Assembly (NCBI GenBank): GCA_002863125.1
Contig: PKEB01000015.1
Location: 1 to 64,000, forward strand
Reading direction: 5' to 3'
Source: Flavobacteriales bacterium
Lineage (GTDB): Bacteria > Bacteroidota > Bacteroidia > Flavobacteriales_D > Sanyastnellaceae
Length of the DNA: 64,000 nucleotides
In this document: piece by piece, positions 1 to 64,000 of the stretch
Position numbering within the stretch: position 1 is the first letter of the stretch
Layout: each line of letters starts with the position of its first letter
Notes under the pieces: model-generated
Databases searched by the model: none
What the model saw: only the letters and a program-made list of their open reading frames with translations
What the model was told of the DNA's origin: nothing
Translations under genes and position numbers: made by a program

Positions 1-2
1 GG

Positions 3-1565
3 AGCAACGACTTCGACGCCTTGAGCGACGATTGCGGTGCGACGGGCATGGCGACCGTGACCTTCACTGCGACGGACGACTGCGGCAACAGCAGCAGCAC
101 GACCGCTACGTTCAGCGTGGAAGACACCACAGCACCGGCATTTACGCAGGTACCAGGTGATCAGACGAGCGAGTGTGAGGAAATGGCGTACACGGCGTTG
201 GCCGACGACGTCTGCAGTGCAGCGAACATCGCTGAAACCCGCGAGGTGATCAGCGCGGACGATTGTGGCAACTACGAGCACCTTGTGACCCTCACGGCCA
301 CGGACGCTTGTGGCAACAGCACGTCGCACAGCTTCACCATCGTCGTCAGCGACACCACCGCACCGGTCATCGATGATTCGGAGGGTGTTGAAGACGGTGG
401 CATCGTTGCCGTCTGCGCCGAAGACGTATGGGGTACGGTGAGCGTTCCAGACGCATTGACCCTCACGGTTTCTGATAACTGCAATGACGACGTGGAGGTG
501 ACCGTGACGGAGACGTACACGGGTGACTACGCACCGACGGAGGATGTAGCAGCGTTCTGCTTGCCGAGCAACCCGGCTTCAACTGAAGACGGATTGACGT
601 GCGATAACTTCACGTCGCACGCGGCGCGTTTGTTCAACTTCCCTGGTGATGAGTTCTACACGTTGACAGGCGGACTGATGTCCAACTACGTTGATGGCAC
701 GGCACACATCACCATGGACGTGGTTTCCATGGACAATCCAAATGCGGGATGGACCTTCGAAATTGATTTGAACGAAGGCTTGAACTGGCAGGACTGGATT
801 GACCAGCCGGGCCCACAGAGCTACAAGTCAGACTGCGGTTTGGGCGATTACACCGAATGGATGTACTACATCCTGCAGGGCACGAGCACCGCGACAGGAT
901 GGGGTGAATACGAAGGGTCTGAATTGGCCTTGTCGCACCAGCCATCGAACGGATTCTTCGGATTCCAGGTCGGTGAGGGCGCGAACAACAAGAACGCCAA
1001 CCACGGTTACAGCGGCTGGTTCTACTACATCGGTACCTTCGAAGGTGCGGATGTGATGGGAACCGGCGACGTATTTGCGGACATCGACTGCAGCCTGCCA
1101 TGGGGCATCGAGCGCGAGTACACGGTAACCGATTGCAGTGGCAACACGACGACGTTCGCCTACACGGTTGATGTCAACGGCCTCACATGCGAGCCGATTG
1201 AGCCGACACTCGATGGCAACAATGACAACGATGACAATTGGTCTGACGATCCGATTGGAGACGATGGAATTGGTGTTGACGACGGTTCAAATGAGAAGCC
1301 AAGCATCAAGGTCCTCGGTTTGACGCCGAACCCAGCGAGCGACATTGCTTTGTTGACCTTCATGACGGAGTCGGATGCACAAGTGGGTGTCCACCTGTAC
1401 AGTGCCAGCGGAATGCTTGTTGCAACCCTCTGGGAAGGTCAGGTATTCGCTAACGTTCCAATGAACATTGAAGTGCCCGCCAACATGCTGGAGACAGGAT
1501 TGTACCAAATCCAAATCCTCTCAGCAAGCGGAACGGTGACGACCAAGCTCTTGGTCAATAACTGA
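3..1565 (+). CDS. Giant secreted adhesin-like protein with HYR-like repeats and T9SS sorting domain, 3' part only
   Basis: The reading frame is already open at the window edge, so only the C-terminal part of about 520 residues is seen. The first third has repeated acidic, Cys-containing modules with the recurring phrases TDDCGN and DTTAP, typical of HYR/Ig-like repeats in Bacteroidota surface proteins. A middle globular stretch with no recognised family follows, then an Asn/Asp-rich linker (about genomic 1204-1290), then a classical type A T9SS sorting domain starting near LTPNPASD and ending KLLVNN. The role is probably cell-surface or secreted adhesion; the acidic linker could bind calcium (inference). 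It is transcribed alone and ends in a strong terminator. Confidence 0.85.
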   Translation, partial: SNDFDALSDDCGATGMATVTFTATDDCGNSSSTTATFSVEDTTAPAFTQVPGDQTSECEEMAYTALADDVCSAANIAETREVISADDCGNYEHLVTLTATDACGNSTSHSFTIVVSDTTAPVIDDSEGVEDGGIVAVCAEDVWGTVSVPDALTLTVSDNCNDDVEVTVTETYTGDYAPTEDVAAFCLPSNPASTEDGLTCDNFTSHAARLFNFPGDEFYTLTGGLMSNYVDGTAHITMDVVSMDNPNAGWTFEIDLNEGLNWQDWIDQPGPQSYKSDCGLGDYTEWMYYILQGTSTATGWGEYEGSELALSHQPSNGFFGFQVGEGANNKNANHGYSGWFYYIGTFEGADVMGTGDVFADIDCSLPWGIEREYTVTDCSGNTTTFAYTVDVNGLTCEPIEPTLDGNNDNDDNWSDDPIGDDGIGVDDGSNEKPSIKVLGLTPNPASDIALLTFMTESDAQVGVHLYSASGMLVATLWEGQVFANVPMNIEVPANMLETGLYQIQILSASGTVTTKLLVNN

Positions 1566-1606
1566 TTCCTTGCCAGACTCTGGGCACTGCGATCCATAAC
1601 GGAAAG

Positions 1607-1634
1607 GCCCCTCCAGCAATGGAGGGGCTTTTTT
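1607..1634 (+). terminator. Rho-independent terminator after the adhesin gene
   Basis: An 8-bp perfect stem GCCCCTCC/GGAGGGGC with a 6-nt loop is followed by six T residues, 42 nt after the adhesin stop codon. Confidence 0.9.
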
Positions 1635-1711
1635 CATTTGTTGGACCAAATGCACGGGCGTGGGTGCCGGAAATCCATTTGGGCTTCGGAACTTTGTGCA
1701 AACTTTCACCC

Positions 1712-2224
1712 ATGGTCAAACAACGCACCCCCCGAGACACGTACGCTTCTAGCACACGCATCGTCATGCCCAACGATACCAATACGCTGGGGAACCTGAT
1801 GGGAGGCAACCTGTTGAATTGGATGGACATTACGGCCGCCATCAGCGCCCACCGCTGCAGCCGCCGCATATGCGTCACCGCTGCGGTCAACAACGTCTCC
1901 TTCAAGAAGCCCATCAAGTTGGGCGACATTGTGACGATTCATGCGGAGGTCACGCGCACGTTCAACAGTTCCATGGAGGTGTTCATGCGGGTGCACGTGG
2001 AGAACCACCTCAGCGGCGAGCAGCAACTGTGCAACGAAGCGATGTACACGTTTGTCGCGGTGGACCAATTGGGCGCACCCATCGCGGTGCCGGACGTGCT
2101 TCCGGAATCGGAGGAGGAGCGTGAGCGGTTTGATGGTGCGTTGCGCCGGCGCCAACTGCGGTTGGTTTTGGCTGGCAAAATGCAGCCCGCCGAGGCCACT
2201 GAGCTCAAGGCCTTATTTGACTGA
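1712..2224 (+). CDS. Acyl-CoA thioesterase, hotdog fold (YciA/BFIT type)
   Basis: A 170-residue hotdog-fold protein that would hydrolyse acyl-CoA thioesters in the cytosol. The diagnostic segment MPNDTNTLGNLMGGNLLNWM is the helix-containing active-site region of the acyl-CoA thioesterase family; VNNVSFKKPIKLGD matches the following strand. ATG at 1712 was chosen because family homology starts just after it, and an upstream in-frame extension would run back into the terminator at 1607-1634. AAACTTTC sits 4 nt before this ATG. The 3' end overlaps the convergent GT9 gene by 12 bp. Acyl chain specificity cannot be read from sequence. Confidence 0.88.
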   Translation: MVKQRTPRDTYASSTRIVMPNDTNTLGNLMGGNLLNWMDITAAISAHRCSRRICVTAAVNNVSFKKPIKLGDIVTIHAEVTRTFNSSMEVFMRVHVENHLSGEQQLCNEAMYTFVAVDQLGAPIAVPDVLPESEEERERFDGALRRRQLRLVLAGKMQPAEATELKALFD

Positions 2225-3169
2225 CCTTTCGGAATACGTCTGTTCCGTAGCAGCCATGCAGCCATTGGCATGGCGGCAGCGGTTTCCGAGTTTGGAACAA
2301 GGACGGCTGCCCAACTGCGCGTCTGGGACGATGATGGCTGAACCCTGAGCGTGGTTCCAAGGCGCCATCCCGAGGCTCGGACGGGTGCAGCCCCAAAACG
2401 ACGTTACCGGCGTTCCCATGGCAGCAGCGAGGTGCATCATGCCCGTATCGCCAGCGTACACGTGCTGTGCACCGCGGAGGACGGCGGCGGATTCTGCCAG
2501 CGTGGTTTCTCCCACCAATGAAATGACTCTCGAATCCTCCAAGGTTTTGGCCCTTTCGACATCGCCCGATCCTCCAATCAGCACCACAGGCACATCGGAC
2601 CGATCGACAATGGTTTGCATCAACGAAGGAGTCAGTTGCTTTCCAGTATGGGTCGCGCCAATGGCCAGGGCGGCGTAGGCCGCCGGCAATCCCTCTGGCG
2701 CGTTCCCCTCCTTAAAAAGCGCCGGCCAGGCCTCGGGAACCACAGCACCAAAGGCCCCCGCAAAAGCCTCTACGTACCGCTCGACAATGGGAGCAACTGG
2801 TTTGCGACGCCAGCCGCGTACGAGCAGCCATTTGGCCCAATTCTGCTTGTCCACGGTAAAGGAAATCAAGCCGAGGGTTCGTTTGATCGAGCGGGAACGC
2901 ACGTTGTTATGCAGGTCGACGACGTAATCCAGGTTCAAGCCCTTCAGCGCTTCTTGCACTTCCGCCGTCGATTCCTCGATGGTGTGCACGCGGTCGACAA
3001 GGGCGCCGAAGCCTTCCACCACAGGCGCCATGTTGGCCTTGGTCAAAAAGTGGATTTCGGACGGACCGTGAATGGCCTGCCGCAAACTCGCTACTGCAGG
3101 TGCAGTGAGCACGATGTCCCCGATGGAGGAAAAGCGAATGACGAGTATGCGGGTGGCGCGCGCGGTCAT
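2213..3169 (-). CDS. Glycosyltransferase family 9 (heptosyltransferase-like)
   Basis: A 318-residue GT9 protein, the family of ADP-heptose:LPS heptosyltransferases. It opens with RILVIRFSSIGDIVLTAPAV, the family N-terminal signature. It later has LIGGSGDVERA and the donor-binding segment YAGDTGMMHLAAAMGTPVTSFWG. The C-terminal end carries several Cys residues, common in Bacteroidota members. It probably adds a sugar to the lipid A core or another surface glycan at the inner face of the inner membrane. It is divergent from the phosphatase gene (68-bp gap) and convergent with the thioesterase. The acceptor and the exact sugar are not determinable here. Confidence 0.87.
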   Translation of the reverse strand: MTARATRILVIRFSSIGDIVLTAPAVASLRQAIHGPSEIHFLTKANMAPVVEGFGALVDRVHTIEESTAEVQEALKGLNLDYVVDLHNNVRSRSIKRTLGLISFTVDKQNWAKWLLVRGWRRKPVAPIVERYVEAFAGAFGAVVPEAWPALFKEGNAPEGLPAAYAALAIGATHTGKQLTPSLMQTIVDRSDVPVVLIGGSGDVERAKTLEDSRVISLVGETTLAESAAVLRGAQHVYAGDTGMMHLAAAMGTPVTSFWGCTRPSLGMAPWNHAQGSAIIVPDAQLGSRPCSKLGNRCRHANGCMAATEQTYSERSVK

Positions 3170-3173
3170 GGTG

Positions 3174-3181
3174 CAAAGCTA
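3174..3181 (-). promoter_or_regulatory. -7 promoter box abutting the GT9 start codon
   Basis: On the minus strand TAGCTTTG fits the Bacteroidota -7 consensus TAnnTTTG and is followed by CACC and then ATG. The 4-nt spacing predicts a transcript starting at or next to the start codon. The identical 15-nt arrangement TAGCTTTGCACCATG recurs at the TatD gene. Confidence 0.55.
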
Positions 3182-3225
3182 CCGATGCACAACGAAGATT
3201 TAACACAGCGAATGGGATGCCGTTC

Positions 3226-3233
3226 TAATTTCG
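3226..3233 (+). promoter_or_regulatory. -7-like box abutting the phosphatase start codon
   Basis: TAATTTCG is followed by CGCC and ATG at 3238. The TAATTTCG variant is also the -7 element of the well-spaced tRNA-Gly promoter in this window, which supports it as a functional form. It predicts a leaderless mRNA. Confidence 0.45.
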
Positions 3234-3237
3234 CGCC

Positions 3238-3933
3238 ATGACCATGAGTTGGATTGCACTTTTTGCCTTCTTTGCCACAGCGCCGGCTGAAGAAAACCCC
3301 ATAACCTTGAAGATGACGTTACACGAAATGAGCCTCAAGGCACAGGCGTTGCCCGAAGAACTGAGTCCCGAGCGGCTGGAAGAGTTGGATGCAATCGCTG
3401 AATGGGTGGCCGAGCAGCCACAGGAAACCCCGACGGAATTGACGTTCATCTGCACGCACAACAGCCGCCGGAGCCACATGGGTCAGATCTGGGCACAAGC
3501 CGCCGCATGGCATTTTGGTCTTAATGATGTGCGCACGTTCAGCGGTGGCACGGAGGCCACAGCTTTCAATCCACGCGCGGTCAGAGCCCTTCGGGAACTT
3601 GGGGTGGCCATCGACGTCAGCCAGAAGGCCGACAACCCGGTGTATACCGTTCAGCTGCAGTCCGATCGGCCGTCATTTGAGGCCTTCAGCAAAACCTACG
3701 GCGACGCGGCCAACCCATCGGAGGGATACGCTGCTGTGATGGTCTGCAGTTCCGCCGACCAGGGATGCCCAATTGTGTACGGGTCAGCCGCGCGATTTGC
3801 GATTCCCTACATCGATCCCAAGGTGAGCGACGGCACGGATGCCGAGGCGGCCACGTACCGGGCACGCGCCATGCAGATCGGTGCCGAGGCCTTCTACGTC
3901 ATGGCCCGCGCCGCGGAATTGCGTGCGCAGTAG
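3238..3933 (+). CDS. Low-molecular-weight protein-tyrosine-phosphatase/ArsC-like protein with N-terminal extension
   Basis: A 231-residue protein with the P-loop of the LMW-PTP/thioredoxin-coupled arsenate reductase fold: Cys72-x5-Arg78-Ser79 in FICTHNSRRSHMGQ. A conserved C-terminal part includes the Asp-Pro pair in YIDPKVSDG as general acid candidate. The family is usually about 140-150 residues; here some 65 extra residues precede the catalytic domain. They begin with a hydrophobic stretch resembling a signal peptide (WIALFAFFATAPA), so the enzyme may be exported. Known roles are dephosphorylation of phosphotyrosine or arsenate reduction; which applies is unclear. The start is fixed by the box 4 nt upstream. 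ATG at 3244 is an alternative. Confidence 0.8.
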   Translation: MTMSWIALFAFFATAPAEENPITLKMTLHEMSLKAQALPEELSPERLEELDAIAEWVAEQPQETPTELTFICTHNSRRSHMGQIWAQAAAWHFGLNDVRTFSGGTEATAFNPRAVRALRELGVAIDVSQKADNPVYTVQLQSDRPSFEAFSKTYGDAANPSEGYAAVMVCSSADQGCPIVYGSAARFAIPYIDPKVSDGTDAEAATYRARAMQIGAEAFYVMARAAELRAQ

Positions 3934-3956
3934 GCCAGCGGCGAACTTGCCGTGCG

Positions 3957-3964
3957 TACTTTTG
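3957..3964 (+). promoter_or_regulatory. -7 promoter box for menB
   Basis: TACTTTTG matches TAnnTTTG, 23 nt upstream of the menB ATG. It lies downstream of a GTG at 3952 in the same frame, so transcription from this box supports the ATG at 3988. No clear -33 TTTG was found. Confidence 0.45.
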
Positions 3965-3987
3965 TTGCAACCACAGAAGCCGCACGC

Positions 3988-4830
3988 ATGGAAAGCCTGA
4001 CCTGGACCCCAGTCAAAGAATACGAGGAAATCACCTTCGCGGTGTGCAATGGCGTCGCGCGCATTGCCTTCAACAGGCCGGAGGTGCGCAATGCCTTCAC
4101 GCCGAAGACCGTGGACGAACTATGGGAAGCGCTCATCCTGTGCCACGAGAGCCAGGAAATCGGCGCCGTCATCATCACCGGTGAAGGCCCATCGGCCAAA
4201 GACGGCGGCTGGGCGTTTTGCAGTGGCGGCGACCAAAACGTCAGGTCTACAACTGGTTACAAAGGCGAAAACGGTATCAACCGCTTCAATATTCTCGACG
4301 TGCAGCGTCAGATTCGCTTCATGAACAAGGTGGTCATCGCCGCCGTCAATGGTTGGGCCGTCGGCGGGGGACACAGCCTTCACGTGGTGTGCGATTTGAC
4401 CCTGGCGAGCAAGGAACACGCCCGCTTCAAACAAACCGATGCAGACGTGGCAAGCTTTGACGGCGGATTCGGATCGGCCTACCTCGCACGCCAGGTGGGA
4501 CAGAAGCGCGCCCGCGAAATCTTCTTCCTTGGCGCTGAATATTCTGCGCAGGAGGCGTACGAAATGGGCATGGTCAACCGCGTTGTGCCCCACGACCGAC
4601 TGGAACGCGTGGCGTTCGACTGGGCCCGCGAAATCATGTCCAAAAGCCCGACCGCCATTAAGATGCTCAAATTCGGTTTCAACCTCATTGACGACGGGCT
4701 GGTGGGACAGCAGGTGTATGCGGGTGAAGCGACACGTCTGGCATACGGCACGGACGAGGCGAAGGAGGGGCGCGACGCGTTTCTGGAGAAGCGTCCGCGG
4801 GATTTTTCGAAGTTCCCGAAGTTTCCGTGA
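3988..4830 (+). CDS. menB: 1,4-dihydroxy-2-naphthoyl-CoA synthase
   Basis: A 280-residue crotonase-fold enzyme of menaquinone biosynthesis, cyclising O-succinylbenzoyl-CoA to dihydroxynaphthoyl-CoA in the cytosol. MenB features are clear: the N-terminal segment with FNRPEVRNAFTPKTV, the oxyanion-hole and bicarbonate region FCSGGDQNVR, AVNGWAVGGGHSLHVVCDL, the MenB-specific TDADVASFDGGFGSAYLARQ, and the C-terminal EGRDAFLEKRPRDFSKFPKFP tail, which distinguishes MenB from generic enoyl-CoA hydratases. Menaquinone is the usual quinone in Bacteroidota. It stands apart from the other men genes in this window. An in-frame GTG at 3952 was rejected because it adds 12 non-homologous residues and lies upstream of the promoter box. 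Confidence 0.95.
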   Translation: MESLTWTPVKEYEEITFAVCNGVARIAFNRPEVRNAFTPKTVDELWEALILCHESQEIGAVIITGEGPSAKDGGWAFCSGGDQNVRSTTGYKGENGINRFNILDVQRQIRFMNKVVIAAVNGWAVGGGHSLHVVCDLTLASKEHARFKQTDADVASFDGGFGSAYLARQVGQKRAREIFFLGAEYSAQEAYEMGMVNRVVPHDRLERVAFDWAREIMSKSPTAIKMLKFGFNLIDDGLVGQQVYAGEATRLAYGTDEAKEGRDAFLEKRPRDFSKFPKFP

Positions 4831-4844
4831 ACGTTACAGCATGT

Positions 4845-4871
4845 GCATAAACGCTGAGGCGTTTTTTATGC
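4845..4871. terminator. Hairpin between convergent menB and TPR membrane protein genes
   Basis: GCATAAACGC, a 4-nt loop, then GCGTTT, a short T tract and ATGC form an extended stem followed by T residues on the plus strand. It probably terminates menB. A-rich flanking on the other strand may also serve the minus-strand gene. Confidence 0.6.
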
Positions 4872-4905
4872 AGAGAGCTTCATGCGCTGCGCGTTTTTAC
4901 TTCGC

Positions 4906-6654
4906 TCACGGCCCACTTAAGTGTGGCAAAAGCATCATTTGCAGGTTGTTCAGGATGGGATCAGTTCGCGCATCGGGCGCGGCATTGAATAATGCCATCG
5001 CTTGCTCGAAGTCGGCCAGCGCTCCTGGGATGTCCCGAGTTTCGATGCGGAAGAAGCACCGCATTTTGAAGCAGAGGATGTCGTCGCAACCAGCGTCGAT
5101 GGCTTGGGTCATGATGTCAGCACCCTTCTCGAATTGTTGGGTTTCGAAGTAGAGGGAGCTCAAGTTCATGTAATAAGATGGCGGCTCGAAGTCTTTGGCG
5201 CACTTGAGGTAAAACGCTTCGGCAGTTTCAAAGTCACCCAACTTTTTCGCAGCAACTGCGACATTTTCAAATGACTCCCGGTGGGGTTTCCACTCGGCCG
5301 CGTGCTTGAAGTAGCGCAACGAGTTTTCCGGTTCCGAGTCGGTCGTTATGAGGCCCAGTTTTGTGTACAGGTAGCTATATTTCTCAGCCTCAAACCGCGG
5401 ATCGGGCGTGCGGTCTACTTTTTCGAAATCCCTCTTGGCCCGGGCGAATTGCCCGCTCTGGTAATACAGCGCTCCCCGCATGCCATTGGAGAATGTGGCG
5501 CTTTCGTGGGTCAAGTTGTGCGTCCACAGGTCTATGGTGCTTCGCCAGTGTTGGGTTTGGGCAAAGGCCAACCCCGCAAACACCACTGCCGCCGAGCCCC
5601 CGGCACGTAAAGCCACCGTTCGCCTGCTCTCCGGTATGAGGCTCCACACGGCCAACCACAGCCCCAGCACTGACAGGTACCCGTAGCGATCTGCGTAAGG
5701 CCCCAGGAAGGTCGTACACAGCGCTGTGTGCAGGACAAGGTTGCCGAAGAAGAAAAGGCTCCCGAACACGAAAAGCCGGTTGGTTCGCCACGGGACTATC
5801 GCTGCTGCCCAAGCCGCTATACCAAGATACGCCCCGATGGTCCAAGCAGTCCACGGCTCCGCCGGCCAATCGTATAGAATGCCCAGTTTAACTGGGACGA
5901 TCGCTTTCAACGCATACCACATGAATTGGGCTGGTGTCAGCAACCATGCGGCATAATCTCCTGTAAACGCCGTTTGGCCGCCCCGGAAGTGTAAGCTGAT
6001 CGCCACAAATCCGGCGCCGATGACTGCAAAGGGCAATTTCCTCACCCCGTCTGTGAGCAAAGGCCGTCCCCGCAAGTAATCCAACAGGAACATCACCCCG
6101 ATGAAGGGCAGCATTTGGACCTTGGCTGAACATCCCAAAAGAAAGAATCCCAATGCCGCGCCATACTGCCTCTGCTCGCCATTCGTCAAAAACCGATCGT
6201 ACGCCAACATCGCCGATAGAAAACACCCCGTAAACAACAGAGTGCTCGTGGCCGATACCCAGCATACGGCCTCTACCGCCAAAGGATGTGCTGCGAAAAG
6301 CAAGGCCAGAACAAAGGCTGCTGCTTCGTGGTGGAGCAGCCGCTTCCCCACGCGGTACACAAGCGCGGTATTCATCGCATGCAGCAGCAGCGAAAACAGA
6401 TGAAAGGGCGTTGCAGTATCGTGACCGAACACCGAGTTGATCAGCGCGAAGAACAACGTTGTCAGTGGCTGGTACATGCCCACCGAGGCGTTGGTAAACA
6501 TGCCTTTAACGCTTTCCCAGTCAAGCGACTGCACAAACGGGTTTTCGAGCACTTGGCCGCCATCGTCGATGGCCGTGAAGCCATACTGCAGCGAGCCCGC
6601 GTAAATACCAATCGCCAAGAGCGAGGTCATTCCAATGCGGTGCCGGTCGTTCAT
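4906..6654 (-). CDS. Multi-spanning membrane protein with C-terminal TPR repeats (TMTC/GT-C-like)
   Basis: A 582-residue protein. Roughly residues 1-360 are highly hydrophobic with about nine or ten membrane spans and an early short acidic motif (AIDDGGQVLENP), as in GT-C-type dolichol/polyprenyl-phosphate sugar transferases such as TMTC proteins. The rest (about 385-560) is a series of helical TPR-like repeats, for example YYQSGQFARAKRDFEKV and AAKKLGDFETAEAFYLKCAK. This architecture suggests protein O-glycosylation or glycan transfer at the periplasmic face; that is inference, and the sugar is unknown. TAGCTTTC lies 6 nt before the ATG. The gene is monocistronic, between a terminator hairpin and tRNA-Ser. 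Confidence 0.72.
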   Translation of the reverse strand: MNDRHRIGMTSLLAIGIYAGSLQYGFTAIDDGGQVLENPFVQSLDWESVKGMFTNASVGMYQPLTTLFFALINSVFGHDTATPFHLFSLLLHAMNTALVYRVGKRLLHHEAAAFVLALLFAAHPLAVEAVCWVSATSTLLFTGCFLSAMLAYDRFLTNGEQRQYGAALGFFLLGCSAKVQMLPFIGVMFLLDYLRGRPLLTDGVRKLPFAVIGAGFVAISLHFRGGQTAFTGDYAAWLLTPAQFMWYALKAIVPVKLGILYDWPAEPWTAWTIGAYLGIAAWAAAIVPWRTNRLFVFGSLFFFGNLVLHTALCTTFLGPYADRYGYLSVLGLWLAVWSLIPESRRTVALRAGGSAAVVFAGLAFAQTQHWRSTIDLWTHNLTHESATFSNGMRGALYYQSGQFARAKRDFEKVDRTPDPRFEAEKYSYLYTKLGLITTDSEPENSLRYFKHAAEWKPHRESFENVAVAAKKLGDFETAEAFYLKCAKDFEPPSYYMNLSSLYFETQQFEKGADIMTQAIDAGCDDILCFKMRCFFRIETRDIPGALADFEQAMALFNAAPDARTDPILNNLQMMLLPHLSGP

Positions 6655-6768
6655 GGAGCTGAAAGCTACGCGGGGTTAGCGTTCCTGACGCGTGGCGGCA
6701 TGAATTCTATCCAATGTGGGGCGTTGAAAGCTACGCTGTGAGGCGAGCTTCCTTCGGTTCAAGATACC

Positions 6769-6798
6769 AAAAAACCGGTGCTGATGCACCGGTTTTTC
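6769..6798 (-). terminator. Terminator of tRNA-Ser
   Basis: Read on the minus strand, ACCGGTGC-ATCA-GCACCGGT is followed by a run of T, 10 nt after the tRNA 3' end. The stem is perfect over 8 bp. Confidence 0.9.
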
Positions 6799-6807
6799 TG
6801 TCGTTAG

Positions 6808-6892
6808 CGGAGAGACAGGGATTCGAACCCTGGAGGGGTTGCCCCCAACACGCTTTCCAGGCGTGCGCCTTAAGCCGCTCGGCCACCTCTCC
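6808..6892 (-). tRNA. tRNA-Ser (anticodon GGA)
   Basis: An 85-nt class II tRNA on the minus strand. Acceptor GGAGAGG pairs with TCTCTCC; the discriminator is G, as expected for Ser. The D-loop region is GGCCGAGCGGCTTAAGGC. The anticodon loop is CTGGAAA with anticodon GGA. A long variable arm (TTGGGGGCAACCCCTCC) and a T-loop GGGTTCGAATCCC follow. CCA is not encoded. Confidence 0.97.
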
Positions 6893-6918
6893 GTTCCAAC
6901 CGCAACGCGGAAGGGGTG

Positions 6919-6951
6919 CAAAAGTACCGAATTTCTCAGTCCGATTCCAAA
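6919..6951 (-). promoter_or_regulatory. Full Bacteroidota promoter for tRNA-Ser
   Basis: On the minus strand TTTG (6951-6948), a 21-nt spacer and TACTTTTG (6926-6919) fit the sigma-ABfr consensus TTTG-N19-21-TAnnTTTG. The start would be about 20 nt before the mature tRNA 5' end. This is one of the best promoter matches in the window and calibrates the -7 box used elsewhere. Confidence 0.8.
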
Positions 6952-6966
6952 ATTCCCGAAGCCCGT

Positions 6967-8010
6967 TTAGCGCACCGGTGCAACGGGGCTGAACTTGGTG
7001 ATTTCGCCGCGCAGGTTGCTGCGCATGGCGTTGCGGAGGTCGTCGCCTTCGAGGCCTTGACCGAGACAATGCATTAGCTTGGTGAGGGCCGCTTCGGTGG
7101 TCATGTCCCCACCCGGGATGACGCCGCAGTCCCGGAGCATGTGAGCGGTGGCATACCGCTCGGGATGCACCGCCCCATGGCTGCATTGGGACACATTGAC
7201 CAGGCTCACGCCGCGGCTGTGGGCTTCCGACAACAAGGTCTTCAATTCAGTGTTGGTGGGTGCATTGCCTGACCCGTAGGTGGAAAGCACCAAGCCTTTG
7301 AGGTCGTTCCAATCGAGGATGCGTTTCAAAATTTCCGTAGACTGTCCGGGAAACAGCGGTAACCAGGCGATGTGAGATTCCATCGTCTCGTGAACACTGA
7401 GCCGCACGAGGGGATCCCGAAATAAGATGCCATCGTTGAACTGAATGTCCACACCTGCTTCTGCTAACGGTGGCAGATTGGGACTGATGATGGCCTGCAT
7501 GGATTCCGCACTGGCCTTGTGGGTGCGGTTGCCCCGGTACAAGGAAGAACCGAAATACACGGCAACCTCTTGCACGATGGGCGCGTCGAGCCGTTGCGCG
7601 CTGGCAATTTCGACCGCGCTCAGCAAGTTTTCCCGACCGTCCGTGCGCGGTAAGCCGATGGGCAACTGGCTGCCCGTGAGGATGACCGGCTTGTGCAGTC
7701 CTTCCAACATGAAACTCAACGCCGAAGCGGTGTAGGCGAGCGTATCCGTTCCGTGCAGGATGACGAACCCATCGAATTCATCGTACCTCGAGTGGATCAT
7801 GCGCGCCAATTCCACCCAGTGCGCCACGCCCATGTCGGAGGAGTCGATGGGTGGTTCAAAGGAGACCGCCTCAATGGTCAGATGGTCTTGGACCAATTCA
7901 GGCACGTGCCGGTGGATTTCCAAAAAATTCAGCGGTGCCAATCCACCGGCCGCTGTTTGCACGCTGCCGATGGTGCCGCCTGTGTAGATGATGAGGATGG
8001 TCCGGTCCAT
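6967..8010 (-). CDS. ansA: L-asparaginase, type I
   Basis: A 347-residue enzyme hydrolysing L-asparagine to aspartate and ammonia. It has no signal peptide, so it is the cytosolic type I form. Both catalytic Thr motifs are present: the N-terminal IIYTGGTIGS (nucleophile Thr in TGGT) and FVILHGTDTLAYTASALSFM (second Thr-Asp pair). ILTGSQLPIGLPRTDGRENL is also characteristic of the type I group. It starts 9 nt after tatD and is probably co-transcribed with it. The stop codon of tatD forms the first bases of a -7-like TAATTTCA placed 4 nt before this ATG. Confidence 0.95.
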   Translation of the reverse strand: MDRTILIIYTGGTIGSVQTAAGGLAPLNFLEIHRHVPELVQDHLTIEAVSFEPPIDSSDMGVAHWVELARMIHSRYDEFDGFVILHGTDTLAYTASALSFMLEGLHKPVILTGSQLPIGLPRTDGRENLLSAVEIASAQRLDAPIVQEVAVYFGSSLYRGNRTHKASAESMQAIISPNLPPLAEAGVDIQFNDGILFRDPLVRLSVHETMESHIAWLPLFPGQSTEILKRILDWNDLKGLVLSTYGSGNAPTNTELKTLLSEAHSRGVSLVNVSQCSHGAVHPERYATAHMLRDCGVIPGGDMTTEAALTKLMHCLGQGLEGDDLRNAMRSNLRGEITKFSPVAPVR

Positions 8011-8019
8011 GGGCTGAAA

Positions 8020-8799
8020 TTACAACGCAAACAGCCGCTGGGCGTTCGCCGTAGTGGCGTTCGCCACATCCGCGACGGGGCATTCCCACAAATCCGCCAC
8101 GCGCTGGGCAACCACCGCGGTGTAAGCAGATTCGTTGCGCTTGCCACGGTAGGGCACGGGAGCGAGATAGGGGCTGTCGGTTTCCAGGATCACCCGGTCG
8201 CGGTCGACATGAGGGAGGACCGCGTCGAGCCCGCCGTTTTTGTAGGTGGCAACGCCGCCAATGCCGAGGTAGAAATCACCGTATGCCAACACGCGCTGGG
8301 CTTGCTCGAGGTTGCCGGTGAAGCAGTGCACGACCCCACTGAGTCGGTCATCATTCAGCCGGTCCATCGCTTCAAAGAGTGCCTCAAACGCCTCGCGCAC
8401 GTGGATGACGATGGGCAAGCCGAGTTCTTTGGCCCACGCCACTTGCCGTTCAAAGGCCTCGTGCTGGATGGCCAGGGTCGTTTTGTCCCAGTACAGGTCG
8501 AATCCGATTTCACCCACCGCCACATAGCGGCGGCCGGAGTCGCGAAGTGCACCTTCAATGGTGCTTAATTCCTGTTCCATCGAGTCCGCCTTGACGTGGC
8601 AGGGGTGGAGTCCCATCATGCCCAAGCATCGGTCCGGCCATTGGTCCATCATCGCATGAACGCGGGGAATCGAGGCGCAGTCGATGTTGGGGAGCAACAG
8701 GGTGTTCACGCCAGCCTCCGCGCACCGTGCCATGGCTTTGTCGCGGTCGCCGTCAAACGCGGGTTGGTAGAGGTGGGTGTGGGTGTCGATGAAAGCCAT
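8020..8799 (-). CDS. tatD: TatD family metal-dependent hydrolase/DNase
   Basis: A 259-residue TIM-barrel amidohydrolase-superfamily protein. Metal ligands are visible in order: HTHLYQ near the N-terminus, Glu in VGEIGFDLYWDK, His in IVIHVREA, His in VVHCFTGN, and Asp in ILETDSPYLAP. Family members act as 3'-5' exonucleases or quality-control DNases, cytosolic. It is the first gene of a two-gene minus-strand unit with ansA. The start is supported by the promoter box 4 nt upstream. Confidence 0.93.
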   Translation of the reverse strand: MAFIDTHTHLYQPAFDGDRDKAMARCAEAGVNTLLLPNIDCASIPRVHAMMDQWPDRCLGMMGLHPCHVKADSMEQELSTIEGALRDSGRRYVAVGEIGFDLYWDKTTLAIQHEAFERQVAWAKELGLPIVIHVREAFEALFEAMDRLNDDRLSGVVHCFTGNLEQAQRVLAYGDFYLGIGGVATYKNGGLDAVLPHVDRDRVILETDSPYLAPVPYRGKRNESAYTAVVAQRVADLWECPVADVANATTANAQRLFAL

Positions 8800-8803
8800 G
8801 GTG

Positions 8804-8811
8804 CAAAGCTA
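8804..8811 (-). promoter_or_regulatory. -7 promoter box abutting the TatD start codon
   Basis: TAGCTTTG-CACC-ATG on the minus strand, identical over 15 nt to the arrangement before the GT9 gene at 3169. It predicts a leaderless transcript. Confidence 0.55.
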
Positions 8812-8869
8812 CAGCGAGCGCCGCCAGATGCTGTTCATTCGGTGTTCATTTCGATTTCAACTTCATTCC

Positions 8870-8900
8870 TTGCACCTTGCAAGGCAACGAATTACATTTG
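8870..8900 (+). promoter_or_regulatory. Promoter of the exbB-exbD operon
   Basis: TTG (8870-8872), a 20-nt spacer and TACATTTG (8893-8900) match the Bacteroidota promoter consensus. The ExbB ATG is 69 nt further on, leaving a real 5' leader of about 65 nt, unlike most neighbouring genes. Confidence 0.75.
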
Positions 8901-8969
8901 CACCCCTACACGACCTATAGTGTGTCCTGTAGGCATCAAATCACGACATTAAACACCAACCTGATTTAC

Positions 8970-9839
8970 ATGAAGAAGTTGTTTACCCTCCTTGCTCTGG
9001 CAGGGTTGATGATGGCTCAAGCGCCGGTAGCGGTTTTCGCCCAGGACGCTGAGATGGAAGTGGTCGCAGACTCTGCAGCCACAGACTCTACCCTCTTGGC
9101 TGTTGCAGATTCGACTGCAGCCGACTCGGCCGCTGTTGACTCAGCTGCTGTGGCTCCAGCCGTTGCTACCGAAGAAGCTGTTGAAGAGACCCGCGAGGTC
9201 TTGAGCTTCCACCAAACCGTGAAGAAGTACTTCATCGAAGGCGGTGCAACGTTTATGGCGTTCGTTTTGATTTGTTTGATCCTCGGATTGGCCTTGGCCA
9301 TCGAGCGCATCATCTACTTGAACATGGCGACCACCAATTCCGAGAAGTTGGTTGAGGGCATCGAAGAGGCGTTGGGCAAAGGCGGCGAAGAAGCTGCCAA
9401 AGAAGTTTGCCGCAACACCCGAGGCCCAGTGGCGACCATCTTCTACCAGGGCTTGGACCGCTCAGCGGGCAGCTACGAAGAAGTAGCGAAGGCCATTGAG
9501 GACTACGGTAGCGTTGAGATGTCCAAGTTGGAGCGCGGATTGAGCTGGATCAGCTTGTTCATCGCCTTGGCTCCGATGTTGGGTTTCATGGGTACGGTAA
9601 TCGGTATGATCTCGGCCTTCGACAAAATTGCGGAGGCAAATACCATTAACGCATCCATCGTTGCAGGCGGTATTAAGGTCGCCTTGATTACCACCGTATC
9701 CGGTTTGATCGTCGCGATTATCCTCCAAATTTTCTACAACTACATCTTGTCCAAGATTGACAGCATCGTATTGGACATGGAAGAAGCTTCCATGGACCTC
9801 GTTGACTTGTTGTACAAGCGGAAGTTGCAGGGTAAGTAA
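8970..9839 (+). CDS. exbB: MotA/TolQ/ExbB proton channel family protein
   Basis: A 289-residue inner-membrane proton channel subunit that with ExbD converts proton-motive force into work for TonB-dependent transport. A signal peptide (MKKLFTLLALAGLMM...VFAQ) is followed by a low-complexity acidic Ala/Asp/Ser segment (about residues 27-75) predicted to be periplasmic. Three membrane spans follow: around FMAFVLICLILGLALAI, WISLFIALAPMLGFMGTVIGM and VALITTVSGLIVAIILQIF. LAPMLGFMGTVIGMISAF is the ExbB core motif. Upstream in-frame codons (from 8877) overlap the promoter, so ATG 8970 was chosen. It is the first gene of a four-gene operon. Confidence 0.92.
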   Translation: MKKLFTLLALAGLMMAQAPVAVFAQDAEMEVVADSAATDSTLLAVADSTAADSAAVDSAAVAPAVATEEAVEETREVLSFHQTVKKYFIEGGATFMAFVLICLILGLALAIERIIYLNMATTNSEKLVEGIEEALGKGGEEAAKEVCRNTRGPVATIFYQGLDRSAGSYEEVAKAIEDYGSVEMSKLERGLSWISLFIALAPMLGFMGTVIGMISAFDKIAEANTINASIVAGGIKVALITTVSGLIVAIILQIFYNYILSKIDSIVLDMEEASMDLVDLLYKRKLQGK

Positions 9840-9860
9840 TCCTCAAAACTCAGAGAAATC

Positions 9861-10340
9861 ATGGGTGATAAAGGATTACGCTTAGGATTGTCGGTGCTGC
9901 GCATCGGGGTCATCGTAGCCGGCGTGTTGCTGAGCTACTTGATTACGTCCCGCAGCGGGGCCGATGAGACCTTTGTCGAAGGCCAGGAGCGTTATGGCGC
10001 CCTCCTCGACGGTTTGTTTTACATCATTTACTTCGTGGGTACTGCGTGTGCTGCAGCGGCCGTTTTGTTCGGCTTGGGCTTCTTGGCACTCAAGTTAGCC
10101 AACGATCCCAAAAGCGTGACGGGTACCCTCGTCGGGTTTGCGGGCTTCGTGGTCATCGGCTTGCTGAGCTTCTACGTGTTCGCTGACGATACCGTATTGC
10201 GTGCATACGAAGCGAGTGGCATCAAAGTCTCCACCGGTGAGAGTTTGTTCGCAGGCGGAGGCTTGTACTTCGTTTACTTGCTCGGAGGATTGTCCATTTT
10301 AACCATTGTCGTTGCTGAAATCCGCAGCGCACTGAAGTAA
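9861..10340 (+). CDS. Four-helix membrane protein inside the exbB-exbD operon
   Basis: A 159-residue protein with about four membrane spans (near residues 11-28, 50-80, 90-108 and 131-152) and no recognisable enzymatic motif. I do not recognise a named family. It sits 21 nt after exbB and 4 nt before exbD, so co-expression with the proton channel is almost certain. It might be an accessory subunit of the ExbBD complex (inference from position only). Composition matches the neighbours. Confidence 0.75.
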   Translation: MGDKGLRLGLSVLRIGVIVAGVLLSYLITSRSGADETFVEGQERYGALLDGLFYIIYFVGTACAAAAVLFGLGFLALKLANDPKSVTGTLVGFAGFVVIGLLSFYVFADDTVLRAYEASGIKVSTGESLFAGGGLYFVYLLGGLSILTIVVAEIRSALK

Positions 10341-10344
10341 GAGC

Positions 10345-11169
10345 ATGGCACGCCGAGAATTACAGGAAATCAATGCGGGCTCGATGGCGGACATCGCCTT
10401 CCTCCTCCTGATCTTTTGGTTGGTTACGACCACCATTGATTCGGATGAAGGCATCAAGCGCCAATTGCCGCCTCCGGTTCCGCCGGACATTGATGTTCCT
10501 CAAGCAAAAGAGCAGAACGTATTCAACGTGAAGGTAAACTTCTTGGATGCGTTGCTGGTCGAAGGCGAACCGGCCGATATTTTGGACCTCAAGGACAAAG
10601 CGAAGAATTTCTTGATTGCGACTGGCGACGGCATCATGTCCCACCCGGTGGGCCGTGAGACGGTTGGCAAGAACCGGGAGGTCGAAATGATCACCGGAGC
10701 CAACGGCAAAACCAACGCTGCCTTCCCGGAGCGTTTGTGGGTTCGAAAGGCCGACGTCAACCAGCGCATCGCGGAATACGAAGCCTTTGTAGCCGCAGCG
10801 GAAGACGAAAACCGCAGGAAGAACTATACCAAGGTCCTCGACAACTGGAAAGAAAAGCTGACCACGATCGAGCTGTTGGGCGGCGACTACAAGGAGCTCC
10901 CGCCGTCGGCGTTGATTTCCATGCAGAACGATAACGCCACCACCTACGACACATACCTGCAGGTGCAGAACGAATTGCAGTCGGCGGTAAACGAGTTGCG
11001 CGACGAGTTGGCCACTGCCAAGTTTGGACGCACCTACAAAGAGTTGGAGGACTTGTACGACCGCAACTCAGAGGACAAGTCGTTGTTGGACAAAATCATT
11101 GCCGTTCGCTCGGTGTACCCTCAGCGTATTTCTGAGGCCGAGCCACGCGAAGGATCAACCTACTACTGA
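10345..11169 (+). CDS. exbD: ExbD/TolR family protein, long variant
   Basis: A 274-residue ExbD-type protein. The N-terminus has the family pattern: a cytosolic start, LQEINAGSMADIAFLLLIFW with the proton-carrying Asp at the edge of the single membrane span, then a periplasmic domain. ExbD is normally about 140-200 residues. The periplasmic part here is extended by a charged, probably coiled-coil region (about residues 130-250, with NRRKNYTKVLDNWKEKL and VQNELQSAVNELRDELATAK). It follows the 4TM gene by 4 nt and is followed by a second exbD after a single base. Confidence 0.88.
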   Translation: MARRELQEINAGSMADIAFLLLIFWLVTTTIDSDEGIKRQLPPPVPPDIDVPQAKEQNVFNVKVNFLDALLVEGEPADILDLKDKAKNFLIATGDGIMSHPVGRETVGKNREVEMITGANGKTNAAFPERLWVRKADVNQRIAEYEAFVAAAEDENRRKNYTKVLDNWKEKLTTIELLGGDYKELPPSALISMQNDNATTYDTYLQVQNELQSAVNELRDELATAKFGRTYKELEDLYDRNSEDKSLLDKIIAVRSVYPQRISEAEPREGSTYY

Positions 11170-11170
11170 T

Positions 11171-11644
11171 ATGGGAAAGTTCAAGAAAGGCAATAAGCGC
11201 GGCATGGCGGCCATTTCCACGGCCTCCCTCCCCGACATCGTATTCATGCTGTTGTTCTTCTTCATGGTAGCAACGGTCTTGCGTACGGAAGAAGAGAAGG
11301 TGCGGTTGATCCGCCCCGAAGCTTCGGAATTGTACAAGATTGAGAAGAAGCACTTGATTCGCTATGTCAACATCGGTGTCCCTATGGACCGCCGGTACGG
11401 TACCGAGCCGATCATGCAGCTCAACGACGCGTTCTCATCGCCGGACCTCATCCAAGACTGGGTGAGCACCGAGCGCTTGACCCTCGCGGAAGCAGAGCAG
11501 AGCAAGATGTGGGTGAGCCTTAAGGTGGACAAAGACACCAAGATGGGCATCGTGACTGATGTGAAGCAGGAGCTACGAAAGGCCTCGGCTCTGAAGGTGC
11601 TTTACTCGGCGTCGAGCCGGGAGCGTACCAACTCAGAGTACTGA
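11171..11644 (+). CDS. exbD: ExbD/TolR family protein, second copy
   Basis: A 157-residue ExbD with AAISTASLPDIVFMLLFFFM, containing the conserved Asp before the membrane span, and a periplasmic domain ending ALKVLYSASSRE. It starts one base after the stop of the long ExbD. Two non-identical ExbD proteins with one ExbB is a frequent Bacteroidota arrangement, suggesting a heteromeric complex. The operon ends at a hairpin terminator 25 nt downstream. Confidence 0.9.
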   Translation: MGKFKKGNKRGMAAISTASLPDIVFMLLFFFMVATVLRTEEEKVRLIRPEASELYKIEKKHLIRYVNIGVPMDRRYGTEPIMQLNDAFSSPDLIQDWVSTERLTLAEAEQSKMWVSLKVDKDTKMGIVTDVKQELRKASALKVLYSASSRERTNSEY

Positions 11645-11668
11645 GTGCGACTCATCCTATGAAATTTG

Positions 11669-11699
11669 AAATCCCCGGCCTCCGCTTGGGATTTTTTTT
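11669..11699 (+). terminator. Terminator of the exb operon
   Basis: AAATCCC and GGGATTT flank a GC-rich loop and are followed by a T run, directly after the second exbD. Confidence 0.75.
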
Positions 11700-11762
11700 G
11701 AGCCATCTCCGTTTTGAGGGAAGGCAAACGGTATCTTGCAAGGACCTGTAAGAACTGAATCC

Positions 11763-14009
11763 ATGAGACAGCCATTTTTCCTGGGACTGCTGTCCCTGTT
11801 CCTGTGTTTGAGCGCATCTGCCCAAGTCCCCCACGGGGGCGAACCCCTGTGGCAGGACCAACCTGAACTGAGCGACGTGCCCGTGCACCGCATGCCGGGA
11901 ATCGATCTTGACGCCCTGCGCGCAGCCGATGCGGTGACCGATGAGGTCAAATCCGCCCCGTGGCGTTTTGGTGAAGAATTTGACGTGAACATCGGATTGG
12001 ACGGTGGCCACTGGAGTACGGCGAATGGCATGGCAGTTTGGCGCACGGTGATTGAAGCACCGGAAGCGTTGGCCATCAGCTTGCGCTTTTCAGCATTTCA
12101 ATTGCCCAAAGGGGCGCAGCTGTTCATTTGGAACCGAGACGGGATTGAGTTTATCGGGTCGTTTGACCACCGCAACCAGAAGGAGTGGGGGGGACTCGCG
12201 ACCGGTCTCGTAGCAGGAGATGCGTCTGTGGTCGAAGTGCACTGCCCTTCGGATCGAGTGAACGAGGTGGAACTGACCATTGATAAGGTGGTACATGCGT
12301 ACCGTGATGTGGTGGGCAAGGCATCCCTCATCGCGGAAGCGCTCGGGGTTGAGCGCGGTCCGTACGGCAATTCTGGCGATTGCAACATCAACGTCAACTG
12401 CCCGGAAGGTGCGACATGGCAATGCGAAAAGCGCTCCGTTGCCCTCATCCTTTCTGGTGGATTTGCTGTGTGTACGGGTGCATTGGTGAACAACACAGCT
12501 CAAGACGGTTCACCGCTGTTTCTCACCGCCAACCACTGCCTCGGAGGCAGCGTCGGGAATTGGACGTTTGTGTTCAACCACGAAACCGAGGGGTGCACAG
12601 GCAACAACGGCCCCACCAACCAAACGGTTAGCGGTGCCGAGATCCTCGAAAACAGCAGCGCTTCGGATTTTGCGCTCTTGCTGTTGGATGAAACCCCTCC
12701 GGCTAGCTACGACGTCTTCTATGCGGGCTGGGATGGAACAGACGCGACCACGGTTCAGAATACCACGGGCATTCACCACCCATCTGGTGATTTGAAGAAA
12801 ATCTGCATCGACGAAGATGCGGCCTACCACGACAATGCCGCAGGCGCTGCTGTTTGGTGGATCGACGAATGGGAGGATGGCGTTACCGAAGGCGGTTCCT
12901 CCGGTTCCCCATTGTTCGATCAGAATCACCGCATCATTGGACAACTCTATGGCGGAGCTGCGGCGTGCCAAGGCACCTCAAACAATGGCCAGTTCGACTA
13001 CTACGGTCGCATGGGCGTAAGCTTCAACAACGGCATTGCGGACCACCTCGATCCCCTCGGTTTGGGGCTTGAAGTTCTGGACGGGTACCCGGCAGCAGGT
13101 TGTGTCACGTCATTCGCAGTGGACATGGGCATTGGCATCAGCGACGCTCCGGATGGGGTGCTGTGTGGCGGTGGCGAGGTGGTCATCGAAGTCAATTTGA
13201 CCAACCAAGGCACGGATGAATTGACGTCCGCAGTCATCGGTTACACCATCGATGGCGGCGCCGAGCAGACGACGTCCTGGAACGGGTCGTTGGATCAATA
13301 CGAATCCACCACGGTATCGCTTCCGGGTTTCAGCGCGCCCGACGGCAATACGACGGTGGAGGTGTACGTGGTGTCCGTGAACGGTAGTGCCGATGAAAAC
13401 ACCTTCAACAATGCTGCTGAAACGTCCTTCACGGCGTTTGCCGGTGATACGTTTGATTTTAGCCTCGAGTTGGTGTTGGATGATTACGGTTCTGAAACGA
13501 CGTGGGACTTGCGTCGATTGGGCCAAGTGATTTACGAAGGCGGCCCTTACGAAGACGATCAAGATGGGCAGGTGGTATCGGTGCCACTGTGCCTGGAAGA
13601 CGGTTGTTACATCCTTCGCGTCTACGACAGCTGGGGTGATGGGATGTGCTGCGAGTACGGGGAAGGCAGCTGGTCCATCCTCGGTCCTCAGGATGAGGTC
13701 ATCGTGACCGGTGGAGAATTCGGCGAGTTGGACCTCGAACAATTCTGTACGGATGAAATGAGCATTGCCGAAATGCCTGTGAGCGAGCTCTCGGTGTACC
13801 CCAATCCGGCGAGCGACCTGATTTCGATCGAAGGCATCGGAACGGGCGCGATCGTACGTGCGTTTGATGTGACCGGACGAAGCATCGCAGCAGCGCAAGT
13901 ACGTTCTGGCAATGCACGGATTTCAACGGCTTCTTGGCCGCGCGGTTGGGCCATCCTCCGTGTGGAGTGGAATGACCAAGTACGCACGGCACGGGTTTTG
14001 CTGAAGTAA
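11763..14009 (+). CDS. Secreted trypsin-like serine protease (lysyl endopeptidase type) with T9SS sorting domain
   Basis: A 748-residue protein. Signal peptide 1-20 ends SASAQ. The S1-type protease domain carries a catalytic triad readable as His258 (LTANHCLGG), Asp302 (SSASDFALLLL) and Ser380 (EGGSSGSPLF), with many Cys residues, as in Achromobacter lysyl endopeptidase. A preceding domain (about 25-190) resembles the bacterial pro-region. After the protease come a CARDB-like beta domain (about 455-560), a Cys-rich domain with YDSWGDGMCC, and a type A T9SS sorting domain (SVYPNPASD...VLLK). The role is an extracellular protease secreted through the type IX system. The start at 11763 gives a clean signal peptide. 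Confidence 0.9.
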   Translation: MRQPFFLGLLSLFLCLSASAQVPHGGEPLWQDQPELSDVPVHRMPGIDLDALRAADAVTDEVKSAPWRFGEEFDVNIGLDGGHWSTANGMAVWRTVIEAPEALAISLRFSAFQLPKGAQLFIWNRDGIEFIGSFDHRNQKEWGGLATGLVAGDASVVEVHCPSDRVNEVELTIDKVVHAYRDVVGKASLIAEALGVERGPYGNSGDCNINVNCPEGATWQCEKRSVALILSGGFAVCTGALVNNTAQDGSPLFLTANHCLGGSVGNWTFVFNHETEGCTGNNGPTNQTVSGAEILENSSASDFALLLLDETPPASYDVFYAGWDGTDATTVQNTTGIHHPSGDLKKICIDEDAAYHDNAAGAAVWWIDEWEDGVTEGGSSGSPLFDQNHRIIGQLYGGAAACQGTSNNGQFDYYGRMGVSFNNGIADHLDPLGLGLEVLDGYPAAGCVTSFAVDMGIGISDAPDGVLCGGGEVVIEVNLTNQGTDELTSAVIGYTIDGGAEQTTSWNGSLDQYESTTVSLPGFSAPDGNTTVEVYVVSVNGSADENTFNNAAETSFTAFAGDTFDFSLELVLDDYGSETTWDLRRLGQVIYEGGPYEDDQDGQVVSVPLCLEDGCYILRVYDSWGDGMCCEYGEGSWSILGPQDEVIVTGGEFGELDLEQFCTDEMSIAEMPVSELSVYPNPASDLISIEGIGTGAIVRAFDVTGRSIAAAQVRSGNARISTASWPRGWAILRVEWNDQVRTARVLLK

Positions 14010-14013
14010 GGGC

Positions 14014-14409
14014 ATGACTGCTCGAATCCTCGTTTACCTGTTGTTCGTTGGGGCTTGCCTCAGCTGTTCAGCGCCCGCTACGGTACAAGCCACCTCTGAT
14101 GCCGCCGTGAGCGATCCCTTTGAATTGCTGGACGCGCGGGTGGAAGGGGATGCACTCGTGGTTCGGGTCCAGTACAGCGGTGGAGGCCAGCATGATTTTA
14201 CTTTGGTCTCTACCGGAGCCCCAACGAAATCGCTCCCCCGGCAGGTCTTATTGGAGCTTCGCCACGATAGCCAAGGCGATCTTGCGAAGGCGATGATTAC
14301 CGAAGAACGAACATTCGATTTGACGCCGTACAGGGACCCTATGAACAATGTCGTACACCTTCGAATTCAAGGAGTCGACGACGTTCTGGTCTACCGTTAT
14401 GCCCCTTGA
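14014..14409 (+). CDS. Small predicted lipoprotein, unknown function
   Basis: 131 residues with an N-terminal hydrophobic segment and a lipobox (FVGAC, Cys15) followed by a Ser/Ala/Thr-rich linker. A small beta-rich domain follows, with no motif I recognise. It begins 4 nt after the protease gene and is probably co-transcribed with it. Its 3' end overlaps the convergent dehydrogenase gene by 13 bp. Confidence 0.7.
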   Translation: MTARILVYLLFVGACLSCSAPATVQATSDAAVSDPFELLDARVEGDALVVRVQYSGGGQHDFTLVSTGAPTKSLPRQVLLELRHDSQGDLAKAMITEERTFDLTPYRDPMNNVVHLRIQGVDDVLVYRYAP

Positions 14410-15338
14410 CCGAGGATTTTATCTGCAAGCACGTTGCTGAGCTTGAAGTAGCTTTCTTCGCTCCATCCGGCAACGTGCGGAGACAGCACCGTATGCGGAT
14501 GGTCCAACAGACGCTGCAATGCAGCCGGTCGCTCGGCCAGTCCCTCCAAGCTGCGCTTTTCGAATTCGAGGACATCCAGCGCTGCACCTGCGAGCTGACC
14601 ACTGTCCAATGCATCCAGCACGGCTTCGGTGTTGACCACTTCGCCACGGGCGGTATTCAATAGGAAAAGCGGTTGGGCAAACTCAGCCAGCCATTGGGCA
14701 TTCACCATGCCGCGGGTTTCGGCCGTCAGCGGCACGTGCAAGGAGACCACATCTGCTGATTGCAAGAGTTCGTCCAAGCTGCATTCTTCCACACCGTGTT
14801 CGCCCGCAAAGCCGGAGGTGTATTTGTCGTACGCCAGCACCCTGCACCCGAATCCGCGGAGGCAACGGGCAAACGATCGCCCCATGTTTCCGAACCCGAT
14901 GATGCCCACGGTTCGGGCTTCCAGTTCCAAGCCGCAGTGGCCTTCGCGGTCCCAGCCGCCGTCGCGGACGTGCCGGTCCGCGCGGGTGAGTTTGTGCAAC
15001 AAGGCGAGCAGCTGGCCCACGGCGTGTTCCCCAACGGCCGTGGCATTGCCTTCTGGGGAGGAGATGACCCGCACGCCCCGCCGTTCGGCCTCGGCCACGT
15101 CAATGTTATCCAAACCCGCCCCGCTGCGTGCTACCCATTGCAGTTCAGGCAGCGCGTCGAGCAGCGCTGCATCCACGGTCAGCCGCGAACGCAGCACGAT
15201 GCCGCTGCAGGTAGACAGCGCACCGGCGAGCACATCGTCGCGCGACGTGGTTTCAGCGTGCAGGCAGTCCATGCCCGCAGCCGTCAAGCGCTCCCAGAGC
15301 ACTTCGTGGACGGTATCGAGGAATGCGACGCGTGCCAT
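14397..15338 (-). CDS. D-2-hydroxyacid dehydrogenase (phosphoglycerate dehydrogenase-like)
   Basis: A 313-residue NAD-dependent oxidoreductase. The Rossmann motif is VGIIGFGNMGRSFARCLRGF. Substrate and catalytic elements follow family order: Arg in LLNTARGEVVN, Glu/Asp near ALDVLEFEKRS, and His in VLSPHVAGWSEES. It lacks the C-terminal ACT domain of classical SerA and could act on 3-phosphoglycerate or another 2-hydroxyacid. The ATG at 15338 was chosen over a long upstream extension because that extension lies wholly within mgtE in another frame. It shares one base with the mgtE stop (TGATG), implying translational coupling. Confidence 0.88.
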   Translation of the reverse strand: MARVAFLDTVHEVLWERLTAAGMDCLHAETTSRDDVLAGALSTCSGIVLRSRLTVDAALLDALPELQWVARSGAGLDNIDVAEAERRGVRVISSPEGNATAVGEHAVGQLLALLHKLTRADRHVRDGGWDREGHCGLELEARTVGIIGFGNMGRSFARCLRGFGCRVLAYDKYTSGFAGEHGVEECSLDELLQSADVVSLHVPLTAETRGMVNAQWLAEFAQPLFLLNTARGEVVNTEAVLDALDSGQLAGAALDVLEFEKRSLEGLAERPAALQRLLDHPHTVLSPHVAGWSEESYFKLSNVLADKILGQGA

Positions 15339-16699
15339 CAAATCAAGTAACCGGCAATCACGCTGCCAACGGCGAAGTAGATCATCAGGCCGATGATATC
15401 GTTGACGGTTGTGATGAAGGGCCCAGTGGCTAGGGCGGGGTCGATTTTGTACCGGTCCAGCATCAGCGGAACGAACGTACCGAACAGCGCTGCGAAGACA
15501 ATGACGCAGAGCAGGGCGATGCTCACGGTGATGCTCAAGGCGGTGCCGAAGCCCAAGACCATGCTCGATCCGAGGATCAGGATGCCGCAAATGAGGCCAT
15601 TGATGAGACCGACACCGAGTTCTTTGGAGAGGCGACTCAGGATGTTGCCCGCGGCCATATTGCTGGCGGCGAGGCCCTGCACCACGATGGCCGCAGACTG
15701 CACACCGACGTTTCCGCCCATCGCCGCAATCAACGGAATGAACAAGGCCATTTCGGCGTTTTCATGAATGTCAAAAGCGCCGATGACGTACGCGCCGCCA
15801 ATCCCGCCAACCAGGCCGATCAGCAGCCATGGCAGCCGTGCGCGGGTCAAGGTCCACACGCTATCGCTGGATTCGACGTCTTCCGAGATACCGCTGGCCA
15901 GCTGGTAATCCCGTTCGGCATCTTCGATGATGGCGTCAACCGCATCGTCAATGGTGATGCGCCCGAGCAAACGCCCAGCTTCATCCACCACTGGTAGCGC
16001 GACAAGGTCATAGCGCTCCATGAGTTTGGTGGCCTTATCTTCCGGCTCTTCCGCGAGGATGGTCACGATGTCGCCTTTGGATTGCAGTTCGCTGATTCGT
16101 GAGCGCGTACTTTCCGCTGCCAGCAACAGGTGCTTGAGGCTGAGTCGTCCGGTGAGCCGGTCTTCGGCGTCCACCACGTAGACGGTATAGACTTGGTGAA
16201 GTTCTTCGGCTTGTCGGCGGATTTCGCGGATGGCCCGTGTTACGGTCCATTCACCGTGGACCTTCACGAGCTCTTTGGCCATGAGGGCCCCGGCGGTTCC
16301 GTCCTCGTAGTTAAGCAAGTCTCGAATGTCCGAGGCTTGTTCTTCGTCTTCCAAGAGGCCAATAACCTCCTCGGCTTTGGTTTCGGGCAATTCGCCCATC
16401 ACGTCGGCCGCGTCGTCCGAATCGAGGTTTTCCAAGACCTCCTCCGCGATTTCCTCCGCGGTCATTGCACTGAGCAAATCAGAGCGCTGCTCTTCGTCTA
16501 ATTCGACCAGTACATCGGCCTTCGCCTCGTTGTCAAGCAGGCGGAACAGGTAACTCGCGTGGTCAAAATTCAACCGGTCGATGACCTCGGCGATGTCCGT
16601 CGCGTGCAATTCCTCCAGCGACGCACGCAGCTCGGAATCTTTTCCGGCGTCGATGCGCTCGTTGAGCTGTTGGAGGTATTCTTTTGTGAGGTCGAGCAT
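15338..16699 (-). CDS. mgtE: Magnesium transporter MgtE
   Basis: A 453-residue Mg2+ channel. An N-terminal acidic MgtE_N domain (about 1-125, with repeated LLDEEQRSDLL-type helices) is followed by two CBS domains (about 130-250, Mg2+-sensing gate). A C-terminal five-span membrane domain carries RLPWLLIGLVGG and AAMGGNVGVQSAAIVVQGLA, the pore signature. It acts in the inner membrane and is regulated by cytosolic Mg2+ through the N/CBS domains (known for the family). Start ATG 16699 is preferred over an upstream TTG at 16717, which would lie at the -7 box. The downstream dehydrogenase is coupled by TGATG. Confidence 0.94.
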   Translation of the reverse strand: MLDLTKEYLQQLNERIDAGKDSELRASLEELHATDIAEVIDRLNFDHASYLFRLLDNEAKADVLVELDEEQRSDLLSAMTAEEIAEEVLENLDSDDAADVMGELPETKAEEVIGLLEDEEQASDIRDLLNYEDGTAGALMAKELVKVHGEWTVTRAIREIRRQAEELHQVYTVYVVDAEDRLTGRLSLKHLLLAAESTRSRISELQSKGDIVTILAEEPEDKATKLMERYDLVALPVVDEAGRLLGRITIDDAVDAIIEDAERDYQLASGISEDVESSDSVWTLTRARLPWLLIGLVGGIGGAYVIGAFDIHENAEMALFIPLIAAMGGNVGVQSAAIVVQGLAASNMAAGNILSRLSKELGVGLINGLICGILILGSSMVLGFGTALSITVSIALLCVIVFAALFGTFVPLMLDRYKIDPALATGPFITTVNDIIGLMIYFAVGSVIAGYLI

Positions 16700-16714
16700 G
16701 AGGCGGCGTTGCCC

Positions 16715-16722
16715 CAAAGGTA
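16715..16722 (-). promoter_or_regulatory. -7 promoter box for mgtE
   Basis: TACCTTTG on the minus strand matches TAnnTTTG, with 15 nt between it and the ATG. No clear -33 element was found. Confidence 0.5.
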
Positions 16723-16734
16723 ATCATCCCGCCT

Positions 16735-17199
16735 TCACCGCTGTTTCCGCTTCGCGGCAAAAAAGTCTTTGAGAAGCTGGCTACATTCCTCCTCCAAGAT
16801 GCCGCGGTCGACGGTGGTTTTGGGGTGGGTCAAACTCGCTTGCCCCGGATTCATCCACATGCGGTAGCCGCGTTTGGCATCGGATGCGCCGAAGACAATC
16901 CGCCCGACCCGGGTCCAAAACGCCGCGCCGGCGCACATTGGGCACGGCTCGAGGGTCACATACAGCGTGCACTGATCGAGGTGCTTGCCGCCAAGAAATT
17001 CCGACGCCGCCGTAAAGGCCTGCATTTCGGCATGGGCCGTGAAGTCATTCAACCGTTCGCAGAGGTTGTGGGCACGCGCAATCACCTGCCCTCGGGCCAC
17101 GATGACGGCACCAACGGGCACTTCGTCTTGCTCAAAAGCATGTTGGGCCTCGGCCAGAGCGAGGCGCATGAAGTGTTCATCGTTCAGCGGTTGTTCCAC
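16735..17199 (-). CDS. tadA: tRNA adenosine(34) deaminase
   Basis: A 154-residue zinc deaminase converting A34 to inosine in tRNA-Arg(ACG). Zinc and catalytic motifs are explicit: HAEMQAF (His ligand and catalytic Glu) and PCPMCAGA (two Cys ligands). The start is a GTG with no good upstream ATG; the next in-frame ATG would remove the conserved N-terminal helix. It begins 9 nt after the stop of the upstream glycosyltransferase gene, so the two are likely co-transcribed. Confidence 0.94.
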   Translation of the reverse strand: MEQPLNDEHFMRLALAEAQHAFEQDEVPVGAVIVARGQVIARAHNLCERLNDFTAHAEMQAFTAASEFLGGKHLDQCTLYVTLEPCPMCAGAAFWTRVGRIVFGASDAKRGYRMWMNPGQASLTHPKTTVDRGILEEECSQLLKDFFAAKRKQR

Positions 17200-17203
17200 C
17201 GGT

Positions 17204-17211
17204 CGAAGTTA
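17204..17211 (-). promoter_or_regulatory. -7-like box overlapping an upstream stop codon, before tadA
   Basis: TAACTTCG-ACCG-GTG on the minus strand. The TAA is the stop codon of the upstream glycosyltransferase. The fixed 4-nt spacing matches other genes in the window, but the box may be coincidental inside an operon. Confidence 0.3.
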
Positions 17212-18270
17212 CGTGGAAGCGACCAATTCGTCGAGCGCCTTTTGCGCACGGGAGTTGGCGTCGACGAGGGGAGCAGCACCGGCCGGCGGGGGAAGCTGGC
17301 CGGATTCGAGTTCCTTTTGGGTGCAGGTGGCCATGCCGAACGCCACCGCCCAATGCTTGGCGAGGTAGACCTGCTCGGGTTGACCGGGCGTAGGGATGAG
17401 GATGGCGCGTTTGCCCAATGCCGCGAGGTCGAGCAAGGAGGAATACCCCGAACGGCAGACGATGGTGTTTGCTCCTTTCAATGCGCCGGCCAATTCCTCG
17501 GCGGTGGGATCGGGCCAAACCGTTATGTGGCCATCAACCTGTGGCTGGGCGCCCGGTCGTCCTGCGATGAGTAATGCAGGTTCGTCATCGGCTTTCATCC
17601 ACGCCATGAGTGCCTGTTCCATCAGCCCGCGGTGGGGCTCCGGTCCGCTGACCATGCCGACCTTCTTCCACGGCCCAACCGGTGCATCCAGCGGAAGCCG
17701 GGTGAGGATGCCAATGCACCGAGCGTGTGGCAATGGGTTTTTGAACGCGAGGGTACCACTGAGCTGGGCTTCGTCGTCATCGGGCACCCACACGGCGCGG
17801 AATTTCTTGGCGTGTTGCTGGACAAACAGCCTCGCCGGCGCTTCGAGGCCTTTCGGGACCGGCAACTGCAACTGGTGGGACATGAGCACTGCCGGCACCT
17901 CGGGATGGTGCACGCCGTAGCAGTTGTCGCTTACGATGTGGGTGATGCCGTGCGCTTCGACGGTCACACGCGTCCAGGCGGTTTCGTCCGCGATGCTTTT
18001 CAGGAAGCCCGGCATTTGGCCGGCGATTTTGAACAGCGTGCCGCGTTTCGCGTAGGTGATGTCGGGCCCCGGTTTGTCGTGAAAGGTGATGGGCTGACCA
18101 GCGAACTGGCTCTTGAGGAATGCGAGCGCCGTGCCCTTCGTGCCGACGTGCACCTCCCAGCCGCGGTCAATTGCGTGCTGGATCAACGGTGCCGTTCGGG
18201 TTGCGTGTCCCATGCCCCAATCGAGGAGGGCAAACAAGACCGAGGGCCGGGAAGAAGAAGCCGCGTTCAT
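17209..18270 (-). CDS. Glycosyltransferase, GT-B fold (MurG/UGT-like)
   Basis: 353 residues. The N-terminal LFALLDWGMGHATRTAPLI carries the glycine/histidine-rich loop of the GT28/UGT-like GT-B group. The C-terminal half has a nucleotide-sugar site resembling VCRSGYSSLLDLAALGKRAILIPTPGQPEQ. Proteins like this transfer a sugar from a nucleotide donor to a lipid or glycan; donor and acceptor are not deducible. It is divergent from trmB with only 30 bp between the start codons, and upstream of tadA with a 9-nt gap. Confidence 0.8.
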   Translation of the reverse strand: MNAASSSRPSVLFALLDWGMGHATRTAPLIQHAIDRGWEVHVGTKGTALAFLKSQFAGQPITFHDKPGPDITYAKRGTLFKIAGQMPGFLKSIADETAWTRVTVEAHGITHIVSDNCYGVHHPEVPAVLMSHQLQLPVPKGLEAPARLFVQQHAKKFRAVWVPDDDEAQLSGTLAFKNPLPHARCIGILTRLPLDAPVGPWKKVGMVSGPEPHRGLMEQALMAWMKADDEPALLIAGRPGAQPQVDGHITVWPDPTAEELAGALKGANTIVCRSGYSSLLDLAALGKRAILIPTPGQPEQVYLAKHWAVAFGMATCTQKELESGQLPPPAGAAPLVDANSRAQKALDELVAST

Positions 18271-18285
18271 CCGTGCGAAGTTCAG

Positions 18286-18293
18286 TAATTTTG
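18286..18293 (+). promoter_or_regulatory. -7 promoter box for trmB
   Basis: TAATTTTG fits TAnnTTTG and lies 7 nt before the ATG, within the 30-bp gap between two divergent start codons. It predicts a leaderless or near-leaderless transcript. Confidence 0.55.
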
Positions 18294-18300
18294 CCGGGCT

Positions 18301-18990
18301 ATGGGCAAAGGGAAACTGGCAAAATGGAAGGAGTTGGCCACCTTCGACCGGGTGTTTGAACCGCCGCTCAACGATGCGATTGAGGGGACCGACTACGAAT
18401 TAAAGGGAAAGTGGGCCCAGGAGGTTTTCGGCAACGACAACCCCATCGTGCTCGAACTGGGATGCGGCAAAGGCGAATACACCATCGCGCAGGCCCGGCG
18501 TAACCCCGACTGCAACTACATCGGGGTGGACATTAAAGGCCAACGCGTTTGGCGCGGCGCCAAAACCATCAACGAAGAGGACATTCGCAACGTGGCGTTT
18601 CTGCGCACCCGCATCGAGTTCATCGAACGGTTTTTTGCCCCAGGCGAGGTGAGCGAAATTTGGCTGACCTTCAGCGACCCGCAGCCCAAAGACGAGAAGG
18701 GCACCAAGCGCATCACGTCATCGGTTTTCATCGAGCAGCGCTACCGCAACATCCTCAAGCCGGACAGCATCATCCACGTGAAGAGCGACAGCGCCCTGCT
18801 GTACGAACTGTCCAAAGAGAGCTACGTCGAGGCCGGCTACCAGATCAACTACGACAGCGCCGACGTTTATGGCGAACTCGTTCACCGCGTGCCGGAAAAA
18901 CTGCGTGACTTGCTCGAGGTAAAGACGTTTTACGAGCAGATGTGGTTGGAACAAGGCAAAAAAATCCACTACCTGCAAATCCAAATCTGA
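18301..18990 (+). CDS. trmB: tRNA (guanine-N7)-methyltransferase
   Basis: A 229-residue SAM-dependent enzyme forming m7G46 in tRNA. The SAM motif is VLELGCGKGEYTIAQARR. The family motif after strand 4 is LTFSDPQPKDEKGTKRITS, the Bacteroidota form of the PDPWPKxRH signature, and C-terminal TrmB conservation is present. It is followed after a single base by an alkyltransferase-like gene, probably in one transcript. Confidence 0.94.
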   Translation: MGKGKLAKWKELATFDRVFEPPLNDAIEGTDYELKGKWAQEVFGNDNPIVLELGCGKGEYTIAQARRNPDCNYIGVDIKGQRVWRGAKTINEEDIRNVAFLRTRIEFIERFFAPGEVSEIWLTFSDPQPKDEKGTKRITSSVFIEQRYRNILKPDSIIHVKSDSALLYELSKESYVEAGYQINYDSADVYGELVHRVPEKLRDLLEVKTFYEQMWLEQGKKIHYLQIQI

Positions 18991-18991
18991 G

Positions 18992-19336
18992 ATGGCCGCC
19001 CTACCGCCGGACGAATTCAAGCAGGCCGTTTACGACCTGACACGCCTCATCCCCCGCGGCCGCGTCTCCACCTACGGCGCCATCGCACGGTGCATCGGTG
19101 CCGCAGGCGCCTCCCGCCGTGTCGGCTGGGCGCTGAACCAAAGCTTCGGGGAAACGCCCCCTGTGCCCGCGCACCGGGTGGTCAACCGGTTGGGCCTGCT
19201 GACCGGGGCGGTGCACTTCCCTGCTGATGCCCCCATGGCCGAACAGTTGCGGGCGGAAGAAGTGGAGGTCGTCGACGACCAAGTTGTGGGGTTTGATGGG
19301 GTTTTTTGGGACCCGTGGGAGGCCGGCGAATGGTGA
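18992..19336 (+). CDS. Alkyltransferase-like (ATL) DNA-binding protein, MGMT family without catalytic Cys
   Basis: 114 residues with the MGMT DNA-binding domain: LIPRGRVSTYGAIARCIGA (recognition helix) and VGWALNQS. The usual PCHRV active site reads PAHRVVNRLG, so the alkyl-accepting Cys is Ala. This is the hallmark of ATL proteins, which bind O6-alkylguanine and hand it to nucleotide excision repair (known for the family). It is co-directional with trmB (1-nt gap), but no functional link is implied. Confidence 0.88.
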   Translation: MAALPPDEFKQAVYDLTRLIPRGRVSTYGAIARCIGAAGASRRVGWALNQSFGETPPVPAHRVVNRLGLLTGAVHFPADAPMAEQLRAEEVEVVDDQVVGFDGVFWDPWEAGEW

Positions 19337-19370
19337 GAAATGCAGAACTTTGGCACCGAAACGATAGGCA

Positions 19371-20438
19371 ATGAATTGGACTGAAGAAGCGGTACTGGAA
19401 GCCCTGAAAGGGGTGTTGGATCCGGAGTTGGGCAAGGACGTGGTGACCCTGGGGTGGGTCACGGTCAACGCCGTCTCAGAAGGCCAGGTCGACGTCACGG
19501 TCAAAACCGGAAACCCCGCCATGCACGCCCGCCAACGGGTCGAGGAAGCGGTCCAGTTCGCGCTCGAACGAGCGTTTGGCGCCGACTCCCAGTTTGCCAT
19601 TGCGGTGGAGGGCGTGAAAGCAGAGGAGCGCACCCCAGAGACCCGCAAGGTCTTGCCGGGCGTGAAGCACGTCATCGCCATCGCCTCCGGAAAGGGCGGT
19701 GTGGGCAAAAGCACCGTCACGGCCAACCTCGCCGCGGGCTTGGCCCAGCTTGGCTACAAAGTGGGGCTCTGCGACGCCGATATCCACGGGCCGAGCGTGC
19801 CGACCATGTTCGACGTCACCGAAGCCAAGCCCGAACCGATCACCATCGGAGAGAAGACCTTAATTCAACCCGTCGAACAGTACGGTGTCAAGGTGTTGTC
19901 CATTGGGTTTTTTGCTGACCCCGACCAGGCCATTGTTTGGCGCGGTCCTATGGCCAGCAGGGCATTGGGCCAGCTGTTTACTGATGCGAATTGGGGAGAA
20001 TTGGATTTCATGCTCATCGATTTGCCGCCCGGCACCGGCGACATCCACTTGTCGCTCGTTCAAGACGTGCCGTTGACGGGAGCGGTCGTGGTGAGCACGC
20101 CGCAGGAAGTGGCCCTGGCCGATGCGCGCAAGGGCGTTGGGATGTTCCGCCTGGATACCATCAATGTGCCCGTACTCGGTTTGATTGAAAACATGGCGTA
20201 CTTCGTTCCCCCGGACATGCCGGACCGCCGGTATGACATTTTCGGACGGGACGGGGCGAAGCGATTGGCAGAGGATGTCGAGGCGCCGTTCTTGGGCGAA
20301 GTGCCGTTGGTGCAATCCATCCGAGAAGCCGGAGACGCGGGCCGTCCGGCTGTGCTGCAAGGCGACTCACCCGCTGCGGCGGCATTCCGCGCGGTCTTGG
20401 CTAACTTGCTGACGAAATTGGGAAAGAACACTGACTGA
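19371..20438 (+). CDS. mrp: Mrp/NBP35 family P-loop ATPase, Fe-S cluster carrier
   Basis: 355 residues. The N-terminal MIP18/DUF59 domain (about 1-90, GVLDPELGKDVVTLGWV) is fused to a deviant Walker A ATPase (IASGKGGVGKSTVTANLA), with DADIHGPSVPTMF and LIDLPPGTGDIHLS. It delivers Fe-S clusters to apoproteins in the cytosol. The C-terminal Cys-x2-Cys of many Mrp proteins is absent; the corresponding loop reads AYFVPPDMPDRRYDIFG. The next gene overlaps by one base (TGATG) and supplies a CxxC NifU-type domain. Confidence 0.93.
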   Translation: MNWTEEAVLEALKGVLDPELGKDVVTLGWVTVNAVSEGQVDVTVKTGNPAMHARQRVEEAVQFALERAFGADSQFAIAVEGVKAEERTPETRKVLPGVKHVIAIASGKGGVGKSTVTANLAAGLAQLGYKVGLCDADIHGPSVPTMFDVTEAKPEPITIGEKTLIQPVEQYGVKVLSIGFFADPDQAIVWRGPMASRALGQLFTDANWGELDFMLIDLPPGTGDIHLSLVQDVPLTGAVVVSTPQEVALADARKGVGMFRLDTINVPVLGLIENMAYFVPPDMPDRRYDIFGRDGAKRLAEDVEAPFLGEVPLVQSIREAGDAGRPAVLQGDSPAAAAFRAVLANLLTKLGKNTD

Positions 20439-20692
20439 TGGCGGAATTGGCAGACATTACCGAACGCGTTGAACGGGCCCTCGAGGGCTTGCGGCCGTAC
20501 CTCGAAGCCGACGGGGGCAACATCAGCTTGGTTGAAGTCACGAAAGACCACCACGTGAAGGTGGAATTGCACGGGGCGTGCGCTGATTGCCAGATGATTC
20601 ACATGACCATGAAAGGTGGGGTGGAACAGGCGATTCGCCAAGCGGCACCCGAAGTGGTCAAGGTCGAAGCCATCAATTGGGATAGCGTTTGA
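20438..20692 (+). CDS. NifU C-terminal domain protein (Fe-S scaffold)
   Basis: 84 residues forming a single Nfu domain: RPYLEADGGNISLVEV followed by the cluster-binding GACADCQMIH (Cys-x2-Cys) and MTMKGGVEQAIRQ. It binds and transfers a 4Fe-4S cluster in the cytosol, typically as a dimer. It is translationally coupled to mrp through TGATG, which fits a scaffold-carrier pair. Confidence 0.93.
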   Translation: MAELADITERVERALEGLRPYLEADGGNISLVEVTKDHHVKVELHGACADCQMIHMTMKGGVEQAIRQAAPEVVKVEAINWDSV

Positions 20693-20732
20693 GTTTCCCT
20701 CGAACATCCGTGCACTCCTGTTGTTGAATGAA

Positions 20733-20740
20733 TAATTTCG
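20733..20740 (+). promoter_or_regulatory. -7-like box for the FNR-ferredoxin operon
   Basis: TAATTTCG, the same variant as in the tRNA-Gly promoter, sits in the 88-bp gap and leaves a leader of about 35 nt before the FNR ATG. No clear -33 was found. Confidence 0.4.
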
Positions 20741-20780
20741 CGCTCGATTTGCGCGTACTAACCCTCGGAGAAAATCATCT

Positions 20781-21794
20781 ATGATCCAAACGGATATCCT
20801 CATCATTGGAGCCGGCCCTTGTGGTCTCTTTACGGTGTTTGAAGCCGGACTGCTCAAATTGCGTTGCCACCTGATTGATGCCTTGCCGCAGCCCGGTGGT
20901 CAATGCGCGGAGATTTACCCCAAAAAGCCCATCTACGACATCCCGGCTTACCCGTCGATTCTGGCGGGTGAATTGGTGGACCGCTTGATGGAACAGGCCG
21001 AGCCGTTCAAGCCCGGCTTCACCTTGGGCGAGCGCGCCGAGCAAATCGAAAAAGACGACGAAGACCAGTTCATCGTGACCACCAACCGGGGCACGCAGCA
21101 CCGCGCACCCATCATCGCCATCGCCGGCGGATTGGGATGCTTCGAGCCGCGCAAGCCGCCGGTGCCGCAGTTGGCCGACTTCGAAGACAAGGGCGTCGAG
21201 TACATCATCAAGGATCCCGAATTCTACCGCGACAAGAAGGTGGTGATTTCCGGTGGCGGTGACTCTGCCTTGGACTGGACCATTTTCCTCGCTGAGGGCG
21301 TGGCCTCGGAGGTCACCTTGGTGCACCGCCGCAAAGAGTTCCGCGGGCACCTCGATAGCGTGCAGAAGGTCATGGATCTCGCAGCTGCAGGCCGTGTCAA
21401 GTTGATGACCGACGCTGAAGTCATCGGCGTGGAGGGCGACGGGCAACTCGCTTCCGTCGAGATCAAAACCAAGGCCGATGGCAACCACACCATCGAGACC
21501 GACCACTGGGTGCCGCTCTTCGGTTTGAGCCCCAAGCTCGGTCCCATTGCCGATTGGAACCTCAACATCACGAAGAATGCGGTGGAGGTAGACACCTTCG
21601 ACTACAGCACGAATGTCCCCGGCGTTTATGCCATCGGGGACATCAATACCTACCCGGGCAAACTGAAGCTCATCCTCTGCGGCTTCCACGAGGCGACGTT
21701 GATGGTTCAAAGTGCGTTCAAGCGCATTTACCCGGATAAAAACCTAGTTTTGAAGTACACCACCGTGAACGGGGTGAACGGATTTGAAGGTTAA
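20781..21794 (+). CDS. Ferredoxin/flavodoxin-NADP+ reductase, thioredoxin-reductase type
   Basis: A 337-residue homodimeric-type FNR. The FAD site is ILIIGAGPCGLFTVFEAGLL. The NADP site is VVISGGGDSALDWTIFLAE. A second FAD segment is VYAIGDINTYPGKLKLILCG. The redox CxxC of true thioredoxin reductase is absent, supporting the FNR assignment. It transfers electrons between NADPH and ferredoxin in the cytosol; the gene immediately downstream (3-nt gap) is a ferredoxin, the likely partner. Confidence 0.93.
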   Translation: MIQTDILIIGAGPCGLFTVFEAGLLKLRCHLIDALPQPGGQCAEIYPKKPIYDIPAYPSILAGELVDRLMEQAEPFKPGFTLGERAEQIEKDDEDQFIVTTNRGTQHRAPIIAIAGGLGCFEPRKPPVPQLADFEDKGVEYIIKDPEFYRDKKVVISGGGDSALDWTIFLAEGVASEVTLVHRRKEFRGHLDSVQKVMDLAAAGRVKLMTDAEVIGVEGDGQLASVEIKTKADGNHTIETDHWVPLFGLSPKLGPIADWNLNITKNAVEVDTFDYSTNVPGVYAIGDINTYPGKLKLILCGFHEATLMVQSAFKRIYPDKNLVLKYTTVNGVNGFEG

Positions 21795-21797
21795 AAC

Positions 21798-22124
21798 ATG
21801 GACAACACGATTCGCGTAAGCGTTACCGACCGCGAGGGCCAAGTGCACGAGCTGGATGCTCCCACCGATATGGGTATGAATATGATGGAACTCTGCAAGA
21901 GCGCGGAATTGCCGGTAGAAGGTACCTGCGGCGGAGTGGCCATGTGCGCGAGTTGCCACATGTACGTGAAAAGCGATCACGACTTACCGGAGAAGTCAGA
22001 CGACGAAGAGGACATGCTGGACGAGGCGTTTTTCGTCGAAGACAACAGCCGCCTCGGCTGCCAACTCCACCTCACAAACGAACTGGACGGGCTCAAAGTG
22101 AAGCTCGCTCCCGTCGGCAATTAA
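21798..22124 (+). CDS. 2Fe-2S ferredoxin, adrenodoxin type
   Basis: 108 residues with the adrenodoxin-like cluster pattern: CGGVAMCASC supplies three Cys (C-x5-C-x2-C), and LGCQL supplies the fourth. The acidic loop SDDEEDMLDEAFFVEDN is the usual partner-docking surface. It accepts electrons from the adjacent reductase. The 3' end overlaps the convergent phosphatase gene by 4 bp. Confidence 0.94.
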   Translation: MDNTIRVSVTDREGQVHELDAPTDMGMNMMELCKSAELPVEGTCGGVAMCASCHMYVKSDHDLPEKSDDEEDMLDEAFFVEDNSRLGCQLHLTNELDGLKVKLAPVGN

Positions 22125-22921
22125 GCCTTTACGAAGCGGCTGCGTACGTCGCCCGCCTCAATCCACCGGTGCACCACCGGTGACTTGGCGATGGCCTTGA
22201 GGCTCTCCATGTGCCGTGTTCCGTGGGCATCCGAACAAATCATTTTGGCGGTGCCGTTTTCGAGCAATGCATGCGCGACCCGGTACATTTCAGGACCGTA
22301 AGCGCCGGCCAAGCTGGCCGCATTGACGGTGACCCAAATCCCCTTATCGGCGAGCGCTTGCACCTCGGCGGGGTTGCGGTGCCAGTAGGGGTAGCGTTCT
22401 GCGTGGGCCAAGACCCCGGTGTACCCCGCCATTTGCAAATCAAAAATGACCTGCTCGTGGTTCATCGGCGGCTCGTGGAATCCAAATTCAAACAGTACGC
22501 ATTTCACCGGTTGACCGAGTTCGTCAACGGCATGAAAATGCAGGAGGTCGTTGGCAGCGATGCAATCCGCGAAGTGCTCGTCGAGGAAGTACTCGGCGGC
22601 CAGCTGGAGCGCAAATTCCGGCCAGCGCGCAGCGACCGCTTGCTGTAACTGCTCAAAAGCAGGCACGAGCGTGAGCCGGTTGTTGCGGTAAATGTCGGAA
22701 TGGATGTGGGGCGTGACCACGGCACCGCGGTAGCCCATGTCCACCAACCGTTCGATCAGTTTGAGGGATTCTTCGAGGGTGGAACTGCCGTCGTCCACGC
22801 CCGGAACGATGTGCGAATGCACGTCGATGTGCAGCGCTTCGCCGATGGCCCGTTCCGGGCCGCTGAAGTCGGGCTCCAAGGCTGCCTTCCGGCCTGAACG
22901 CAAGCGCTGCCACCACCCCAT
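22121..22921 (-). CDS. CpsB/YwqE-type PHP-fold tyrosine phosphatase
   Basis: A 266-residue PHP-domain phosphatase. Metal-binding motifs are IDVHSHIVPGVDDGS, VVTPHIHSDIYRNN, LAHAERYPYW and MICSDAHGTRHM. CpsB-like enzymes dephosphorylate BY-kinases (Wzc/CpsD) and so control capsule polymer length. No such kinase is visible in the window. It is coupled to rmlB by TGATG and is the last gene of the polysaccharide block, consistent with a regulator of that pathway. The ATG at 22921 was chosen because an upstream extension lies within rmlB. Confidence 0.9.
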   Translation of the reverse strand: MGWWQRLRSGRKAALEPDFSGPERAIGEALHIDVHSHIVPGVDDGSSTLEESLKLIERLVDMGYRGAVVTPHIHSDIYRNNRLTLVPAFEQLQQAVAARWPEFALQLAAEYFLDEHFADCIAANDLLHFHAVDELGQPVKCVLFEFGFHEPPMNHEQVIFDLQMAGYTGVLAHAERYPYWHRNPAEVQALADKGIWVTVNAASLAGAYGPEMYRVAHALLENGTAKMICSDAHGTRHMESLKAIAKSPVVHRWIEAGDVRSRFVKA

Positions 22922-23985
22922 CAGCCGCGGTTGCCGTACATGGTGTCGTAATACTGCTGATATGCACCCGACGTCACGGAGTCGAGCCACTCACCGTTAT
23001 TCAGGTACCAATCGACCGTTGCTGCGAGGCCTTCCTCAAAGGTGATGGACGGCTTCCATCCCAATTCCGATTCGATGCGCGAAGCGTCGATGGCGTAGCG
23101 CAGGTCGTGGCCAGCGCGGTCCTTGACGAAGGTGATGAGCTTCTTGGAGTGGCCTTCGGGACGGCCGAGCGCTGCATCGACCAAGCGAATGAGCTCGTGC
23201 ACCAGGTCGATGTTCTTCCATTCGTTGAGCCCCCCGATGTTGTACGTCCTGCCGTCTTTTCCGGTGTGGAGGATGACGTCAATGGCCGAAGCGTGGTCTT
23301 CTACCCACAACCAATCGCGCACGTTGATGCCTTCTCCGTACAGCGGCAAAGGCCGTTCGTCGCGGATGTTCCGAATCATCAGGGGGATGAGCTTTTCGGG
23401 AAATTGGTAGGCGCCGTAGTTGTTCGAACAGTTCGAGATGACCGCAGGCAATCCGTAAGTGTGGTGCCAAGCCCGGACCAAGTGATCGCTCGATGCCTTG
23501 GACGAACTGTATGGGCTGCGCGGATCGTAGGGGGTTTCTTCGGTGAAGAGCCCTTCCGTCCTAAGCGAACCGTAGACTTCGTCCGTGGAAATGTGGTAAA
23601 AGCAGCGATCGCCGTCCGCGTTGGCCCAAGCAGCGCGTGCGGCGTTGAGCAGCGTTGCTGTCCCGAGGATGTTGGTTTCGAGGAACGCCATGGGGTTTTC
23701 GATGCTTCGGTCTACGTGGCTTTCAGCCGCCAAGTGCACCACGGCATCGAAGGCGTGCTCTGCAAATAGCCGTTCGACCAACGCGCTGTCTTGGATGTCG
23801 CCTTTGACGAAAGCGTAGTGGGGATTCGACTCGACGTCGCGAAGGTTTTCCAGGTTGCCAGCGTAAGTCAATGCATCGAGGTTGACCACCTTCGCATCGG
23901 GACGGTTGGTCAGCAACTTGCGAACCACGTGGGAACCGATGAATCCGGCACCGCCGGTTACGAGGATCGAGTTGAATGTGCGCAT
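22921..23985 (-). CDS. rmlB: dTDP-glucose 4,6-dehydratase
   Basis: A 354-residue extended SDR. NAD motif [34 protein letters not shown], the catalytic STDEVYG and [15 protein letters not shown] (Tyr-x3-Lys), and [17 protein letters not shown] follow the RmlB consensus throughout. It makes dTDP-4-keto-6-deoxyglucose for rhamnose or related deoxysugars. No rmlA, rmlC or rmlD is nearby in the window. Four bases separate it from the upstream dehydrogenase gene. Confidence 0.95.
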
Positions 23986-23989
23986 TTCC

Positions 23990-25291
23990 TTAAAGACTCC
24001 AGTATTCGAGGGTGTTGATTTGGCCGCGGTAGAGGCCTTTGAGGTCGGCGAAAACTCCGTTGTCGTGGCGCATGAGTTTTGCGAAATCCGCTTCGCCCAT
24101 CGCCTTGTATGGTGCGTGGGCTACGGCCAACACAATCGAATCGTAGGCGCCGGTGTCCGGAGCTTCCTTTAAGGTGATTCCGTATTCGTGCTCTACCTCG
24201 GCCGGGCTCGCAAACGGATCAACAACGTCCACTTCGATGTTGTAGCTCTTCAACTCCCGGATGACGTCGGTGACCTTCGTATTGCGGATGTCCGCGACGT
24301 CTTCTTTGAAGGTGAGGCCCATAACGAGAATGCGGGAGTCCAGGGGGTTGCGGCCTTGAGCGAGCATGCGCTTGACCACTTGTTTGCCCACGTGCGCACC
24401 CATGGCGTCATTGACAAATCGGCCTGAATTGATGACCCGGGCGTGGTAGCCGAGCTTGTCGGATTTCCACGTCAAGTAGTAGGGGTCAATGCCGATGCAG
24501 TGACCACCCACCAAGCCGGGGCTGAACTTCAGGAAGTTCCACTTGGTACCGGCGGCCTCAAGCACCTCGTACGTGTTGATGCCGATGCGCTCGAAGATGA
24601 TACTCAGCTCGTTGATGAGGGCGATGTTGACGTCGCGCTGTGTATTCTCGATGATCTTGGAGGCTTCAGCCACCTTGATGCTCGATGCGCGGTGGGTGCC
24701 CGCTTTGACGACGAGGTCGTAGGTCCGTGCGATGTGATCGGCACTCTCGGCGCACGACCCGCTCACGACTTTGACGATGGTTTCGATGGTGTTCACCTTG
24801 TCCCCTGGGTTGATACGCTCGGGGCTGTATCCGACTTTGAAATCTTCGTTGAATTTCAACTCGCTGACTTCTTCCAATACGGGAACGCAATCGTCTTCGG
24901 TGCAGCCGGGGTAAACCGTGGATTCGTATACCACATAGTCGCCTGGTTTCAGTGCGGTTCCGACGGTGGCCGACGCGCTGAGCAAGGGCTTCAAATCGGG
25001 TTGGTTGCTTTGGTTGATTGGGGTGGGCACAGCTACGACGTGAAACTGTGCCTGCTTCAAATCGTCTGGGTTGGCAGTGAACGTGATGTCGCATCCGTCA
25101 AAATCCGATACCTCCAGCTCCTCCGAAGGATCGATGCGGTTGCGCATCATCTCCACCCGTTCCTCGTTGATGTCGAATCCGATGACCTTGATGTGCTTGG
25201 CAAACGCCAACGCGATCGGCAATCCGACGTACCCAAGTCCCACCACGCTCATCGTTGCTTCACCGTTCAAGAGCTTCTCATGCATTCCCAT
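23990..25291 (-). CDS. Nucleotide-sugar 6-dehydrogenase (WbpA/WbpO/TviB group)
   Basis: A 433-residue UDP-sugar dehydrogenase. NAD site [19 protein letters not shown]; central domain [19 protein letters not shown]; catalytic Cys in [16 protein letters not shown]-terminal domain [17 protein letters not shown]. The segment [19 protein letters not shown] separates UDP-HexNAc dehydrogenases from UDP-glucose dehydrogenase, so the likely product is a UDP-N-acetylhexosaminuronate. Its start region overlaps the acetyltransferase gene by 14 bp. Substrate (GlcNAc, GalNAc or ManNAc) is undecided. Confidence 0.9.
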
Positions 25292-25880
25292 GTGTTTCTT
25301 CTTTTGCTACAGCAGGCTGGCCCGCTGCGTCTTGATTCAATCTGTAGCCTTCGCCGCTTTCAGGGCAAGTGGCCCGCCCGTTTTGATCAAATTCCAGTCG
25401 GTGTCCGTAGGCGGACATCCACCCCATTTGGCGGGCTGGATTCCCCACGACCAGTGCGAAGGCCGGTACGTTTTTCGTCACAACCGCTCCTGCGCCAATG
25501 AAGGCGTATGGGCCGATGTCGTGGCCGCAGACGATGGTGGCGTTGGCCCCAATACTGGCCCCGCGCCCCACGTGTGTGCGGGCGTACTCACCACGGCGAT
25601 TGACCGCACTGCGAGGATTGGTCACGTTGGTGAACACGCAGCTTGGACCGAGGAAGACGTCGTCGTCGCACGTCACGCCTTCATAGATGCTCACGTTGTT
25701 CTGGACCTTCACGTTTGCGCCCAAGACTACGCCCGGGGAGACCACGACGTTTTGGCCGATGTTGCAGCGTTCGCCCAGCACGGCGCCCGGCATAATGTGG
25801 CTGAAATGCCAAATCTTGGTGCCCGCCCCAATGCTGGATCCCTCGTCAATTACAGCAGTTTCATGTGCTTGGTAATTCAT
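25278..25880 (-). CDS. Hexapeptide-repeat N-acetyltransferase (WbpD/WlbB-like)
   Basis: 200 residues. Left-handed beta-helix repeats are obvious (IGAGTKIWHFSHIMPGAVLG, IGQNVVVSPGVVLG, GASIGANATIVCG, IGPYAFIGAGAVVTKNVP). The segment FTNVTNPRSAVNRRGEY is typical of WbpD/WlbB enzymes, which acetylate the 3-amino group of UDP-2-acetamido-3-amino-glucuronate. The neighbouring dehydrogenase and aminotransferase support this. Its stop overlaps the following dehydrogenase start. Confidence 0.88.
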   Translation of the reverse strand: MNYQAHETAVIDEGSSIGAGTKIWHFSHIMPGAVLGERCNIGQNVVVSPGVVLGANVKVQNNVSIYEGVTCDDDVFLGPSCVFTNVTNPRSAVNRRGEYARTHVGRGASIGANATIVCGHDIGPYAFIGAGAVVTKNVPAFALVVGNPARQMGWMSAYGHRLEFDQNGRATCPESGEGYRLNQDAAGQPAVAKEETHGNA

Positions 25881-25887
25881 GTTGGTG

Positions 25888-26874
25888 TCACGCTTTTTTG
25901 AAGGCCTTAAAATCCTTGTGTTCAGACTTGTTCAATTCCTCCGGTGTCAGGGTCTGAAAATACGCATAGGTGCGCTTCAGTCCCTCCGCACGGTCGATGG
26001 TGGGTGCCCAACCCAAAACCTCCTTTGCCCGCGTAATGTCGGGACGGCGCTGCTTGGGGTCGTTTTCGGGCAATTCCCGGTAGACGACTTTCTGGTCCGT
26101 ACCGGTTAGGGCGATGATCTCTTTTGCGAAATCTCCGATGGTGATCTCGTCGGGGTTACCGATGTTGACCGGACGGGTTTCGTCCGAAAAGTGGAGGCGG
26201 AAAATGCCTTCCACGAGGTCATCGACGTAACAGAAACTGCGGGTCTGGCTGCCATCGCCAAAGACGGTCAGGTCTTCCCCGCGGAGTGCCTGACCAATGA
26301 AAGCTGGCAGTACGCGGCCATCGTTTAAGCGCATGCGCGGCCCGTAGGTGTTGAAGATGCGGACGATGCGTGTCTCCAATCCGTGGTAGCGGTGGTAAGC
26401 CATCGTAATCGATTCTTGGAAGCGCTTGGCTTCGTCATATACGCCACGCGGGCCGATGGTGTTGACGTGGCCGAAGTACTCTTCGTGCTGGGGGTGTACT
26501 TCCGGGTCGCCATAGATCTCACTGGTCGAGGCGATGGTGACACGGGCGCTTTTGTGCTTGGCCAAACCGAGGCAGTTGTGCACACCAAGCGATCCGACCT
26601 TCAGGGTTTGGATGGGGATTTTTAAGTAGTCAATCGGTGATGCCGGTGAGGCAAAGTGCAGGATGTGGTCCAAATCGCCCTCGATGTCGATGTACTCCGT
26701 GACGTCGTGCTGGTGGAAGGTGAAATGGGGGTGGCCCTGCAGGTGGGCGATGTTTTTCAGGTCGCCGGTGATGAGGTTGTCCATGGCCTCGACCTTGAAC
26801 CCCTCGGCGATGAAGCGGTCGCACAGGTGAGAACCCAAAAACCCTGCGGCCCCGGTGATGAGTACGCGCTCCAT
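25888..26874 (-). CDS. uxs: UDP-glucuronate decarboxylase (UDP-xylose synthase)
   Basis: A 328-residue SDR. NAD motif [18 protein letters not shown], substrate loop [21 protein letters not shown], catalytic [14 protein letters not shown] and [10 protein letters not shown], and [18 protein letters not shown] are all UXS hallmarks. It converts UDP-glucuronate to UDP-xylose. It is fused to ugd by TGATG, so the two consecutive pathway enzymes are translationally coupled. ATG 26874 was chosen over TTG 26877. Confidence 0.93.
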
Positions 26875-28190
26875 CAAGCGGGGTGTACCGTTGAACGACC
26901 GATGCTCTTGTAGTAGAACCCGTGGTCGCGCATGGCATCCAGTTCGTACAAGTTGCGGCCGTCAAAAATGACAGGATCCGCCAGTCGGGATTTGACATCT
27001 TCCATATTGGGATTGCGGAACACCTGCCACTCGGTGCAGATGAGCAGGGCGTCGGCACCGTCCAGTGCTTCCATGTGGTCCGAGGCGTATTGAACCTGGT
27101 CGCCGATGCTGGCGCGGACGTTGTCCATTGCTTCCGGGTCGAATGCCACCACTTGCGCACCTGCAGCCGCGAGCTTGTCAATCATGTACAGCGCCGGTGC
27201 CTCTCGAATGTCATCCGTTTCGGGTTTGAATGCGAGCCCCCAAAGCGCAATTTTCTTGCCTTTGAGGTCGCCTTTGAAGTAATCACAAAGTGGGTCGAAT
27301 AGGATGGTTTTTTGAGCATCATTGGCCCGCATCACACTGGTTAGAATACCGAAGTCAAAGTCAGCCTGCTCGCCGCTCTTGTGCAGTGCCTGGACATCCT
27401 TCGGGAAGCAGCTGCCACCGTACCCAATGCCCGGGAAAAGGAAGCGCGATCCAATGCGGGTGTCTGTGCCCATGCCGCGCCGCACCTTGTCCACATCCGC
27501 GCCGACCAACTCGCAGAAGTTGGCCACTTCGTTCATAAAGGTGATTTTGGTCGCGAGGAAGGAATTGGCTGCGTATTTGGTAAGTTCTGCGCTCTTTTCG
27601 TCCATGAAAATGATGGGATTGCCTTGGCGCACGAACGGCTTGTAAAGCTCTTCCATCAGTTTTTGGGCCCTAGCGCTAGAGCATCCGATGACCACGCGGT
27701 CGGGCTTCATGAAGTCGTTGACCGCAAATCCTTCCCGGAGGAATTCGGGATTGGAGACGATGTCAAAGTCAACAGTGGCGTGTGCGGCCACGGCCTCATG
27801 TACTTTTTCAGCTGTACCAACTGGCACGGTGCTCTTATCGATGATGACCTTGTAGTCCTTGATCATTTTGCCGAGTTCATCGGCGACATCAAGAACGTAG
27901 CTCAAATCTGCCGAACCGTCCTCACCAGGGGGCGTGGGAAGCGCAAGAAAAATCAACTTGGCGTCTACCACAGCTTCTGCGAGTGATGTCGTGAAGGAGA
28001 GGCGGCCTGCCTTGATGTTGCGCTCGAACAATACGTCGAGGTGGGGTTCGTAAATCGGTAGGTTGCCCGCCTTCATCGAGGCGACCTTTCGTTCATCAAT
28101 GTCGACGCAGATGACATTGTTTCCCGTCTCGGCAAAACATGTCCCCGTAACAAGGCCCACATAACCAGTCCCGACGACCGCTATCTTCAT
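26874..28190 (-). CDS. ugd: UDP-glucose 6-dehydrogenase
   Basis: A 438-residue enzyme oxidising UDP-glucose to UDP-glucuronate. NAD site [50 protein letters not shown]; catalytic Cys in [17 protein letters not shown]-terminal [18 protein letters not shown]. It supplies substrate for the coupled uxs and possibly for uronate-containing glycans. It follows the aminotransferase gene by 7 nt. Confidence 0.96.
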
Positions 28191-28197
28191 TTTCTAA

Positions 28198-29328
28198 TTA
28201 ATTGATGAACTTAATAATCACATCCGAGATGAACTCCTGCTGTTCCTCCGTTAATTCCGTGTGCATGGGCAGCGAGAGAACGGTTTGCGCCAATTCAGCA
28301 CTCACAGGATAGGCGTCCGGATTGTATTGAAATTGCGAAAAGGCCTGTTGCGCGTGCCCCGGTACCGGGTAATAAATACCCGATGGAATTCCTTGCTCAG
28401 CCAGGTGCGCGAGGAGTGCATCGCGCCGGCCCCCTTCAATTTTTAGGGTGTACTGATGAAACACGTGGGAGCTGCGGTGTTCCCGCACAGGGATGTGCAC
28501 GCCGGGGCAGGTATCGAGCAGGGCGTCGTACCGCGCTGCTGCGGCTTGCCGTGCGGCGAGGTAGCCCCTCAGGTGCTTGAGTTTCACTCGAAGGATGGCC
28601 GCTTGCAACCCGTCCAGCCGGGAATTGATACCGACCACATCGTGATGGTATTGCTTGACCATGCCGTGGTTGGCGATCTGCTTGCAGCGTGCCGCGACAG
28701 CGTCATCGGACGTAACAATGGCACCGCCGTCGCCCATGCAGCCGAGGTTTTTGGAAGGGAAAAAACTCGTGGTGCCCATCAGCCCGAACGTGCCCGACTG
28801 TCCATGTCGATGGGCTTCTCCGCACCAGGCGGCCCCAATGGCTTGGGCATTGTCTTCGATGATGGGAACACCGCTTGTTTCACTGATGTCCATCAGGGCG
28901 TCCATATCCGCCATTTGACCAAATAAATGCACGGGCACAATGGCCTTCGTTCTCGGGGTGATGGCGGCGCGCACCTGCTCTGGGTCGATGGTGAAGGTGT
29001 CTGGATGCACATCCACCAATACAGGTTTGGCCCCCATAAGTGCGACCACTTCAACGGTCGAGATGAAGGTAAAGCCGGTGGTGATGACTTCGTCGCCCGG
29101 TCCGATACCGAGTGCCATAAGGGCAATTTGCAGAGCGTCAGTGCCGTTTCCACAGGGAATTACATGTTTCGAACCGGTAAATTCCGCCAGCTCTTCGGCA
29201 AAAGCAGCCACTTCGGGCCCTTTAACGAAGGCGCCCGTCGCCATGACGCGGCCGATGGCTTCGTCGAGTTCCGATTGGATTTTGGCGTGTTGCCCAACGA
29301 GGTCAACCATGTGGATTTTCTGTTTCAC
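28198..29328 (-). CDS. DegT/DnrJ/EryC1 family sugar aminotransferase (WbpE-like)
   Basis: A 376-residue PLP enzyme. It has GNGTDALQIALMALGIGPGD, PVHLFGQMADMD, the Asp in IIEDNAQAIGA, and the PLP Lys in SFFPSKNLGCMGDGGAIV. Closest in pattern to WbpE, which makes UDP-2-acetamido-3-amino-2,3-dideoxy-glucuronate; the adjacent WbpD-like acetyltransferase would act next. It is the first gene of the minus-strand polysaccharide block, with its own promoter box. The start is GTG at 29328; ATG at 29310 is an alternative. Confidence 0.9.
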   Translation of the reverse strand: MKQKIHMVDLVGQHAKIQSELDEAIGRVMATGAFVKGPEVAAFAEELAEFTGSKHVIPCGNGTDALQIALMALGIGPGDEVITTGFTFISTVEVVALMGAKPVLVDVHPDTFTIDPEQVRAAITPRTKAIVPVHLFGQMADMDALMDISETSGVPIIEDNAQAIGAAWCGEAHRHGQSGTFGLMGTTSFFPSKNLGCMGDGGAIVTSDDAVAARCKQIANHGMVKQYHHDVVGINSRLDGLQAAILRVKLKHLRGYLAARQAAAARYDALLDTCPGVHIPVREHRSSHVFHQYTLKIEGGRRDALLAHLAEQGIPSGIYYPVPGHAQQAFSQFQYNPDAYPVSAELAQTVLSLPMHTELTEEQQEFISDVIIKFIN

Positions 29329-29345
29329 CAGCTTGGCTTGAAATT

Positions 29346-29353
29346 CAAAAATA
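29346..29353 (-). promoter_or_regulatory. -7 promoter box of the polysaccharide operon
   Basis: TATTTTTG on the minus strand fits TAnnTTTG and lies 17 nt before the aminotransferase GTG. It would drive the seven minus-strand genes down to 22121, whose gaps are all 7 nt or less, apart from 13 nt before the acetyltransferase. Confidence 0.45.
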
Positions 29354-29425
29354 CCCCGGCCCAGCGCGGTTATCTTCCCAATGATTCAAAAAAGCTAACA
29401 CCGCATTGGTAACTTGCACGCACCG

Positions 29426-30187
29426 ATGAGACCGACCGCTTTCGCATCCTTGATTTTGTTGCTGACCCTGACGAGTGCGCCGGCCTGGGGTCAGCGTTCC
29501 GTGCGGGACAGCGCGCTCTTCTCGCCGCACATCCACGTGCATGGCGGTGGCGGTGCGGCGCTAGGCGAGCTGGGCGACCGGTTTGGAAGCGGTGGCGTAT
29601 TCGGCGCGGGCTTCCACGTCAAATTCCGATCGGGCTGGTTCGCTGGGGCGAATGCCGATTTTGGATTTGGCTATAGCGTGGAAGAGGAGGGCGTTCTGTC
29701 CAACCTTCTGACGCCGAATGGTCAGTTGATTGATAACGAAGGCCAAGTGGCACTGCTGACGATTTCGGGACGCAGCGGGCTGTTCACCCTCGACGGGGGC
29801 AAGCTGCTGCCACTGCAAGGCAAGAACCCCAACACGGGCATCTTACTCCTTGCTGGCGTAGGTTCTGTCCACCACCGGATCCATTTTGAAAACACCGAAA
29901 ATCCCATCACCCAGCTTGACCAGCCCTACCTCTCTGGCTACGATCGCTTGACCTGGGGTGTGGCGATGAAGGAGTTTGTGGGGTATTGGCACATGAGCGA
30001 CAATGGCCTCGTCAATTGGTACGGCGGCCTGGAATTCTGGCAAGCTCGAACATGGCCGCAGCGCCCGATGAATTTTGACACACAGGAAGTGGAAGAAGGG
30101 CCGCGGAACGACCGGTTTGTCTCGCTGCAAGTGGGCTGGGTGTTCCACATCTACAAGCGGTCTTCATCCGTCGAACACTGGTACTGA
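29426..30187 (+). CDS. Exported, probably outer-membrane beta-barrel protein, unknown function
   Basis: 253 residues with a signal peptide (ILLLTLTSAPAWGQ) and alternating aromatic/glycine strands (FGAGFHVKFRSGWFAGANADFGFGYS) typical of small outer-membrane barrels. No family recognised. Its stop overlaps the waaA ATG (TGATG), so it is expressed with the Kdo transferase and may have a role in envelope biogenesis (inference). Start ATG 29426 gives a clean signal peptide; TTG at 29414 is less likely. Confidence 0.75.
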   Translation: MRPTAFASLILLLTLTSAPAWGQRSVRDSALFSPHIHVHGGGGAALGELGDRFGSGGVFGAGFHVKFRSGWFAGANADFGFGYSVEEEGVLSNLLTPNGQLIDNEGQVALLTISGRSGLFTLDGGKLLPLQGKNPNTGILLLAGVGSVHHRIHFENTENPITQLDQPYLSGYDRLTWGVAMKEFVGYWHMSDNGLVNWYGGLEFWQARTWPQRPMNFDTQEVEEGPRNDRFVSLQVGWVFHIYKRSSSVEHWY

Positions 30188-31473
30188 TGGGCGGCTTTTG
30201 GCACGGGATTGCAATGCGGTTGTACCGCGCAGGAATCAGCTTGACGGCGGCGTGCGGCCACGCCAAAGCCCGCCGCTGGTTGGCCATGCGAGAGGGTCGA
30301 TTGGAGGCGCTGGGCGTTGCGACATCCCGGCTCAAACCAGGGCAGCAGTGGATGTGGTTTCACTGTGCTTCTGTCGGTGAATACGAGCAAGCCCGACCGG
30401 TGATGGAGGCTTGGCGCTCCTTGCATCCTGGAGATGCGTTTTTGCTTTCGTTTTATAGTGCTTCGGGGTGGGATGCGTTCGCTCGACGCCAGCCGGAATG
30501 GTTGACAGCAGCCGATCACATTACGGCGATGCCGCTGGATGTGCGTTCCTCGATGCGGTCGTTTGTCCAAGCCGCAGGAGGTGCTGAACGCTTGCGTGGA
30601 CTCCTCTTCGCCAAGTACGATGTGTGGCCGACGTTGATCGCCGAGTTGACGCGGGCTCGCGTGCCTGTCGGTCTGTTTGCTGGCCATGTCCTGCCAGGGC
30701 GGTGGCCGTTTCGATGGGGCGGAAGCTACCAGCGTCAAGCGTGGAAGGCGATGCGCTGCGTGTGGGTACAGACCGAGGTTTCCTTGACAACGCTGTCGGC
30801 CTATGGTGTGAATGCTCAAGTGGCAGGTGATCCTCGGTTCGACCGGGTCCTGGACGCTGTGGGCCAGCATCTGCTCGATCAAGCGTTGCAATCGTGGGTC
30901 AATGATCGTCCGTGCATCGTGGTCGGAAGCGCCTGGCAACCCGAGTGGGACGCTGCGCGCTCAGCCTGGCATGAAGGGCAGTGCGCTATTGTCGTCCCGC
31001 ATGAATGGACCGCTGAAAGTATCGCTGCCGAAGCGTCACTATGGGAAGCTATGGGAGCAAGACCCGTCGTATGGAGTGCCCACCGCAGCGACGATGCGCG
31101 TGCAGAACTGCCGGAAGGTGATGTGTTGATTGTTGATGTTACAGGAGAGTTGTTGGACGCATATGCGGTGGCAGACGTTGTGGTCGTTGGGGGTGGGTTC
31201 GACAAGGGCGTTCACAACACGCTCGAACCGGCGGCCCATGGCAAGCGCATTTTGGTCGGTCCGAATGTGGAGCGATTTGCCGAGGTAGGTGCGTTAGAGA
31301 CAACGGGTGCTTTGAGCGTCTGCGACTCGCCATACGGCTTGTGTGAAGCCATTCAAATGGCTTTTCGGGATGTGGAAGCGACGCGGCATACAGGATTGAG
31401 AGCTGCCGAATATGCAAACCAACATGCGGGTGCTGGAATTGCCATTGCACAGGGATGGAGCAACGCGCTTTAA
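30187..31473 (+). CDS. waaA: 3-deoxy-D-manno-octulosonic acid (Kdo) transferase
   Basis: A 428-residue GT30 enzyme adding Kdo to lipid A at the inner membrane. A short N-terminal membrane-associated segment is followed by WMWFHCASVGEYEQARPVM, containing the family catalytic Glu. Then come LLFAKYDVWPTLIAELTR and VGLFAGHVLP, and a C-terminal CMP-Kdo domain with VVVGGGFDKGVHNTLEPAAHGKRILVGPN. It is coupled to the upstream outer-membrane protein gene by TGATG. Confidence 0.93.
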   Translation: MGGFWHGIAMRLYRAGISLTAACGHAKARRWLAMREGRLEALGVATSRLKPGQQWMWFHCASVGEYEQARPVMEAWRSLHPGDAFLLSFYSASGWDAFARRQPEWLTAADHITAMPLDVRSSMRSFVQAAGGAERLRGLLFAKYDVWPTLIAELTRARVPVGLFAGHVLPGRWPFRWGGSYQRQAWKAMRCVWVQTEVSLTTLSAYGVNAQVAGDPRFDRVLDAVGQHLLDQALQSWVNDRPCIVVGSAWQPEWDAARSAWHEGQCAIVVPHEWTAESIAAEASLWEAMGARPVVWSAHRSDDARAELPEGDVLIVDVTGELLDAYAVADVVVVGGGFDKGVHNTLEPAAHGKRILVGPNVERFAEVGALETTGALSVCDSPYGLCEAIQMAFRDVEATRHTGLRAAEYANQHAGAGIAIAQGWSNAL

Positions 31474-31502
31474 CCTGCCTGCCGTTCACCCTTTTTTTGG
31501 CC

Positions 31503-31510
31503 TAAATTTG
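31503..31510 (+). promoter_or_regulatory. -7 promoter box for tRNA-Leu
   Basis: TAAATTTG matches TAnnTTTG, 22 nt before the tRNA 5' end. No TTTG at the expected -33 distance. Confidence 0.5.
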
Positions 31511-31532
31511 CCCGGTCTCGATGAGGCCACCT

Positions 31533-31620
31533 GCCTGGATGGTGGAATTGGTAGACACGACAGACTTAAAATCTGTTGACCCGAAGGGTCGTGCGGGTTC
31601 AAGTCCCGCTCCGGGTACCA
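31533..31620 (+). tRNA. tRNA-Leu (anticodon TAA)
   Basis: 88 nt including an encoded CCA. Acceptor GCCTGGA pairs with TCCGGGT through two G-T wobbles. The anticodon stem-loop is CAGACTTAAAATCTG with anticodon TAA. A class II variable arm (TTGACCCGAAGGGTCGT) and the T-loop GGGTTCAAGTCCC are present. Confidence 0.96.
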
Positions 31621-31656
31621 AACGGGAGATTGCAGCGATGCGGTCTCCCGTTTTTG
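31621..31656 (+). terminator. Terminator of tRNA-Leu
   Basis: AACGGGAGA and TCTCCCGTT form a 9-bp stem around a 14-nt loop, followed by a short T tract, immediately after CCA. Confidence 0.85.
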
Positions 31657-31676
31657 GTTACCTTGAAGATGTGAAA

Positions 31677-32105
31677 ATGACGCGCTCGTTTCTGACCATC
31701 CTACAACGTCCATTGTGGGTGGGATTTGCACTCATGCTCATCTCCGGATGTGATCCGGTTCAGGAGCAAATCCTGGGAACCTACCTCCTCGATGCTGATC
31801 GCGGTTGTTCATCATGCCAGGCTACCGGTCCAGAGCGAATGGTATTCGAAGACGACAATATCTCTGACGGCATTCCCGGAGCCTATCGTTTTGAATTTGC
31901 CGACGGCGAACTGCATTCCGGCACGTATGATTTTCTTCAAGTCGATACGGTCATTGCCGTTATCCTTTATCCGGACAGCGCTTCCAGTGAATTCGCCTTG
32001 CTCGTTGGCGAAACGATACGAACCGATTACCGAATCCGTCGCAACGCCGTTAAAGAGCGGTGCAATGGCGTGTTCAGGGACTGCGTTTGGAATCGCTTGG
32101 ATTAA
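31677..32105 (+). CDS. Small predicted lipoprotein, unknown function
   Basis: 142 residues. N-terminal hydrophobic segment VGFALMLISGCDP contains a lipobox (ISGC). The rest is a small acidic domain with Cys pairs (RGCSSCQ and CNGVFRDC) that may form disulfides. No family recognised. ATG 31677 was chosen because longer in-frame readings run through the tRNA and its terminator. It stands alone after tRNA-Leu. Confidence 0.72.
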   Translation: MTRSFLTILQRPLWVGFALMLISGCDPVQEQILGTYLLDADRGCSSCQATGPERMVFEDDNISDGIPGAYRFEFADGELHSGTYDFLQVDTVIAVILYPDSASSEFALLVGETIRTDYRIRRNAVKERCNGVFRDCVWNRLD

Positions 32106-32135
32106 ATCAGGTTAGTTGGTTCTTCGTGCCGTTGA

Positions 32136-33629
32136 CTATTCGATAATCACCGTATGGCGTGAAGAGTTATGTCCTTCAGACGCGATGCGAACGAAATAGG
32201 GGCCAACGCAAAATCCCGATACATCGATTAGAATGCTCGGGGCCACGACCGTTTTGGCGTAAACTAGTTTTCCTTGGGCATCGAAGACGTACACTTCAGT
32301 TTGTTCATTGGGATCTAGCCCGGTAACTCGAAAATGCCCGTTGTTTGGGTTTGGGAAAATTTCAAAATCATACACCCCCGCGTCTGAGGTTGCTGTTTGA
32401 CCGGAAGGATTGCTTCCATTCAGAATTTTCATGACCCCCAGTTCTGTATCTCCTCCTGCATCGGTGTCATTGAAAATGAAAAATCCGCCATCAATGAGGG
32501 CTCCGTATTCCGTCGCTGAATTGACACCATCGTGGCAAAAAACATGGCTATCCGAGATGTCACCTCCCCAATTCGCATGCAGAACCCAACCCACCCAAAC
32601 ATCGGATGAAGGAAAAGGTTGATTCGTTTCACTGTAGCCGCTTTCATCCCCCGAGCCACCAAACATGTAGATGCCGTCTGTCCCAGCTTCAATTCCGTAC
32701 AGTTCATTTCTGATGTGTGAAAGACTGTACCCCCTGGGGTTTGCGTAATGGTTGAGCCAAATCAATTCTCCATTGGTGTCCAGTGCAGCACAAGAATAGT
32801 CGAAAGGATCGCCTGCGCCCTCTCTGCCACGGTGCCCTCCGTAGTACAATCGGTCGTCTTCGCTTATTGCCAAATCGTAGGGATAGATTTCTGTTGTGGC
32901 CTCAAGAAACGTGGTCCACAGTACCTCACCTTCCACGGATCGTTTGGTAATGCACCAACCTTCATCGTACATCACCCCGGCGGTGTACAAATTTCCATCT
33001 GCATCTTGCACGGTAGCTAATCCATATTCGGAGGCTGGGAGAAACGATGTCCATTCGATTTCGCCGTTAACAGGATTGGTTTTTACAACGGTTTCTGTCC
33101 CAGCGAAAACGACAAAAACGGTGTTCGGTTCATCGCCACCGGTGAACCCAGATGCATAGATGTACCCATCCTCGCCTACCATAGCAGAGCGCAGACCGTC
33201 GAACTCCCAATTGTTGCCGGGTTCATCCAAAATTGTTTCCCACATGATGTTTCCATTTGCCCCTTCAATTCGAGCCAACCAGCATTCTTGAGTGCTTCCT
33301 GCTCCGCCAGTTACGACATAGTCAGGTTCACCGTCGTCACCGATGATCTCGGCGATCCCGAGTCCCAGACGATCAGTAAAAGTCGCTTCCCAAATCAGAC
33401 TTCCATCGTCGCCATTTATTTTATGAATTCGCGCTGAACCTTCGGGCATGGACACGCACACTGCATGTCCCTCCGTATCGACTATTCCGCGATTGACTTT
33501 TCCTTCTGGGCCCTCTGTGAATACTGATTCCCAGACGACATCCTCATTATACGATGACGATTCGGGGACCAACTGCGCTGCACAAAAAAGTGGGCAGACT
33601 AGAAGTAGAATAGTGTTGAATCTTATCAT
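32136..33629 (-). CDS. Secreted beta-propeller-like protein with T9SS sorting domain
   Basis: 497 residues. Signal peptide TILLLVCPLFCAAQ. The body consists of repeated strands of the PQQ/SBBP-like kind (VNGEIEWTSFLPASEYGLAT, SVEGEVLWTTFLEATTE, GNIMWETIL), suggesting a beta-propeller. It ends with a type A T9SS domain from DFEIFPNPNNGHFRVTG to the C-terminus. It is probably a secreted or cell-surface protein of unknown ligand. Base composition is intermediate between the core and the AT-rich region that follows. Confidence 0.8.
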   Translation of the reverse strand: MIRFNTILLLVCPLFCAAQLVPESSSYNEDVVWESVFTEGPEGKVNRGIVDTEGHAVCVSMPEGSARIHKINGDDGSLIWEATFTDRLGLGIAEIIGDDGEPDYVVTGGAGSTQECWLARIEGANGNIMWETILDEPGNNWEFDGLRSAMVGEDGYIYASGFTGGDEPNTVFVVFAGTETVVKTNPVNGEIEWTSFLPASEYGLATVQDADGNLYTAGVMYDEGWCITKRSVEGEVLWTTFLEATTEIYPYDLAISEDDRLYYGGHRGREGAGDPFDYSCAALDTNGELIWLNHYANPRGYSLSHIRNELYGIEAGTDGIYMFGGSGDESGYSETNQPFPSSDVWVGWVLHANWGGDISDSHVFCHDGVNSATEYGALIDGGFFIFNDTDAGGDTELGVMKILNGSNPSGQTATSDAGVYDFEIFPNPNNGHFRVTGLDPNEQTEVYVFDAQGKLVYAKTVVAPSILIDVSGFCVGPYFVRIASEGHNSSRHTVIIE

Positions 33630-33736
33630 GGTCGAAAGAAAGCTATGAAAACTAGTGATTCCAAACGACAGGGTCGCTGGAAATCACTCTGCATGTTCGC
33701 TGTTTCGAAAACTGATTGGTTGTCGTTCTTGGTCAA

Positions 33737-33764
33737 TAAAAAAAGCGGCCCGAAGCCGCTTTCC
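33737..33764 (-). terminator. Terminator of the cyclophilin gene
   Basis: On the minus strand AAGCGGC-TTCGG-GCCGCTT is followed by a run of T, 20 nt after the stop codon. Confidence 0.9.
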
Positions 33765-33783
33765 TCAAGTTGTTGAGCCCAAA

Positions 33784-34215
33784 TCAGTCCTCGATGACCT
33801 TGACCGAGAACGTATCGCCTTGCGCGATTTGCGTCACAATGTCCAGCCCCTCAGTAACCTTGCCGAAGCATGTGTGGTTGCGGTCCAAATGCGCCGTCGC
33901 TTCGCGGCTGTGAACAATGAAGAACTGGGATCCACCGGTGTTGCGTCCGGCGTGAGCCATGGACAACACGCCCAAATCGTGATACTGGTTGTCGCCGTCC
34001 AATTCGCAGTCGATGCTGTAGCCAGGACCGCCGTTGCCGATGCCGTGGGGGCAGCCGCCCTGTGCCACGAATCCGGGAATGACACGGTGAAATTTCAGGC
34101 CATCGTAGAAGCCGTCTTTCGCAAGTTTGATGAAGTTGGCGACCGTGTTGGGTGCGTCCTTTTCAAAGAATTCCACGGTCATGGTGCCGCGGTCGGTAGT
34201 GATTTTTGCGTGCAT
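33784..34215 (-). CDS. Peptidyl-prolyl cis-trans isomerase, cyclophilin type
   Basis: 143 residues. Core motifs [36 protein letters not shown] and [12 protein letters not shown] carry the conserved catalytic Arg and substrate-binding residues. No signal peptide, so cytosolic. ATG 34215 was chosen because the longer reading adds ten non-homologous residues. Core-like base composition; it marks the left edge of the AT-rich region. Confidence 0.93.
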
Positions 34216-34216
34216 G

Positions 34217-34552
34217 TCAATCTGTAGGGGCGGGAATACCAACACAAAAGTATTGAATTTCCTTGAAGGTGTATTGGAGTAGGGTGTCCGCAGTCATGCC
34301 TCTGAAGATGGCGAAGGAGCCTTCATCTTGTTCAGGCTTAGCATACTCGTGCACGTACAACTCGTCTTCTGCACAAAAATAGTTGTAGGACCGCAAGTAA
34401 TTGTTGAATCCTTCCGTACCTCGAACAAAGTCTTCAAACTTTGAGGTTGCAGCCGTTCCTGGATTGGCGATGCAGTGATTAAACCACCGGTCTTTCGATT
34501 CTTCTTCGAATGCACGAATGAATGTCTTTGCGAATAATGAAAATTGCTCCAT
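34217..34552 (-). CDS. Hypothetical protein directly after the sulfatase, start uncertain
   Basis: At least 111 residues from ATG 34552, or 138 from TTG 34633. It is rich in Phe, Tyr and Trp with Cys residues ([18 protein letters not shown]), soluble-looking, no family recognised. It is in the same frame as the upstream sulfatase, separated from it only by that gene's TAG stop. It ends 1 nt before the cyclophilin ATG. It could be a remnant left by the island junction. Confidence 0.45.
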
Positions 34553-34660
34553 TGAAGGAGTTTTTGCATTGTTTTTCGCGCACGAGACAATGCAATCAGG
34601 CAGTGATCTGAGCTCATTTGGATAACACGCCAAGATTGCCCGACCATCATTTGCCGTGAA

Positions 34661-36106
34661 CTATCGTTCAAGAATTGAAATGCCGGCATTGATTCGGAGT
34701 GAATCGAGACGGCTTTTCAGTTTTTCCTCAATTTCTGCGTATCCCGATTTTCCTGCTACACTATGATTTTCTTCAGGGTCTGAGCGAAGGTCGTATAACA
34801 TAGTTCCATGTGAGTGAGAATTTTGCTTTCCCCGAAATTCCGTGTAGCTGTATTCGCTGGTCGTTATCGTTTCTCCACCATGAAATTTCGAAAATGCTTC
34901 GAATCTTTTCGTCCGAATTGAGCCATTCGTGACCTTTTTAAGGTCAACACCTTGGATGTGATTTGGTGAGGCGATACCAGCGGCCTCGCAAAGGGTTGGA
35001 TATAGGTCTATTAATTCGACAACCTGTTTAACTCTTACATTTTCTGTTTGCTTAGGGTATTTGATAATTAATGGAACTTGAAGTGAGGTTTGGAAGTTGC
35101 AATGTTTTGCCCATAAGTTGTGCTCTCCGAGTTGCCAGCCATGGTCTCCCCAAAGAACGATCATTGTATTTTCAGCAATATCCAGTTCATTCAGCTTCGA
35201 GATTAATTGACCTACAAGGTGATCGACGTAGCTCACACATGCGAAGTAGCCATGGCGAAGGCGATTTTGCATGGAGTCAGGCACAGCAGTATAATCTTCA
35301 TTGGGGATATCCGTGTAAGCACGCAGTTCACCGAAAGAATGAAGAGCAGCTTCAGGGGCATTTTCGGGTGTGAATCGGTTTTTCGCTAGGCCGATTTCCT
35401 CAGCGCTGTAAAGATCCCAGAATCGAGTTGGAGCACAAAAAGGTAGGTGTGGTTTGAAAAAACCTACTGCAAGAAAAAATGGATCGTCTATTTTGGCAAG
35501 ATTTTCAAGATCGTTTAAACTCCTTTCTAAAATTTCATCATCTGCATAGACGGCGTCATTGGAACCTTTTTCCGTGGCAGGGCCATGGCCTTTTGTGGAT
35601 GCAATCATTTGATTTTTCGCTTCCTGATAATCTCGGAAATCTCGCTTGGGTCTCCATGGCTTTTCGCTCCAAGCGTCCGCTGAGTCTTTATTCTTATGTA
35701 AAATTTTACCGTTCGAAAGCGTTTTGTAGCCTTTCGACTTGAACCATTCTGCAATAATGGGGATCCCCGGTGCATCCTCATCTGCGCGTGAGGAAAATTT
35801 TATGAAACGACTATGATTTGGTCTCAGCCCCGTCATCACAGAGGCGCGCGAGGCACCGCATACTGGCACTGAGCATATGGCATGTTCGAAAACAAACGCG
35901 TTCGAAGCCAACGAATCAATACACGGTGTTTTTGCCAATTTACTGCCGTAGCATCCAAGTTCCGGCCTGAGATCATCTACAGCAATAAAAAGAATGTTTA
36001 CTGGCTCTGGCGGGGCATGATTTACTGTCGTATCGCCTGAACTAGACCTTTCGCTTAGAGCGAGAAATAAAAAAAATGTGCATACCAAAAATGGAGTAGT
36101 TCTCAT
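34661..36106 (-). CDS. Exported sulfatase, iduronate-2-sulfatase-like (S1 family)
   Basis: 481 residues. Signal peptide at the N-terminus (TFFLFLALS). Metal site NILFIAVDDLRPELGCYG. Formylglycine motif CGASR (Cys83) in SVPVCGASRASVMTGLRP, the CxAxR form. MIVLWGDHGWQLGEHNLWAKH carries the second metal Asp/His site. Pattern closest to the S1_7 iduronate-2-sulfatase-like group. It would remove sulfate esters from a polysaccharide in the periplasm or at the surface. Maturation needs a formylglycine-generating enzyme, not present here. It follows the GH gene by 77 nt. Confidence 0.92.
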   Translation of the reverse strand: MRTTPFLVCTFFLFLALSERSSSGDTTVNHAPPEPVNILFIAVDDLRPELGCYGSKLAKTPCIDSLASNAFVFEHAICSVPVCGASRASVMTGLRPNHSRFIKFSSRADEDAPGIPIIAEWFKSKGYKTLSNGKILHKNKDSADAWSEKPWRPKRDFRDYQEAKNQMIASTKGHGPATEKGSNDAVYADDEILERSLNDLENLAKIDDPFFLAVGFFKPHLPFCAPTRFWDLYSAEEIGLAKNRFTPENAPEAALHSFGELRAYTDIPNEDYTAVPDSMQNRLRHGYFACVSYVDHLVGQLISKLNELDIAENTMIVLWGDHGWQLGEHNLWAKHCNFQTSLQVPLIIKYPKQTENVRVKQVVELIDLYPTLCEAAGIASPNHIQGVDLKKVTNGSIRTKRFEAFSKFHGGETITTSEYSYTEFRGKQNSHSHGTMLYDLRSDPEENHSVAGKSGYAEIEEKLKSRLDSLRINAGISILER

Positions 36107-36183
36107 GTTTTCTGCTCTTTCTCGATTTTATCAGTGGTTTGTCCGATGCTTTCTCGCGTGTAAAGTCTATGCAAGATTCATTC

Positions 36184-37860
36184 TCAATCTAAAACTATGT
36201 AGTTCGCACTGAAAGGAGGACTGTCAATTAATAACAATGAATCGGAGAGCGTCCACTTATTAGCCGGGACTTTCCAGTATTTTTTTGGTCCTCCGGCAAC
36301 ATGTGGTCCGGTCATTCCATTAATAAAAGTCTTTCTTGAAAGAGGATTTTCATTGTACACTTCAAATTGATAGGCTGTATCAAAAGCCTCATCGTTTTTG
36401 ACATTGATTGAGACTTTATGAGATTTCGGACTGCCATTTAAAATAACCAGTCCGACTTCACCACTGGAGAAACTAGAGGCATGTATCCTCACTTGGTCAT
36501 TGTTTGTTCGTACGTCAAAATAAGTATCTCCGAAGCATTTGTTGTACAAGTAATAGTGATAGAACGAAGGGTGCGGAGTTAACTCTGGCACATCATTTTC
36601 TTTAGGGGAAGAAAAAACACCATGATCTTCGCCATCAGAGTAACCATTTACCAGGTCCCACATCATTGCAGAGCCGTAACCCTGTCTAATGAATTCACCT
36701 AAGGCATGGGATATAAACAGTCCAGCTGAGTGAGAAACATTCGTTGCGCCATCATTTGCGCTGATTGTTGCCCTGCTTCGCGTATTGAACTCTGTTAATG
36801 CGATTGGTATGGCATTTGCTCCAGTCCCATCGAGTTTTTCGAGGGCGTCATTGACCACTTGAATATGTGAATAAGCAGTGTCGACAGAAGCAAACATCTG
36901 TTCAGGGCTTAAAATGGCCTTGAAGGCAGTAAAGTAGTCATGCAAGACGTAGTAATCGGCATGACCTAGTATTTCTGGTAAGACTTTTGCGTTCCATTCT
37001 GACTGCACTGGATTATTAGTCTTTGGCTTTTGGTAGCCCACTACACCGATTTTGATAGAAGGATCAACGGACTTCATTGCCTCAATGAAAACACGGCAGT
37101 GCTTACCGTATTTCGCGGGGTCAATTCGTCCGCGTTCAGCAACATTATAACCGGCTTGCCAAGGCCCCCAATTTTCGTTGCCAATTTCCCAAAATTTAAT
37201 TCCAAGATTACGTTTTATGTTGGCATCTCTAACCCAATCCGCAGCATACGCCGCAGCTAACTGCACACGCTCGTCTTCATCTGCAATTTCCCCGTAGAGA
37301 GCAAAGGAATAATTTATACAGATTGATCCAGTAGCACCGGTTCTCAGTAAAAGTTGGTAATAATGCTCTGGGCTGAATTTGAAATTGCCTGCGTATCCCA
37401 ATTTAGGAGGGGTGTATCGGCCATTATTTTTCCATATCGTATCAGGGACACCCAAAGGGCAATCAGATAAATCTGCGGCATTCCAAAAAAAGTCATTTGA
37501 TGCATTTCCTCCCGGATAACGAATGATGGAAGTGCCCATATCTTGGATTGGTATTACGAACTCTTCGTTCTCCAGATTTGCTCGATTAACCCAAATTCCA
37601 AGATTATTTCCGAATATGTATTTGCTGATTCTGGTTAAGGGAGTAGATAAGTCTAATTCCGCAGTAACACTGGCATCTCCGGAAGGGCACATTACCGCAT
37701 TGGACTTTTTTGGAGTAGAAAACGTTTTTGGTTGCCAATCATCGAGGAACCAACCGGGGTTGCCATTTAGTGCCGGCCTTTGCGAATAAGAGGGCGGCAA
37801 ACAGGCAATGCTAGAGAGCACAACAAAAAGAGTTGAAAGAAATTCTTCTTTAACGATCAT
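36184..37860 (-). CDS. Exported clan GH-A glycoside hydrolase (GH51/GH39-like), copy 1
   Basis: 558 residues. N-terminal signal peptide. The (beta/alpha)8 domain (about 75-450) has IIRYPGGNASNDFFW, the acid/base Glu229 in FWEIGNENWGPWQAGY, and the nucleophile Glu357 in IALTEFNTRSR. The C-terminal part (about 465-558) is a beta-sandwich, as in arabinofuranosidases. The GNEN motif and RYPGG loop resemble GH51; overall identity cannot be judged here, so family and substrate are open. It starts within the ATGA overlap with the upstream GH gene, so the two paralogous enzymes are coupled. Confidence 0.82.
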   Translation of the reverse strand: MIVKEEFLSTLFVVLSSIACLPPSYSQRPALNGNPGWFLDDWQPKTFSTPKKSNAVMCPSGDASVTAELDLSTPLTRISKYIFGNNLGIWVNRANLENEEFVIPIQDMGTSIIRYPGGNASNDFFWNAADLSDCPLGVPDTIWKNNGRYTPPKLGYAGNFKFSPEHYYQLLLRTGATGSICINYSFALYGEIADEDERVQLAAAYAADWVRDANIKRNLGIKFWEIGNENWGPWQAGYNVAERGRIDPAKYGKHCRVFIEAMKSVDPSIKIGVVGYQKPKTNNPVQSEWNAKVLPEILGHADYYVLHDYFTAFKAILSPEQMFASVDTAYSHIQVVNDALEKLDGTGANAIPIALTEFNTRSRATISANDGATNVSHSAGLFISHALGEFIRQGYGSAMMWDLVNGYSDGEDHGVFSSPKENDVPELTPHPSFYHYYLYNKCFGDTYFDVRTNNDQVRIHASSFSSGEVGLVILNGSPKSHKVSINVKNDEAFDTAYQFEVYNENPLSRKTFINGMTGPHVAGGPKKYWKVPANKWTLSDSLLLIDSPPFSANYIVLD

Positions 37861-39833
37861 GGACAGATCAATCCAAAAGAGGCTAAGAAAAGTAACAAAT
37901 CCTCAATGCTTATAAATCCACTTCCGTTAACGTCTCCCGGGCAACCCGTAACTGAAGCAAATTCGCACGAACCATCATCATGATTTGCGATAGCATTAAA
38001 GTTTGAAGCTTGCACGTATGTGCATCCTGCAAGGATCGGTGTTTGGCATGAACCGTCGTCGGCTACCGCAAAAGGGTTGAATTCGAGAAAGTTGGGGTCC
38101 ATGCATCCTTCTGTATTGCAGTTACCCGGTTCGGCTATTATCAGATTGTATTGCACAGCCTCGGCAAGGCCGGTGGATTCGTCTAATTCAAACATTGCTT
38201 GAGTACTTGAATTTGAGAAAACTTCGCCATCAAAAACTATAGGTTCACATGACTCAATTGTTATGATAGTATCTGCAGAAGCTCTTGAAAATGCTAAAAT
38301 CGAAAAAGGTGGCACTGTAAAAGTGACTGTATCAGGTTCTAAAGCCCCGAATCCGTTGAGACTCTCAACATTTTCCGGGCCCCCTTCAGAATACGGAGAA
38401 CTGATACCATTTATGAGTACAGATTTGTCCGATTCATTTTCTGCATTGAGAATGTCCCAGTGAATGAAAGGAAAATTCGAGGATGTAGTGGGCCATGACA
38501 CCGTACGCGAGAATTGCCCGGAATTGACCAGGATTCCTCCTTTGGCGCCATTCGCATGAGTAGTTTCATAAGCCGTCAAATGAAGGTAGTTTGTCTCCAT
38601 TCGCTGAATCGCGTAACCAAGATATTTCTGGAGCAGCCAATATGTATAAAAAATTGGACGTGGCGCTCCGTCGGGCAAGCCCGGGGTATTCTGGGCAAGA
38701 AGGCCATGACTTCCTCCATCCTCTGAAACTCCTCCTTGAATATTCCAAATCAGGGACATCTCAAAACCTTCCATAATTTGCTCCAAAAGAACACGCGAAA
38801 TAAAAAGGGCATTAGCCATCGCCACCTCGCGATGCCCCGTATTAGAATTGAATTCGGTGAATGCCACAGGGAAATGATTCGCTGGTTTATCGGTGTATAG
38901 GTTAACCATATCAGCGACGGCTTCAGCATCCTCTGAAACTTCTACAATACTGCCCATCATCTGGTCGTATGTGATATTATTCTCATTAGGCGCCCAAGCG
39001 AAGTAATCATGAACGACGAGAAAATCGGCGTCGTTTTCAACCTCAGGCAGGACTTGCGCCGTCCAATCGTTGTATTCTTGATCAATGGGATAAATGACCG
39101 CACCAAGCTGTATTGTTGGATCTACGGATTTCATTGAATCAGCGAAAACCCTAAAAATTTGACCGTACATCTCCCCGGTCAGGAGCTCCCCCTCCACCAT
39201 AGATCCCGCTTGCCAACTCCCATAATTTTCGTTTCCGATTTCCCAATAGCGCACATATTTACCGAGTGTTTGATTCACGTACCTTACCCAGTCAGCGGCA
39301 TAGCTTGCGGCTTGTTCAACCCGGTCCAAACCCCATCCATAACGCGCATAGGAAAAATTTACTACTAAAACGGGCTCTCCTCCGATTGAATCGCACAGTA
39401 AAAAAAGTTCGTCAGTACCCATACTTGACCCGTCTGGATTAATCAAGTCAGATGCGGTAACCACGTCATCCTGCCGGATGAGTGCAGGCGGATTACCATC
39501 CCAAAAATACCGATTCGCTCCATTTCCACCTGGGAACCGAATGAATCCTGGGCCAACTGTTTTGCTCCTTGCGATTATTATGGAATCAGATGCAGAATCG
39601 TCTCCTAGAAAATGATTGTGCGTATATCCAAAATGAGTGGTTCTAATCGGTTTTAACGGCCCTTGCACGGTTAGGACAGATTGAGAGACACTTCCATCAT
39701 TCAAAGAAGACATCAATACTGTCACAGGAGCATCAAATTCCCTAGAAATAGCCAATGGAAAAACTTCATCATTTTGGCATAGCAATGACCCTATAGCAAG
39801 CGATTGAAGAAAAAAGATAACGAACCATTTCAT
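37857..39833 (-). CDS. Exported clan GH-A glycoside hydrolase, copy 2, with Cys-rich repeats and dockerin-like C-terminus
   Basis: 658 residues. Signal peptide FVIFFLQSLAIGSLLCQ. Catalytic domain related to the neighbouring enzyme: FIRFPGGNGANRYFW, acid/base Glu202 in YWEIGNENYGSWQAG, nucleophile Glu327 in VAFTEFNSNTG. After a beta-sandwich come two GC-x-DP/DDGSC repeats (near 570-630), common in Bacteroidota exported proteins. The last 28 residues form one EF-hand-like half-dockerin flanked by Cys (GDVNGSGFISIEDLLLFLA). No T9SS domain. ATG 39833 was chosen over an upstream TTG. Confidence 0.83.
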   Translation of the reverse strand: MKWFVIFFLQSLAIGSLLCQNDEVFPLAISREFDAPVTVLMSSLNDGSVSQSVLTVQGPLKPIRTTHFGYTHNHFLGDDSASDSIIIARSKTVGPGFIRFPGGNGANRYFWDGNPPALIRQDDVVTASDLINPDGSSMGTDELFLLCDSIGGEPVLVVNFSYARYGWGLDRVEQAASYAADWVRYVNQTLGKYVRYWEIGNENYGSWQAGSMVEGELLTGEMYGQIFRVFADSMKSVDPTIQLGAVIYPIDQEYNDWTAQVLPEVENDADFLVVHDYFAWAPNENNITYDQMMGSIVEVSEDAEAVADMVNLYTDKPANHFPVAFTEFNSNTGHREVAMANALFISRVLLEQIMEGFEMSLIWNIQGGVSEDGGSHGLLAQNTPGLPDGAPRPIFYTYWLLQKYLGYAIQRMETNYLHLTAYETTHANGAKGGILVNSGQFSRTVSWPTTSSNFPFIHWDILNAENESDKSVLINGISSPYSEGGPENVESLNGFGALEPDTVTFTVPPFSILAFSRASADTIITIESCEPIVFDGEVFSNSSTQAMFELDESTGLAEAVQYNLIIAEPGNCNTEGCMDPNFLEFNPFAVADDGSCQTPILAGCTYVQASNFNAIANHDDGSCEFASVTGCPGDVNGSGFISIEDLLLFLASFGLICP

Positions 39834-39854
39834 GGTCAAGGGCAGATTCCAATT

Positions 39855-41555
39855 TTACCTTTTGATGACCCTGAAAGTTTCAATCAGTTGGCCATCAGCA
39901 GAAGTCCTTAGCTTAATAAAATACAAACCTGGTTCTAGTCCATGCAACGGGATCATCGACACATTATCCTGCTTCGAAGTATTAATAAGCCTTCCTGAAT
40001 GCGACGATATTTCGAAGCGATAATTCTCGAAGTTTGTCGGCGCCTCAATTATTAAATAATCGCTTGCGGGATTTGGAAATAAGCGAAATCCTAATTCGCT
40101 TCTGACTCGGGCCACCTGGGTCGTTTCGGGGCATTCGTAGTCTTCCGGATTGAGTGTGGCACCGTCAATGTAATATACGCCTTGAGATAAAAACTGGATT
40201 TTCACAACACGTATTCCTTCATTGACAGTACTGTCTGCAGTGAATTGCCAGCAGAACTCAGTCCAGTCCGTTGAAGTTGTTTTGGTTTCGCTGTGTAATG
40301 CAGTGAAGGGGAAATCAGCATACGCAGTCATAAGATTGAATTCTAGTCCATCTGTACTTCCTTTCATCCATATGCTTACTGAGTAGGTAGAATCTTCCAC
40401 CATACCGGATCGGCAACTAGAAAGCTGTATTGATGAGTTTTGCTCCCCCGGGCTATTCACCTCGGCATAAGCACTTACAACACCATCGTAAGTGGTCGCA
40501 GGAGTCGCTGATATTGTAGCCGAAGCATCTTCCGAGACCGAGGTCACCCACGACTCCAAAGCCAATTCAAAATTTCCGTTACAGATAGCAGGAGTAGGCG
40601 GGATTTCTTCAATCCACACATCATCAATCCAATATTCGCCTTCATTTGGGAAGGCAAATTTTGCCAGCCTTATCCCGTTAGTTTCCTCTTCAGCATAGGC
40701 TATAAACGAATACTGCTGCCACTCAGTCGTCAGTGTAGCGTCAAGACTACCAAAAACTGTGTATGGTGGATTTTGAAGTGATGCTTTCGCTTCAATTGTC
40801 ACGCTGGGGTCATTCGACTTTGCCCAGAAATGCACCATGATAGAGGTCGCCTGAGGCAAAAATGATGAGCAACTCGAAAATATGGGCGTTCCCAGTTCTG
40901 TATCAGACACGGTTAATTTGACAGAAGAGTTGCCATTTACAGCCTCAGATTGGTCAACTTCAGCTGCAATAGCACCATTATTCTGATTGACTGCCCAAGA
41001 GTCAAAGCCATTTTCGAAATTTCCTTGGCAGACTTCAGGGGTAAGGTCGAATACCTCGATTTGAATATCATCTATCATCGCGAGGCCTTCGCTCAAAAAT
41101 TTGAATTTTGCCAAACGAATGTCTGCTAGATAGTCTTCAGTTACACTTCCAACAATTTCATACTGTGTCCATTCTGGGCCAAGTGTAAAGTTCCCTGTTG
41201 CGAAATTGTTATAACCTGGAGTAGCTTTTGATATTGTCGCAAGGACTTCAACGTTATTTTCCGATCTCGCCCAAAAGGACATCCTGTAGTTTTGATTCGC
41301 GATCATATCGGAAACACATGAACTTAAGACACATGTTCCGGAACTGATGTTTTCAATTGAAATTAAGGCGCCAACTTGTCCTGCAAATGCCGCTGTCGTT
41401 GAAGTATCAAAAGACGCTACTGCGCCATTATTAGCGAAGTTTTGCCAATCCGATAATCCCGATTCAAAAGAGGCGTTGCAAACTCCTTCAACTTGGGAGT
41501 GACTTTGAAAGTAAGATGTGCATATTGTCAGGAAGAGTATGAATCGTTTCATCAT
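39855..41555 (-). CDS. Secreted triple carbohydrate-binding-module-like protein with T9SS domain
   Basis: 566 residues. Signal peptide ILFLTICTSYFQSHS. Three tandem modules of about 150 residues (near 22-168, 172-320, 323-470) each start with a C-x-G/A-S/N-FE-x-G/A motif (CNASFESGLSDWQN, CQGNFENGFDSWAV, CNGNFELALESWVT) and end with a YYIDD-like strand. This is the jelly-roll pattern of CBM4/9/22-type modules. A type A T9SS domain (LFPNPASDYL...VIKR) ends the protein. No catalytic domain is seen, so it is probably a surface glycan-binding protein. It lies 21 nt upstream of the GH gene. Confidence 0.82.
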   Translation of the reverse strand: MMKRFILFLTICTSYFQSHSQVEGVCNASFESGLSDWQNFANNGAVASFDTSTTAAFAGQVGALISIENISSGTCVLSSCVSDMIANQNYRMSFWARSENNVEVLATISKATPGYNNFATGNFTLGPEWTQYEIVGSVTEDYLADIRLAKFKFLSEGLAMIDDIQIEVFDLTPEVCQGNFENGFDSWAVNQNNGAIAAEVDQSEAVNGNSSVKLTVSDTELGTPIFSSCSSFLPQATSIMVHFWAKSNDPSVTIEAKASLQNPPYTVFGSLDATLTTEWQQYSFIAYAEEETNGIRLAKFAFPNEGEYWIDDVWIEEIPPTPAICNGNFELALESWVTSVSEDASATISATPATTYDGVVSAYAEVNSPGEQNSSIQLSSCRSGMVEDSTYSVSIWMKGSTDGLEFNLMTAYADFPFTALHSETKTTSTDWTEFCWQFTADSTVNEGIRVVKIQFLSQGVYYIDGATLNPEDYECPETTQVARVRSELGFRLFPNPASDYLIIEAPTNFENYRFEISSHSGRLINTSKQDNVSMIPLHGLEPGLYFIKLRTSADGQLIETFRVIKR

Positions 41556-41701
41556 GCTTGTTTTTGGCTAGGTTGCTTCGGATTATGAGCCCCATTCGTG
41601 AGAGAATCTACGAAAAAACTGCTGATTTCGCCGTGTCGATTGAGACTAATTTTCTCGCCTGGAAGAGATAATTAAATCAAGCTATTTGTGAAGCACCATA
41701 T

Positions 41702-42697
41702 CTAAAAAGGCTCGTCGGGAGTAAGGATGATATAGTCGGCGTCAAAACCGAACGTGCCATCTGCGGTACCTACTTGGCTTATAGTTATATCTAATCTCAA
41801 AATATTATCAAGATCAAGAAGCCCTCCGTTTACAGCAACATTGTTGCCTGACAAATCCAAGGATAAATCGGATAAAGGCAGATTCATTCTTTGCCATTGG
41901 CCGTCTGCCGCTATTGGCACTTTCGTTGTGAAAACTTCGTCATCACCGGAATTGATGATTCCGTCATCATTTGAGTCTTCGAATACTTTAATCACTGTCG
42001 CAGAACCTTCGAATTCGCTTCTTAGGTGCAGATTCAAAAACGAATCTGCGACTGTAATATTTGATAATGTGGCTGGATCCATTGTGATTCGTAGTGCACC
42101 AAACCAAGTTGCAGGTCCCGATCCAAACCCGGTCATATATGTTGAGCCTTCAACAGCATCAGGGGCGTTATTGACTGTTTCCAAATATTCTGTAAAGTCG
42201 CCACTGGTTAAGCTGAAAGCAGAGGGATCTTCGAAAGATGTTAGCAACACGCCTTTGAACGATAAATCAGGCTGTTCCCAGACAAAAACAGAATCTAATT
42301 GGGTGCTTTGAGGATGATCATCGAATTCAAGAACACAATGCACCCACTCCATAGGGCCGAAAAAAACATCGTCACAATCTCCTCCCCAACTAACGTCAGA
42401 TAAATTGGCTCCTTTTCCCGAAATAGAATATTTGGCACCCGAAGACTGGCCTGTGAGCGAAAGGGTATAATCCACTTCTAAGTTGAAATCAGCTGAAAAT
42501 TCGACCTTCTCGTTTGCCTCAAAATGAACCCCGTTGGGGCTATTGTTAGAGAACGCGGTCAATAATTCCAGCTCACCATAAAGCCCACTCAAATCAGGGC
42601 CAAGAGGTTCCTCTTTTGCACACCCAACGAAAGCTAAGATGATAACAAGACTTCGAGACAATATCCAAGGGTTTGGGGATGGATTTAGGAGAGTCAT
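41702..42697 (-). CDS. Predicted lipoprotein with CBM-like domain
   Basis: 331 residues. N-terminal SLVIILAFVGCAKEEP carries a lipobox (FVGC). Two beta-rich halves follow. The second has STYMTGFGSGPATWFGALRI and ADGQWQRMNLPLSDLSLDL, resembling carbohydrate-binding jelly rolls, and an Asp-rich loop DSNDDGIINSGDDE that could bind calcium. It is probably a surface lipoprotein that could take the place of SusD/SusE-type glycan binders (inference). It follows the outer-membrane barrel gene by 1 nt. ATG 42697 was preferred because the longer reading lies in the upstream gene's end. Confidence 0.72.
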   Translation of the reverse strand: MTLLNPSPNPWILSRSLVIILAFVGCAKEEPLGPDLSGLYGELELLTAFSNNSPNGVHFEANEKVEFSADFNLEVDYTLSLTGQSSGAKYSISGKGANLSDVSWGGDCDDVFFGPMEWVHCVLEFDDHPQSTQLDSVFVWEQPDLSFKGVLLTSFEDPSAFSLTSGDFTEYLETVNNAPDAVEGSTYMTGFGSGPATWFGALRITMDPATLSNITVADSFLNLHLRSEFEGSATVIKVFEDSNDDGIINSGDDEVFTTKVPIAADGQWQRMNLPLSDLSLDLSGNNVAVNGGLLDLDNILRLDITISQVGTADGTFGFDADYIILTPDEPF

Positions 42698-42698
42698 T

Positions 42699-44435
42699 TC
42701 AAAAAGTAGTTGTAAATAAAAATAATACACGCGAGATGACCGCTGACTGATTAATTGAATAGTTGTCTAAAGCCCAATGCTGCCATTGAATAGTTGCTTG
42801 GGTGTTATCATTTAGGCTCCACTTTAACCCAATCGCTTGAATCTTATCGTCAAGATCGAGCACTATTCGGTCGAAATCAGTTATTACAAAATCCACATCC
42901 CTCTCAGCTAGATACTCTGTGCCTCGTGCGTTGATAAATTTTGCACCATACAGAAGCGATATTGATTCAATTATTTCCCAGTGTCCACCTATGTCGAAGA
43001 GCCGAGTTTTCAGATTGACAGGGTCAATTAAATTGTTATCTCTTCGTACGTTTTGCAATCTACACCCGCCGTTGATTATTAGCTTTCTTTTTCCTTCCCA
43101 GAGTGAAGACAATGCAAAGTGACCTTTCGTCTCGTAATTTGTGTAACACCGTCTTCTACTCACTCCCTCAGGGGTTAAATCTTGCTGGATTGATGAAACC
43201 AATTTAAGAGACCAGCGCTCCCCTATACTACCCCTCGCAATCTGCAAAGAAATTCCTCTGCGATTCGGAGTGGATTTACCATAGGGACTGGCGGTGCCGT
43301 ATCTCGCGTCATAAGACATTAATTCTCTCTGCACCAGCTGGTTCCATGGTCTTTCTCCGCGGGGTAAATATGATGATGTTAAGAGATCTCCTTGAGATAA
43401 ATCACGATTCCAGTTACCATTATTAATCTGTGCAAACGAGCTGGGAACTTGATTGAATCGTATTCTTTTTGATTGTGAGGCTGGAGATATGTACGTATCT
43501 GCTACCGAATGAGCTTCTACAGTTGCGCTCCATTTATTAGACCAAAAAGTTGAACCTTGAATATCCCAAAATCCACCTCGAATATTATTACCGTTGTCGA
43601 ATGGTGAAGAGGATGGATTGGCAGCTGAGGAACTGAAAGAACCACCGGCTTCACCTCGAATTAAAACGGATGCAATCGAAAGTGAAAAGTCAGCGCTGAG
43701 TGCAGCCACATTAAGGCTCGATCCGCCAGGAACTGTATTTCCGAGCACGGCAAAATCCTGTGCTCTAATTGCCAAGTCAATTTTGGGCTTAGTAATGTTA
43801 ATTTCAACACCACCCATTAAAACCTCTGGCCGAATTATTTCGTCTGATGCTTGTATTCGCGATATGAAATTTGAAATCTTAAAAATAGAACTATCGCCTA
43901 GTGTCCAAAGGCCTTGGAACTTAGCTCCTTTCAGCCTCCATTGATTGCCCTCAGAGAAATTCTCATAATCTTGTAATTCTCTCCATTGGGCAAAAAGTTC
44001 AGATTCGCCAACATTACCTTCCGCATTATTATTCCAAATCGTGAAGGGTGTCCACGAAACGTCAATGTCACCAATTTCATAATGCCATATTTTGGTGATT
44101 TGACCTGAAATGACAATCCGACGCAATTGAGCATAAGAAGCGCTTGTATCGAAGAGGGCGAGGTTGGTGCCAAGCCGCAGTTCTGAGTAAACTTCAGCTT
44201 TTGGAGTTAATCTTCCGCGGATTGCTAGATCAATTAAAGCATGCGATTCGACGTCGATATCCCTGCTTACTGAATCTTCGTTCGATAAGTAGCCAACATT
44301 AGTTACGCCTCTTGAGTACCCTCCTAATTCGAATTGAGGGAATTGACATATTGCAGAATTCAGAAAAATTATTCCCAAGGAAAGCAATGGCAGACGAGGG
44401 GATGAACGATGATTAGACCTGCTTACTGATATCAT
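42699..44435 (-). CDS. Predicted outer-membrane beta-barrel protein, copy A
   Basis: 578 residues. Signal peptide-like start (LPLLSLGIIFLNSAIC), then many amphipathic strands with aromatic girdle residues (KAEVYSELRLGTNLALF, TQATIQWQHWALDNY). It ends in a C-terminal Phe (LFTTTF), the BAM recognition hallmark. I do not recognise a family; it does not show TonB-box, plug or SusC motifs. It is coupled to the neighbouring barrel gene by TGATG. It may be a glycan-uptake porin for the locus. Confidence 0.72.
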   Translation of the reverse strand: MISVSRSNHRSSPRLPLLSLGIIFLNSAICQFPQFELGGYSRGVTNVGYLSNEDSVSRDIDVESHALIDLAIRGRLTPKAEVYSELRLGTNLALFDTSASYAQLRRIVISGQITKIWHYEIGDIDVSWTPFTIWNNNAEGNVGESELFAQWRELQDYENFSEGNQWRLKGAKFQGLWTLGDSSIFKISNFISRIQASDEIIRPEVLMGGVEINITKPKIDLAIRAQDFAVLGNTVPGGSSLNVAALSADFSLSIASVLIRGEAGGSFSSSAANPSSSPFDNGNNIRGGFWDIQGSTFWSNKWSATVEAHSVADTYISPASQSKRIRFNQVPSSFAQINNGNWNRDLSQGDLLTSSYLPRGERPWNQLVQRELMSYDARYGTASPYGKSTPNRRGISLQIARGSIGERWSLKLVSSIQQDLTPEGVSRRRCYTNYETKGHFALSSLWEGKRKLIINGGCRLQNVRRDNNLIDPVNLKTRLFDIGGHWEIIESISLLYGAKFINARGTEYLAERDVDFVITDFDRIVLDLDDKIQAIGLKWSLNDNTQATIQWQHWALDNYSINQSAVISRVLFLFTTTF

Positions 44436-46315
44436 CAGAAGTGAATTTTTAGTTCAATTGTAGACTCCCAGCCTTGGAATCGAGATGATGTAATTGACTG
44501 GTCAAAGTAATCGACGCGTTTATATCTGAAAAAAAGAGTCGATGATTTGGTCATACTAATATCTATTCCCGTGCCGAGGGCCGCGCCGAGGCCATCCAAG
44601 TAACTATATTCTTGTTCTTCTAGCCCATCTCGAGGGCTGGTAAATTCATTACCCTTAATTCGCTCAAGTCCGCCATATAGAATCCACGCACAGCGATTTC
44701 CAAAGGGAAAATAGGTGTCCATTTCGTGATATTGAGCGCTGACAATTGCAGAATCACCAAACTTTGGCAACATTGAGAGCCCGTGTTGAGTGGATAGGTA
44801 TTCTCCTAGGTAAAAAATGAAAAATGGCCTCTCAAACAGTTCCCCTTTAACCTTCGCATTTAATCGCACTGCGTTGAAACCTTTGATGCCTAATTGATGA
44901 CCTTCAGAAGTTATTCCGATTCTTTGGTACGCCCCCCTGAAAAAAGTAGTGATCGCGTTATTTGGCCCTGTGGCAGATTGAAACCGATCGACTCGTGACA
45001 TGTAAAGTCCAGTAACCTTGTGATAAAAAGTTATGTCCGATGGCAGATTCTGAATTTCTCTAGAGATTAAATAGCCGAGGTTTATTCTTAACCGACCTAT
45101 CCCGAACGTCGAAGAAAATCTTGCACTAGCGCGATTATTGGCAACCAAATGCATTGGGGTGAGGACTGCACCGAAAGGTCGTGCTCCGTCTTGAACGTTT
45201 GCGCCATTGAAAGAAGACGTTTCAGAGCTAAAACCATCCACGGAAGTATTGATCAGTGCAGAGTGTAGATTAACAAAATTGGGTGTAACTGCGAACAGTT
45301 CAACGTCCAATGGGAAGTTCAATTTTCTTTTTGGGATGCTCAAGAGCATTTTGAATGCAACACCTGAACCTTGGCTATTCTCAGCGTCAATTCTATGCTT
45401 TCCGAAAGCGAGTTCACTTTTGACACCAAGGTTTTTCAGTCGGCCTTCATGTGCAAGAGAAAGGATATTGACCCCAAATTTTTCACCATTTCTCCAGGCA
45501 TCTAGGCCTCGTGAGTTCATACTGCCGACGTGAAAAGTTTGAAGACGATACTGCTTGCTGAGCCTACCCGCCATTATAAAGTCAGGGAGTGAGGGGAGAT
45601 TAAAGGGTGTTTTCCCGACAACCATCTCGAAATCAATTAGCCCTGGGAGATCCAGTGCTTGCAATCTCAAACCATTCAATTGCCGTTTGCCAAAGTCTAC
45701 CTCCCGTATATAGTCCGAGCGACTGTAGTAGCTATCGTGTTGTACGGCAATGGGCCAAACATATGTCCAGGCATTGCGGTCAAACAACGAGTTTTGGACC
45801 TGTTTTGCCGAACTCATTAAAAAGTCACCTAATTCCACAAATTGTGTTCCTCCAAATGATACTCTAAACTTTCCTTTCGAAGTTGACGCTCCGGTAGATA
45901 AAACCACACCTTGACGAGATAAGCGAAAAATCCTGTTGTCATCGACCATATTTGTCATCGGGTCGAAAGTCAAAAGTTGCAAGGCCACGAAACTGTTAGC
46001 TGTCGGTCTTGCGAGAATATTGATGTTAAAATTGGGGGTATTGAATTCGTCGTCCGTCCTTATAACCAAAGGCGTATTGCTATCACCAAAGTGTACATTT
46101 AGCTTTCTCGCATACCCCATGAAACGATAGTAACCTTTTATTTCAAGTGGAATTTTCTTAGTGTCTTGTCCAATTCTTATTTTTTGAAATTTATCTGGTT
46201 CTGGTTGTGTGGAATCTGTGCTGACACTTTGTCCCACCAAGATTATCGTAATGCACGAGAAAATCAGTCCAAACAGTAACTTGATAAAATGTACTTTATG
46301 TGGCACCCTAAGCAT
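44435..46315 (-). CDS. Predicted outer-membrane beta-barrel protein, copy B
   Basis: 626 residues. N-terminal signal peptide (LLFGLIFSCITIILVGQ), then a strand-rich body beginning IKGYYRFMGYARKLNV, like porin-type barrels, ending KIHF with a C-terminal Phe. No plug domain. It forms a coupled pair with copy A. Its start overlaps the divergent sulfatase gene by 27 bp; a GTG at 46306 is a possible alternative start. The pair is the best candidate for outer-membrane import in this locus. Confidence 0.72.
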   Translation of the reverse strand: MLRVPHKVHFIKLLFGLIFSCITIILVGQSVSTDSTQPEPDKFQKIRIGQDTKKIPLEIKGYYRFMGYARKLNVHFGDSNTPLVIRTDDEFNTPNFNINILARPTANSFVALQLLTFDPMTNMVDDNRIFRLSRQGVVLSTGASTSKGKFRVSFGGTQFVELGDFLMSSAKQVQNSLFDRNAWTYVWPIAVQHDSYYSRSDYIREVDFGKRQLNGLRLQALDLPGLIDFEMVVGKTPFNLPSLPDFIMAGRLSKQYRLQTFHVGSMNSRGLDAWRNGEKFGVNILSLAHEGRLKNLGVKSELAFGKHRIDAENSQGSGVAFKMLLSIPKRKLNFPLDVELFAVTPNFVNLHSALINTSVDGFSSETSSFNGANVQDGARPFGAVLTPMHLVANNRASARFSSTFGIGRLRINLGYLISREIQNLPSDITFYHKVTGLYMSRVDRFQSATGPNNAITTFFRGAYQRIGITSEGHQLGIKGFNAVRLNAKVKGELFERPFFIFYLGEYLSTQHGLSMLPKFGDSAIVSAQYHEMDTYFPFGNRCAWILYGGLERIKGNEFTSPRDGLEEQEYSYLDGLGAALGTGIDISMTKSSTLFFRYKRVDYFDQSITSSRFQGWESTIELKIHF

Positions 46316-47923
46316 ATTTTAATTAGTTGGATCTTCTTGTCGGGTTGTAATTGGATCAGCACAGGTATGCCAAAGAAACAACCTGCCGATGGAACTCAGT
46401 CTGTAATATGGCTAGTTTGTGAGGATCAGTCATTATTTCTGCCCATCTACGGGGATTCAACGGCTTTTATGCCAAACCTTTGTTCATTGGCAGATGATGG
46501 CACTGTATATGATAAGTTTTTCGCTGTTGCTCCGGTTTGCGCTCCCTCAAGAAGTAGCATTATTACTGGAGTTCAGCCTGCCTTAATGGGTACGCAACAC
46601 ATGAGGGCGTTTCAAGCCAATAAAGTGGGCTTGAATCAACACACAGGATTGCCTTACTACTCTGCTCCCGCTCCGCCTGGAACCAGACCTTTTACTGAAT
46701 ACCTTCGTGAGGCGGGTGTTTTTTGTACGAACAATTCGAAGGAAGATTACAACTTTGAAGCACCACCGCTTGCTTGGGATGAGTCTTCCTCTGATGCCCA
46801 TTGGCGAGAAAGGAGGGATGGACAGCCTTTCTTTTCGGTTTTTAATTTTAATGTGACTCACGAGAGTCAAATTTGGAAAAGACAGGAAACCTCTTGTCAA
46901 ATTAGCCGTGATTCAGTTCCAGTACCGCTATTAATTCCGCAAGAGAATGCAGTAAGGAAGGATATAGCCGTTAATTATTGCAACCTTGAAGAGTTGGATC
47001 GGCAGATTGGTAAGGTCATAGATGAGCTTAAGGAAGACGGCTTGTACGAAAGCACGACAGTTGTATTTTTCAGTGATCATGGTGGCCCGTTCCCGCGATT
47101 TAAAAGAGCCCCCACTGATGCGGGCCTTAGAGTTCCTTTACTGATTAAATGGGGCCATGTCGAAGATGTACCCTCCAGGAATGCAGGGTTGTTTTCATTC
47201 TTAGACTTGGCTCCTTCAGTTTTACGGTGGTTCAATGTTCAGCGAGAAATCTCGCTGTCAGGAATGCCTATTTTACCTGATTCAAGAGGACATGAGGCTG
47301 TATATGCGTCAACAGACCGTTTAGATGAACATCTAAATCGTCGCAGAACTGTTCGAACAACTAATTGGCGCTTAATTCGAAATGATTTTCAGGATAGACC
47401 GGCAGGAATGAATATCGCATATCGAAAACAAATGAATACAATGAAAGTAATTGATTCATTGGCTCAAGATGGCATAGAGCCTTGGATTTCATGGAAATCT
47501 AAGCCACTGTCTAAATGGGAACTCTACAATAGTTCCGAAGATGAGTGGGAGTTAGAAAATCTTTATCTGAATCCACTTTTTGCGGACACGCTTGTCTATT
47601 TACAAAACTTACTCTCTCGCGCATTTCCTCCGGGGCAGGACTTGGGGAACGTTGATGAAAAAAAGCTCGTAGAATATTTCAAGCAGAAAGTTGCATCAGA
47701 GGAACTCACATTACCAACATTGACTCAAAAAGGTAGGAGGTTTATAATTTCTCATGAAAATCCAAATGTTTCTATCGGTTGGCGCACGAAACGAGAAGAT
47801 GCTTGGAATGTGGCAAGTAGAGGAGCCGAGATAACCATCCCCGAAGGGATAACTGAAGTTGAAGTTCTTGTTACCCGAATTGGATGGAAGTCGAAGACTC
47901 AGGTATTGAACATTATCAATTGA
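46289..47923 (+). CDS. Sulfatase, predicted lipoprotein (S1 family)
   Basis: 544 residues. N-terminus with a lipobox (IFLSGC, Cys20). Metal-binding WLVCEDQSLFLPIYG, formylglycine motif CAPSR (Cys84) in APVCAPSRSSIITG, and VVFFSDHGGPFPRFKRAPTDAG with the second metal site. It is the only plus-strand gene of the island, divergent from the barrel genes and convergent with GH3. TAACTTGA lies 4 nt before ATG 46289; ATG 46298 is an alternative. It probably desulfates the same polysaccharide as the other sulfatase but belongs to a different subgroup. Confidence 0.88.
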   Translation: MYFMWHPKHILISWIFLSGCNWISTGMPKKQPADGTQSVIWLVCEDQSLFLPIYGDSTAFMPNLCSLADDGTVYDKFFAVAPVCAPSRSSIITGVQPALMGTQHMRAFQANKVGLNQHTGLPYYSAPAPPGTRPFTEYLREAGVFCTNNSKEDYNFEAPPLAWDESSSDAHWRERRDGQPFFSVFNFNVTHESQIWKRQETSCQISRDSVPVPLLIPQENAVRKDIAVNYCNLEELDRQIGKVIDELKEDGLYESTTVVFFSDHGGPFPRFKRAPTDAGLRVPLLIKWGHVEDVPSRNAGLFSFLDLAPSVLRWFNVQREISLSGMPILPDSRGHEAVYASTDRLDEHLNRRRTVRTTNWRLIRNDFQDRPAGMNIAYRKQMNTMKVIDSLAQDGIEPWISWKSKPLSKWELYNSSEDEWELENLYLNPLFADTLVYLQNLLSRAFPPGQDLGNVDEKKLVEYFKQKVASEELTLPTLTQKGRRFIISHENPNVSIGWRTKREDAWNVASRGAEITIPEGITEVEVLVTRIGWKSKTQVLNIIN

Positions 47924-47945
47924 GGTGGCTAGAAGGCTCGAACTT

Positions 47946-50249
47946 TTATTCTTCGAGAAGAATTGATTTCTCTTCCCCGAAAAGCTCGACTGTAAAAGAC
48001 CCTGGTTCGAAGTGCCAAGTTCCCTCGCCATCGACATATCCAAAGGCATTAGCCGGGATTGTAATTGTGCTATCAATGAAACTTCTTGGAGGGACTCGGA
48101 CATGATCAAATGCTACCAGAACTCTCTTTCTCGGCGAAATATGAGTCGCGTAGTCATCACTTAAATAAAGATCAAAACTCTTGGAGGCTTCGTCTTGGTT
48201 CTTATTTGTAAGGCGATAATTCACGTCTACACTGTCACCTAAAAAACATTGTTCGCATGAGAAGTCCACAAATTCGCAGTCTAACTCATCGTACGACATT
48301 CCATGGCCAAACGGCCATTGGGGGCGAAATCCTAATTCAGTGAATGTACCGGGTGGTCCTTGCGTAATTTTCGATGAGAATCTGTGATCATACGGGATTA
48401 AATCGCCCGTAGAACGGTGATAAGTAAATGGTAAGAGCCCACTGGGGTTTGATAAACCGGCAAGAGTTCTAGCGATAGCCATTGCCCCCTGAGACCCGGG
48501 CCGTAGGGCGAGCAGCACGGCATCGATATCTTCAACAAATTGACTTACTAGTCTTCCTCGACCTTCAACTAGTACGAGAATTACAGGTTTCCCTGTGGCA
48601 ATAGCGTCGAGAGCTAGTTTTACCTGATTCTTAGGTAGGTTTAAATCATCAATTACTCCGGGGGATTCTGCATAGGCATTTTCCCCCAAGCATAGGATGA
48701 TTACATCAGAGGATTCAGCTGCGTTTTCAATATCTAATTTGTAATGAAGTGAATCGTCAAACCCAGCGTTCAATGGGCATTTGACTTGATCTGCCCCAAA
48801 AACCTGAGTGATAGCCTCAACAATAGTTAACGTCTCATTTGGGTAGGCCGATTCAACATTTCCCTGCCAAGTGTACGACCAAGCTCCATGCAAGGCACTT
48901 TTTGACCCACAAGTAGGCCCAATAACAAGCAATTTTTCATCTCCTCTTAAGGGAAGAATTTCATTGCGATTTTCCAACAATACGAGAGATGCTTCTGCCG
49001 CTTGAAGAGCAATATCTTCATATTCAGATAATCCAAATTTTTTCACTGCAGTTTCTTCCACTTTTGGATTTGAGAAGAGCCCGAGCCTCATTTTGAATTC
49101 GAGTATTCTTCGAACGCTCTCATCAATTCGTTCTTCCGTGATTTCGCCACTGCGCACCAAGTCCACAAGGTTTTCGCTGAATGAATATTCATTTGGCACC
49201 ATGCTCATATCAAGACCTGCATCAATAGCCATTTTCACAGCGTCCCTGTGGCTACGGGCGACTTGATGGCGACTGTGGAGCCGAATAATATCCTGCCAAT
49301 CTGAAACTATTACTCCTTCGAAGCCCATTCGTTCGCGAAGGAGAGTAGTCAAAAAATTGCGAGATGCATGAACTGGAACTCCATTTACAGATCCAGAATT
49401 TACCATTAGCGTTGAGGCTCCTGCATTGACACCAAATTGAAACGGTGGGATATGATGTTCCCATAATTCAAGATTGGATATGTAGGCTTCCGTGCGGTCC
49501 TTTCCTGATGCGGGTACCCCATAACCAATAAAATGTTTCATGCAGGCCGCAATGCCTTGACCTTTCGCATGGTTAAAATTCTCATATGTACCGACTATGG
49601 CACCTCCCATTTTACCGCATAACAAAGCGGATTCCCCAAAGGTCTCTGGGAATCTTGGCCAGAGGGGTTGCCTTCCGACATCAAAGACAGGGTCGAAATT
49701 CCATCGAATACCACTTGCTCGTGTTTCGGCTGCACACACTTCCGCAGCTGCTTGAACAATCTCGAGGTTGCGGGTTGCAGCCATTCCAATATTGTGAGGA
49801 AATAATGTCGAGCCTTTACTGTAAGTGGCACCGTGAATGGCATCGATTCCATAGACAACGGGTATTTTAAGTGGTTGCTCAAGCGCAATTTCTTGGATGC
49901 CATTTATTATCTCATGCCAACGAGCTAAGGAGTACGCCCTTCCTGCGGTGTTCAAGATTGAGCCTACTCGGTAAGTTTCAACTGCAGTTTTTACTTTGTC
50001 CCAATCGACCTGTTTTGGCTTTCCGTCATGCTGATTCATTGAAGATGACAAAAATCCAAGATTGAGTTGTGTCATTTGACCAACTTTATCCTCAATTGAC
50101 ATTTTTTCAAGCATCATTCCAATGAACTCGTCCTCTTCAGAACCGTTCAACTTTGGGTGAAATTCTGTTGTCTCGCAAGAGATGAGACAAATCAGAAGGG
50201 CAGACTTGAGAAAGAAGCGAATCTGAGAATTGAAATTAGATAGCTGCAT
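47946..50249 (-). CDS. Glycoside hydrolase family 3 beta-glycosidase, predicted lipoprotein
   Basis: 767 residues. Signal/lipobox ALLICLISCETT. GH3 N-domain with KIPVVYGIDAIHGATY, nucleophile Asp317 in GVIVSDWQDI. The C-domain has ILCLGENAYAESPGVIDDLNLP, and a fibronectin-III-like tail follows. These match beta-glucosidase/xylosidase-type GH3 enzymes. It would trim oligosaccharides released by the other enzymes in the periplasm. Convergent with the sulfatase (22-nt gap) and 59 nt after the next upstream gene. Confidence 0.93.
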   Translation of the reverse strand: MQLSNFNSQIRFFLKSALLICLISCETTEFHPKLNGSEEDEFIGMMLEKMSIEDKVGQMTQLNLGFLSSSMNQHDGKPKQVDWDKVKTAVETYRVGSILNTAGRAYSLARWHEIINGIQEIALEQPLKIPVVYGIDAIHGATYSKGSTLFPHNIGMAATRNLEIVQAAAEVCAAETRASGIRWNFDPVFDVGRQPLWPRFPETFGESALLCGKMGGAIVGTYENFNHAKGQGIAACMKHFIGYGVPASGKDRTEAYISNLELWEHHIPPFQFGVNAGASTLMVNSGSVNGVPVHASRNFLTTLLRERMGFEGVIVSDWQDIIRLHSRHQVARSHRDAVKMAIDAGLDMSMVPNEYSFSENLVDLVRSGEITEERIDESVRRILEFKMRLGLFSNPKVEETAVKKFGLSEYEDIALQAAEASLVLLENRNEILPLRGDEKLLVIGPTCGSKSALHGAWSYTWQGNVESAYPNETLTIVEAITQVFGADQVKCPLNAGFDDSLHYKLDIENAAESSDVIILCLGENAYAESPGVIDDLNLPKNQVKLALDAIATGKPVILVLVEGRGRLVSQFVEDIDAVLLALRPGSQGAMAIARTLAGLSNPSGLLPFTYHRSTGDLIPYDHRFSSKITQGPPGTFTELGFRPQWPFGHGMSYDELDCEFVDFSCEQCFLGDSVDVNYRLTNKNQDEASKSFDLYLSDDYATHISPRKRVLVAFDHVRVPPRSFIDSTITIPANAFGYVDGEGTWHFEPGSFTVELFGEEKSILLEE

Positions 50250-50308
50250 TGCCGCTAAAATAAGCGGGAGTTAATAAAGGCCTTTGCTATTTCCTAATAT
50301 GCCCAAAA

Positions 50309-52249
50309 TCACTCACATGAGAGACCGAAGACAGAGAGGAATTGAAGAAGATCAGGGGTTGCCACCAATCCGTCGTTATCAATATCGGCGCCACAGCTGG
50401 ATTCCAATGATATAAGGCAACTGCCGTCATCTGTATTTGCGGCTGGGTTGAAGTTGGAAGCTACTTCATATGTGCAACCATGGACTACCAATGTTTCGCA
50501 TGATCCATCATCTGCAGTTGCATCAAAGTCGAATTCAACATAAAAAGGATTTGTGCAACCAGGTACAAGGCACGACGTTCCGTCACCACCACAAATACCG
50601 CATTCATCAGTTCCTTCTGAACAATTACCATCACAATCCACCGAGGCATTTAAGGTGAAATTGACCCAAAAGATTTCATTAGGTTCCTGCGAAACATCCA
50701 AATCGTATGGGCCTCTCAACCTTAATTTGTCAACTACTCCACTCCAATTGGCGTTAGCAGTTAAGTTGACTTGGTATGTCTCGGGACCTGTCATTTCTGT
50801 GCCAATAGGAATTACCTGAGAACCCAGAATGACTCCTGTTTCATCATACCAACGGAGTTGAAAACCAGCTGAAATGGTTGTAGGGTTCTGGACTGTCACA
50901 GAAAAGGCTGAAAATGAAGAGGTTTGGATACCAAGTCCTGTTGGACTTTGCATTTCAGCAACTGCTGAAGTCCCTGTAATTGCCATTGTCATGTACTCAG
51001 GACCTTGGCTTAGCATTACTCCACCAGCACCTATCCAACCAGCTTTAGTCCCTTGCCAGGCGTAGTCGATCATCGAATTCGCACCGATGAAATTACACGT
51101 ACCATCGTCCTCGCAGGCGTCAGGATTAAAGTTGCATGCTGCGGGATCTGTACATCCACTGTTAACGCATGAATCTAGCGCATCACAAACCCCATCATTA
51201 TCATCATCTGCTGCACAATCACCATTGCAATCAAAGACTTCATTTAATTCGAAAAACTCCCACAGAATGTCAGGAGTTTCTGTTTCCACATCAAGCGCAA
51301 ATGGCCCTCGAAGTCTCATTTTGTGAATTAAGCCTGACCAGCTTTCTTCAGAAAAAAGATCAATTGTGTATGTTTCGAATTCAGTCATTTCAGTTCCGAC
51401 AGGAATCGCTTTATTTCCAAGCAGGCTATTATTTTCGTCATACCAGCGCAATTGAAAACCGCTGCTGATACTTGTAGGATTGAGCAGTCGCACGGACAGC
51501 GATCCAAAAGCCGAAGCGTCAAGAGCAAGACCCGTTGGACTCTGCATCTCAGCAACGTTATTTGCGCCGGTTACTGTCATAGTCATATGATCTGGTCCTG
51601 CGGCTAGAACAACCCCGCCAGCTCCAGTCCAACCTGCTTTTGTTCCTTGCCAGTAGAAATCAGTAGGAATTGCGGCTCCGTTGTATGAACAATTGCCGTT
51701 ATCCTCTGTCGCTTGCGGGTCGAAATTGCATGCAAGGGGATCCATACATCCAGAAATAGCTTCGGTGACAAGATTTAGGGAGAATGAATGCCATTCGACC
51801 TCCCCAAGAGAGCCACCTCCTCCTGCCGGACCGCGGAGGCGAAATTTACCAATAGTATTTCCGGCCCAGTTGGCATTATCTGCTAGGGATATTGTGTAGG
51901 TCTCAGGCGTGGTCATTTCAGTTGAAACCGGTATTGTAGCCTGCCCGAGCAAAGAATTTGACGAGTCGAACCACTTCAGAACGAAAGGACTACCATTCGT
52001 GTGATTTAGCACGGTTATTTGAAAGCTATCGTAATTCTCCGCGGTGAGATTTAAATTTGTTGGACTCTGCATATGAGGTTGATTCCCAGTGACGGTCATA
52101 GTTAGAAAGTCCTGACCCACTGATAGAGAGCAGCCGCCTGCTCCCGTCCATCCTGCATTTGTTCCTTGCCAAGTCCACGAGTCTTGCGCCATTAATAATT
52201 GACAAGCGGCAAGTGTGGCACTGGTTAAAAAGGCCGTTAGTTTCTTCAT
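50309..52249 (-). CDS. Secreted protein with three long repeats and dockerin-like C-terminus
   Basis: 646 residues. Signal peptide ending LLMAQ. Three homologous modules of about 140 residues (near 25-170, 195-340, 385-530) share W-QGT-AGWTGAGG, MTMTVTG, MQSPT and LRWYDENN-like phrases, a beta-sandwich look. They are separated by GCxDP-ACNF repeats. Another GCTxP/DDGSC pair and one half-dockerin (ADIDNDGLVATPDLLQFLS) flanked by Cys end the protein. No enzymatic motif; probably a glycan-binding surface protein. No T9SS domain. ATG 52249 gives the signal peptide. Confidence 0.78.
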   Translation of the reverse strand: MKKLTAFLTSATLAACQLLMAQDSWTWQGTNAGWTGAGGCSLSVGQDFLTMTVTGNQPHMQSPTNLNLTAENYDSFQITVLNHTNGSPFVLKWFDSSNSLLGQATIPVSTEMTTPETYTISLADNANWAGNTIGKFRLRGPAGGGGSLGEVEWHSFSLNLVTEAISGCMDPLACNFDPQATEDNGNCSYNGAAIPTDFYWQGTKAGWTGAGGVVLAAGPDHMTMTVTGANNVAEMQSPTGLALDASAFGSLSVRLLNPTSISSGFQLRWYDENNSLLGNKAIPVGTEMTEFETYTIDLFSEESWSGLIHKMRLRGPFALDVETETPDILWEFFELNEVFDCNGDCAADDDNDGVCDALDSCVNSGCTDPAACNFNPDACEDDGTCNFIGANSMIDYAWQGTKAGWIGAGGVMLSQGPEYMTMAITGTSAVAEMQSPTGLGIQTSSFSAFSVTVQNPTTISAGFQLRWYDETGVILGSQVIPIGTEMTGPETYQVNLTANANWSGVVDKLRLRGPYDLDVSQEPNEIFWVNFTLNASVDCDGNCSEGTDECGICGGDGTSCLVPGCTNPFYVEFDFDATADDGSCETLVVHGCTYEVASNFNPAANTDDGSCLISLESSCGADIDNDGLVATPDLLQFLSVFGLSCE

Positions 52250-52543
52250 GATTTCTTTGGTCAAAAGAATTACAAACTCAAGTTTAACGTCTAAAAGATA
52301 CAGCTTAAACGACTAATATTGAAAACATGCAGAAAATTATCGGATTTCCGGTGTTCACTCTTCATCCTCTTTATGCTAATAAATGGATTTGCATAATTGC
52401 TCCGTAATAGCTCCCTTTCACTTCTTTTCTCCACTAACATAAAATTGCGAGCGCTCGAAGCTCCTTGAAGTGATTTTAATTTGGTTCATTTCACGACTCG
52501 AACTTGCCCTCTTCAAAGGGACTATTTAAACTACCTAAAAGTG
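52250..52543. other. Intergenic gap of about 290 bp, no gene seen
   Basis: AT-rich non-coding stretch between the repeat protein start and the tRNA-Gly terminator. It probably holds the promoter of the minus-strand island genes; minus-strand TTCTTTTG-like sequences near 52258-52275 are possible but not convincing. No integrase remnant or repeat recognised. Confidence 0.5.
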
Positions 52544-52572
52544 AAAAAGCCTCCCGCAATGGAAGGCTTTTC
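52544..52572 (-). terminator. Terminator of tRNA-Gly
   Basis: On the minus strand AAAAGCCTTCC pairs with GGGAGGCTTTTT with one mismatch, followed by T residues, just after the tRNA 3' end. Confidence 0.8.
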
Positions 52573-52576
52573 GTTG

Positions 52577-52649
52577 AGCGAGAAACGAGACTCGAACTCG
52601 CGACCCCAACCTTGGCAAGGTTGTGCTCTACCAACTGAGCTATTCTCGC
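52577..52649 (-). tRNA. tRNA-Gly (anticodon GCC)
   Basis: 73 nt on the minus strand. Acceptor GCGAGAA pairs with TTCTCGC, discriminator T. D-arm TAGCTCAGTTGGTAGAGCA. Anticodon loop CTTGCCAAG with anticodon GCC. T-arm GCGAGTTCGAGTCTCGT. CCA is not encoded. Confidence 0.97.
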
Positions 52650-52683
52650 TTGTGCGCTGTTTCCTTTGAAACGAAGCGGACGG

Positions 52684-52715
52684 CGAAATTACGCAAGACA
52701 ATCCTTTGCCCCAAA
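52684..52715 (-). promoter_or_regulatory. Promoter of tRNA-Gly
   Basis: On the minus strand TTTG (52715-52712), a 20-nt spacer and TAATTTCG (52691-52684). The correct spacing supports TAATTTCG as an accepted -7 variant in this genome. Confidence 0.65.
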
Positions 52716-52753
52716 GCATTCGTCAAAAATCTTTGGGTTCGCTGCGAATTTTC

Positions 52754-52761
52754 GAAGTTTG
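52754..52761 (+). promoter_or_regulatory. -7-like box abutting the AcpH-like start codon
   Basis: GAAGTTTG-CCGA-ATG: four bases separate the box from ATG 52766. A TTTG lies 18 nt upstream of the box. Confidence 0.4.
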
Positions 52762-52765
52762 CCGA

Positions 52766-53383
52766 ATGAACTACTTGGCGCACTTGGTTTTGAGTGGAGG
52801 GGATTCGGATTTGCGCCTGGGCAACTTCATGGGTGACGCCGTCAAAGGTGACCCGTTCAAGGCTTACGCAGCGCCCATTGCCAATGGCATTGTGCTGCAT
52901 CGCTGGATTGATTCGTACGCCGATATAGCCCTCGAAGCGCGGGCGGCAAGAGCGGCGATTCGGCCCGTGCTCGGTCGGTTTTCTGGCGTCGGCGTGGACT
53001 TACTATACGACCACTTCTTGGCGAAGAATTTTGCCCGACTCCACCCTGAGACACCCCTCCGGACGTTCGCGGAAGCTGCGCAGAGCGACTTGCTCAACCG
53101 CACGGTTGAAATGCCTGCCCGCAGCCAGCGCTTCCTCCACGCCATGGTGGCGCACGACTGGCTCGTTCAGTACGGATCGCGGGAGGGCATGCTCAGTGTC
53201 TGCCGCTCGATGGATGCTCGGCTCGAGCAACGCCTCCGTACCGTCAGCCCGCTGCACCGGCTGTTCGAGGCGGCGGATGCGGCCGGATTCGACGACCTCG
53301 AAGCCTCGTTCGAGCCATTTTGGATGCGCATACAAACCGAAGCCCGGTCATTTGTGCAAACGGAAAGCTTGCTTGCCTGCTAA
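52766..53383 (+). CDS. Acyl-carrier-protein phosphodiesterase-like protein (AcpH, DUF479)
   Basis: 205 residues. N-terminal MNYLAHLVLSGGDSDLRLGN and FMGDAVKGDPFKAYAAPIANG, then LHRWIDSYAD and LLYDHFLAKNF, follow the AcpH/DUF479 HD-like family. AcpH removes the 4'-phosphopantetheine from acyl carrier protein. ATG 52766 was chosen by homology and by the upstream box; the longer reading adds 20 residues with no match. It is divergent from tRNA-Gly. Confidence 0.88.
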   Translation: MNYLAHLVLSGGDSDLRLGNFMGDAVKGDPFKAYAAPIANGIVLHRWIDSYADIALEARAARAAIRPVLGRFSGVGVDLLYDHFLAKNFARLHPETPLRTFAEAAQSDLLNRTVEMPARSQRFLHAMVAHDWLVQYGSREGMLSVCRSMDARLEQRLRTVSPLHRLFEAADAAGFDDLEASFEPFWMRIQTEARSFVQTESLLAC

Positions 53384-53398
53384 CTGCAGGGGTTTCCA

Positions 53399-53406
53399 TA
53401 CCTTTA
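53399..53406 (+). promoter_or_regulatory. -7-like box abutting the DUF4290 start codon
   Basis: TACCTTTA-CAAC-ATG: one mismatch to TAnnTTTG and the recurring 4-nt spacing to the start codon. Confidence 0.4.
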
Positions 53407-53410
53407 CAAC

Positions 53411-54034
53411 ATGGTAGTTGAAATGACCTACAACAGTGCCCGTCGGGATTTGGTCATCCCGGAATACGGCCGCACCATCCAGGAGATGGTGGATCACTTG
53501 AAGTCCATCGCCGACAAGGAGGAACGTAACAAATGCGCAGCAGCCATTGTCAGCGTGATGGGTTCCGTTGTTGCTCAAGAAGGGGACGCGGATGAGGTGC
53601 AGAAAAAATTGTGGGGGCAGTTGTTCCTCATGGCAGGGTACGATTTGGACGTCGACTGCCCGGTGGAACGCCCAACGCCCGAGAGTCGGTCGGAGGCACC
53701 CGGTCGATTGAATTACCCCGGAGCGATATCGCGTTTGGGGCACTACGGCCAATTGACCCGCGACCTCATAGAAAAGGCCAAGTCATACGAAGAAGGGGAG
53801 GAGAAGGCGGCTTTGGTTGTCACCATCGGCAACTTGATGAAGCGGCATTTCTTGACGTGGAACAAGAACACCGTCGAAAACGCGCTGATCCGGGAGCAGA
53901 TAAATGAGATGAGCGAAGGCGCCTTGACGCTTCCCGAAGACGCTGAGCTCGTGAGCTCGGCAGAGATTTTGAAGAGCAAGCGCAAGACGAGCGACGCGCT
54001 CGATCGACACCGCGGCAAAAAGCGCAAGCGCTAA
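53411..54034 (+). CDS. DUF4290 domain-containing protein
   Basis: 207 residues. LVIPEYGRTIQEMVDHLKSI and LWGQLFLMAGYDLDVDCPVE are typical of DUF4290, a soluble Bacteroidota protein of unknown function usually encoded just before murA, as here. The C-terminus is highly basic (GKKRKR). There are 149 nt between it and the murA ATG, with no convincing promoter. A cell-wall-related role is suggested only by the conserved neighbourhood. Confidence 0.88.
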   Translation: MVVEMTYNSARRDLVIPEYGRTIQEMVDHLKSIADKEERNKCAAAIVSVMGSVVAQEGDADEVQKKLWGQLFLMAGYDLDVDCPVERPTPESRSEAPGRLNYPGAISRLGHYGQLTRDLIEKAKSYEEGEEKAALVVTIGNLMKRHFLTWNKNTVENALIREQINEMSEGALTLPEDAELVSSAEILKSKRKTSDALDRHRGKKRKR

Positions 54035-54183
54035 TCCCGCCGGGACATTCCAATTTTCAGGGTTGAAAAGTTTTCCGTCGAACAGACGGTGAGGTGACCT
54101 TGCGCCGTTATTTCGAAAGGCGGCAACGGGCGAGGCAATGATCCTTCGCTGAGGTGCGCTGCGAACTGTCAACTCAAACGACC

Positions 54184-55494
54184 ATGTCCAGTTTTATCAT
54201 CGAAGGAGGGAAGCGGCTGTCTGGTGAAGTCATCCCGCAAGGAGCCAAAAACGAGGCGCTGCAGATTTTGTGTGCGGTGCTCCTGACGCCGGAGCCGGTG
54301 ACAATCACCAACATCCCCGACATCGTCGACGTCAACAAATTGATTGACTTGCTGGCGAGCATGGGCGTCAAAATCCAACGCGAAGGACCTGGGGCTTACC
54401 GTTTCCAAGCGGACGACGTCAACCTCGACTATTTCAGCACCGAAGAATTCAGGCAGAAGGGTAGTTCCCTGCGCGGCTCGACCATGATTTTGGGGCCGTT
54501 GCTGGCGCGTTTTGGTGTGGGCGCACTGCCCAAGCCGGGTGGCGACAAAATCGGCCGCCGCCGCATGGACACCCACTTCATCGGGTTCGAAACCCTCGGC
54601 GCGACCTTCACCTACGACGGCAAGACCGGCTTTTTCCAAGCCAGTGCGCCCGATGGGCTCAAGGGCACCAACATGCTCCTCGACGAAGCGTCGGTCACCG
54701 GCACCGCCAACATCGTCATGGCGGCGTGCATGGCCCAAGGTACCACCACCATTTACAACGCAGCGTGCGAACCTTACCTGCAGCAGCTCTGCAAAATGAT
54801 CAACCGCATGGGCGGCAATATCAGCGGCATCGGTTCCAATTTGCTGACCATCGAAGGCGTCGAGTCACTCGGCGGTACCGACCACCGCTGCCTGCCTGAC
54901 ATGATTGAGATCGGTAGCTTTATCGGGTTGGCGGCCATGACCCAAAGTGAAATCACTATCAAGGACGTGGCGTACGACGAGCTCGGTGTCATTCCGAAGG
55001 TTTTCCAGAAGCTGGGCATTAAGCTTGAGCGCCGTGGCGACGACATCTTCGTGCCTGCGCAAGATTCGTACGAAATCGAAACCTTCATCGACGGCTCCAT
55101 CCTCACCGTATCGGACGCACCGTGGCCGGGCTTCACGCCGGATTTGCTGTCCATTGTGCTGGTGACGGCCACCCAAGCCAAAGGCAGCGTCCTGATCCAC
55201 CAAAAGATGTTCGAGAGCCGCCTGTTCTTCACCGACAAGCTCATCGACATGGGAGCGCAGATTATCCTCTGCGACCCACACCGTGCCACCGTCATTGGCA
55301 TGGACCGCAAGAGCCCGCTGCGCGGCGTGACCATGACATCGCCTGACATCCGTGCGGGGGTTTCCCTCCTCATTGCAGCGCTCTCGGCCGAGGGCCAATC
55401 GGTGATTCACAACATCGGCCAGATTGACCGCGGTTACCAAGACATCGAAGGAAGATTAAAAGCGCTGGGTGCCCGCATTGAACGGGTCGATTGA
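54184..55494 (+). CDS. murA: UDP-N-acetylglucosamine 1-carboxyvinyltransferase
   Basis: A 436-residue enzyme that transfers enolpyruvate from PEP to UDP-GlcNAc, the first committed step of peptidoglycan synthesis, in the cytosol. It has SFIIEGGKRLSGEVIPQGAK, ARFGVGALPKPGGDKIGRRR, and FTPDLLSIVLVTATQAKG. The position of the catalytic loop Cys (Cys115 in E. coli) is Asp121 here. That substitution is known from naturally fosfomycin-resistant MurA enzymes. Confidence 0.95.
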   Translation: MSSFIIEGGKRLSGEVIPQGAKNEALQILCAVLLTPEPVTITNIPDIVDVNKLIDLLASMGVKIQREGPGAYRFQADDVNLDYFSTEEFRQKGSSLRGSTMILGPLLARFGVGALPKPGGDKIGRRRMDTHFIGFETLGATFTYDGKTGFFQASAPDGLKGTNMLLDEASVTGTANIVMAACMAQGTTTIYNAACEPYLQQLCKMINRMGGNISGIGSNLLTIEGVESLGGTDHRCLPDMIEIGSFIGLAAMTQSEITIKDVAYDELGVIPKVFQKLGIKLERRGDDIFVPAQDSYEIETFIDGSILTVSDAPWPGFTPDLLSIVLVTATQAKGSVLIHQKMFESRLFFTDKLIDMGAQIILCDPHRATVIGMDRKSPLRGVTMTSPDIRAGVSLLIAALSAEGQSVIHNIGQIDRGYQDIEGRLKALGARIERVD

Positions 55495-55511
55495 TTGCGT
55501 AAATTGCCTTC

Positions 55512-56069
55512 ATGATTTTGAAAACCACCCTCGGGTCGTTGGTGCTCGCCGCTGCGATCTTTTTTGCATCGCCCGTTGAGGTGCCCGATTCTGCCGTTGT
55601 CATTCCAACGAATAAAGTGGGAACGGCCATCGGCGACACCGCTCCAGAGATTGCCCTGTCTAATCCGAAAGGCAAGACCATGAAGTTGAGCGACCTGCGC
55701 GGTAACTTGGTGCTGGTGGATTTCTGGGCCTCTTGGTGCGGACCGTGCCGCCGGGAAAACCCTAACGTGGTCAACGCCTATCATAAGTACAAGAAGGCCA
55801 AATTCAAGTCGGCCGATGGCTTCGAAGTGTTCAGCGTGTCCTTGGACAGCGACGTGGCACGCTGGGAGTCCGCCATCGCTCAGGACCAGCTCGATTGGAA
55901 ATGGCACGTCTCCGACCTCAAGCGCTGGCAAAGTGAAGCGGCGGCGATGTACGGCGTCAATTCCATCCCCATGAGTTTCCTCATCGATGAGAACGGGGTG
56001 ATCGTGGGTAAGAACCTGCGCGGCTTCGAATTGCACCGCCAGATTGACAAGCACGTCAAATCCTTCTGA
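55512..56069 (+). CDS. TlpA/ResA-like exported thioredoxin
   Basis: 185 residues. N-terminal hydrophobic segment (GSLVLAAAIFFASPVEV) for export or anchoring. Thioredoxin-like domain starts IGDTAPEIALSNPKGK; active site WASWCGPCRRE (CxxC); cis-Pro loop VNSIPMSFLIDENG. It acts in periplasmic disulfide reduction, for example cytochrome maturation. 17 nt after murA; TAAATTGC lies 4 nt before the ATG. Confidence 0.9.
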   Translation: MILKTTLGSLVLAAAIFFASPVEVPDSAVVIPTNKVGTAIGDTAPEIALSNPKGKTMKLSDLRGNLVLVDFWASWCGPCRRENPNVVNAYHKYKKAKFKSADGFEVFSVSLDSDVARWESAIAQDQLDWKWHVSDLKRWQSEAAAMYGVNSIPMSFLIDENGVIVGKNLRGFELHRQIDKHVKSF

Positions 56070-56156
56070 TCCGGTTCACCTGACAGGTTGTCCGGTTGCT
56101 GCAGTGTGGCATCGGATTTGGACAAGGTGAGACAAATCAAGGAAAGTGCCCCAGAC

Positions 56157-56723
56157 ATGAATACGCCGAACGTGGAAGAAACCACCGCAAACCAAGCGGA
56201 AACAGAGGAGACCCAAACACAAGCAGCCGAGGAACAACCCCAAGCGGACGCGGCTACCGAGGAGCAGGCAGAAGAGGAAGGCACGGCAGAAGGGCAAGAA
56301 GAACAGACGGATTGGCAGGACCGCTACCTGCGGCTCTATGCTGAATTTGACAATTTCCGCAAGCGCTCCATGCGCGAGCGCGGCGACCTGATTCGCAATG
56401 CCTCGAAAGACGTATTGGAAAGCCTGCTGCCGATCCTAGACGATTTCGAACGCGCGCAATCAGCCGCTGCCGATTCGGAAGACATCAACGGATTGAAAGA
56501 AGGCCAGCAGCTCATCCACAACAAGCTCAAGCAAATCCTCAAAGCGAAAGGCGTGGAACAACTCGAGGTTCAGCCGGGCGATGCCTTTGACGTGGACATC
56601 CACGAAGCCATCACGCGTATCCCCTCGCCGGAACTCTCCGGTAAAGTGGTGGACGTGGTGGAAGCCGGTTACAAACTGAACGATGCCGTTATTCGCTACG
56701 CGAAGGTGGTGGTCGGTGAATAA
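56157..56723 (+). CDS. grpE: Nucleotide exchange factor GrpE
   Basis: 188 residues. A long acidic, low-complexity N-terminus (Glu/Gln/Thr/Ala, about 1-55) precedes the coiled coil [20 protein letters not shown] and the C-terminal beta domain ([40 protein letters not shown]). It releases ADP from DnaK. It is 8 nt before dnaJ in the usual Bacteroidota grpE-dnaJ order; dnaK is not in the window. Confidence 0.95.
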
Positions 56724-56731
56724 GAAGACTC

Positions 56732-57847
56732 ATGGCGAAGCGGGATTACTATGAAATGTTAGGGGTCGACCGGAAGGCCTCCGGTTCCGATATCAAGAAG
56801 GCCTACCGCAAACTGGCCCTCAAATACCACCCGGATAAAAACCCTGGCGACGCAGCGGCAGAAGAGAAGTTCAAGGAGGCCGCGGAGGCCTACGAAGTGC
56901 TCCAAGACGACCAGAAGCGCGCTCAGTACGACCGCTTCGGCCACGATGGCTTGCGCGGCGGACCGGGCGGCGGCGCCGGGTTCGGTGGGATGAACATGGA
57001 GGACATCTTCAGCCAATTCGGTGACATCTTCGGTGGCGCCTTTGGTGGTGGTGCGGGTGGCGGCGGCGGTCGTCGTCGACGCATGAAGGGATCCAACCTG
57101 CGCATCAAGGTCAAATTGACCCTGGAAGAGATTGCGAGCGGCGTCGAGAAGAAGGTCAAGGTCTTCAAGCAGGTCCAAGCCGAAGGTGCGGAATACGGGG
57201 ATTGCCAGACGTGTGGAGGCACTGGCCAGATCCGCCGTGTCCAGAACACCATTCTCGGCCAGATGCAAACGGCCAGCACCTGTCCCCAATGCCAAGGCAG
57301 CGGGCAATCGGTGAAGAAGCGGCCCTCCGGCTCGGATGAATGGGGCATGGTCCGCAAAGAGGCCGTGGTAACCATCGAGATCCCCGCCGGCGTCGAGGAC
57401 GGCATGCAATTGAGCGTGCGCGGAGAAGGCAACGGCGCTCCAATGGGCGGCGTGCCGGGCGATTTGCTCGTTGTCATCGATGCCATCCCGCACGAAACGC
57501 TCCAGCGCAATGGCAAGAACTTGCACTACGACTTGTACATCCCGTTCACGGACGCAGCGCTCGGTGCGCAAGCGGAAGTGCCGTTGGTGGGAAGCAAGGC
57601 AAAAATCACCATCGATCCGGGCACCCAAAGCGGTCGCATTGTGCGACTCCGCGGCAAGGGACTCCCCGCCGTCGACAGCTACGGTCAGGGCGATTTGCTC
57701 GTGAACATCAACGTTTGGACGCCCAAAAAGCTCTCCAGTGAGGAGCGCGACTTGCTCGAACAACTCCGCGAGTCAAAGAACTTCCAGCCCGATGCCAACC
57801 ACCAGGAAAAGGGCTTCTTCGATAAGGTGCGGGATATGTTCACTTGA
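56732..57847 (+). CDS. dnaJ: Chaperone DnaJ with only one of two zinc centres
   Basis: 371 residues. J domain 1-70 with HPD ([10 protein letters not shown]). Gly/Phe-rich region about 75-115. C-terminal substrate-binding domains with [17 protein letters not shown]. The zinc region (about 140-205) holds only two CxxCxGxG motifs, Cys158/Cys161 and Cys184/Cys187, corresponding to motifs 2 and 3 (zinc centre II). The positions of motifs 1 and 4 (zinc centre I) read [12 protein letters not shown] and [12 protein letters not shown] and have no Cys. It stimulates DnaK ATPase in the cytosol. Confidence 0.95.
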
Positions 57848-57863
57848 TGGTTAATTTGCACAC

Positions 57864-58814
57864 ATGCCCTCTGCTCCAGCCCTCGACATTTCAGGAATTG
57901 AAAAACGATTTGGCGAGCAGCGTGCATTGGCCGGTGTAGGCTTCCAAGTCCCACAGTCCGGCATCTTCGGCTTGCTTGGTCCCAACGGCGCAGGCAAGAC
58001 CACTTTGCTGCGGATACTCAATGGCATCACGGCGCCGGACGCCGGTTCCATTTCGTTTTTCGGCGAACCCCTGACGCGGGCGCATCTGCCGAGCATTGGC
58101 TACCTGCCCGAAGAACGCGGCCTCTACAAATCCATGCGGGTGGGAGAGCAGGCCCTGTACTTTGCTCAATTGCGTGGACTGGATAAGAAAGAAGCGCGCG
58201 AGCGGCTGCGCTATTGGTTTGACCGCCTCGAGGTGGACGGCTGGTGGCATAAGGAGGTCAGCGAAGTCAGCAAGGGCATGGCCCAAAAAATCCAGTTCAT
58301 TCTCTCGGTGTTGCACGAGCCGCGGCTGTTGATCTTGGACGAGCCGCTTAGCGGATTTGACCCCATCAACGCCCAGCGCATCCGCGAAGTGATTCTGGAG
58401 CTCAAAGCCAAAGGCGATACGACCATCTTGCTGTCCACGCATGACATGGGCAGTGTGGAGGAAATGTGCGATGAGGTCGCCTTGCTCAACCGAGGACAAC
58501 TCGTGCTCAATGGCAAGGTGCCAGAACTCCGCGAAGCCGCCCGCGACGGCCGGTACGCTGTTACGTTCCGCGATACGGTCATGGCGTTTACGGTGGCCTT
58601 GGGCGCCAGCGCCGAGCTCATCGAAGTCAATCCCAATCCCGAAGTGCCAGGCGAGCACCTCGCCATGCTGCGCCTGCCCGTGGAGTCCGACATCGCCACG
58701 TGGGTGCGGTGGATATCGGAACAGGTGGAGCTCACGTCCTGCACGCCTTGGCGCCCGGGAATGCGGGACATTTTCATTCGTGCAGTGGAACATCAAAAGC
58801 AACCCGTGGCGTGA
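57864..58814 (+). CDS. ABC transporter ATP-binding protein (NatA-like)
   Basis: 316 residues. Walker A LLGPNGAGKTTLLRIL, Q-loop region GYLPEERGLYKSM, signature EVSKGMAQKIQF (the SKG variant common in NatA-type proteins), Walker B LLILDEPLSGFDP, H-loop LSTHD. An extra C-terminal domain of about 90 residues follows, as in NatA-type exporters. TTAATTTG lies 5 nt before the ATG. The permease gene overlaps by GTGA, so the two form one exporter. The substrate is unknown. Confidence 0.92.
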   Translation: MPSAPALDISGIEKRFGEQRALAGVGFQVPQSGIFGLLGPNGAGKTTLLRILNGITAPDAGSISFFGEPLTRAHLPSIGYLPEERGLYKSMRVGEQALYFAQLRGLDKKEARERLRYWFDRLEVDGWWHKEVSEVSKGMAQKIQFILSVLHEPRLLILDEPLSGFDPINAQRIREVILELKAKGDTTILLSTHDMGSVEEMCDEVALLNRGQLVLNGKVPELREAARDGRYAVTFRDTVMAFTVALGASAELIEVNPNPEVPGEHLAMLRLPVESDIATWVRWISEQVELTSCTPWRPGMRDIFIRAVEHQKQPVA

Positions 58815-60127
58815 ATAAACTCGCACTCATCATCTACCGGGAGTGGATCACACGAGTGCGCCGTCGGGCGTTCATCATCGGTACGCTGATGGTGCCGGTC
58901 TTGCTTGGCCTGGGAGTGGGTCTTGGGGCGTGGTTGGAAAATGCCGAGATGGAGGAGAACAAGGTGTTGGTCGTCGACCTCTCAGGCATGATCACATTCT
59001 GGGACGACACACGCCAGGCGTACCTGCCCATTTGCCCAGAATGCTTCCCCGAGCGGGAACAGCTCGAATACCGTTTTGCGGATGCGGCCTTGTCAGACGA
59101 CGAATTTTTGCTTTCGGATTTCACCTCCATGGTCCTGTTGGACGATGCTATTTTGCAACACGGCCAAGCGAAAAACCTCTACGAGAAATCGCCTTCCATC
59201 ACGGCCCAGAACGCCATCGAGCGAGACCTTGCTGCGGCCATTGAGCGTTTCAAGGTTAAGGAGGAATTGTCCCTCGATTACGAGGTGTACAAGCGCCTGA
59301 AGACGAAAGTCAGCTTAGTGGGTGAAGACATCATCACCAAGGATGGCAACGCCACGGGACGCTCGATCATCGGGTTTGTCTTCAGTTTGTTCATGTTCAT
59401 GCAAATCATGGTGTACGGCATGCACGTCATGCGCGGGGTCATTGAGGAGAAGGCCAACCGCATTGTCGAGGTGATCATCAGCGTTGTGCGTCCCATGGAG
59501 TTGCTCGCCGGCAAAATCATCGGCATCGGCTTGGTCGGTGTGACGCAGGTCATTGCGCTGACGGTGCTGGGCTTCTTGGTGTTCCAAGTGGGCGGACAAG
59601 CCCTTGAAGTGTCGGGCGTCTTGACCTCAGCGTCCAATGAGGCGGTAGAGCTCGACTTTGAAACGTGGATGGCGTCCAATGACCTGTTGGGCTTTGTGTT
59701 GGAAGTAAACTGGCCCTTGATGGTGGTGTGCGCGCTGGCGTATTTCGCTGCGGGCTTCTTCATATACGCGGCACTCTTCGCTGCCATCGGTTCTGCCGTG
59801 GAGCAAGAATCCGATGCCCAGTACTTGATGTTGCCAGCAATGCTCCCGCTATTTGCGGCGTACATCACGGCTGTCATGGCCATTCAGAACCCCGAAGGCC
59901 AAGTGGCGGTAATTGGTTCATTCGTTCCGCTGACCGCACCCATTTTGATGCTCATTCGCTTGCCCCTCGGGGTCGCGTGGTGGGAGCTTATGCTCTCTTT
60001 GCTCGGTGTCCTTGCCACGGCCTATGGTTTTGTCCTCGTGTCAGCGCGGATTTTCCGCACCGGAATTTTGATGCACGGCAAGAAAATCACCGTTCGGGAG
60101 TTGTTTCGCTGGGTCCGCCATGACTGA
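58811..60127 (+). CDS. ABC-2 family permease (NatB-like)
   Basis: 438 residues. An N-terminal span (RAFIIGTLMVPVLLGLGVGL), a large extracytoplasmic domain (about 35-190), then about five spans including IIGFVFSLFMFMQIMVYGMHVM and the motif VMRGVIEEKANRIVEVIISVV, typical of NatB/YhaP permeases. The start is GTG 58811 in a GTGA overlap with the ATPase stop; a longer reading would overlap the ATPase gene. It partners the upstream ATPase. Confidence 0.9.
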   Translation: MNKLALIIYREWITRVRRRAFIIGTLMVPVLLGLGVGLGAWLENAEMEENKVLVVDLSGMITFWDDTRQAYLPICPECFPEREQLEYRFADAALSDDEFLLSDFTSMVLLDDAILQHGQAKNLYEKSPSITAQNAIERDLAAAIERFKVKEELSLDYEVYKRLKTKVSLVGEDIITKDGNATGRSIIGFVFSLFMFMQIMVYGMHVMRGVIEEKANRIVEVIISVVRPMELLAGKIIGIGLVGVTQVIALTVLGFLVFQVGGQALEVSGVLTSASNEAVELDFETWMASNDLLGFVLEVNWPLMVVCALAYFAAGFFIYAALFAAIGSAVEQESDAQYLMLPAMLPLFAAYITAVMAIQNPEGQVAVIGSFVPLTAPILMLIRLPLGVAWWELMLSLLGVLATAYGFVLVSARIFRTGILMHGKKITVRELFRWVRHD

Positions 60128-61115
60128 GGCCACGACCCCAACCCAACGCGCCGCGGTGATCGACTGCGGCACCAACATGTTCACGGTTCTGATTGCAGAG
60201 GGGAGTGGCGACACGTGGGAACGCAAGCACGTGCTTCGGCAGCCGGTCTTCATCGGTCAGGGCGGCTTTCAAAACCGCTCCATCCGTTCCGACCGGTTTG
60301 CACGTGGGCTCGACGCGCTGCGGACGTTTCACCAGGCCTTGGGCAATTACAACGTCATGGACGTGCGGGTGGTGGGAACCAGTGCCCTGCGCGACGCCTC
60401 CAACGGCGCAGCATTCGCTGAAGCAGTGCGCAGTCAATTCGGCTGGGACACGGATATCATCGGCGGGGAAGAGGAGGCGGATTGGATTTTTCGCGGCGTG
60501 GCCCAGACCCTGACCGACGTCTTGGAGCGGGTGCTCATTATGGACATCGGTGGAGGCAGTGTGGAGTTTGTGGTGGCCGAGCGCACCGACGCCGGCACGT
60601 GGCAATCCAAGGCTGCACTGAGCCTCGACGCCGGTGTGGCGCGGCTCGAAGAATTTGGCAAGCCCACCGACCCGCTCGGGGCAGCAGGCGAGGAGCGCTA
60701 CCGCGCGTTTTTGGACAACGTCATGGAGCCCCTTGAAGCTGTCCTCGCCGAACACCAGCCTACTGCGCTGGTGGGCAGCAGCGGATCGTTCGATACGTTT
60801 GCCGAAGCCGTCAATGGTTCACATGCAAACGTCCCGTACCTGCAACGGCGGGACCTCGAATCCATCGACCGCCAAGCGTTGCAGCGGTTGCACCGAAAGC
60901 TGTTGACAGAACCGCACGAACAGCGCTTGAAAATCCCCGGCATGGCTCCCGCTCGAGCCAAGATGATCCCCTTGTCCAGCATGCTGCTCATGCATGTGAT
61001 GGGGAAAATGCCCCCCACGGCGACCGTCTATCGATCGCCATTTGCCATGCGCGAAGGCTTGATGGAGGCAGTTTGGCAACATCTTTGCACAGGTTCAAGC
61101 GATCAAACGAATTGA
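60120..61115 (+). CDS. Ppx/GppA family exopolyphosphatase/pppGpp phosphatase
   Basis: 331 residues. Actin-like ATPase fold with AAVIDCGTNMFTVLIAE (phosphate 1 loop), VVGTSALRDASNG, GGEEEADWIFRGV and LIMDIGGGSVEFVV (phosphate 2), and PTALVGSSGSFDTFAEA. Only the catalytic core is present; the C-terminal HD-like domain of E. coli Ppx is absent, as in other short members. It overlaps the permease gene by 8 nt and precedes the response regulator by 2 nt, so all are probably one transcript. Confidence 0.9.
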   Translation: MTEATTPTQRAAVIDCGTNMFTVLIAEGSGDTWERKHVLRQPVFIGQGGFQNRSIRSDRFARGLDALRTFHQALGNYNVMDVRVVGTSALRDASNGAAFAEAVRSQFGWDTDIIGGEEEADWIFRGVAQTLTDVLERVLIMDIGGGSVEFVVAERTDAGTWQSKAALSLDAGVARLEEFGKPTDPLGAAGEERYRAFLDNVMEPLEAVLAEHQPTALVGSSGSFDTFAEAVNGSHANVPYLQRRDLESIDRQALQRLHRKLLTEPHEQRLKIPGMAPARAKMIPLSSMLLMHVMGKMPPTATVYRSPFAMREGLMEAVWQHLCTGSSDQTN

Positions 61116-61117
61116 CC

Positions 61118-62302
61118 ATGAAGAAGTCCCCCAAAATTCTCATCATCGATGATGAAGCGCCCATCCGAGCGAGCTTGAAGGAAATCCTCGAGTACGAGAA
61201 TTACCAGGTCATGGAAGCGGAGGACGGTGCGGAAGGCCTTAAGCTGGCGACCAAGTTTGCCTTTGATGTGGTCTTTTGTGACATCAAAATGCCCAAAATG
61301 GACGGGTTGGAAGTTCTCGATGCCCTCGTGGAAAAGGGAATCGATGGCCGCGTCATCATGATCAGCGGCCACGGCACCGTGGAGACAGCGGTGCAAGCCA
61401 TCAAGGTGGGCGCCTTCGACTTCATCCAAAAGCCGCTGGACCTCAACCGCATTCTCTTGACCGTGCGCCACGCCCTCGATCAGGGCCAGCTTGAGCAAGA
61501 AACCGAGCGGCTGACGCGCAAAATCCAAACCGAACGCTCCACGGCCATCGTCGGCGATTCGCCGGCCATCCGCGAGATTGTCGAGCTGATTTGCACCGTC
61601 GCCCCTTCCGATGCGCGGGTGCTCATCACCGGCGCCAATGGCACGGGCAAAGAGCTCGTCGCGCGCCAACTTCACGAATTGAGTGCCCGCCACAACGCAC
61701 CCTTCATCGAAGTGAACTGTGCGGCCATTCCTTCCGAATTGATCGAAAGCGAGTTGTTCGGCCACGAGAAAGGCGCCTTCACCAGTGCTGTCAAACAGCG
61801 GAAGGGCAAGTTCGAACAGGCCCAAGGCGGCACCCTGTTCCTCGATGAGATCGGGGATATGAGCGCTTCGGCCCAAGCCAAAGTGCTCCGCGCGTTGCAA
61901 GAAAACCGCATATCACGGGTCGGCGGGGAAAAGGAAATCGAAGTGGATGTGCGTGTGGTAGCTGCGACGAACAAGGATTTGCGTGCGGAGATCGCCGAGG
62001 GGAATTTCCGGGAGGACCTGTACCACCGGTTGGCAGTGATTCCGGTGCATGTACCGGCCTTGAACGACCGCCGCGATGACGTGCCGTTGCTTGTCACGCA
62101 TTTTCTCAAAATCATCTGCGAACAGCACGGAAAGGTGCTGCTTGATGTCAAGGACGACGCCATGGCGTCGCTGCAATCGGCCAACTGGACGGGCAACATC
62201 CGTGAGCTGCGGAACGTGGTTGAACGATTGGTCATCCTCACGCCGAAAGGCGGGGCGATTGACGGTGCCCTCGTACAGCGGTTTGGCGGGCTCTCAGCCT
62301 GA
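61118..62302 (+). CDS. Sigma-54-activating response regulator without DNA-binding domain
   Basis: 394 residues. Receiver domain 1-125 with phospho-acceptor Asp55 (VVFCDIKMPKMDG). AAA+ domain about 145-380 with Walker A ITGANGTGKELVARQ, the sigma-54 contact loop GAFTSA (GAFTGA in most), Walker B GGTLFLDEIGD and the Arg-finger region FREDLYHRLAV. It ends after the lid domain (NWTGNIRELRNVVERLVIL); no Fis-type helix-turn-helix follows. It could act from solution or via a partner. No sensor kinase lies beside it. Confidence 0.92.
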   Translation: MKKSPKILIIDDEAPIRASLKEILEYENYQVMEAEDGAEGLKLATKFAFDVVFCDIKMPKMDGLEVLDALVEKGIDGRVIMISGHGTVETAVQAIKVGAFDFIQKPLDLNRILLTVRHALDQGQLEQETERLTRKIQTERSTAIVGDSPAIREIVELICTVAPSDARVLITGANGTGKELVARQLHELSARHNAPFIEVNCAAIPSELIESELFGHEKGAFTSAVKQRKGKFEQAQGGTLFLDEIGDMSASAQAKVLRALQENRISRVGGEKEIEVDVRVVAATNKDLRAEIAEGNFREDLYHRLAVIPVHVPALNDRRDDVPLLVTHFLKIICEQHGKVLLDVKDDAMASLQSANWTGNIRELRNVVERLVILTPKGGAIDGALVQRFGGLSA

Positions 62303-62415
62303 GACAATTAACCGTGTAGCGTTGATTTCATAACGTAAATCGCTCATGTTGTGTGGATTGAAAGGCAACCTTTGTACTAAGGACACGTCTTTTTAGTGAA
62401 CACAACAGCAATACC

Positions 62416-62829
62416 ATGAATACCCTAACCCTCTTTGGCATGGAATTTAACGGCGCCACTGCAATGGCGACGATGTTTTTGACCCTGATTGCACTCGGTG
62501 CGAATTGCAAGCTTTTCATGAAATGCGAGCAACCGATTTGGGCGGCTTTGGTGCCCGGCTACAACGTTGTCATTGCGATGCGCATTCTGGGCCGTCCTGA
62601 TGCCCACGCGTTGTTGTTCTTGGTGCCCGTATTCAATGTGTATTTCTTCTTCAAAACAGTCATCGAATTGGCCCAAGCTTTCGGAAAGCACACCATGACC
62701 GACTTTGTGTTGGCCGTAGTGTTCAATGTGTTCTACGTGTTGAACTTGAGCTTGGCTTGGCAAGAAGAATACGAAGGCCCAGTTTACGGCAAAGCCGCTC
62801 GCCAGTCCTCTGGATTGCAGACGGCCTGA
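62416..62829 (+). CDS. DUF5684-like small membrane protein
   Basis: 137 residues with three or four membrane spans (around 14-30, 40-57, 64-85 and 95-113). The phrases PIWAALVPGYNVVIAMRILGRP and LVPVFNVYFFFKTVIELAQAFGK match DUF5684 and the membrane-anchor region of some signal peptidase I proteins. No catalytic Ser/Lys. Function unknown. It ends at a hairpin shared with alaS. Confidence 0.75.
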   Translation: MNTLTLFGMEFNGATAMATMFLTLIALGANCKLFMKCEQPIWAALVPGYNVVIAMRILGRPDAHALLFLVPVFNVYFFFKTVIELAQAFGKHTMTDFVLAVVFNVFYVLNLSLAWQEEYEGPVYGKAARQSSGLQTA

Positions 62830-62847
62830 CGCGCTAACGACATCATA

Positions 62848-62879
62848 CAAAAAAGCACCGTTCAGCGGTGCTTTTTTTG
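62848..62879. terminator. Bidirectional terminator between the DUF5684 gene and alaS
   Basis: AAAAAAGCACCG, a 5-nt loop, then CGGTGCTTTTTTT. The A run on one side and the T run on the other allow termination in both directions between two convergent genes. Confidence 0.9.
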
Positions 62880-62898
62880 TTTCCGAACAGTTGATTGA

Positions 62899-64000
62899 TC
62901 AGAGGAGGCCTTTGGCTTCTTCGAAAGCTGCTCCAAGGCCATCCGGGTTCTTTCCTCCCGCCGTAGCGAAGAACGGCTGGCCGCCGCCGCCGCCTTGGAT
63001 GTGCTTGGCGAGGTTGCGAACAATGTTGCCTGCATGCAAGTCCTTGCCGCTGACCAGGTCTTCGCTGATGGCGACCGTGAGCGTCACCTTGCCGCCGACC
63101 TGCGAACCGAACACGCCAAAGAAGGGGGCTTTTTCGTTTTTGAGTTGAAACGCGATGTCCTTGATGGCACCAGCATCCAGCGGCATTTCTCCGATGAAGG
63201 TGTTGATGCCGTTCACAACGTCGAGGTTGCTCGCGAGGTCCGATTTGGCCGCTGCGGCTTCCTTTTGCTTCACCGCATCCAATTCTTTTTGGAGGCTTGA
63301 ATGCTTGGTGAGGAGGTCTTCGACGGCCTTCTCGATGTTGGCTGGTGCCTTGAGCAGGGACTTGATGGCTTGCAGTGCGGTGCGCTCTGAATTCATGGCC
63401 TGAAGGGCCGCCGAGCCCGTGATGGCTTCAATGCGGCGGATGCCGGACGCAACGGCCGTTTCTTGCGTGATGCGGAACGAGCCCAGTGCGCCGGTGGCCG
63501 GTGCGTGGGTGCCGCCGCAGAGTTCCTTGGACGAATCGAATTCGATCATGCGTACCTCGTCGCCGTATTTCTCGCCGAAGAGCATCATGGCACCGCTCGC
63601 TTTGGCTTCCTCCATGCTGATCGCCCGGTGCTCTACAAGTGGGTGGTTGGCGAGGATTTTGGCATTCACCTTGGCCTCCACCTCGGCGAGTTCTTCGTCC
63701 GTGACCTTCGAGAAGTGTGAGAAATCAAAACGCAAGGACTCGGCTTTGACGAGGGACCCTTTTTGCTCCACGTGGGTGCCCAGCACTTCGCGCAATGCTT
63801 CGTGCACGAGGTGGGTTGCCGTGTGGTTGCGCTGGGTGTCGTCGCGACGGGAAGATTTGACGTGCGCCCCAAACGTGGCGTTGACATCAGCCGGCAGTTC
63901 GTTGACGAAATGAACGATGAGGTTGTTTTCTTTCTTGGTGTCGAAGACCGCGACGCTGCCACCAGGAGCCGTGAGGGTTCCTGCGTCTCCGACCTGACCA
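62899..64000 (-). CDS. alaS: Alanine-tRNA ligase, C-terminal part (runs off the window)
   Basis: About 367 residues of the 3' end; the frame stays open to the right edge. The editing domain zinc site is visible as HTATHLVHEAL (His-x3-His) and KELCGGTHAPATGALGSF (Cys and His ligands). The C-Ala oligomerisation domain follows (about the last 115 residues), including GKVTLTVAISEDLVSGKDLHAG and HIQGGGGGQPFFATAGG. The catalytic domain is outside the window. Confidence 0.95.
   Translation of the reverse strand, partial: GQVGDAGTLTAPGGSVAVFDTKKENNLIVHFVNELPADVNATFGAHVKSSRRDDTQRNHTATHLVHEALREVLGTHVEQKGSLVKAESLRFDFSHFSKVTDEELAEVEAKVNAKILANHPLVEHRAISMEEAKASGAMMLFGEKYGDEVRMIEFDSSKELCGGTHAPATGALGSFRITQETAVASGIRRIEAITGSAALQAMNSERTALQAIKSLLKAPANIEKAVEDLLTKHSSLQKELDAVKQKEAAAAKSDLASNLDVVNGINTFIGEMPLDAGAIKDIAFQLKNEKAPFFGVFGSQVGGKVTLTVAISEDLVSGKDLHAGNIVRNLAKHIQGGGGGQPFFATAGGKNPDGLGAAFEEAKGLL

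Follow-up and report, generated by a model that had tools for sequence, protein, structure and literature searches.

Two predicted plug-less outer-membrane barrels with a lipoprotein form a candidate glycan-uptake module at Bacteroidota loci without SusC/SusD

The window, a stretch of 64,000 nucleotides of DNA, contains a glycan-degradation locus in which three consecutive genes encode two predicted outer-membrane barrels, B and A, and a lipoprotein, C. B-A-C probably represents an undescribed outer-membrane module for glycan uptake that replaces SusCD, mostly in beta-1,3-glucan loci. A and B appear to belong to protein families hitherto undescribed, and the locus is otherwise PUL-like. For the window's own copy, the best reading is that B-A-C works with the sulfatases and the GH51-like enzymes encoded beside it. 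The features of the region, in coordinates of the window, are as follows.

34217..52541, no strand: inserted island of 18.3 kb, with the whole locus inside
34661..36106, minus strand: sulfatase with CGASR motif (PF00884, E 6e-43)
36184..37860, minus strand: GH51-like clan GH-A enzyme (NCBIfam ArfA, E 8e-16, far below the model's cut-off; PDB GH51 arabinofuranosidases, E ~2e-11)
37857..39839, minus strand: GH51-like clan GH-A enzyme (NCBIfam ArfA, E 3e-16, far below the model's cut-off) with a dockerin-like C-terminal tail, read from the sequence
39855..41555, minus strand: secreted, T9SS-tailed protein carrying three CBM_4_9 domains (Pfam)
41702..42697, minus strand: lipoprotein C, CBM-like, predicted to be surface-exposed (lipobox followed by AKEE)
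42699..44435, minus strand: barrel A, 578 aa, predicted by a structure model to be a plug-less outer-membrane protein of ~22 strands
44435..46315, minus strand: barrel B, 626 aa, predicted by a structure model to be a plug-less outer-membrane protein of ~24 strands
46289..47923, plus strand: sulfatase with CAPSR motif, head to head with B (PF00884, E 2e-27)
47946..50249, minus strand: GH3 exo-glycosidase (PF00933, E 3e-68; PF01915, E 6e-34)
50309..52264, minus strand: secreted three-repeat protein ending in a dockerin-like tail (from sequence)
52576..52649, minus strand: tRNA-Gly(gcc), just beyond the right edge of the island

The genes that a preliminary description of this DNA had listed (sulfatases, GH-A enzymes, GH3, CBM-like protein, barrels, lipoprotein and three-repeat protein) were all present, and the 1-nt spacing it gave between lipoprotein and barrel is correct, the ATG of C starting 1 nt past the stop of A. 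No Pfam glycosidase match was found for either GH51-like enzyme, and both are too distant from characterised relatives to assign a sugar. A Pfam search with the three-repeat secreted protein was empty; a relative of this protein (33% over 200 aa) adjoins a paralogous trio on contig C5.

The G+C content of the island is 43.7%, compared to 57.3% and 57.6% in the remaining window. In four congeners (G064, G058, G061 and G053) the insertion site is empty, the flanking sequences (up to 34216 or 34222 and from 52536-52544, respectively) being only 14 to 130 nt apart, and the island's left end, a true junction, lies close to position 34217. With the island DNA as query, pieces of the island were identified at the same site in G069 (~96% identical), one island edge in G065, and related genes at another place in the genome of G058. 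Direct or inverted repeats of at least 10 nt were not found between the ~300-nt windows at the two island edges, and none of the scanned island ORFs matched a Pfam integrase. The island carries the barrels, the lipoprotein and the enzymes together, while none of its genes could be recognised as coding for an inner-membrane sugar transporter, a regulator or an FGE. Scans for promoters (34 found, 33.8 expected from shuffled sequence) and for terminators (13 found, 16.6 expected) gave no more than shuffled sequence would.

A profile search detected no SusC or SusD match on the window's contig (C9, 93,960 bp). This bears out the earlier statement that a SusCD pair is missing from the locus, and an ordinary PUL with an overlooked SusCD pair is ruled out. 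Of the features of a SusCD-type PUL, the co-located glycan enzymes and the lipoprotein were found at the locus, and SusC and SusD were not. Within the genome (G000), the SusC model gave 20 hits, only three of which, on C14, C11 and C10, exceeded the cut-off, so that further TonB-receptor-like matches exist; SusD matches (PF14322) occurred on C11, C14 and C10. The other two B-carrying genomes of the same family, G071 and G075 (92% and 94% complete, B ortholog 60% identical), had zero hits to two SusD models, and with these models SusD was undetected in 25 of the 70 B-positive genomes of at least 90% completeness. Among 93 B loci, SusC/D was present at the far end of L064 and a weak SusC hit at L105; L137 contains a TonB-receptor-like gene. 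In a pooled Pfam scan of 36 of the 56 listed large neighbour proteins, the 25 most frequent of 66 families included no TonB-receptor family.

The structure models of B (pLDDT 80, pTM 0.79, weak at 124-133 and 364-376 with pLDDT under 50) and of A (pLDDT 87, pTM 0.83) both include an N-terminal helix, and both proteins end in F. As predicted structures, A and B have the characteristics of outer-membrane beta-barrels. The two proteins are remote homologues according to hhalign (96%), and in the window copy their genes overlap by 1 nt. No N-terminal plug domain (PF07715) was identified, A and B being without any Pfam match, and the barrel starts at residue 57 in B and residue 35 in A, which leaves too little space upstream for a plug. 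As predicted, A and B lack the plug that marks TonB-dependent transporters.

Sequence searches with B were empty in Pfam, NCBIfam and the PDB; those with A were empty in Pfam and NCBIfam, and the PDB profile search returned only a short OprF match (E 0.17). Neither profile yielded an OprD-type match among PDB sequences up to E 1. Membership of a known family recognisable by sequence was therefore rejected for A and B; a remote relationship to the OprD/Occ porins may still exist. At the level of fold, B was best matched by the FimD usher (Z 16.9), and Foldseek placed the chitoporin VhChip on top, but with a TM of only 0.25 by query length. The best solved folds for A were AlgE (Z 18.5) and OprD-type channels (Z 17.9), with ushers and TonB transporters near. 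Overall, porins, AlgE, ushers and TonB transporters were close together in score, indicating generic matches, and because many outer-membrane families score alike, we do not claim a fold family for A and B.

Lipoprotein C gave a weak CIA30 match below the cut-off, and its C-terminal part a weak profile match to CBM11 (1v0a; E 0.012-0.013); C probably binds glycan. An acidic motif behind the lipobox cysteine occurs in 57 of the 63 C homologues with a recognised lipobox. A second, CBM30-like lipoprotein is encoded at 67 of the 93 loci, and in this protein the surface-type signal is mostly absent.

The gene order is highly regular: A follows B in 91 of the 93 loci, and C then follows in 80, the 13 exceptions all stopping at B or A. 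The gap between B and A does not exceed 30 nt in 83 of 91 cases and is exactly -1 nt in 33; that between A and C stays within the same limit in all 84 adjacent pairs, tandem copies counted. In two loci a gene is split into two ORFs (C in L061, A in L134). As the B-A-C order is repeated across 93 loci, even if these include many near-copies, the trio is far beyond chance. A gene for GH158, GH3, GH16, a GH51-like enzyme or a sulfatase lies within nine genes at 86 of the loci, and at the remaining seven none of these does. An NrtR-type regulator is found near 25 of the 93 loci. A further neighbour cluster, c7 (~279 aa, 28 of 93 loci), gave nothing useful when one member was searched against Pfam and the PDB. 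B is rare outside the order, an even sample of 392 genomes from across the phylum adding four carriers; L137, L138 and L139, which belong to other families of this phylum, retain B-A-C, and L138 additionally has CBM30-like, GH158, GH16 and GH3 genes.

The commonest partner is an endo-beta-1,3-glucanase of family GH158, present at 71 of the 93 B loci and assigned by matches to PDB 9oro (E 1e-90) and 6pal (E 3e-67). Among 355 genomes of the order, B and GH158 occur in 103 each and together in 98, leaving five with B only and five with GH158 only, a count that ignores phylogeny and includes many near-copies of loci. In addition, no more than 12 kb separates B from 93 of the 110 GH158 hits. In three of the GH158-only genomes (G008, G197 and G224) the locus is interrupted by contig ends, and in G348 A and C sit at a contig end. 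In the fifth, G206, the slot next to GH158 and an MFS gene holds SusC and SusD together with a PKD-domain protein, and in four members of the same genus (G193, G194, G198 and G207) B-A-C occupies that slot, next to GH158 and a divergent MFS gene. This exchange between SusCD and B-A-C is known from a single genome, G206. The usual setting of B-A-C is thus a GH158 beta-1,3-glucan locus and not a sulfated-glycan locus of the kind suggested for the window; GH158 is absent from the window's own locus, and the paralogous B-A-C locus on C5 has one.

Taken together, the suggestion in the preliminary description that the barrels may form a different import system gains support from a contig free of SusCD, from barrels that match no known family by sequence and by fold match several only generically, and from the trio elsewhere. 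The proposed search for the trio beside glycoside hydrolases in other genomes was strongly positive, including the SusCD exchange in one genus. Transport and its direction, TonB independence, contact between A and B, the topology of the lipoproteins, and the substrate of the window's copy are inferred. C would hold the glycan on the cell surface, where surface or secreted endo-enzymes would cut it, GH158 at other loci and here the GH51-like enzymes, the sulfatases and the triple-CBM T9SS protein. The fragments would then pass the outer membrane via the paired plug-less A and B, probably through TonB-independent diffusion. The CBM30-like lipoprotein would face the periplasm and help to pull chains inward, and the sugars that GH3 releases would be taken up by a permease of the SSF or MFS type.

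It appears unlikely that A and B instead serve as an export or surface-display device for C, the CBM30-like lipoprotein and glycanases, with sugars entering through general porins. The usher as top fold match of B, the surface-type signal on C and the persistence of A, B and C together across loci would fit such a role, but the best matches of A are AlgE and OprD-type channels, and the set that takes the slot in G206, SusC-SusD, is an import set. Moreover, for surface display Bacteroidota already have T9SS as well as the common route of lipoprotein export. We consider it somewhat less probable still that the barrels are surface scaffolds or sensors which bind polysaccharide while uptake proceeds through other TonB-dependent transporters of the genome. 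The additional TonB-receptor-like matches in G000 and the genes noted at L064, L105 and L137 are in line with this idea; however, a pair of large barrels is an unlikely scaffold, more than a third of the near-complete B-positive genomes (25 of 70) gave no SusD hit, and it is SusCD that is exchanged in the identical slot.

The likeness of A to the alginate exporter could also indicate that the cluster exports or remodels a polysaccharide made by the cell itself, with the hydrolases trimming the product, but this is very improbable. OprD-type importers score equal to AlgE, and the annotated neighbour families, a subset of all neighbours, include hydrolases, sulfatases, sugar permeases and an NrtR/AraR-type regulator but no glycosyltransferase.

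Beyond glycan uptake by B-A-C as such, a broader proposal, which we rate as slightly less likely than not, is that the module represents a second, TonB-independent class of dedicated outer-membrane glycan importers in Bacteroidota, composed of a heteromer of paralogous plug-less barrels and a surface lipoprotein that binds glycan. Such a class would be equivalent to SusCD and exchangeable with it, would have been the original route of beta-1,3-glucan (laminarin) uptake in several families, and would be sufficiently mobile for an island to have recruited it for sulfated glycans. SusC/SusD is the signature by which Bacteroidota polysaccharide loci are found and counted. Should B-A-C indeed import glycans in place of SusCD, loci with laminarin-type enzymes would be escaping notice as a class, chiefly in one order, and the question would arise whether Bacteroidota feed on polysaccharide via plug-less barrels without TonB energy. 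The SusCD exchange within one genus makes this question testable through gene swaps. None of the open-licence papers listed in literature searches describes the trio in its title or at the start of its abstract, and an earlier description may exist elsewhere.

Plug-less substrate channels of 16-18 strands are known from Proteobacteria, namely the OprD/Occ porins, the chitoporin ChiP and AlgE. Among solved structures they score highest against A (Z from about 17 to 18.5), but they have fewer strands than A and B and no sequence match to them, and we know of no paired paralogue in these systems. CBM11 is a beta-glucan binder; in clostridial endoglucanase H (1v0a) it is an enzyme module, whereas C is an entire lipoprotein and its match is weak (E 0.013).

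As far as described in the relevant part of PMC7157763, the 1,3GUL of Bacteroides uniformis contains a block of SusC (TonB-dependent), SusD and SGBP-B together with an HTCS regulator. It shares with the loci described here GH158, GH16, GH3 and surface glycan-binding proteins by the outer-membrane block; it differs in that here this block is B-A-C, often with the CBM30-like lipoprotein, and the regulator, where found, is of the NrtR type. Clusters without SusC/SusD are, in a passage of PMC10108472, called CAZyme clusters and not PULs, and such clusters in Bacteroidetes have been suggested to be mostly fragmentary PULs in section 10 of PMC6499787, a section that names no alternative transporter. 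Those clusters and the B-A-C loci have glycan enzymes without SusCD in common, but unlike the former, the B-A-C loci possess their own conserved outer-membrane module.

The preliminary description had proposed a sulfated-polysaccharide locus without the SusC/SusD (SusCD) pair, the usual glycan importer of Bacteroidota, in which two barrel proteins and a lipoprotein occupy the corresponding position. Database comparison bore out the membership of the cluster, namely two sulfatases, a pair of GH51-like enzymes of clan GH-A, a GH3 enzyme, the lipoprotein, two predicted outer-membrane proteins and two secreted proteins, one carrying three repeats and the other three CBM_4_9 domains plus a T9SS tail. 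The genes in question are:

44435-46315, minus strand: B, large predicted outer-membrane protein of 626 aa
42699-44435, minus strand: A, large predicted outer-membrane protein of 578 aa
41702-42697, minus strand: C, lipoprotein

The close coupling ascribed to them was found as well, as B and A have 1 nt in common and C starts 1 nt past the stop of A. Contig C9, whose first 64,000 bases form the window with the locus, comprises 93,960 bp of a 2.27 Mb genome in 35 contigs that is 98.7% complete. No SusCD had been seen at the locus and, among the matches listed, none to SusC or SusD fell on C9. Genome-wide, three matches to the SusD model PF14322 and three SusC matches above the family cut-off were located on C10, C11 and C14, and the matches listed include an additional fragment for the SusD model PF07980 at the start of C21. 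Neither an inner-membrane transporter nor a sulfatase maturase was recognised within the island carrying the whole locus (34217-52541). A plus-strand sulfatase gene and B lie head to head, their ORF starts overlapping at 46289-46315, which leaves no ordinary promoter gap; ORFs also overlap at the corresponding position of the orthologous locus L042. The proteins encoded at 37857-39839 and 50309-52264 (both minus strand) carry dockerin-like C-terminal tails, preceded by repeats ending in DDGSC, and similar stretches were matched in proteins of L046, L048, L051 and L055. Judged by sequence, these tails are possibly a sorting or anchoring tag distinct from the usual T9SS tail.

By sequence, the barrels could be assigned to no known family: B and A gave no match in Pfam or NCBIfam, and comparison of their sequences and profiles with PDB sequences yielded no convincing match. 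Structure prediction returned a beta-barrel for both B (71 sequences; pLDDT 80, pTM 0.79) and A (64 sequences; pLDDT 87, pTM 0.83), with about 24 and 22 strands, respectively, counted by hand from the DSSP line. Since the barrels start at residue 57 (B) and 35 (A), there is no space ahead of them for the plug of a TonB receptor. The best solved fold for B was the FimD usher (Z 16.9, rmsd 5.0, 345 residues aligned), followed by OprD/Occ porins (Z about 15) and the SusC protein BT1763 (Z 14.5); for A it was AlgE (Z 18.5, rmsd 5.8, 313 aligned), followed by Occ porins (Z 17.9), chitoporin (17.1), the usher (16.0) and SusC (15.5). As these scores are bunched, we restrict the claim to A and B being, according to the models, outer-membrane barrels without a plug. 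Profile alignment indicates that the two are remote homologues (hhalign, 96%, E 2.9e-9 in a one-to-one comparison). They have an N-terminal Gly-x-x-Arg strand in common, and in both an N-R-x-G motif (N-R-A-S in the window's B) closes a long inter-strand segment, whose conservation exceeds that of the strands only in A.

Relatives of B were present in 55 of 114 genomes of the family (17 of 21 genera) and in 103 of 355 genomes of the order with a completeness of at least 80% (36 of 66 genera). In an even draw across the phylum, B was present in six of 392 genomes, two of them already known; thus, B is rare outside the order. A scan of genome contigs confirmed 136 stretches, of which the best 80 were retained; the records, most of them MAGs with possibly wrong labels, are titled as Flavobacteriales, Crocinitomicaceae, Chitinophagaceae, Bacteroidales and Sphingobacteriales. 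The record of L111 is filed as 'Euryarchaeota archaeon isolate SP189', yet its locus is of Bacteroidota type, and it is probably a mislabelled MAG. After removal of L042, L043 and L046 as duplicates of L056, L057 and L111, 93 loci were compared, which are not independent as many are near-copies. The same trio, which the preliminary description had suggested looking for in other genomes, recurs: A directly follows B in 91 of the 93 loci and C comes next in 80. Two loci without A stop at B, 11 without C stop at A, and C in L061 and A in L134 are each split into two ORFs. The gap between B and A is at most 30 nt in 83 of 91 cases (exactly -1 nt in 33), and that between A and C in all 84 adjacent pairs. 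In other families of the phylum, B-A-C is kept in L137, L138 and L139, with CBM30-like, GH158, GH16 and GH3 genes downstream of C in L138; L136 has A, C and GH158, its B being seen only in the search of the phylum-wide draw. Read by eye, a gene whose beginning resembles a LacI regulator lies upstream of the module in L138 (6903-7946) and L139 (7569-8582). The window's genome itself holds a second trio on contig C5, where its neighbours are GH158, a CBM30-like lipoprotein, sulfatases and a sulfatase maturase of the FGE type.

Proximity to glycoside hydrolases was likewise observed, with GH158, GH3, GH16, a GH51-like enzyme or a sulfatase within nine genes of B in 86 of the 93 loci; none of these lay within that distance in L089, L109, L116, L117, L119, L121 and L125. 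GH158, identified through its PDB relatives 9oro (E 1e-90) and 6pal (E 3e-67), occurs near B in 71 loci, in 57 of them directly upstream on the same strand. The other neighbour families, whose names rest on one or few members of each, are the CBM30-like lipoprotein (67 loci), GH3 (49), the unnamed family c7 (28), an NrtR/NUDIX-type regulator (25), sulfatase (20), GH16 (19), MFS (14), SSF symporter (12) and FGE (10). Family c7 (about 279 aa; e.g., L067:8970-9806) usually lies one gene past GH3 or replaces it; the one member compared had no Pfam or PDB sequence match, and c7 is perhaps an undescribed glycanase. BLAST with this genome's own SusC and SusD, within the available flanks, found SusC and SusD at the far end of L064, a weak SusC match in L105 and none in the remaining 91 loci.

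Whether B-A-C stands in for SusCD was examined through co-occurrence, exchange and absence of SusD. Across the 355 genomes of the order, B and GH158 were each present in 103 and both in 98 (Fisher p 2e-74, computed ignoring phylogeny). B without GH158 was found in G004, G034, G046, G115 and G349. Of the five genomes with GH158 only, G008, G197 and G224 are cut by contig ends, and in G348 A and C lie where a contig terminates. The fifth, G206, provides the most telling single result, albeit from one genome only. Its GH158 locus lacks B, A and C and reads MFS (reverse), GH158, SusC, SusD and a PKD-domain gene (all forward), whereas in the same slot four congeners (G193, G194, G198 and G207) have MFS (reverse), GH158, B, A and C (forward); their GH158 and MFS proteins are 64-65% and 42-61% identical to those of G206. 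This is one exchange between SusCD and B-A-C, within one genus. Among the 70 B-positive genomes with a completeness of 90% or more, 25 gave no match to either of two SusD models, which other SusD types would escape. G071 and G075 are among these 25; apart from the window's genome, the family-wide search found a window-type B in these two alone.

B-A-C is most likely an outer-membrane uptake module in place of SusCD. Glycan would be caught at the cell surface by C, fragments would cross the outer membrane via the plug-less barrels A and B, and in the periplasm they would be bound and then digested by GH3. An acidic motif after the lipoprotein cysteine is a surface-export signal in Bacteroidota. 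Of 81 C proteins, 63 had a recognisable lipobox, as did 38 of 67 CBM30-like proteins, and the motif directly follows the lipobox cysteine in 57 of these 63 and two of these 38, respectively. Among 135 other lipobox proteins, taken from all loci and also from the entire window and five stretches of this genome that lack the trio, 40 have it. With a looser criterion of at least one acidic residue, and with duplicates counted, 67 of 69 C proteins and 12 of 38 CBM30-like proteins qualified. C would accordingly face outward and the CBM30-like lipoprotein inward; the C profile matched CBM11 weakly (E 0.013). Conservation, gene order, linkage, the one exchange and the island were observed directly and the folds were predicted; transport, its direction, energy independence, an A-B complex and the substrate are what we infer. 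Rival readings of the same module are a surface-display device, a scaffold or an export system.

In a tree of 102 B proteins, for which the program issued a long-branch warning, the window's B is one of 11 members of a clade with full support, and every member comes from a sulfatase locus. The C5 paralogue sits in another clade, also of 11, in which nine were scored as sulfatase loci, as was one of the 80 remaining rows. In L058, L061, L062 and L063, A and C of a GH158 module are followed by a full B-A-C with sulfatases; G362 (L145/L146) likewise has two tandem modules. One module in these tandem contexts goes with GH158 and the other with GH51-like enzymes or sulfatase, which suggests duplication and then re-use on a new substrate.

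The window locus is an insertion. The island spans 18.3 kb adjoining a tRNA-Gly, and in four congeners whose site is empty (G064, G058, G061 and G053) its flanks lie 14 to 130 nt apart. Its G+C content is 43.7%, compared to 57.3% and 57.6% on its two sides. Two controls differ less from their background: the value is 51.3% at the C5 locus and 53.6-55.9% in five further stretches of the genome, and it is 48.6% at the orthologous G071 locus and 49.1% in the surroundings. Neither an integrase nor a flanking repeat was found for the island. No congener yielded a window-type B, but parts of the island recur outside this genome: G069 carries at least 34661-40803 and the right edge at the same site (about 96% identical); its contigs are short and the barrel part was not recovered. 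In G065, the left edge is present up to about 34664, beyond which different large genes are found; the site may thus vary between genomes and is perhaps an insertion hotspot. A 138-aa ORF without Pfam match at the left edge (34217-34633, minus strand) has an 87% identical counterpart in G065 ahead of unrelated genes and is missing in G069. In G058, where the site is empty, another contig ends with a sulfatase gene and two GH51-like genes (proteins 59-69% identical). The sulfatase maturase for the window locus could be supplied by the C5 locus.

Among the papers listed by literature searches on GH158, on loci lacking SusCD and on other routes of glycan uptake across the outer membrane, none describes the trio in its title or opening abstract lines. 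Excerpts of earlier studies note susCD-less CAZyme clusters, most of them suggested to be fragmentary (PMC6499787), apply the term CAZyme clusters to co-located CAZyme genes without susCD (PMC10108472), and count 11 loci with several CAZymes and no susCD (PMC10811738). With GH158, GH3 and GH16 among the commonest partners of the trio, its neighbour set matches the beta-1,3-glucan locus of B. uniformis (1,3GUL), given in the excerpted account as SusC-SusD-SGBP-B-GH16-GH158-GH3 (PMC7157763). By that account, the neighbouring genes are the same, and B-A-C stands where 1,3GUL has its SusC-SusD-SGBP genes.
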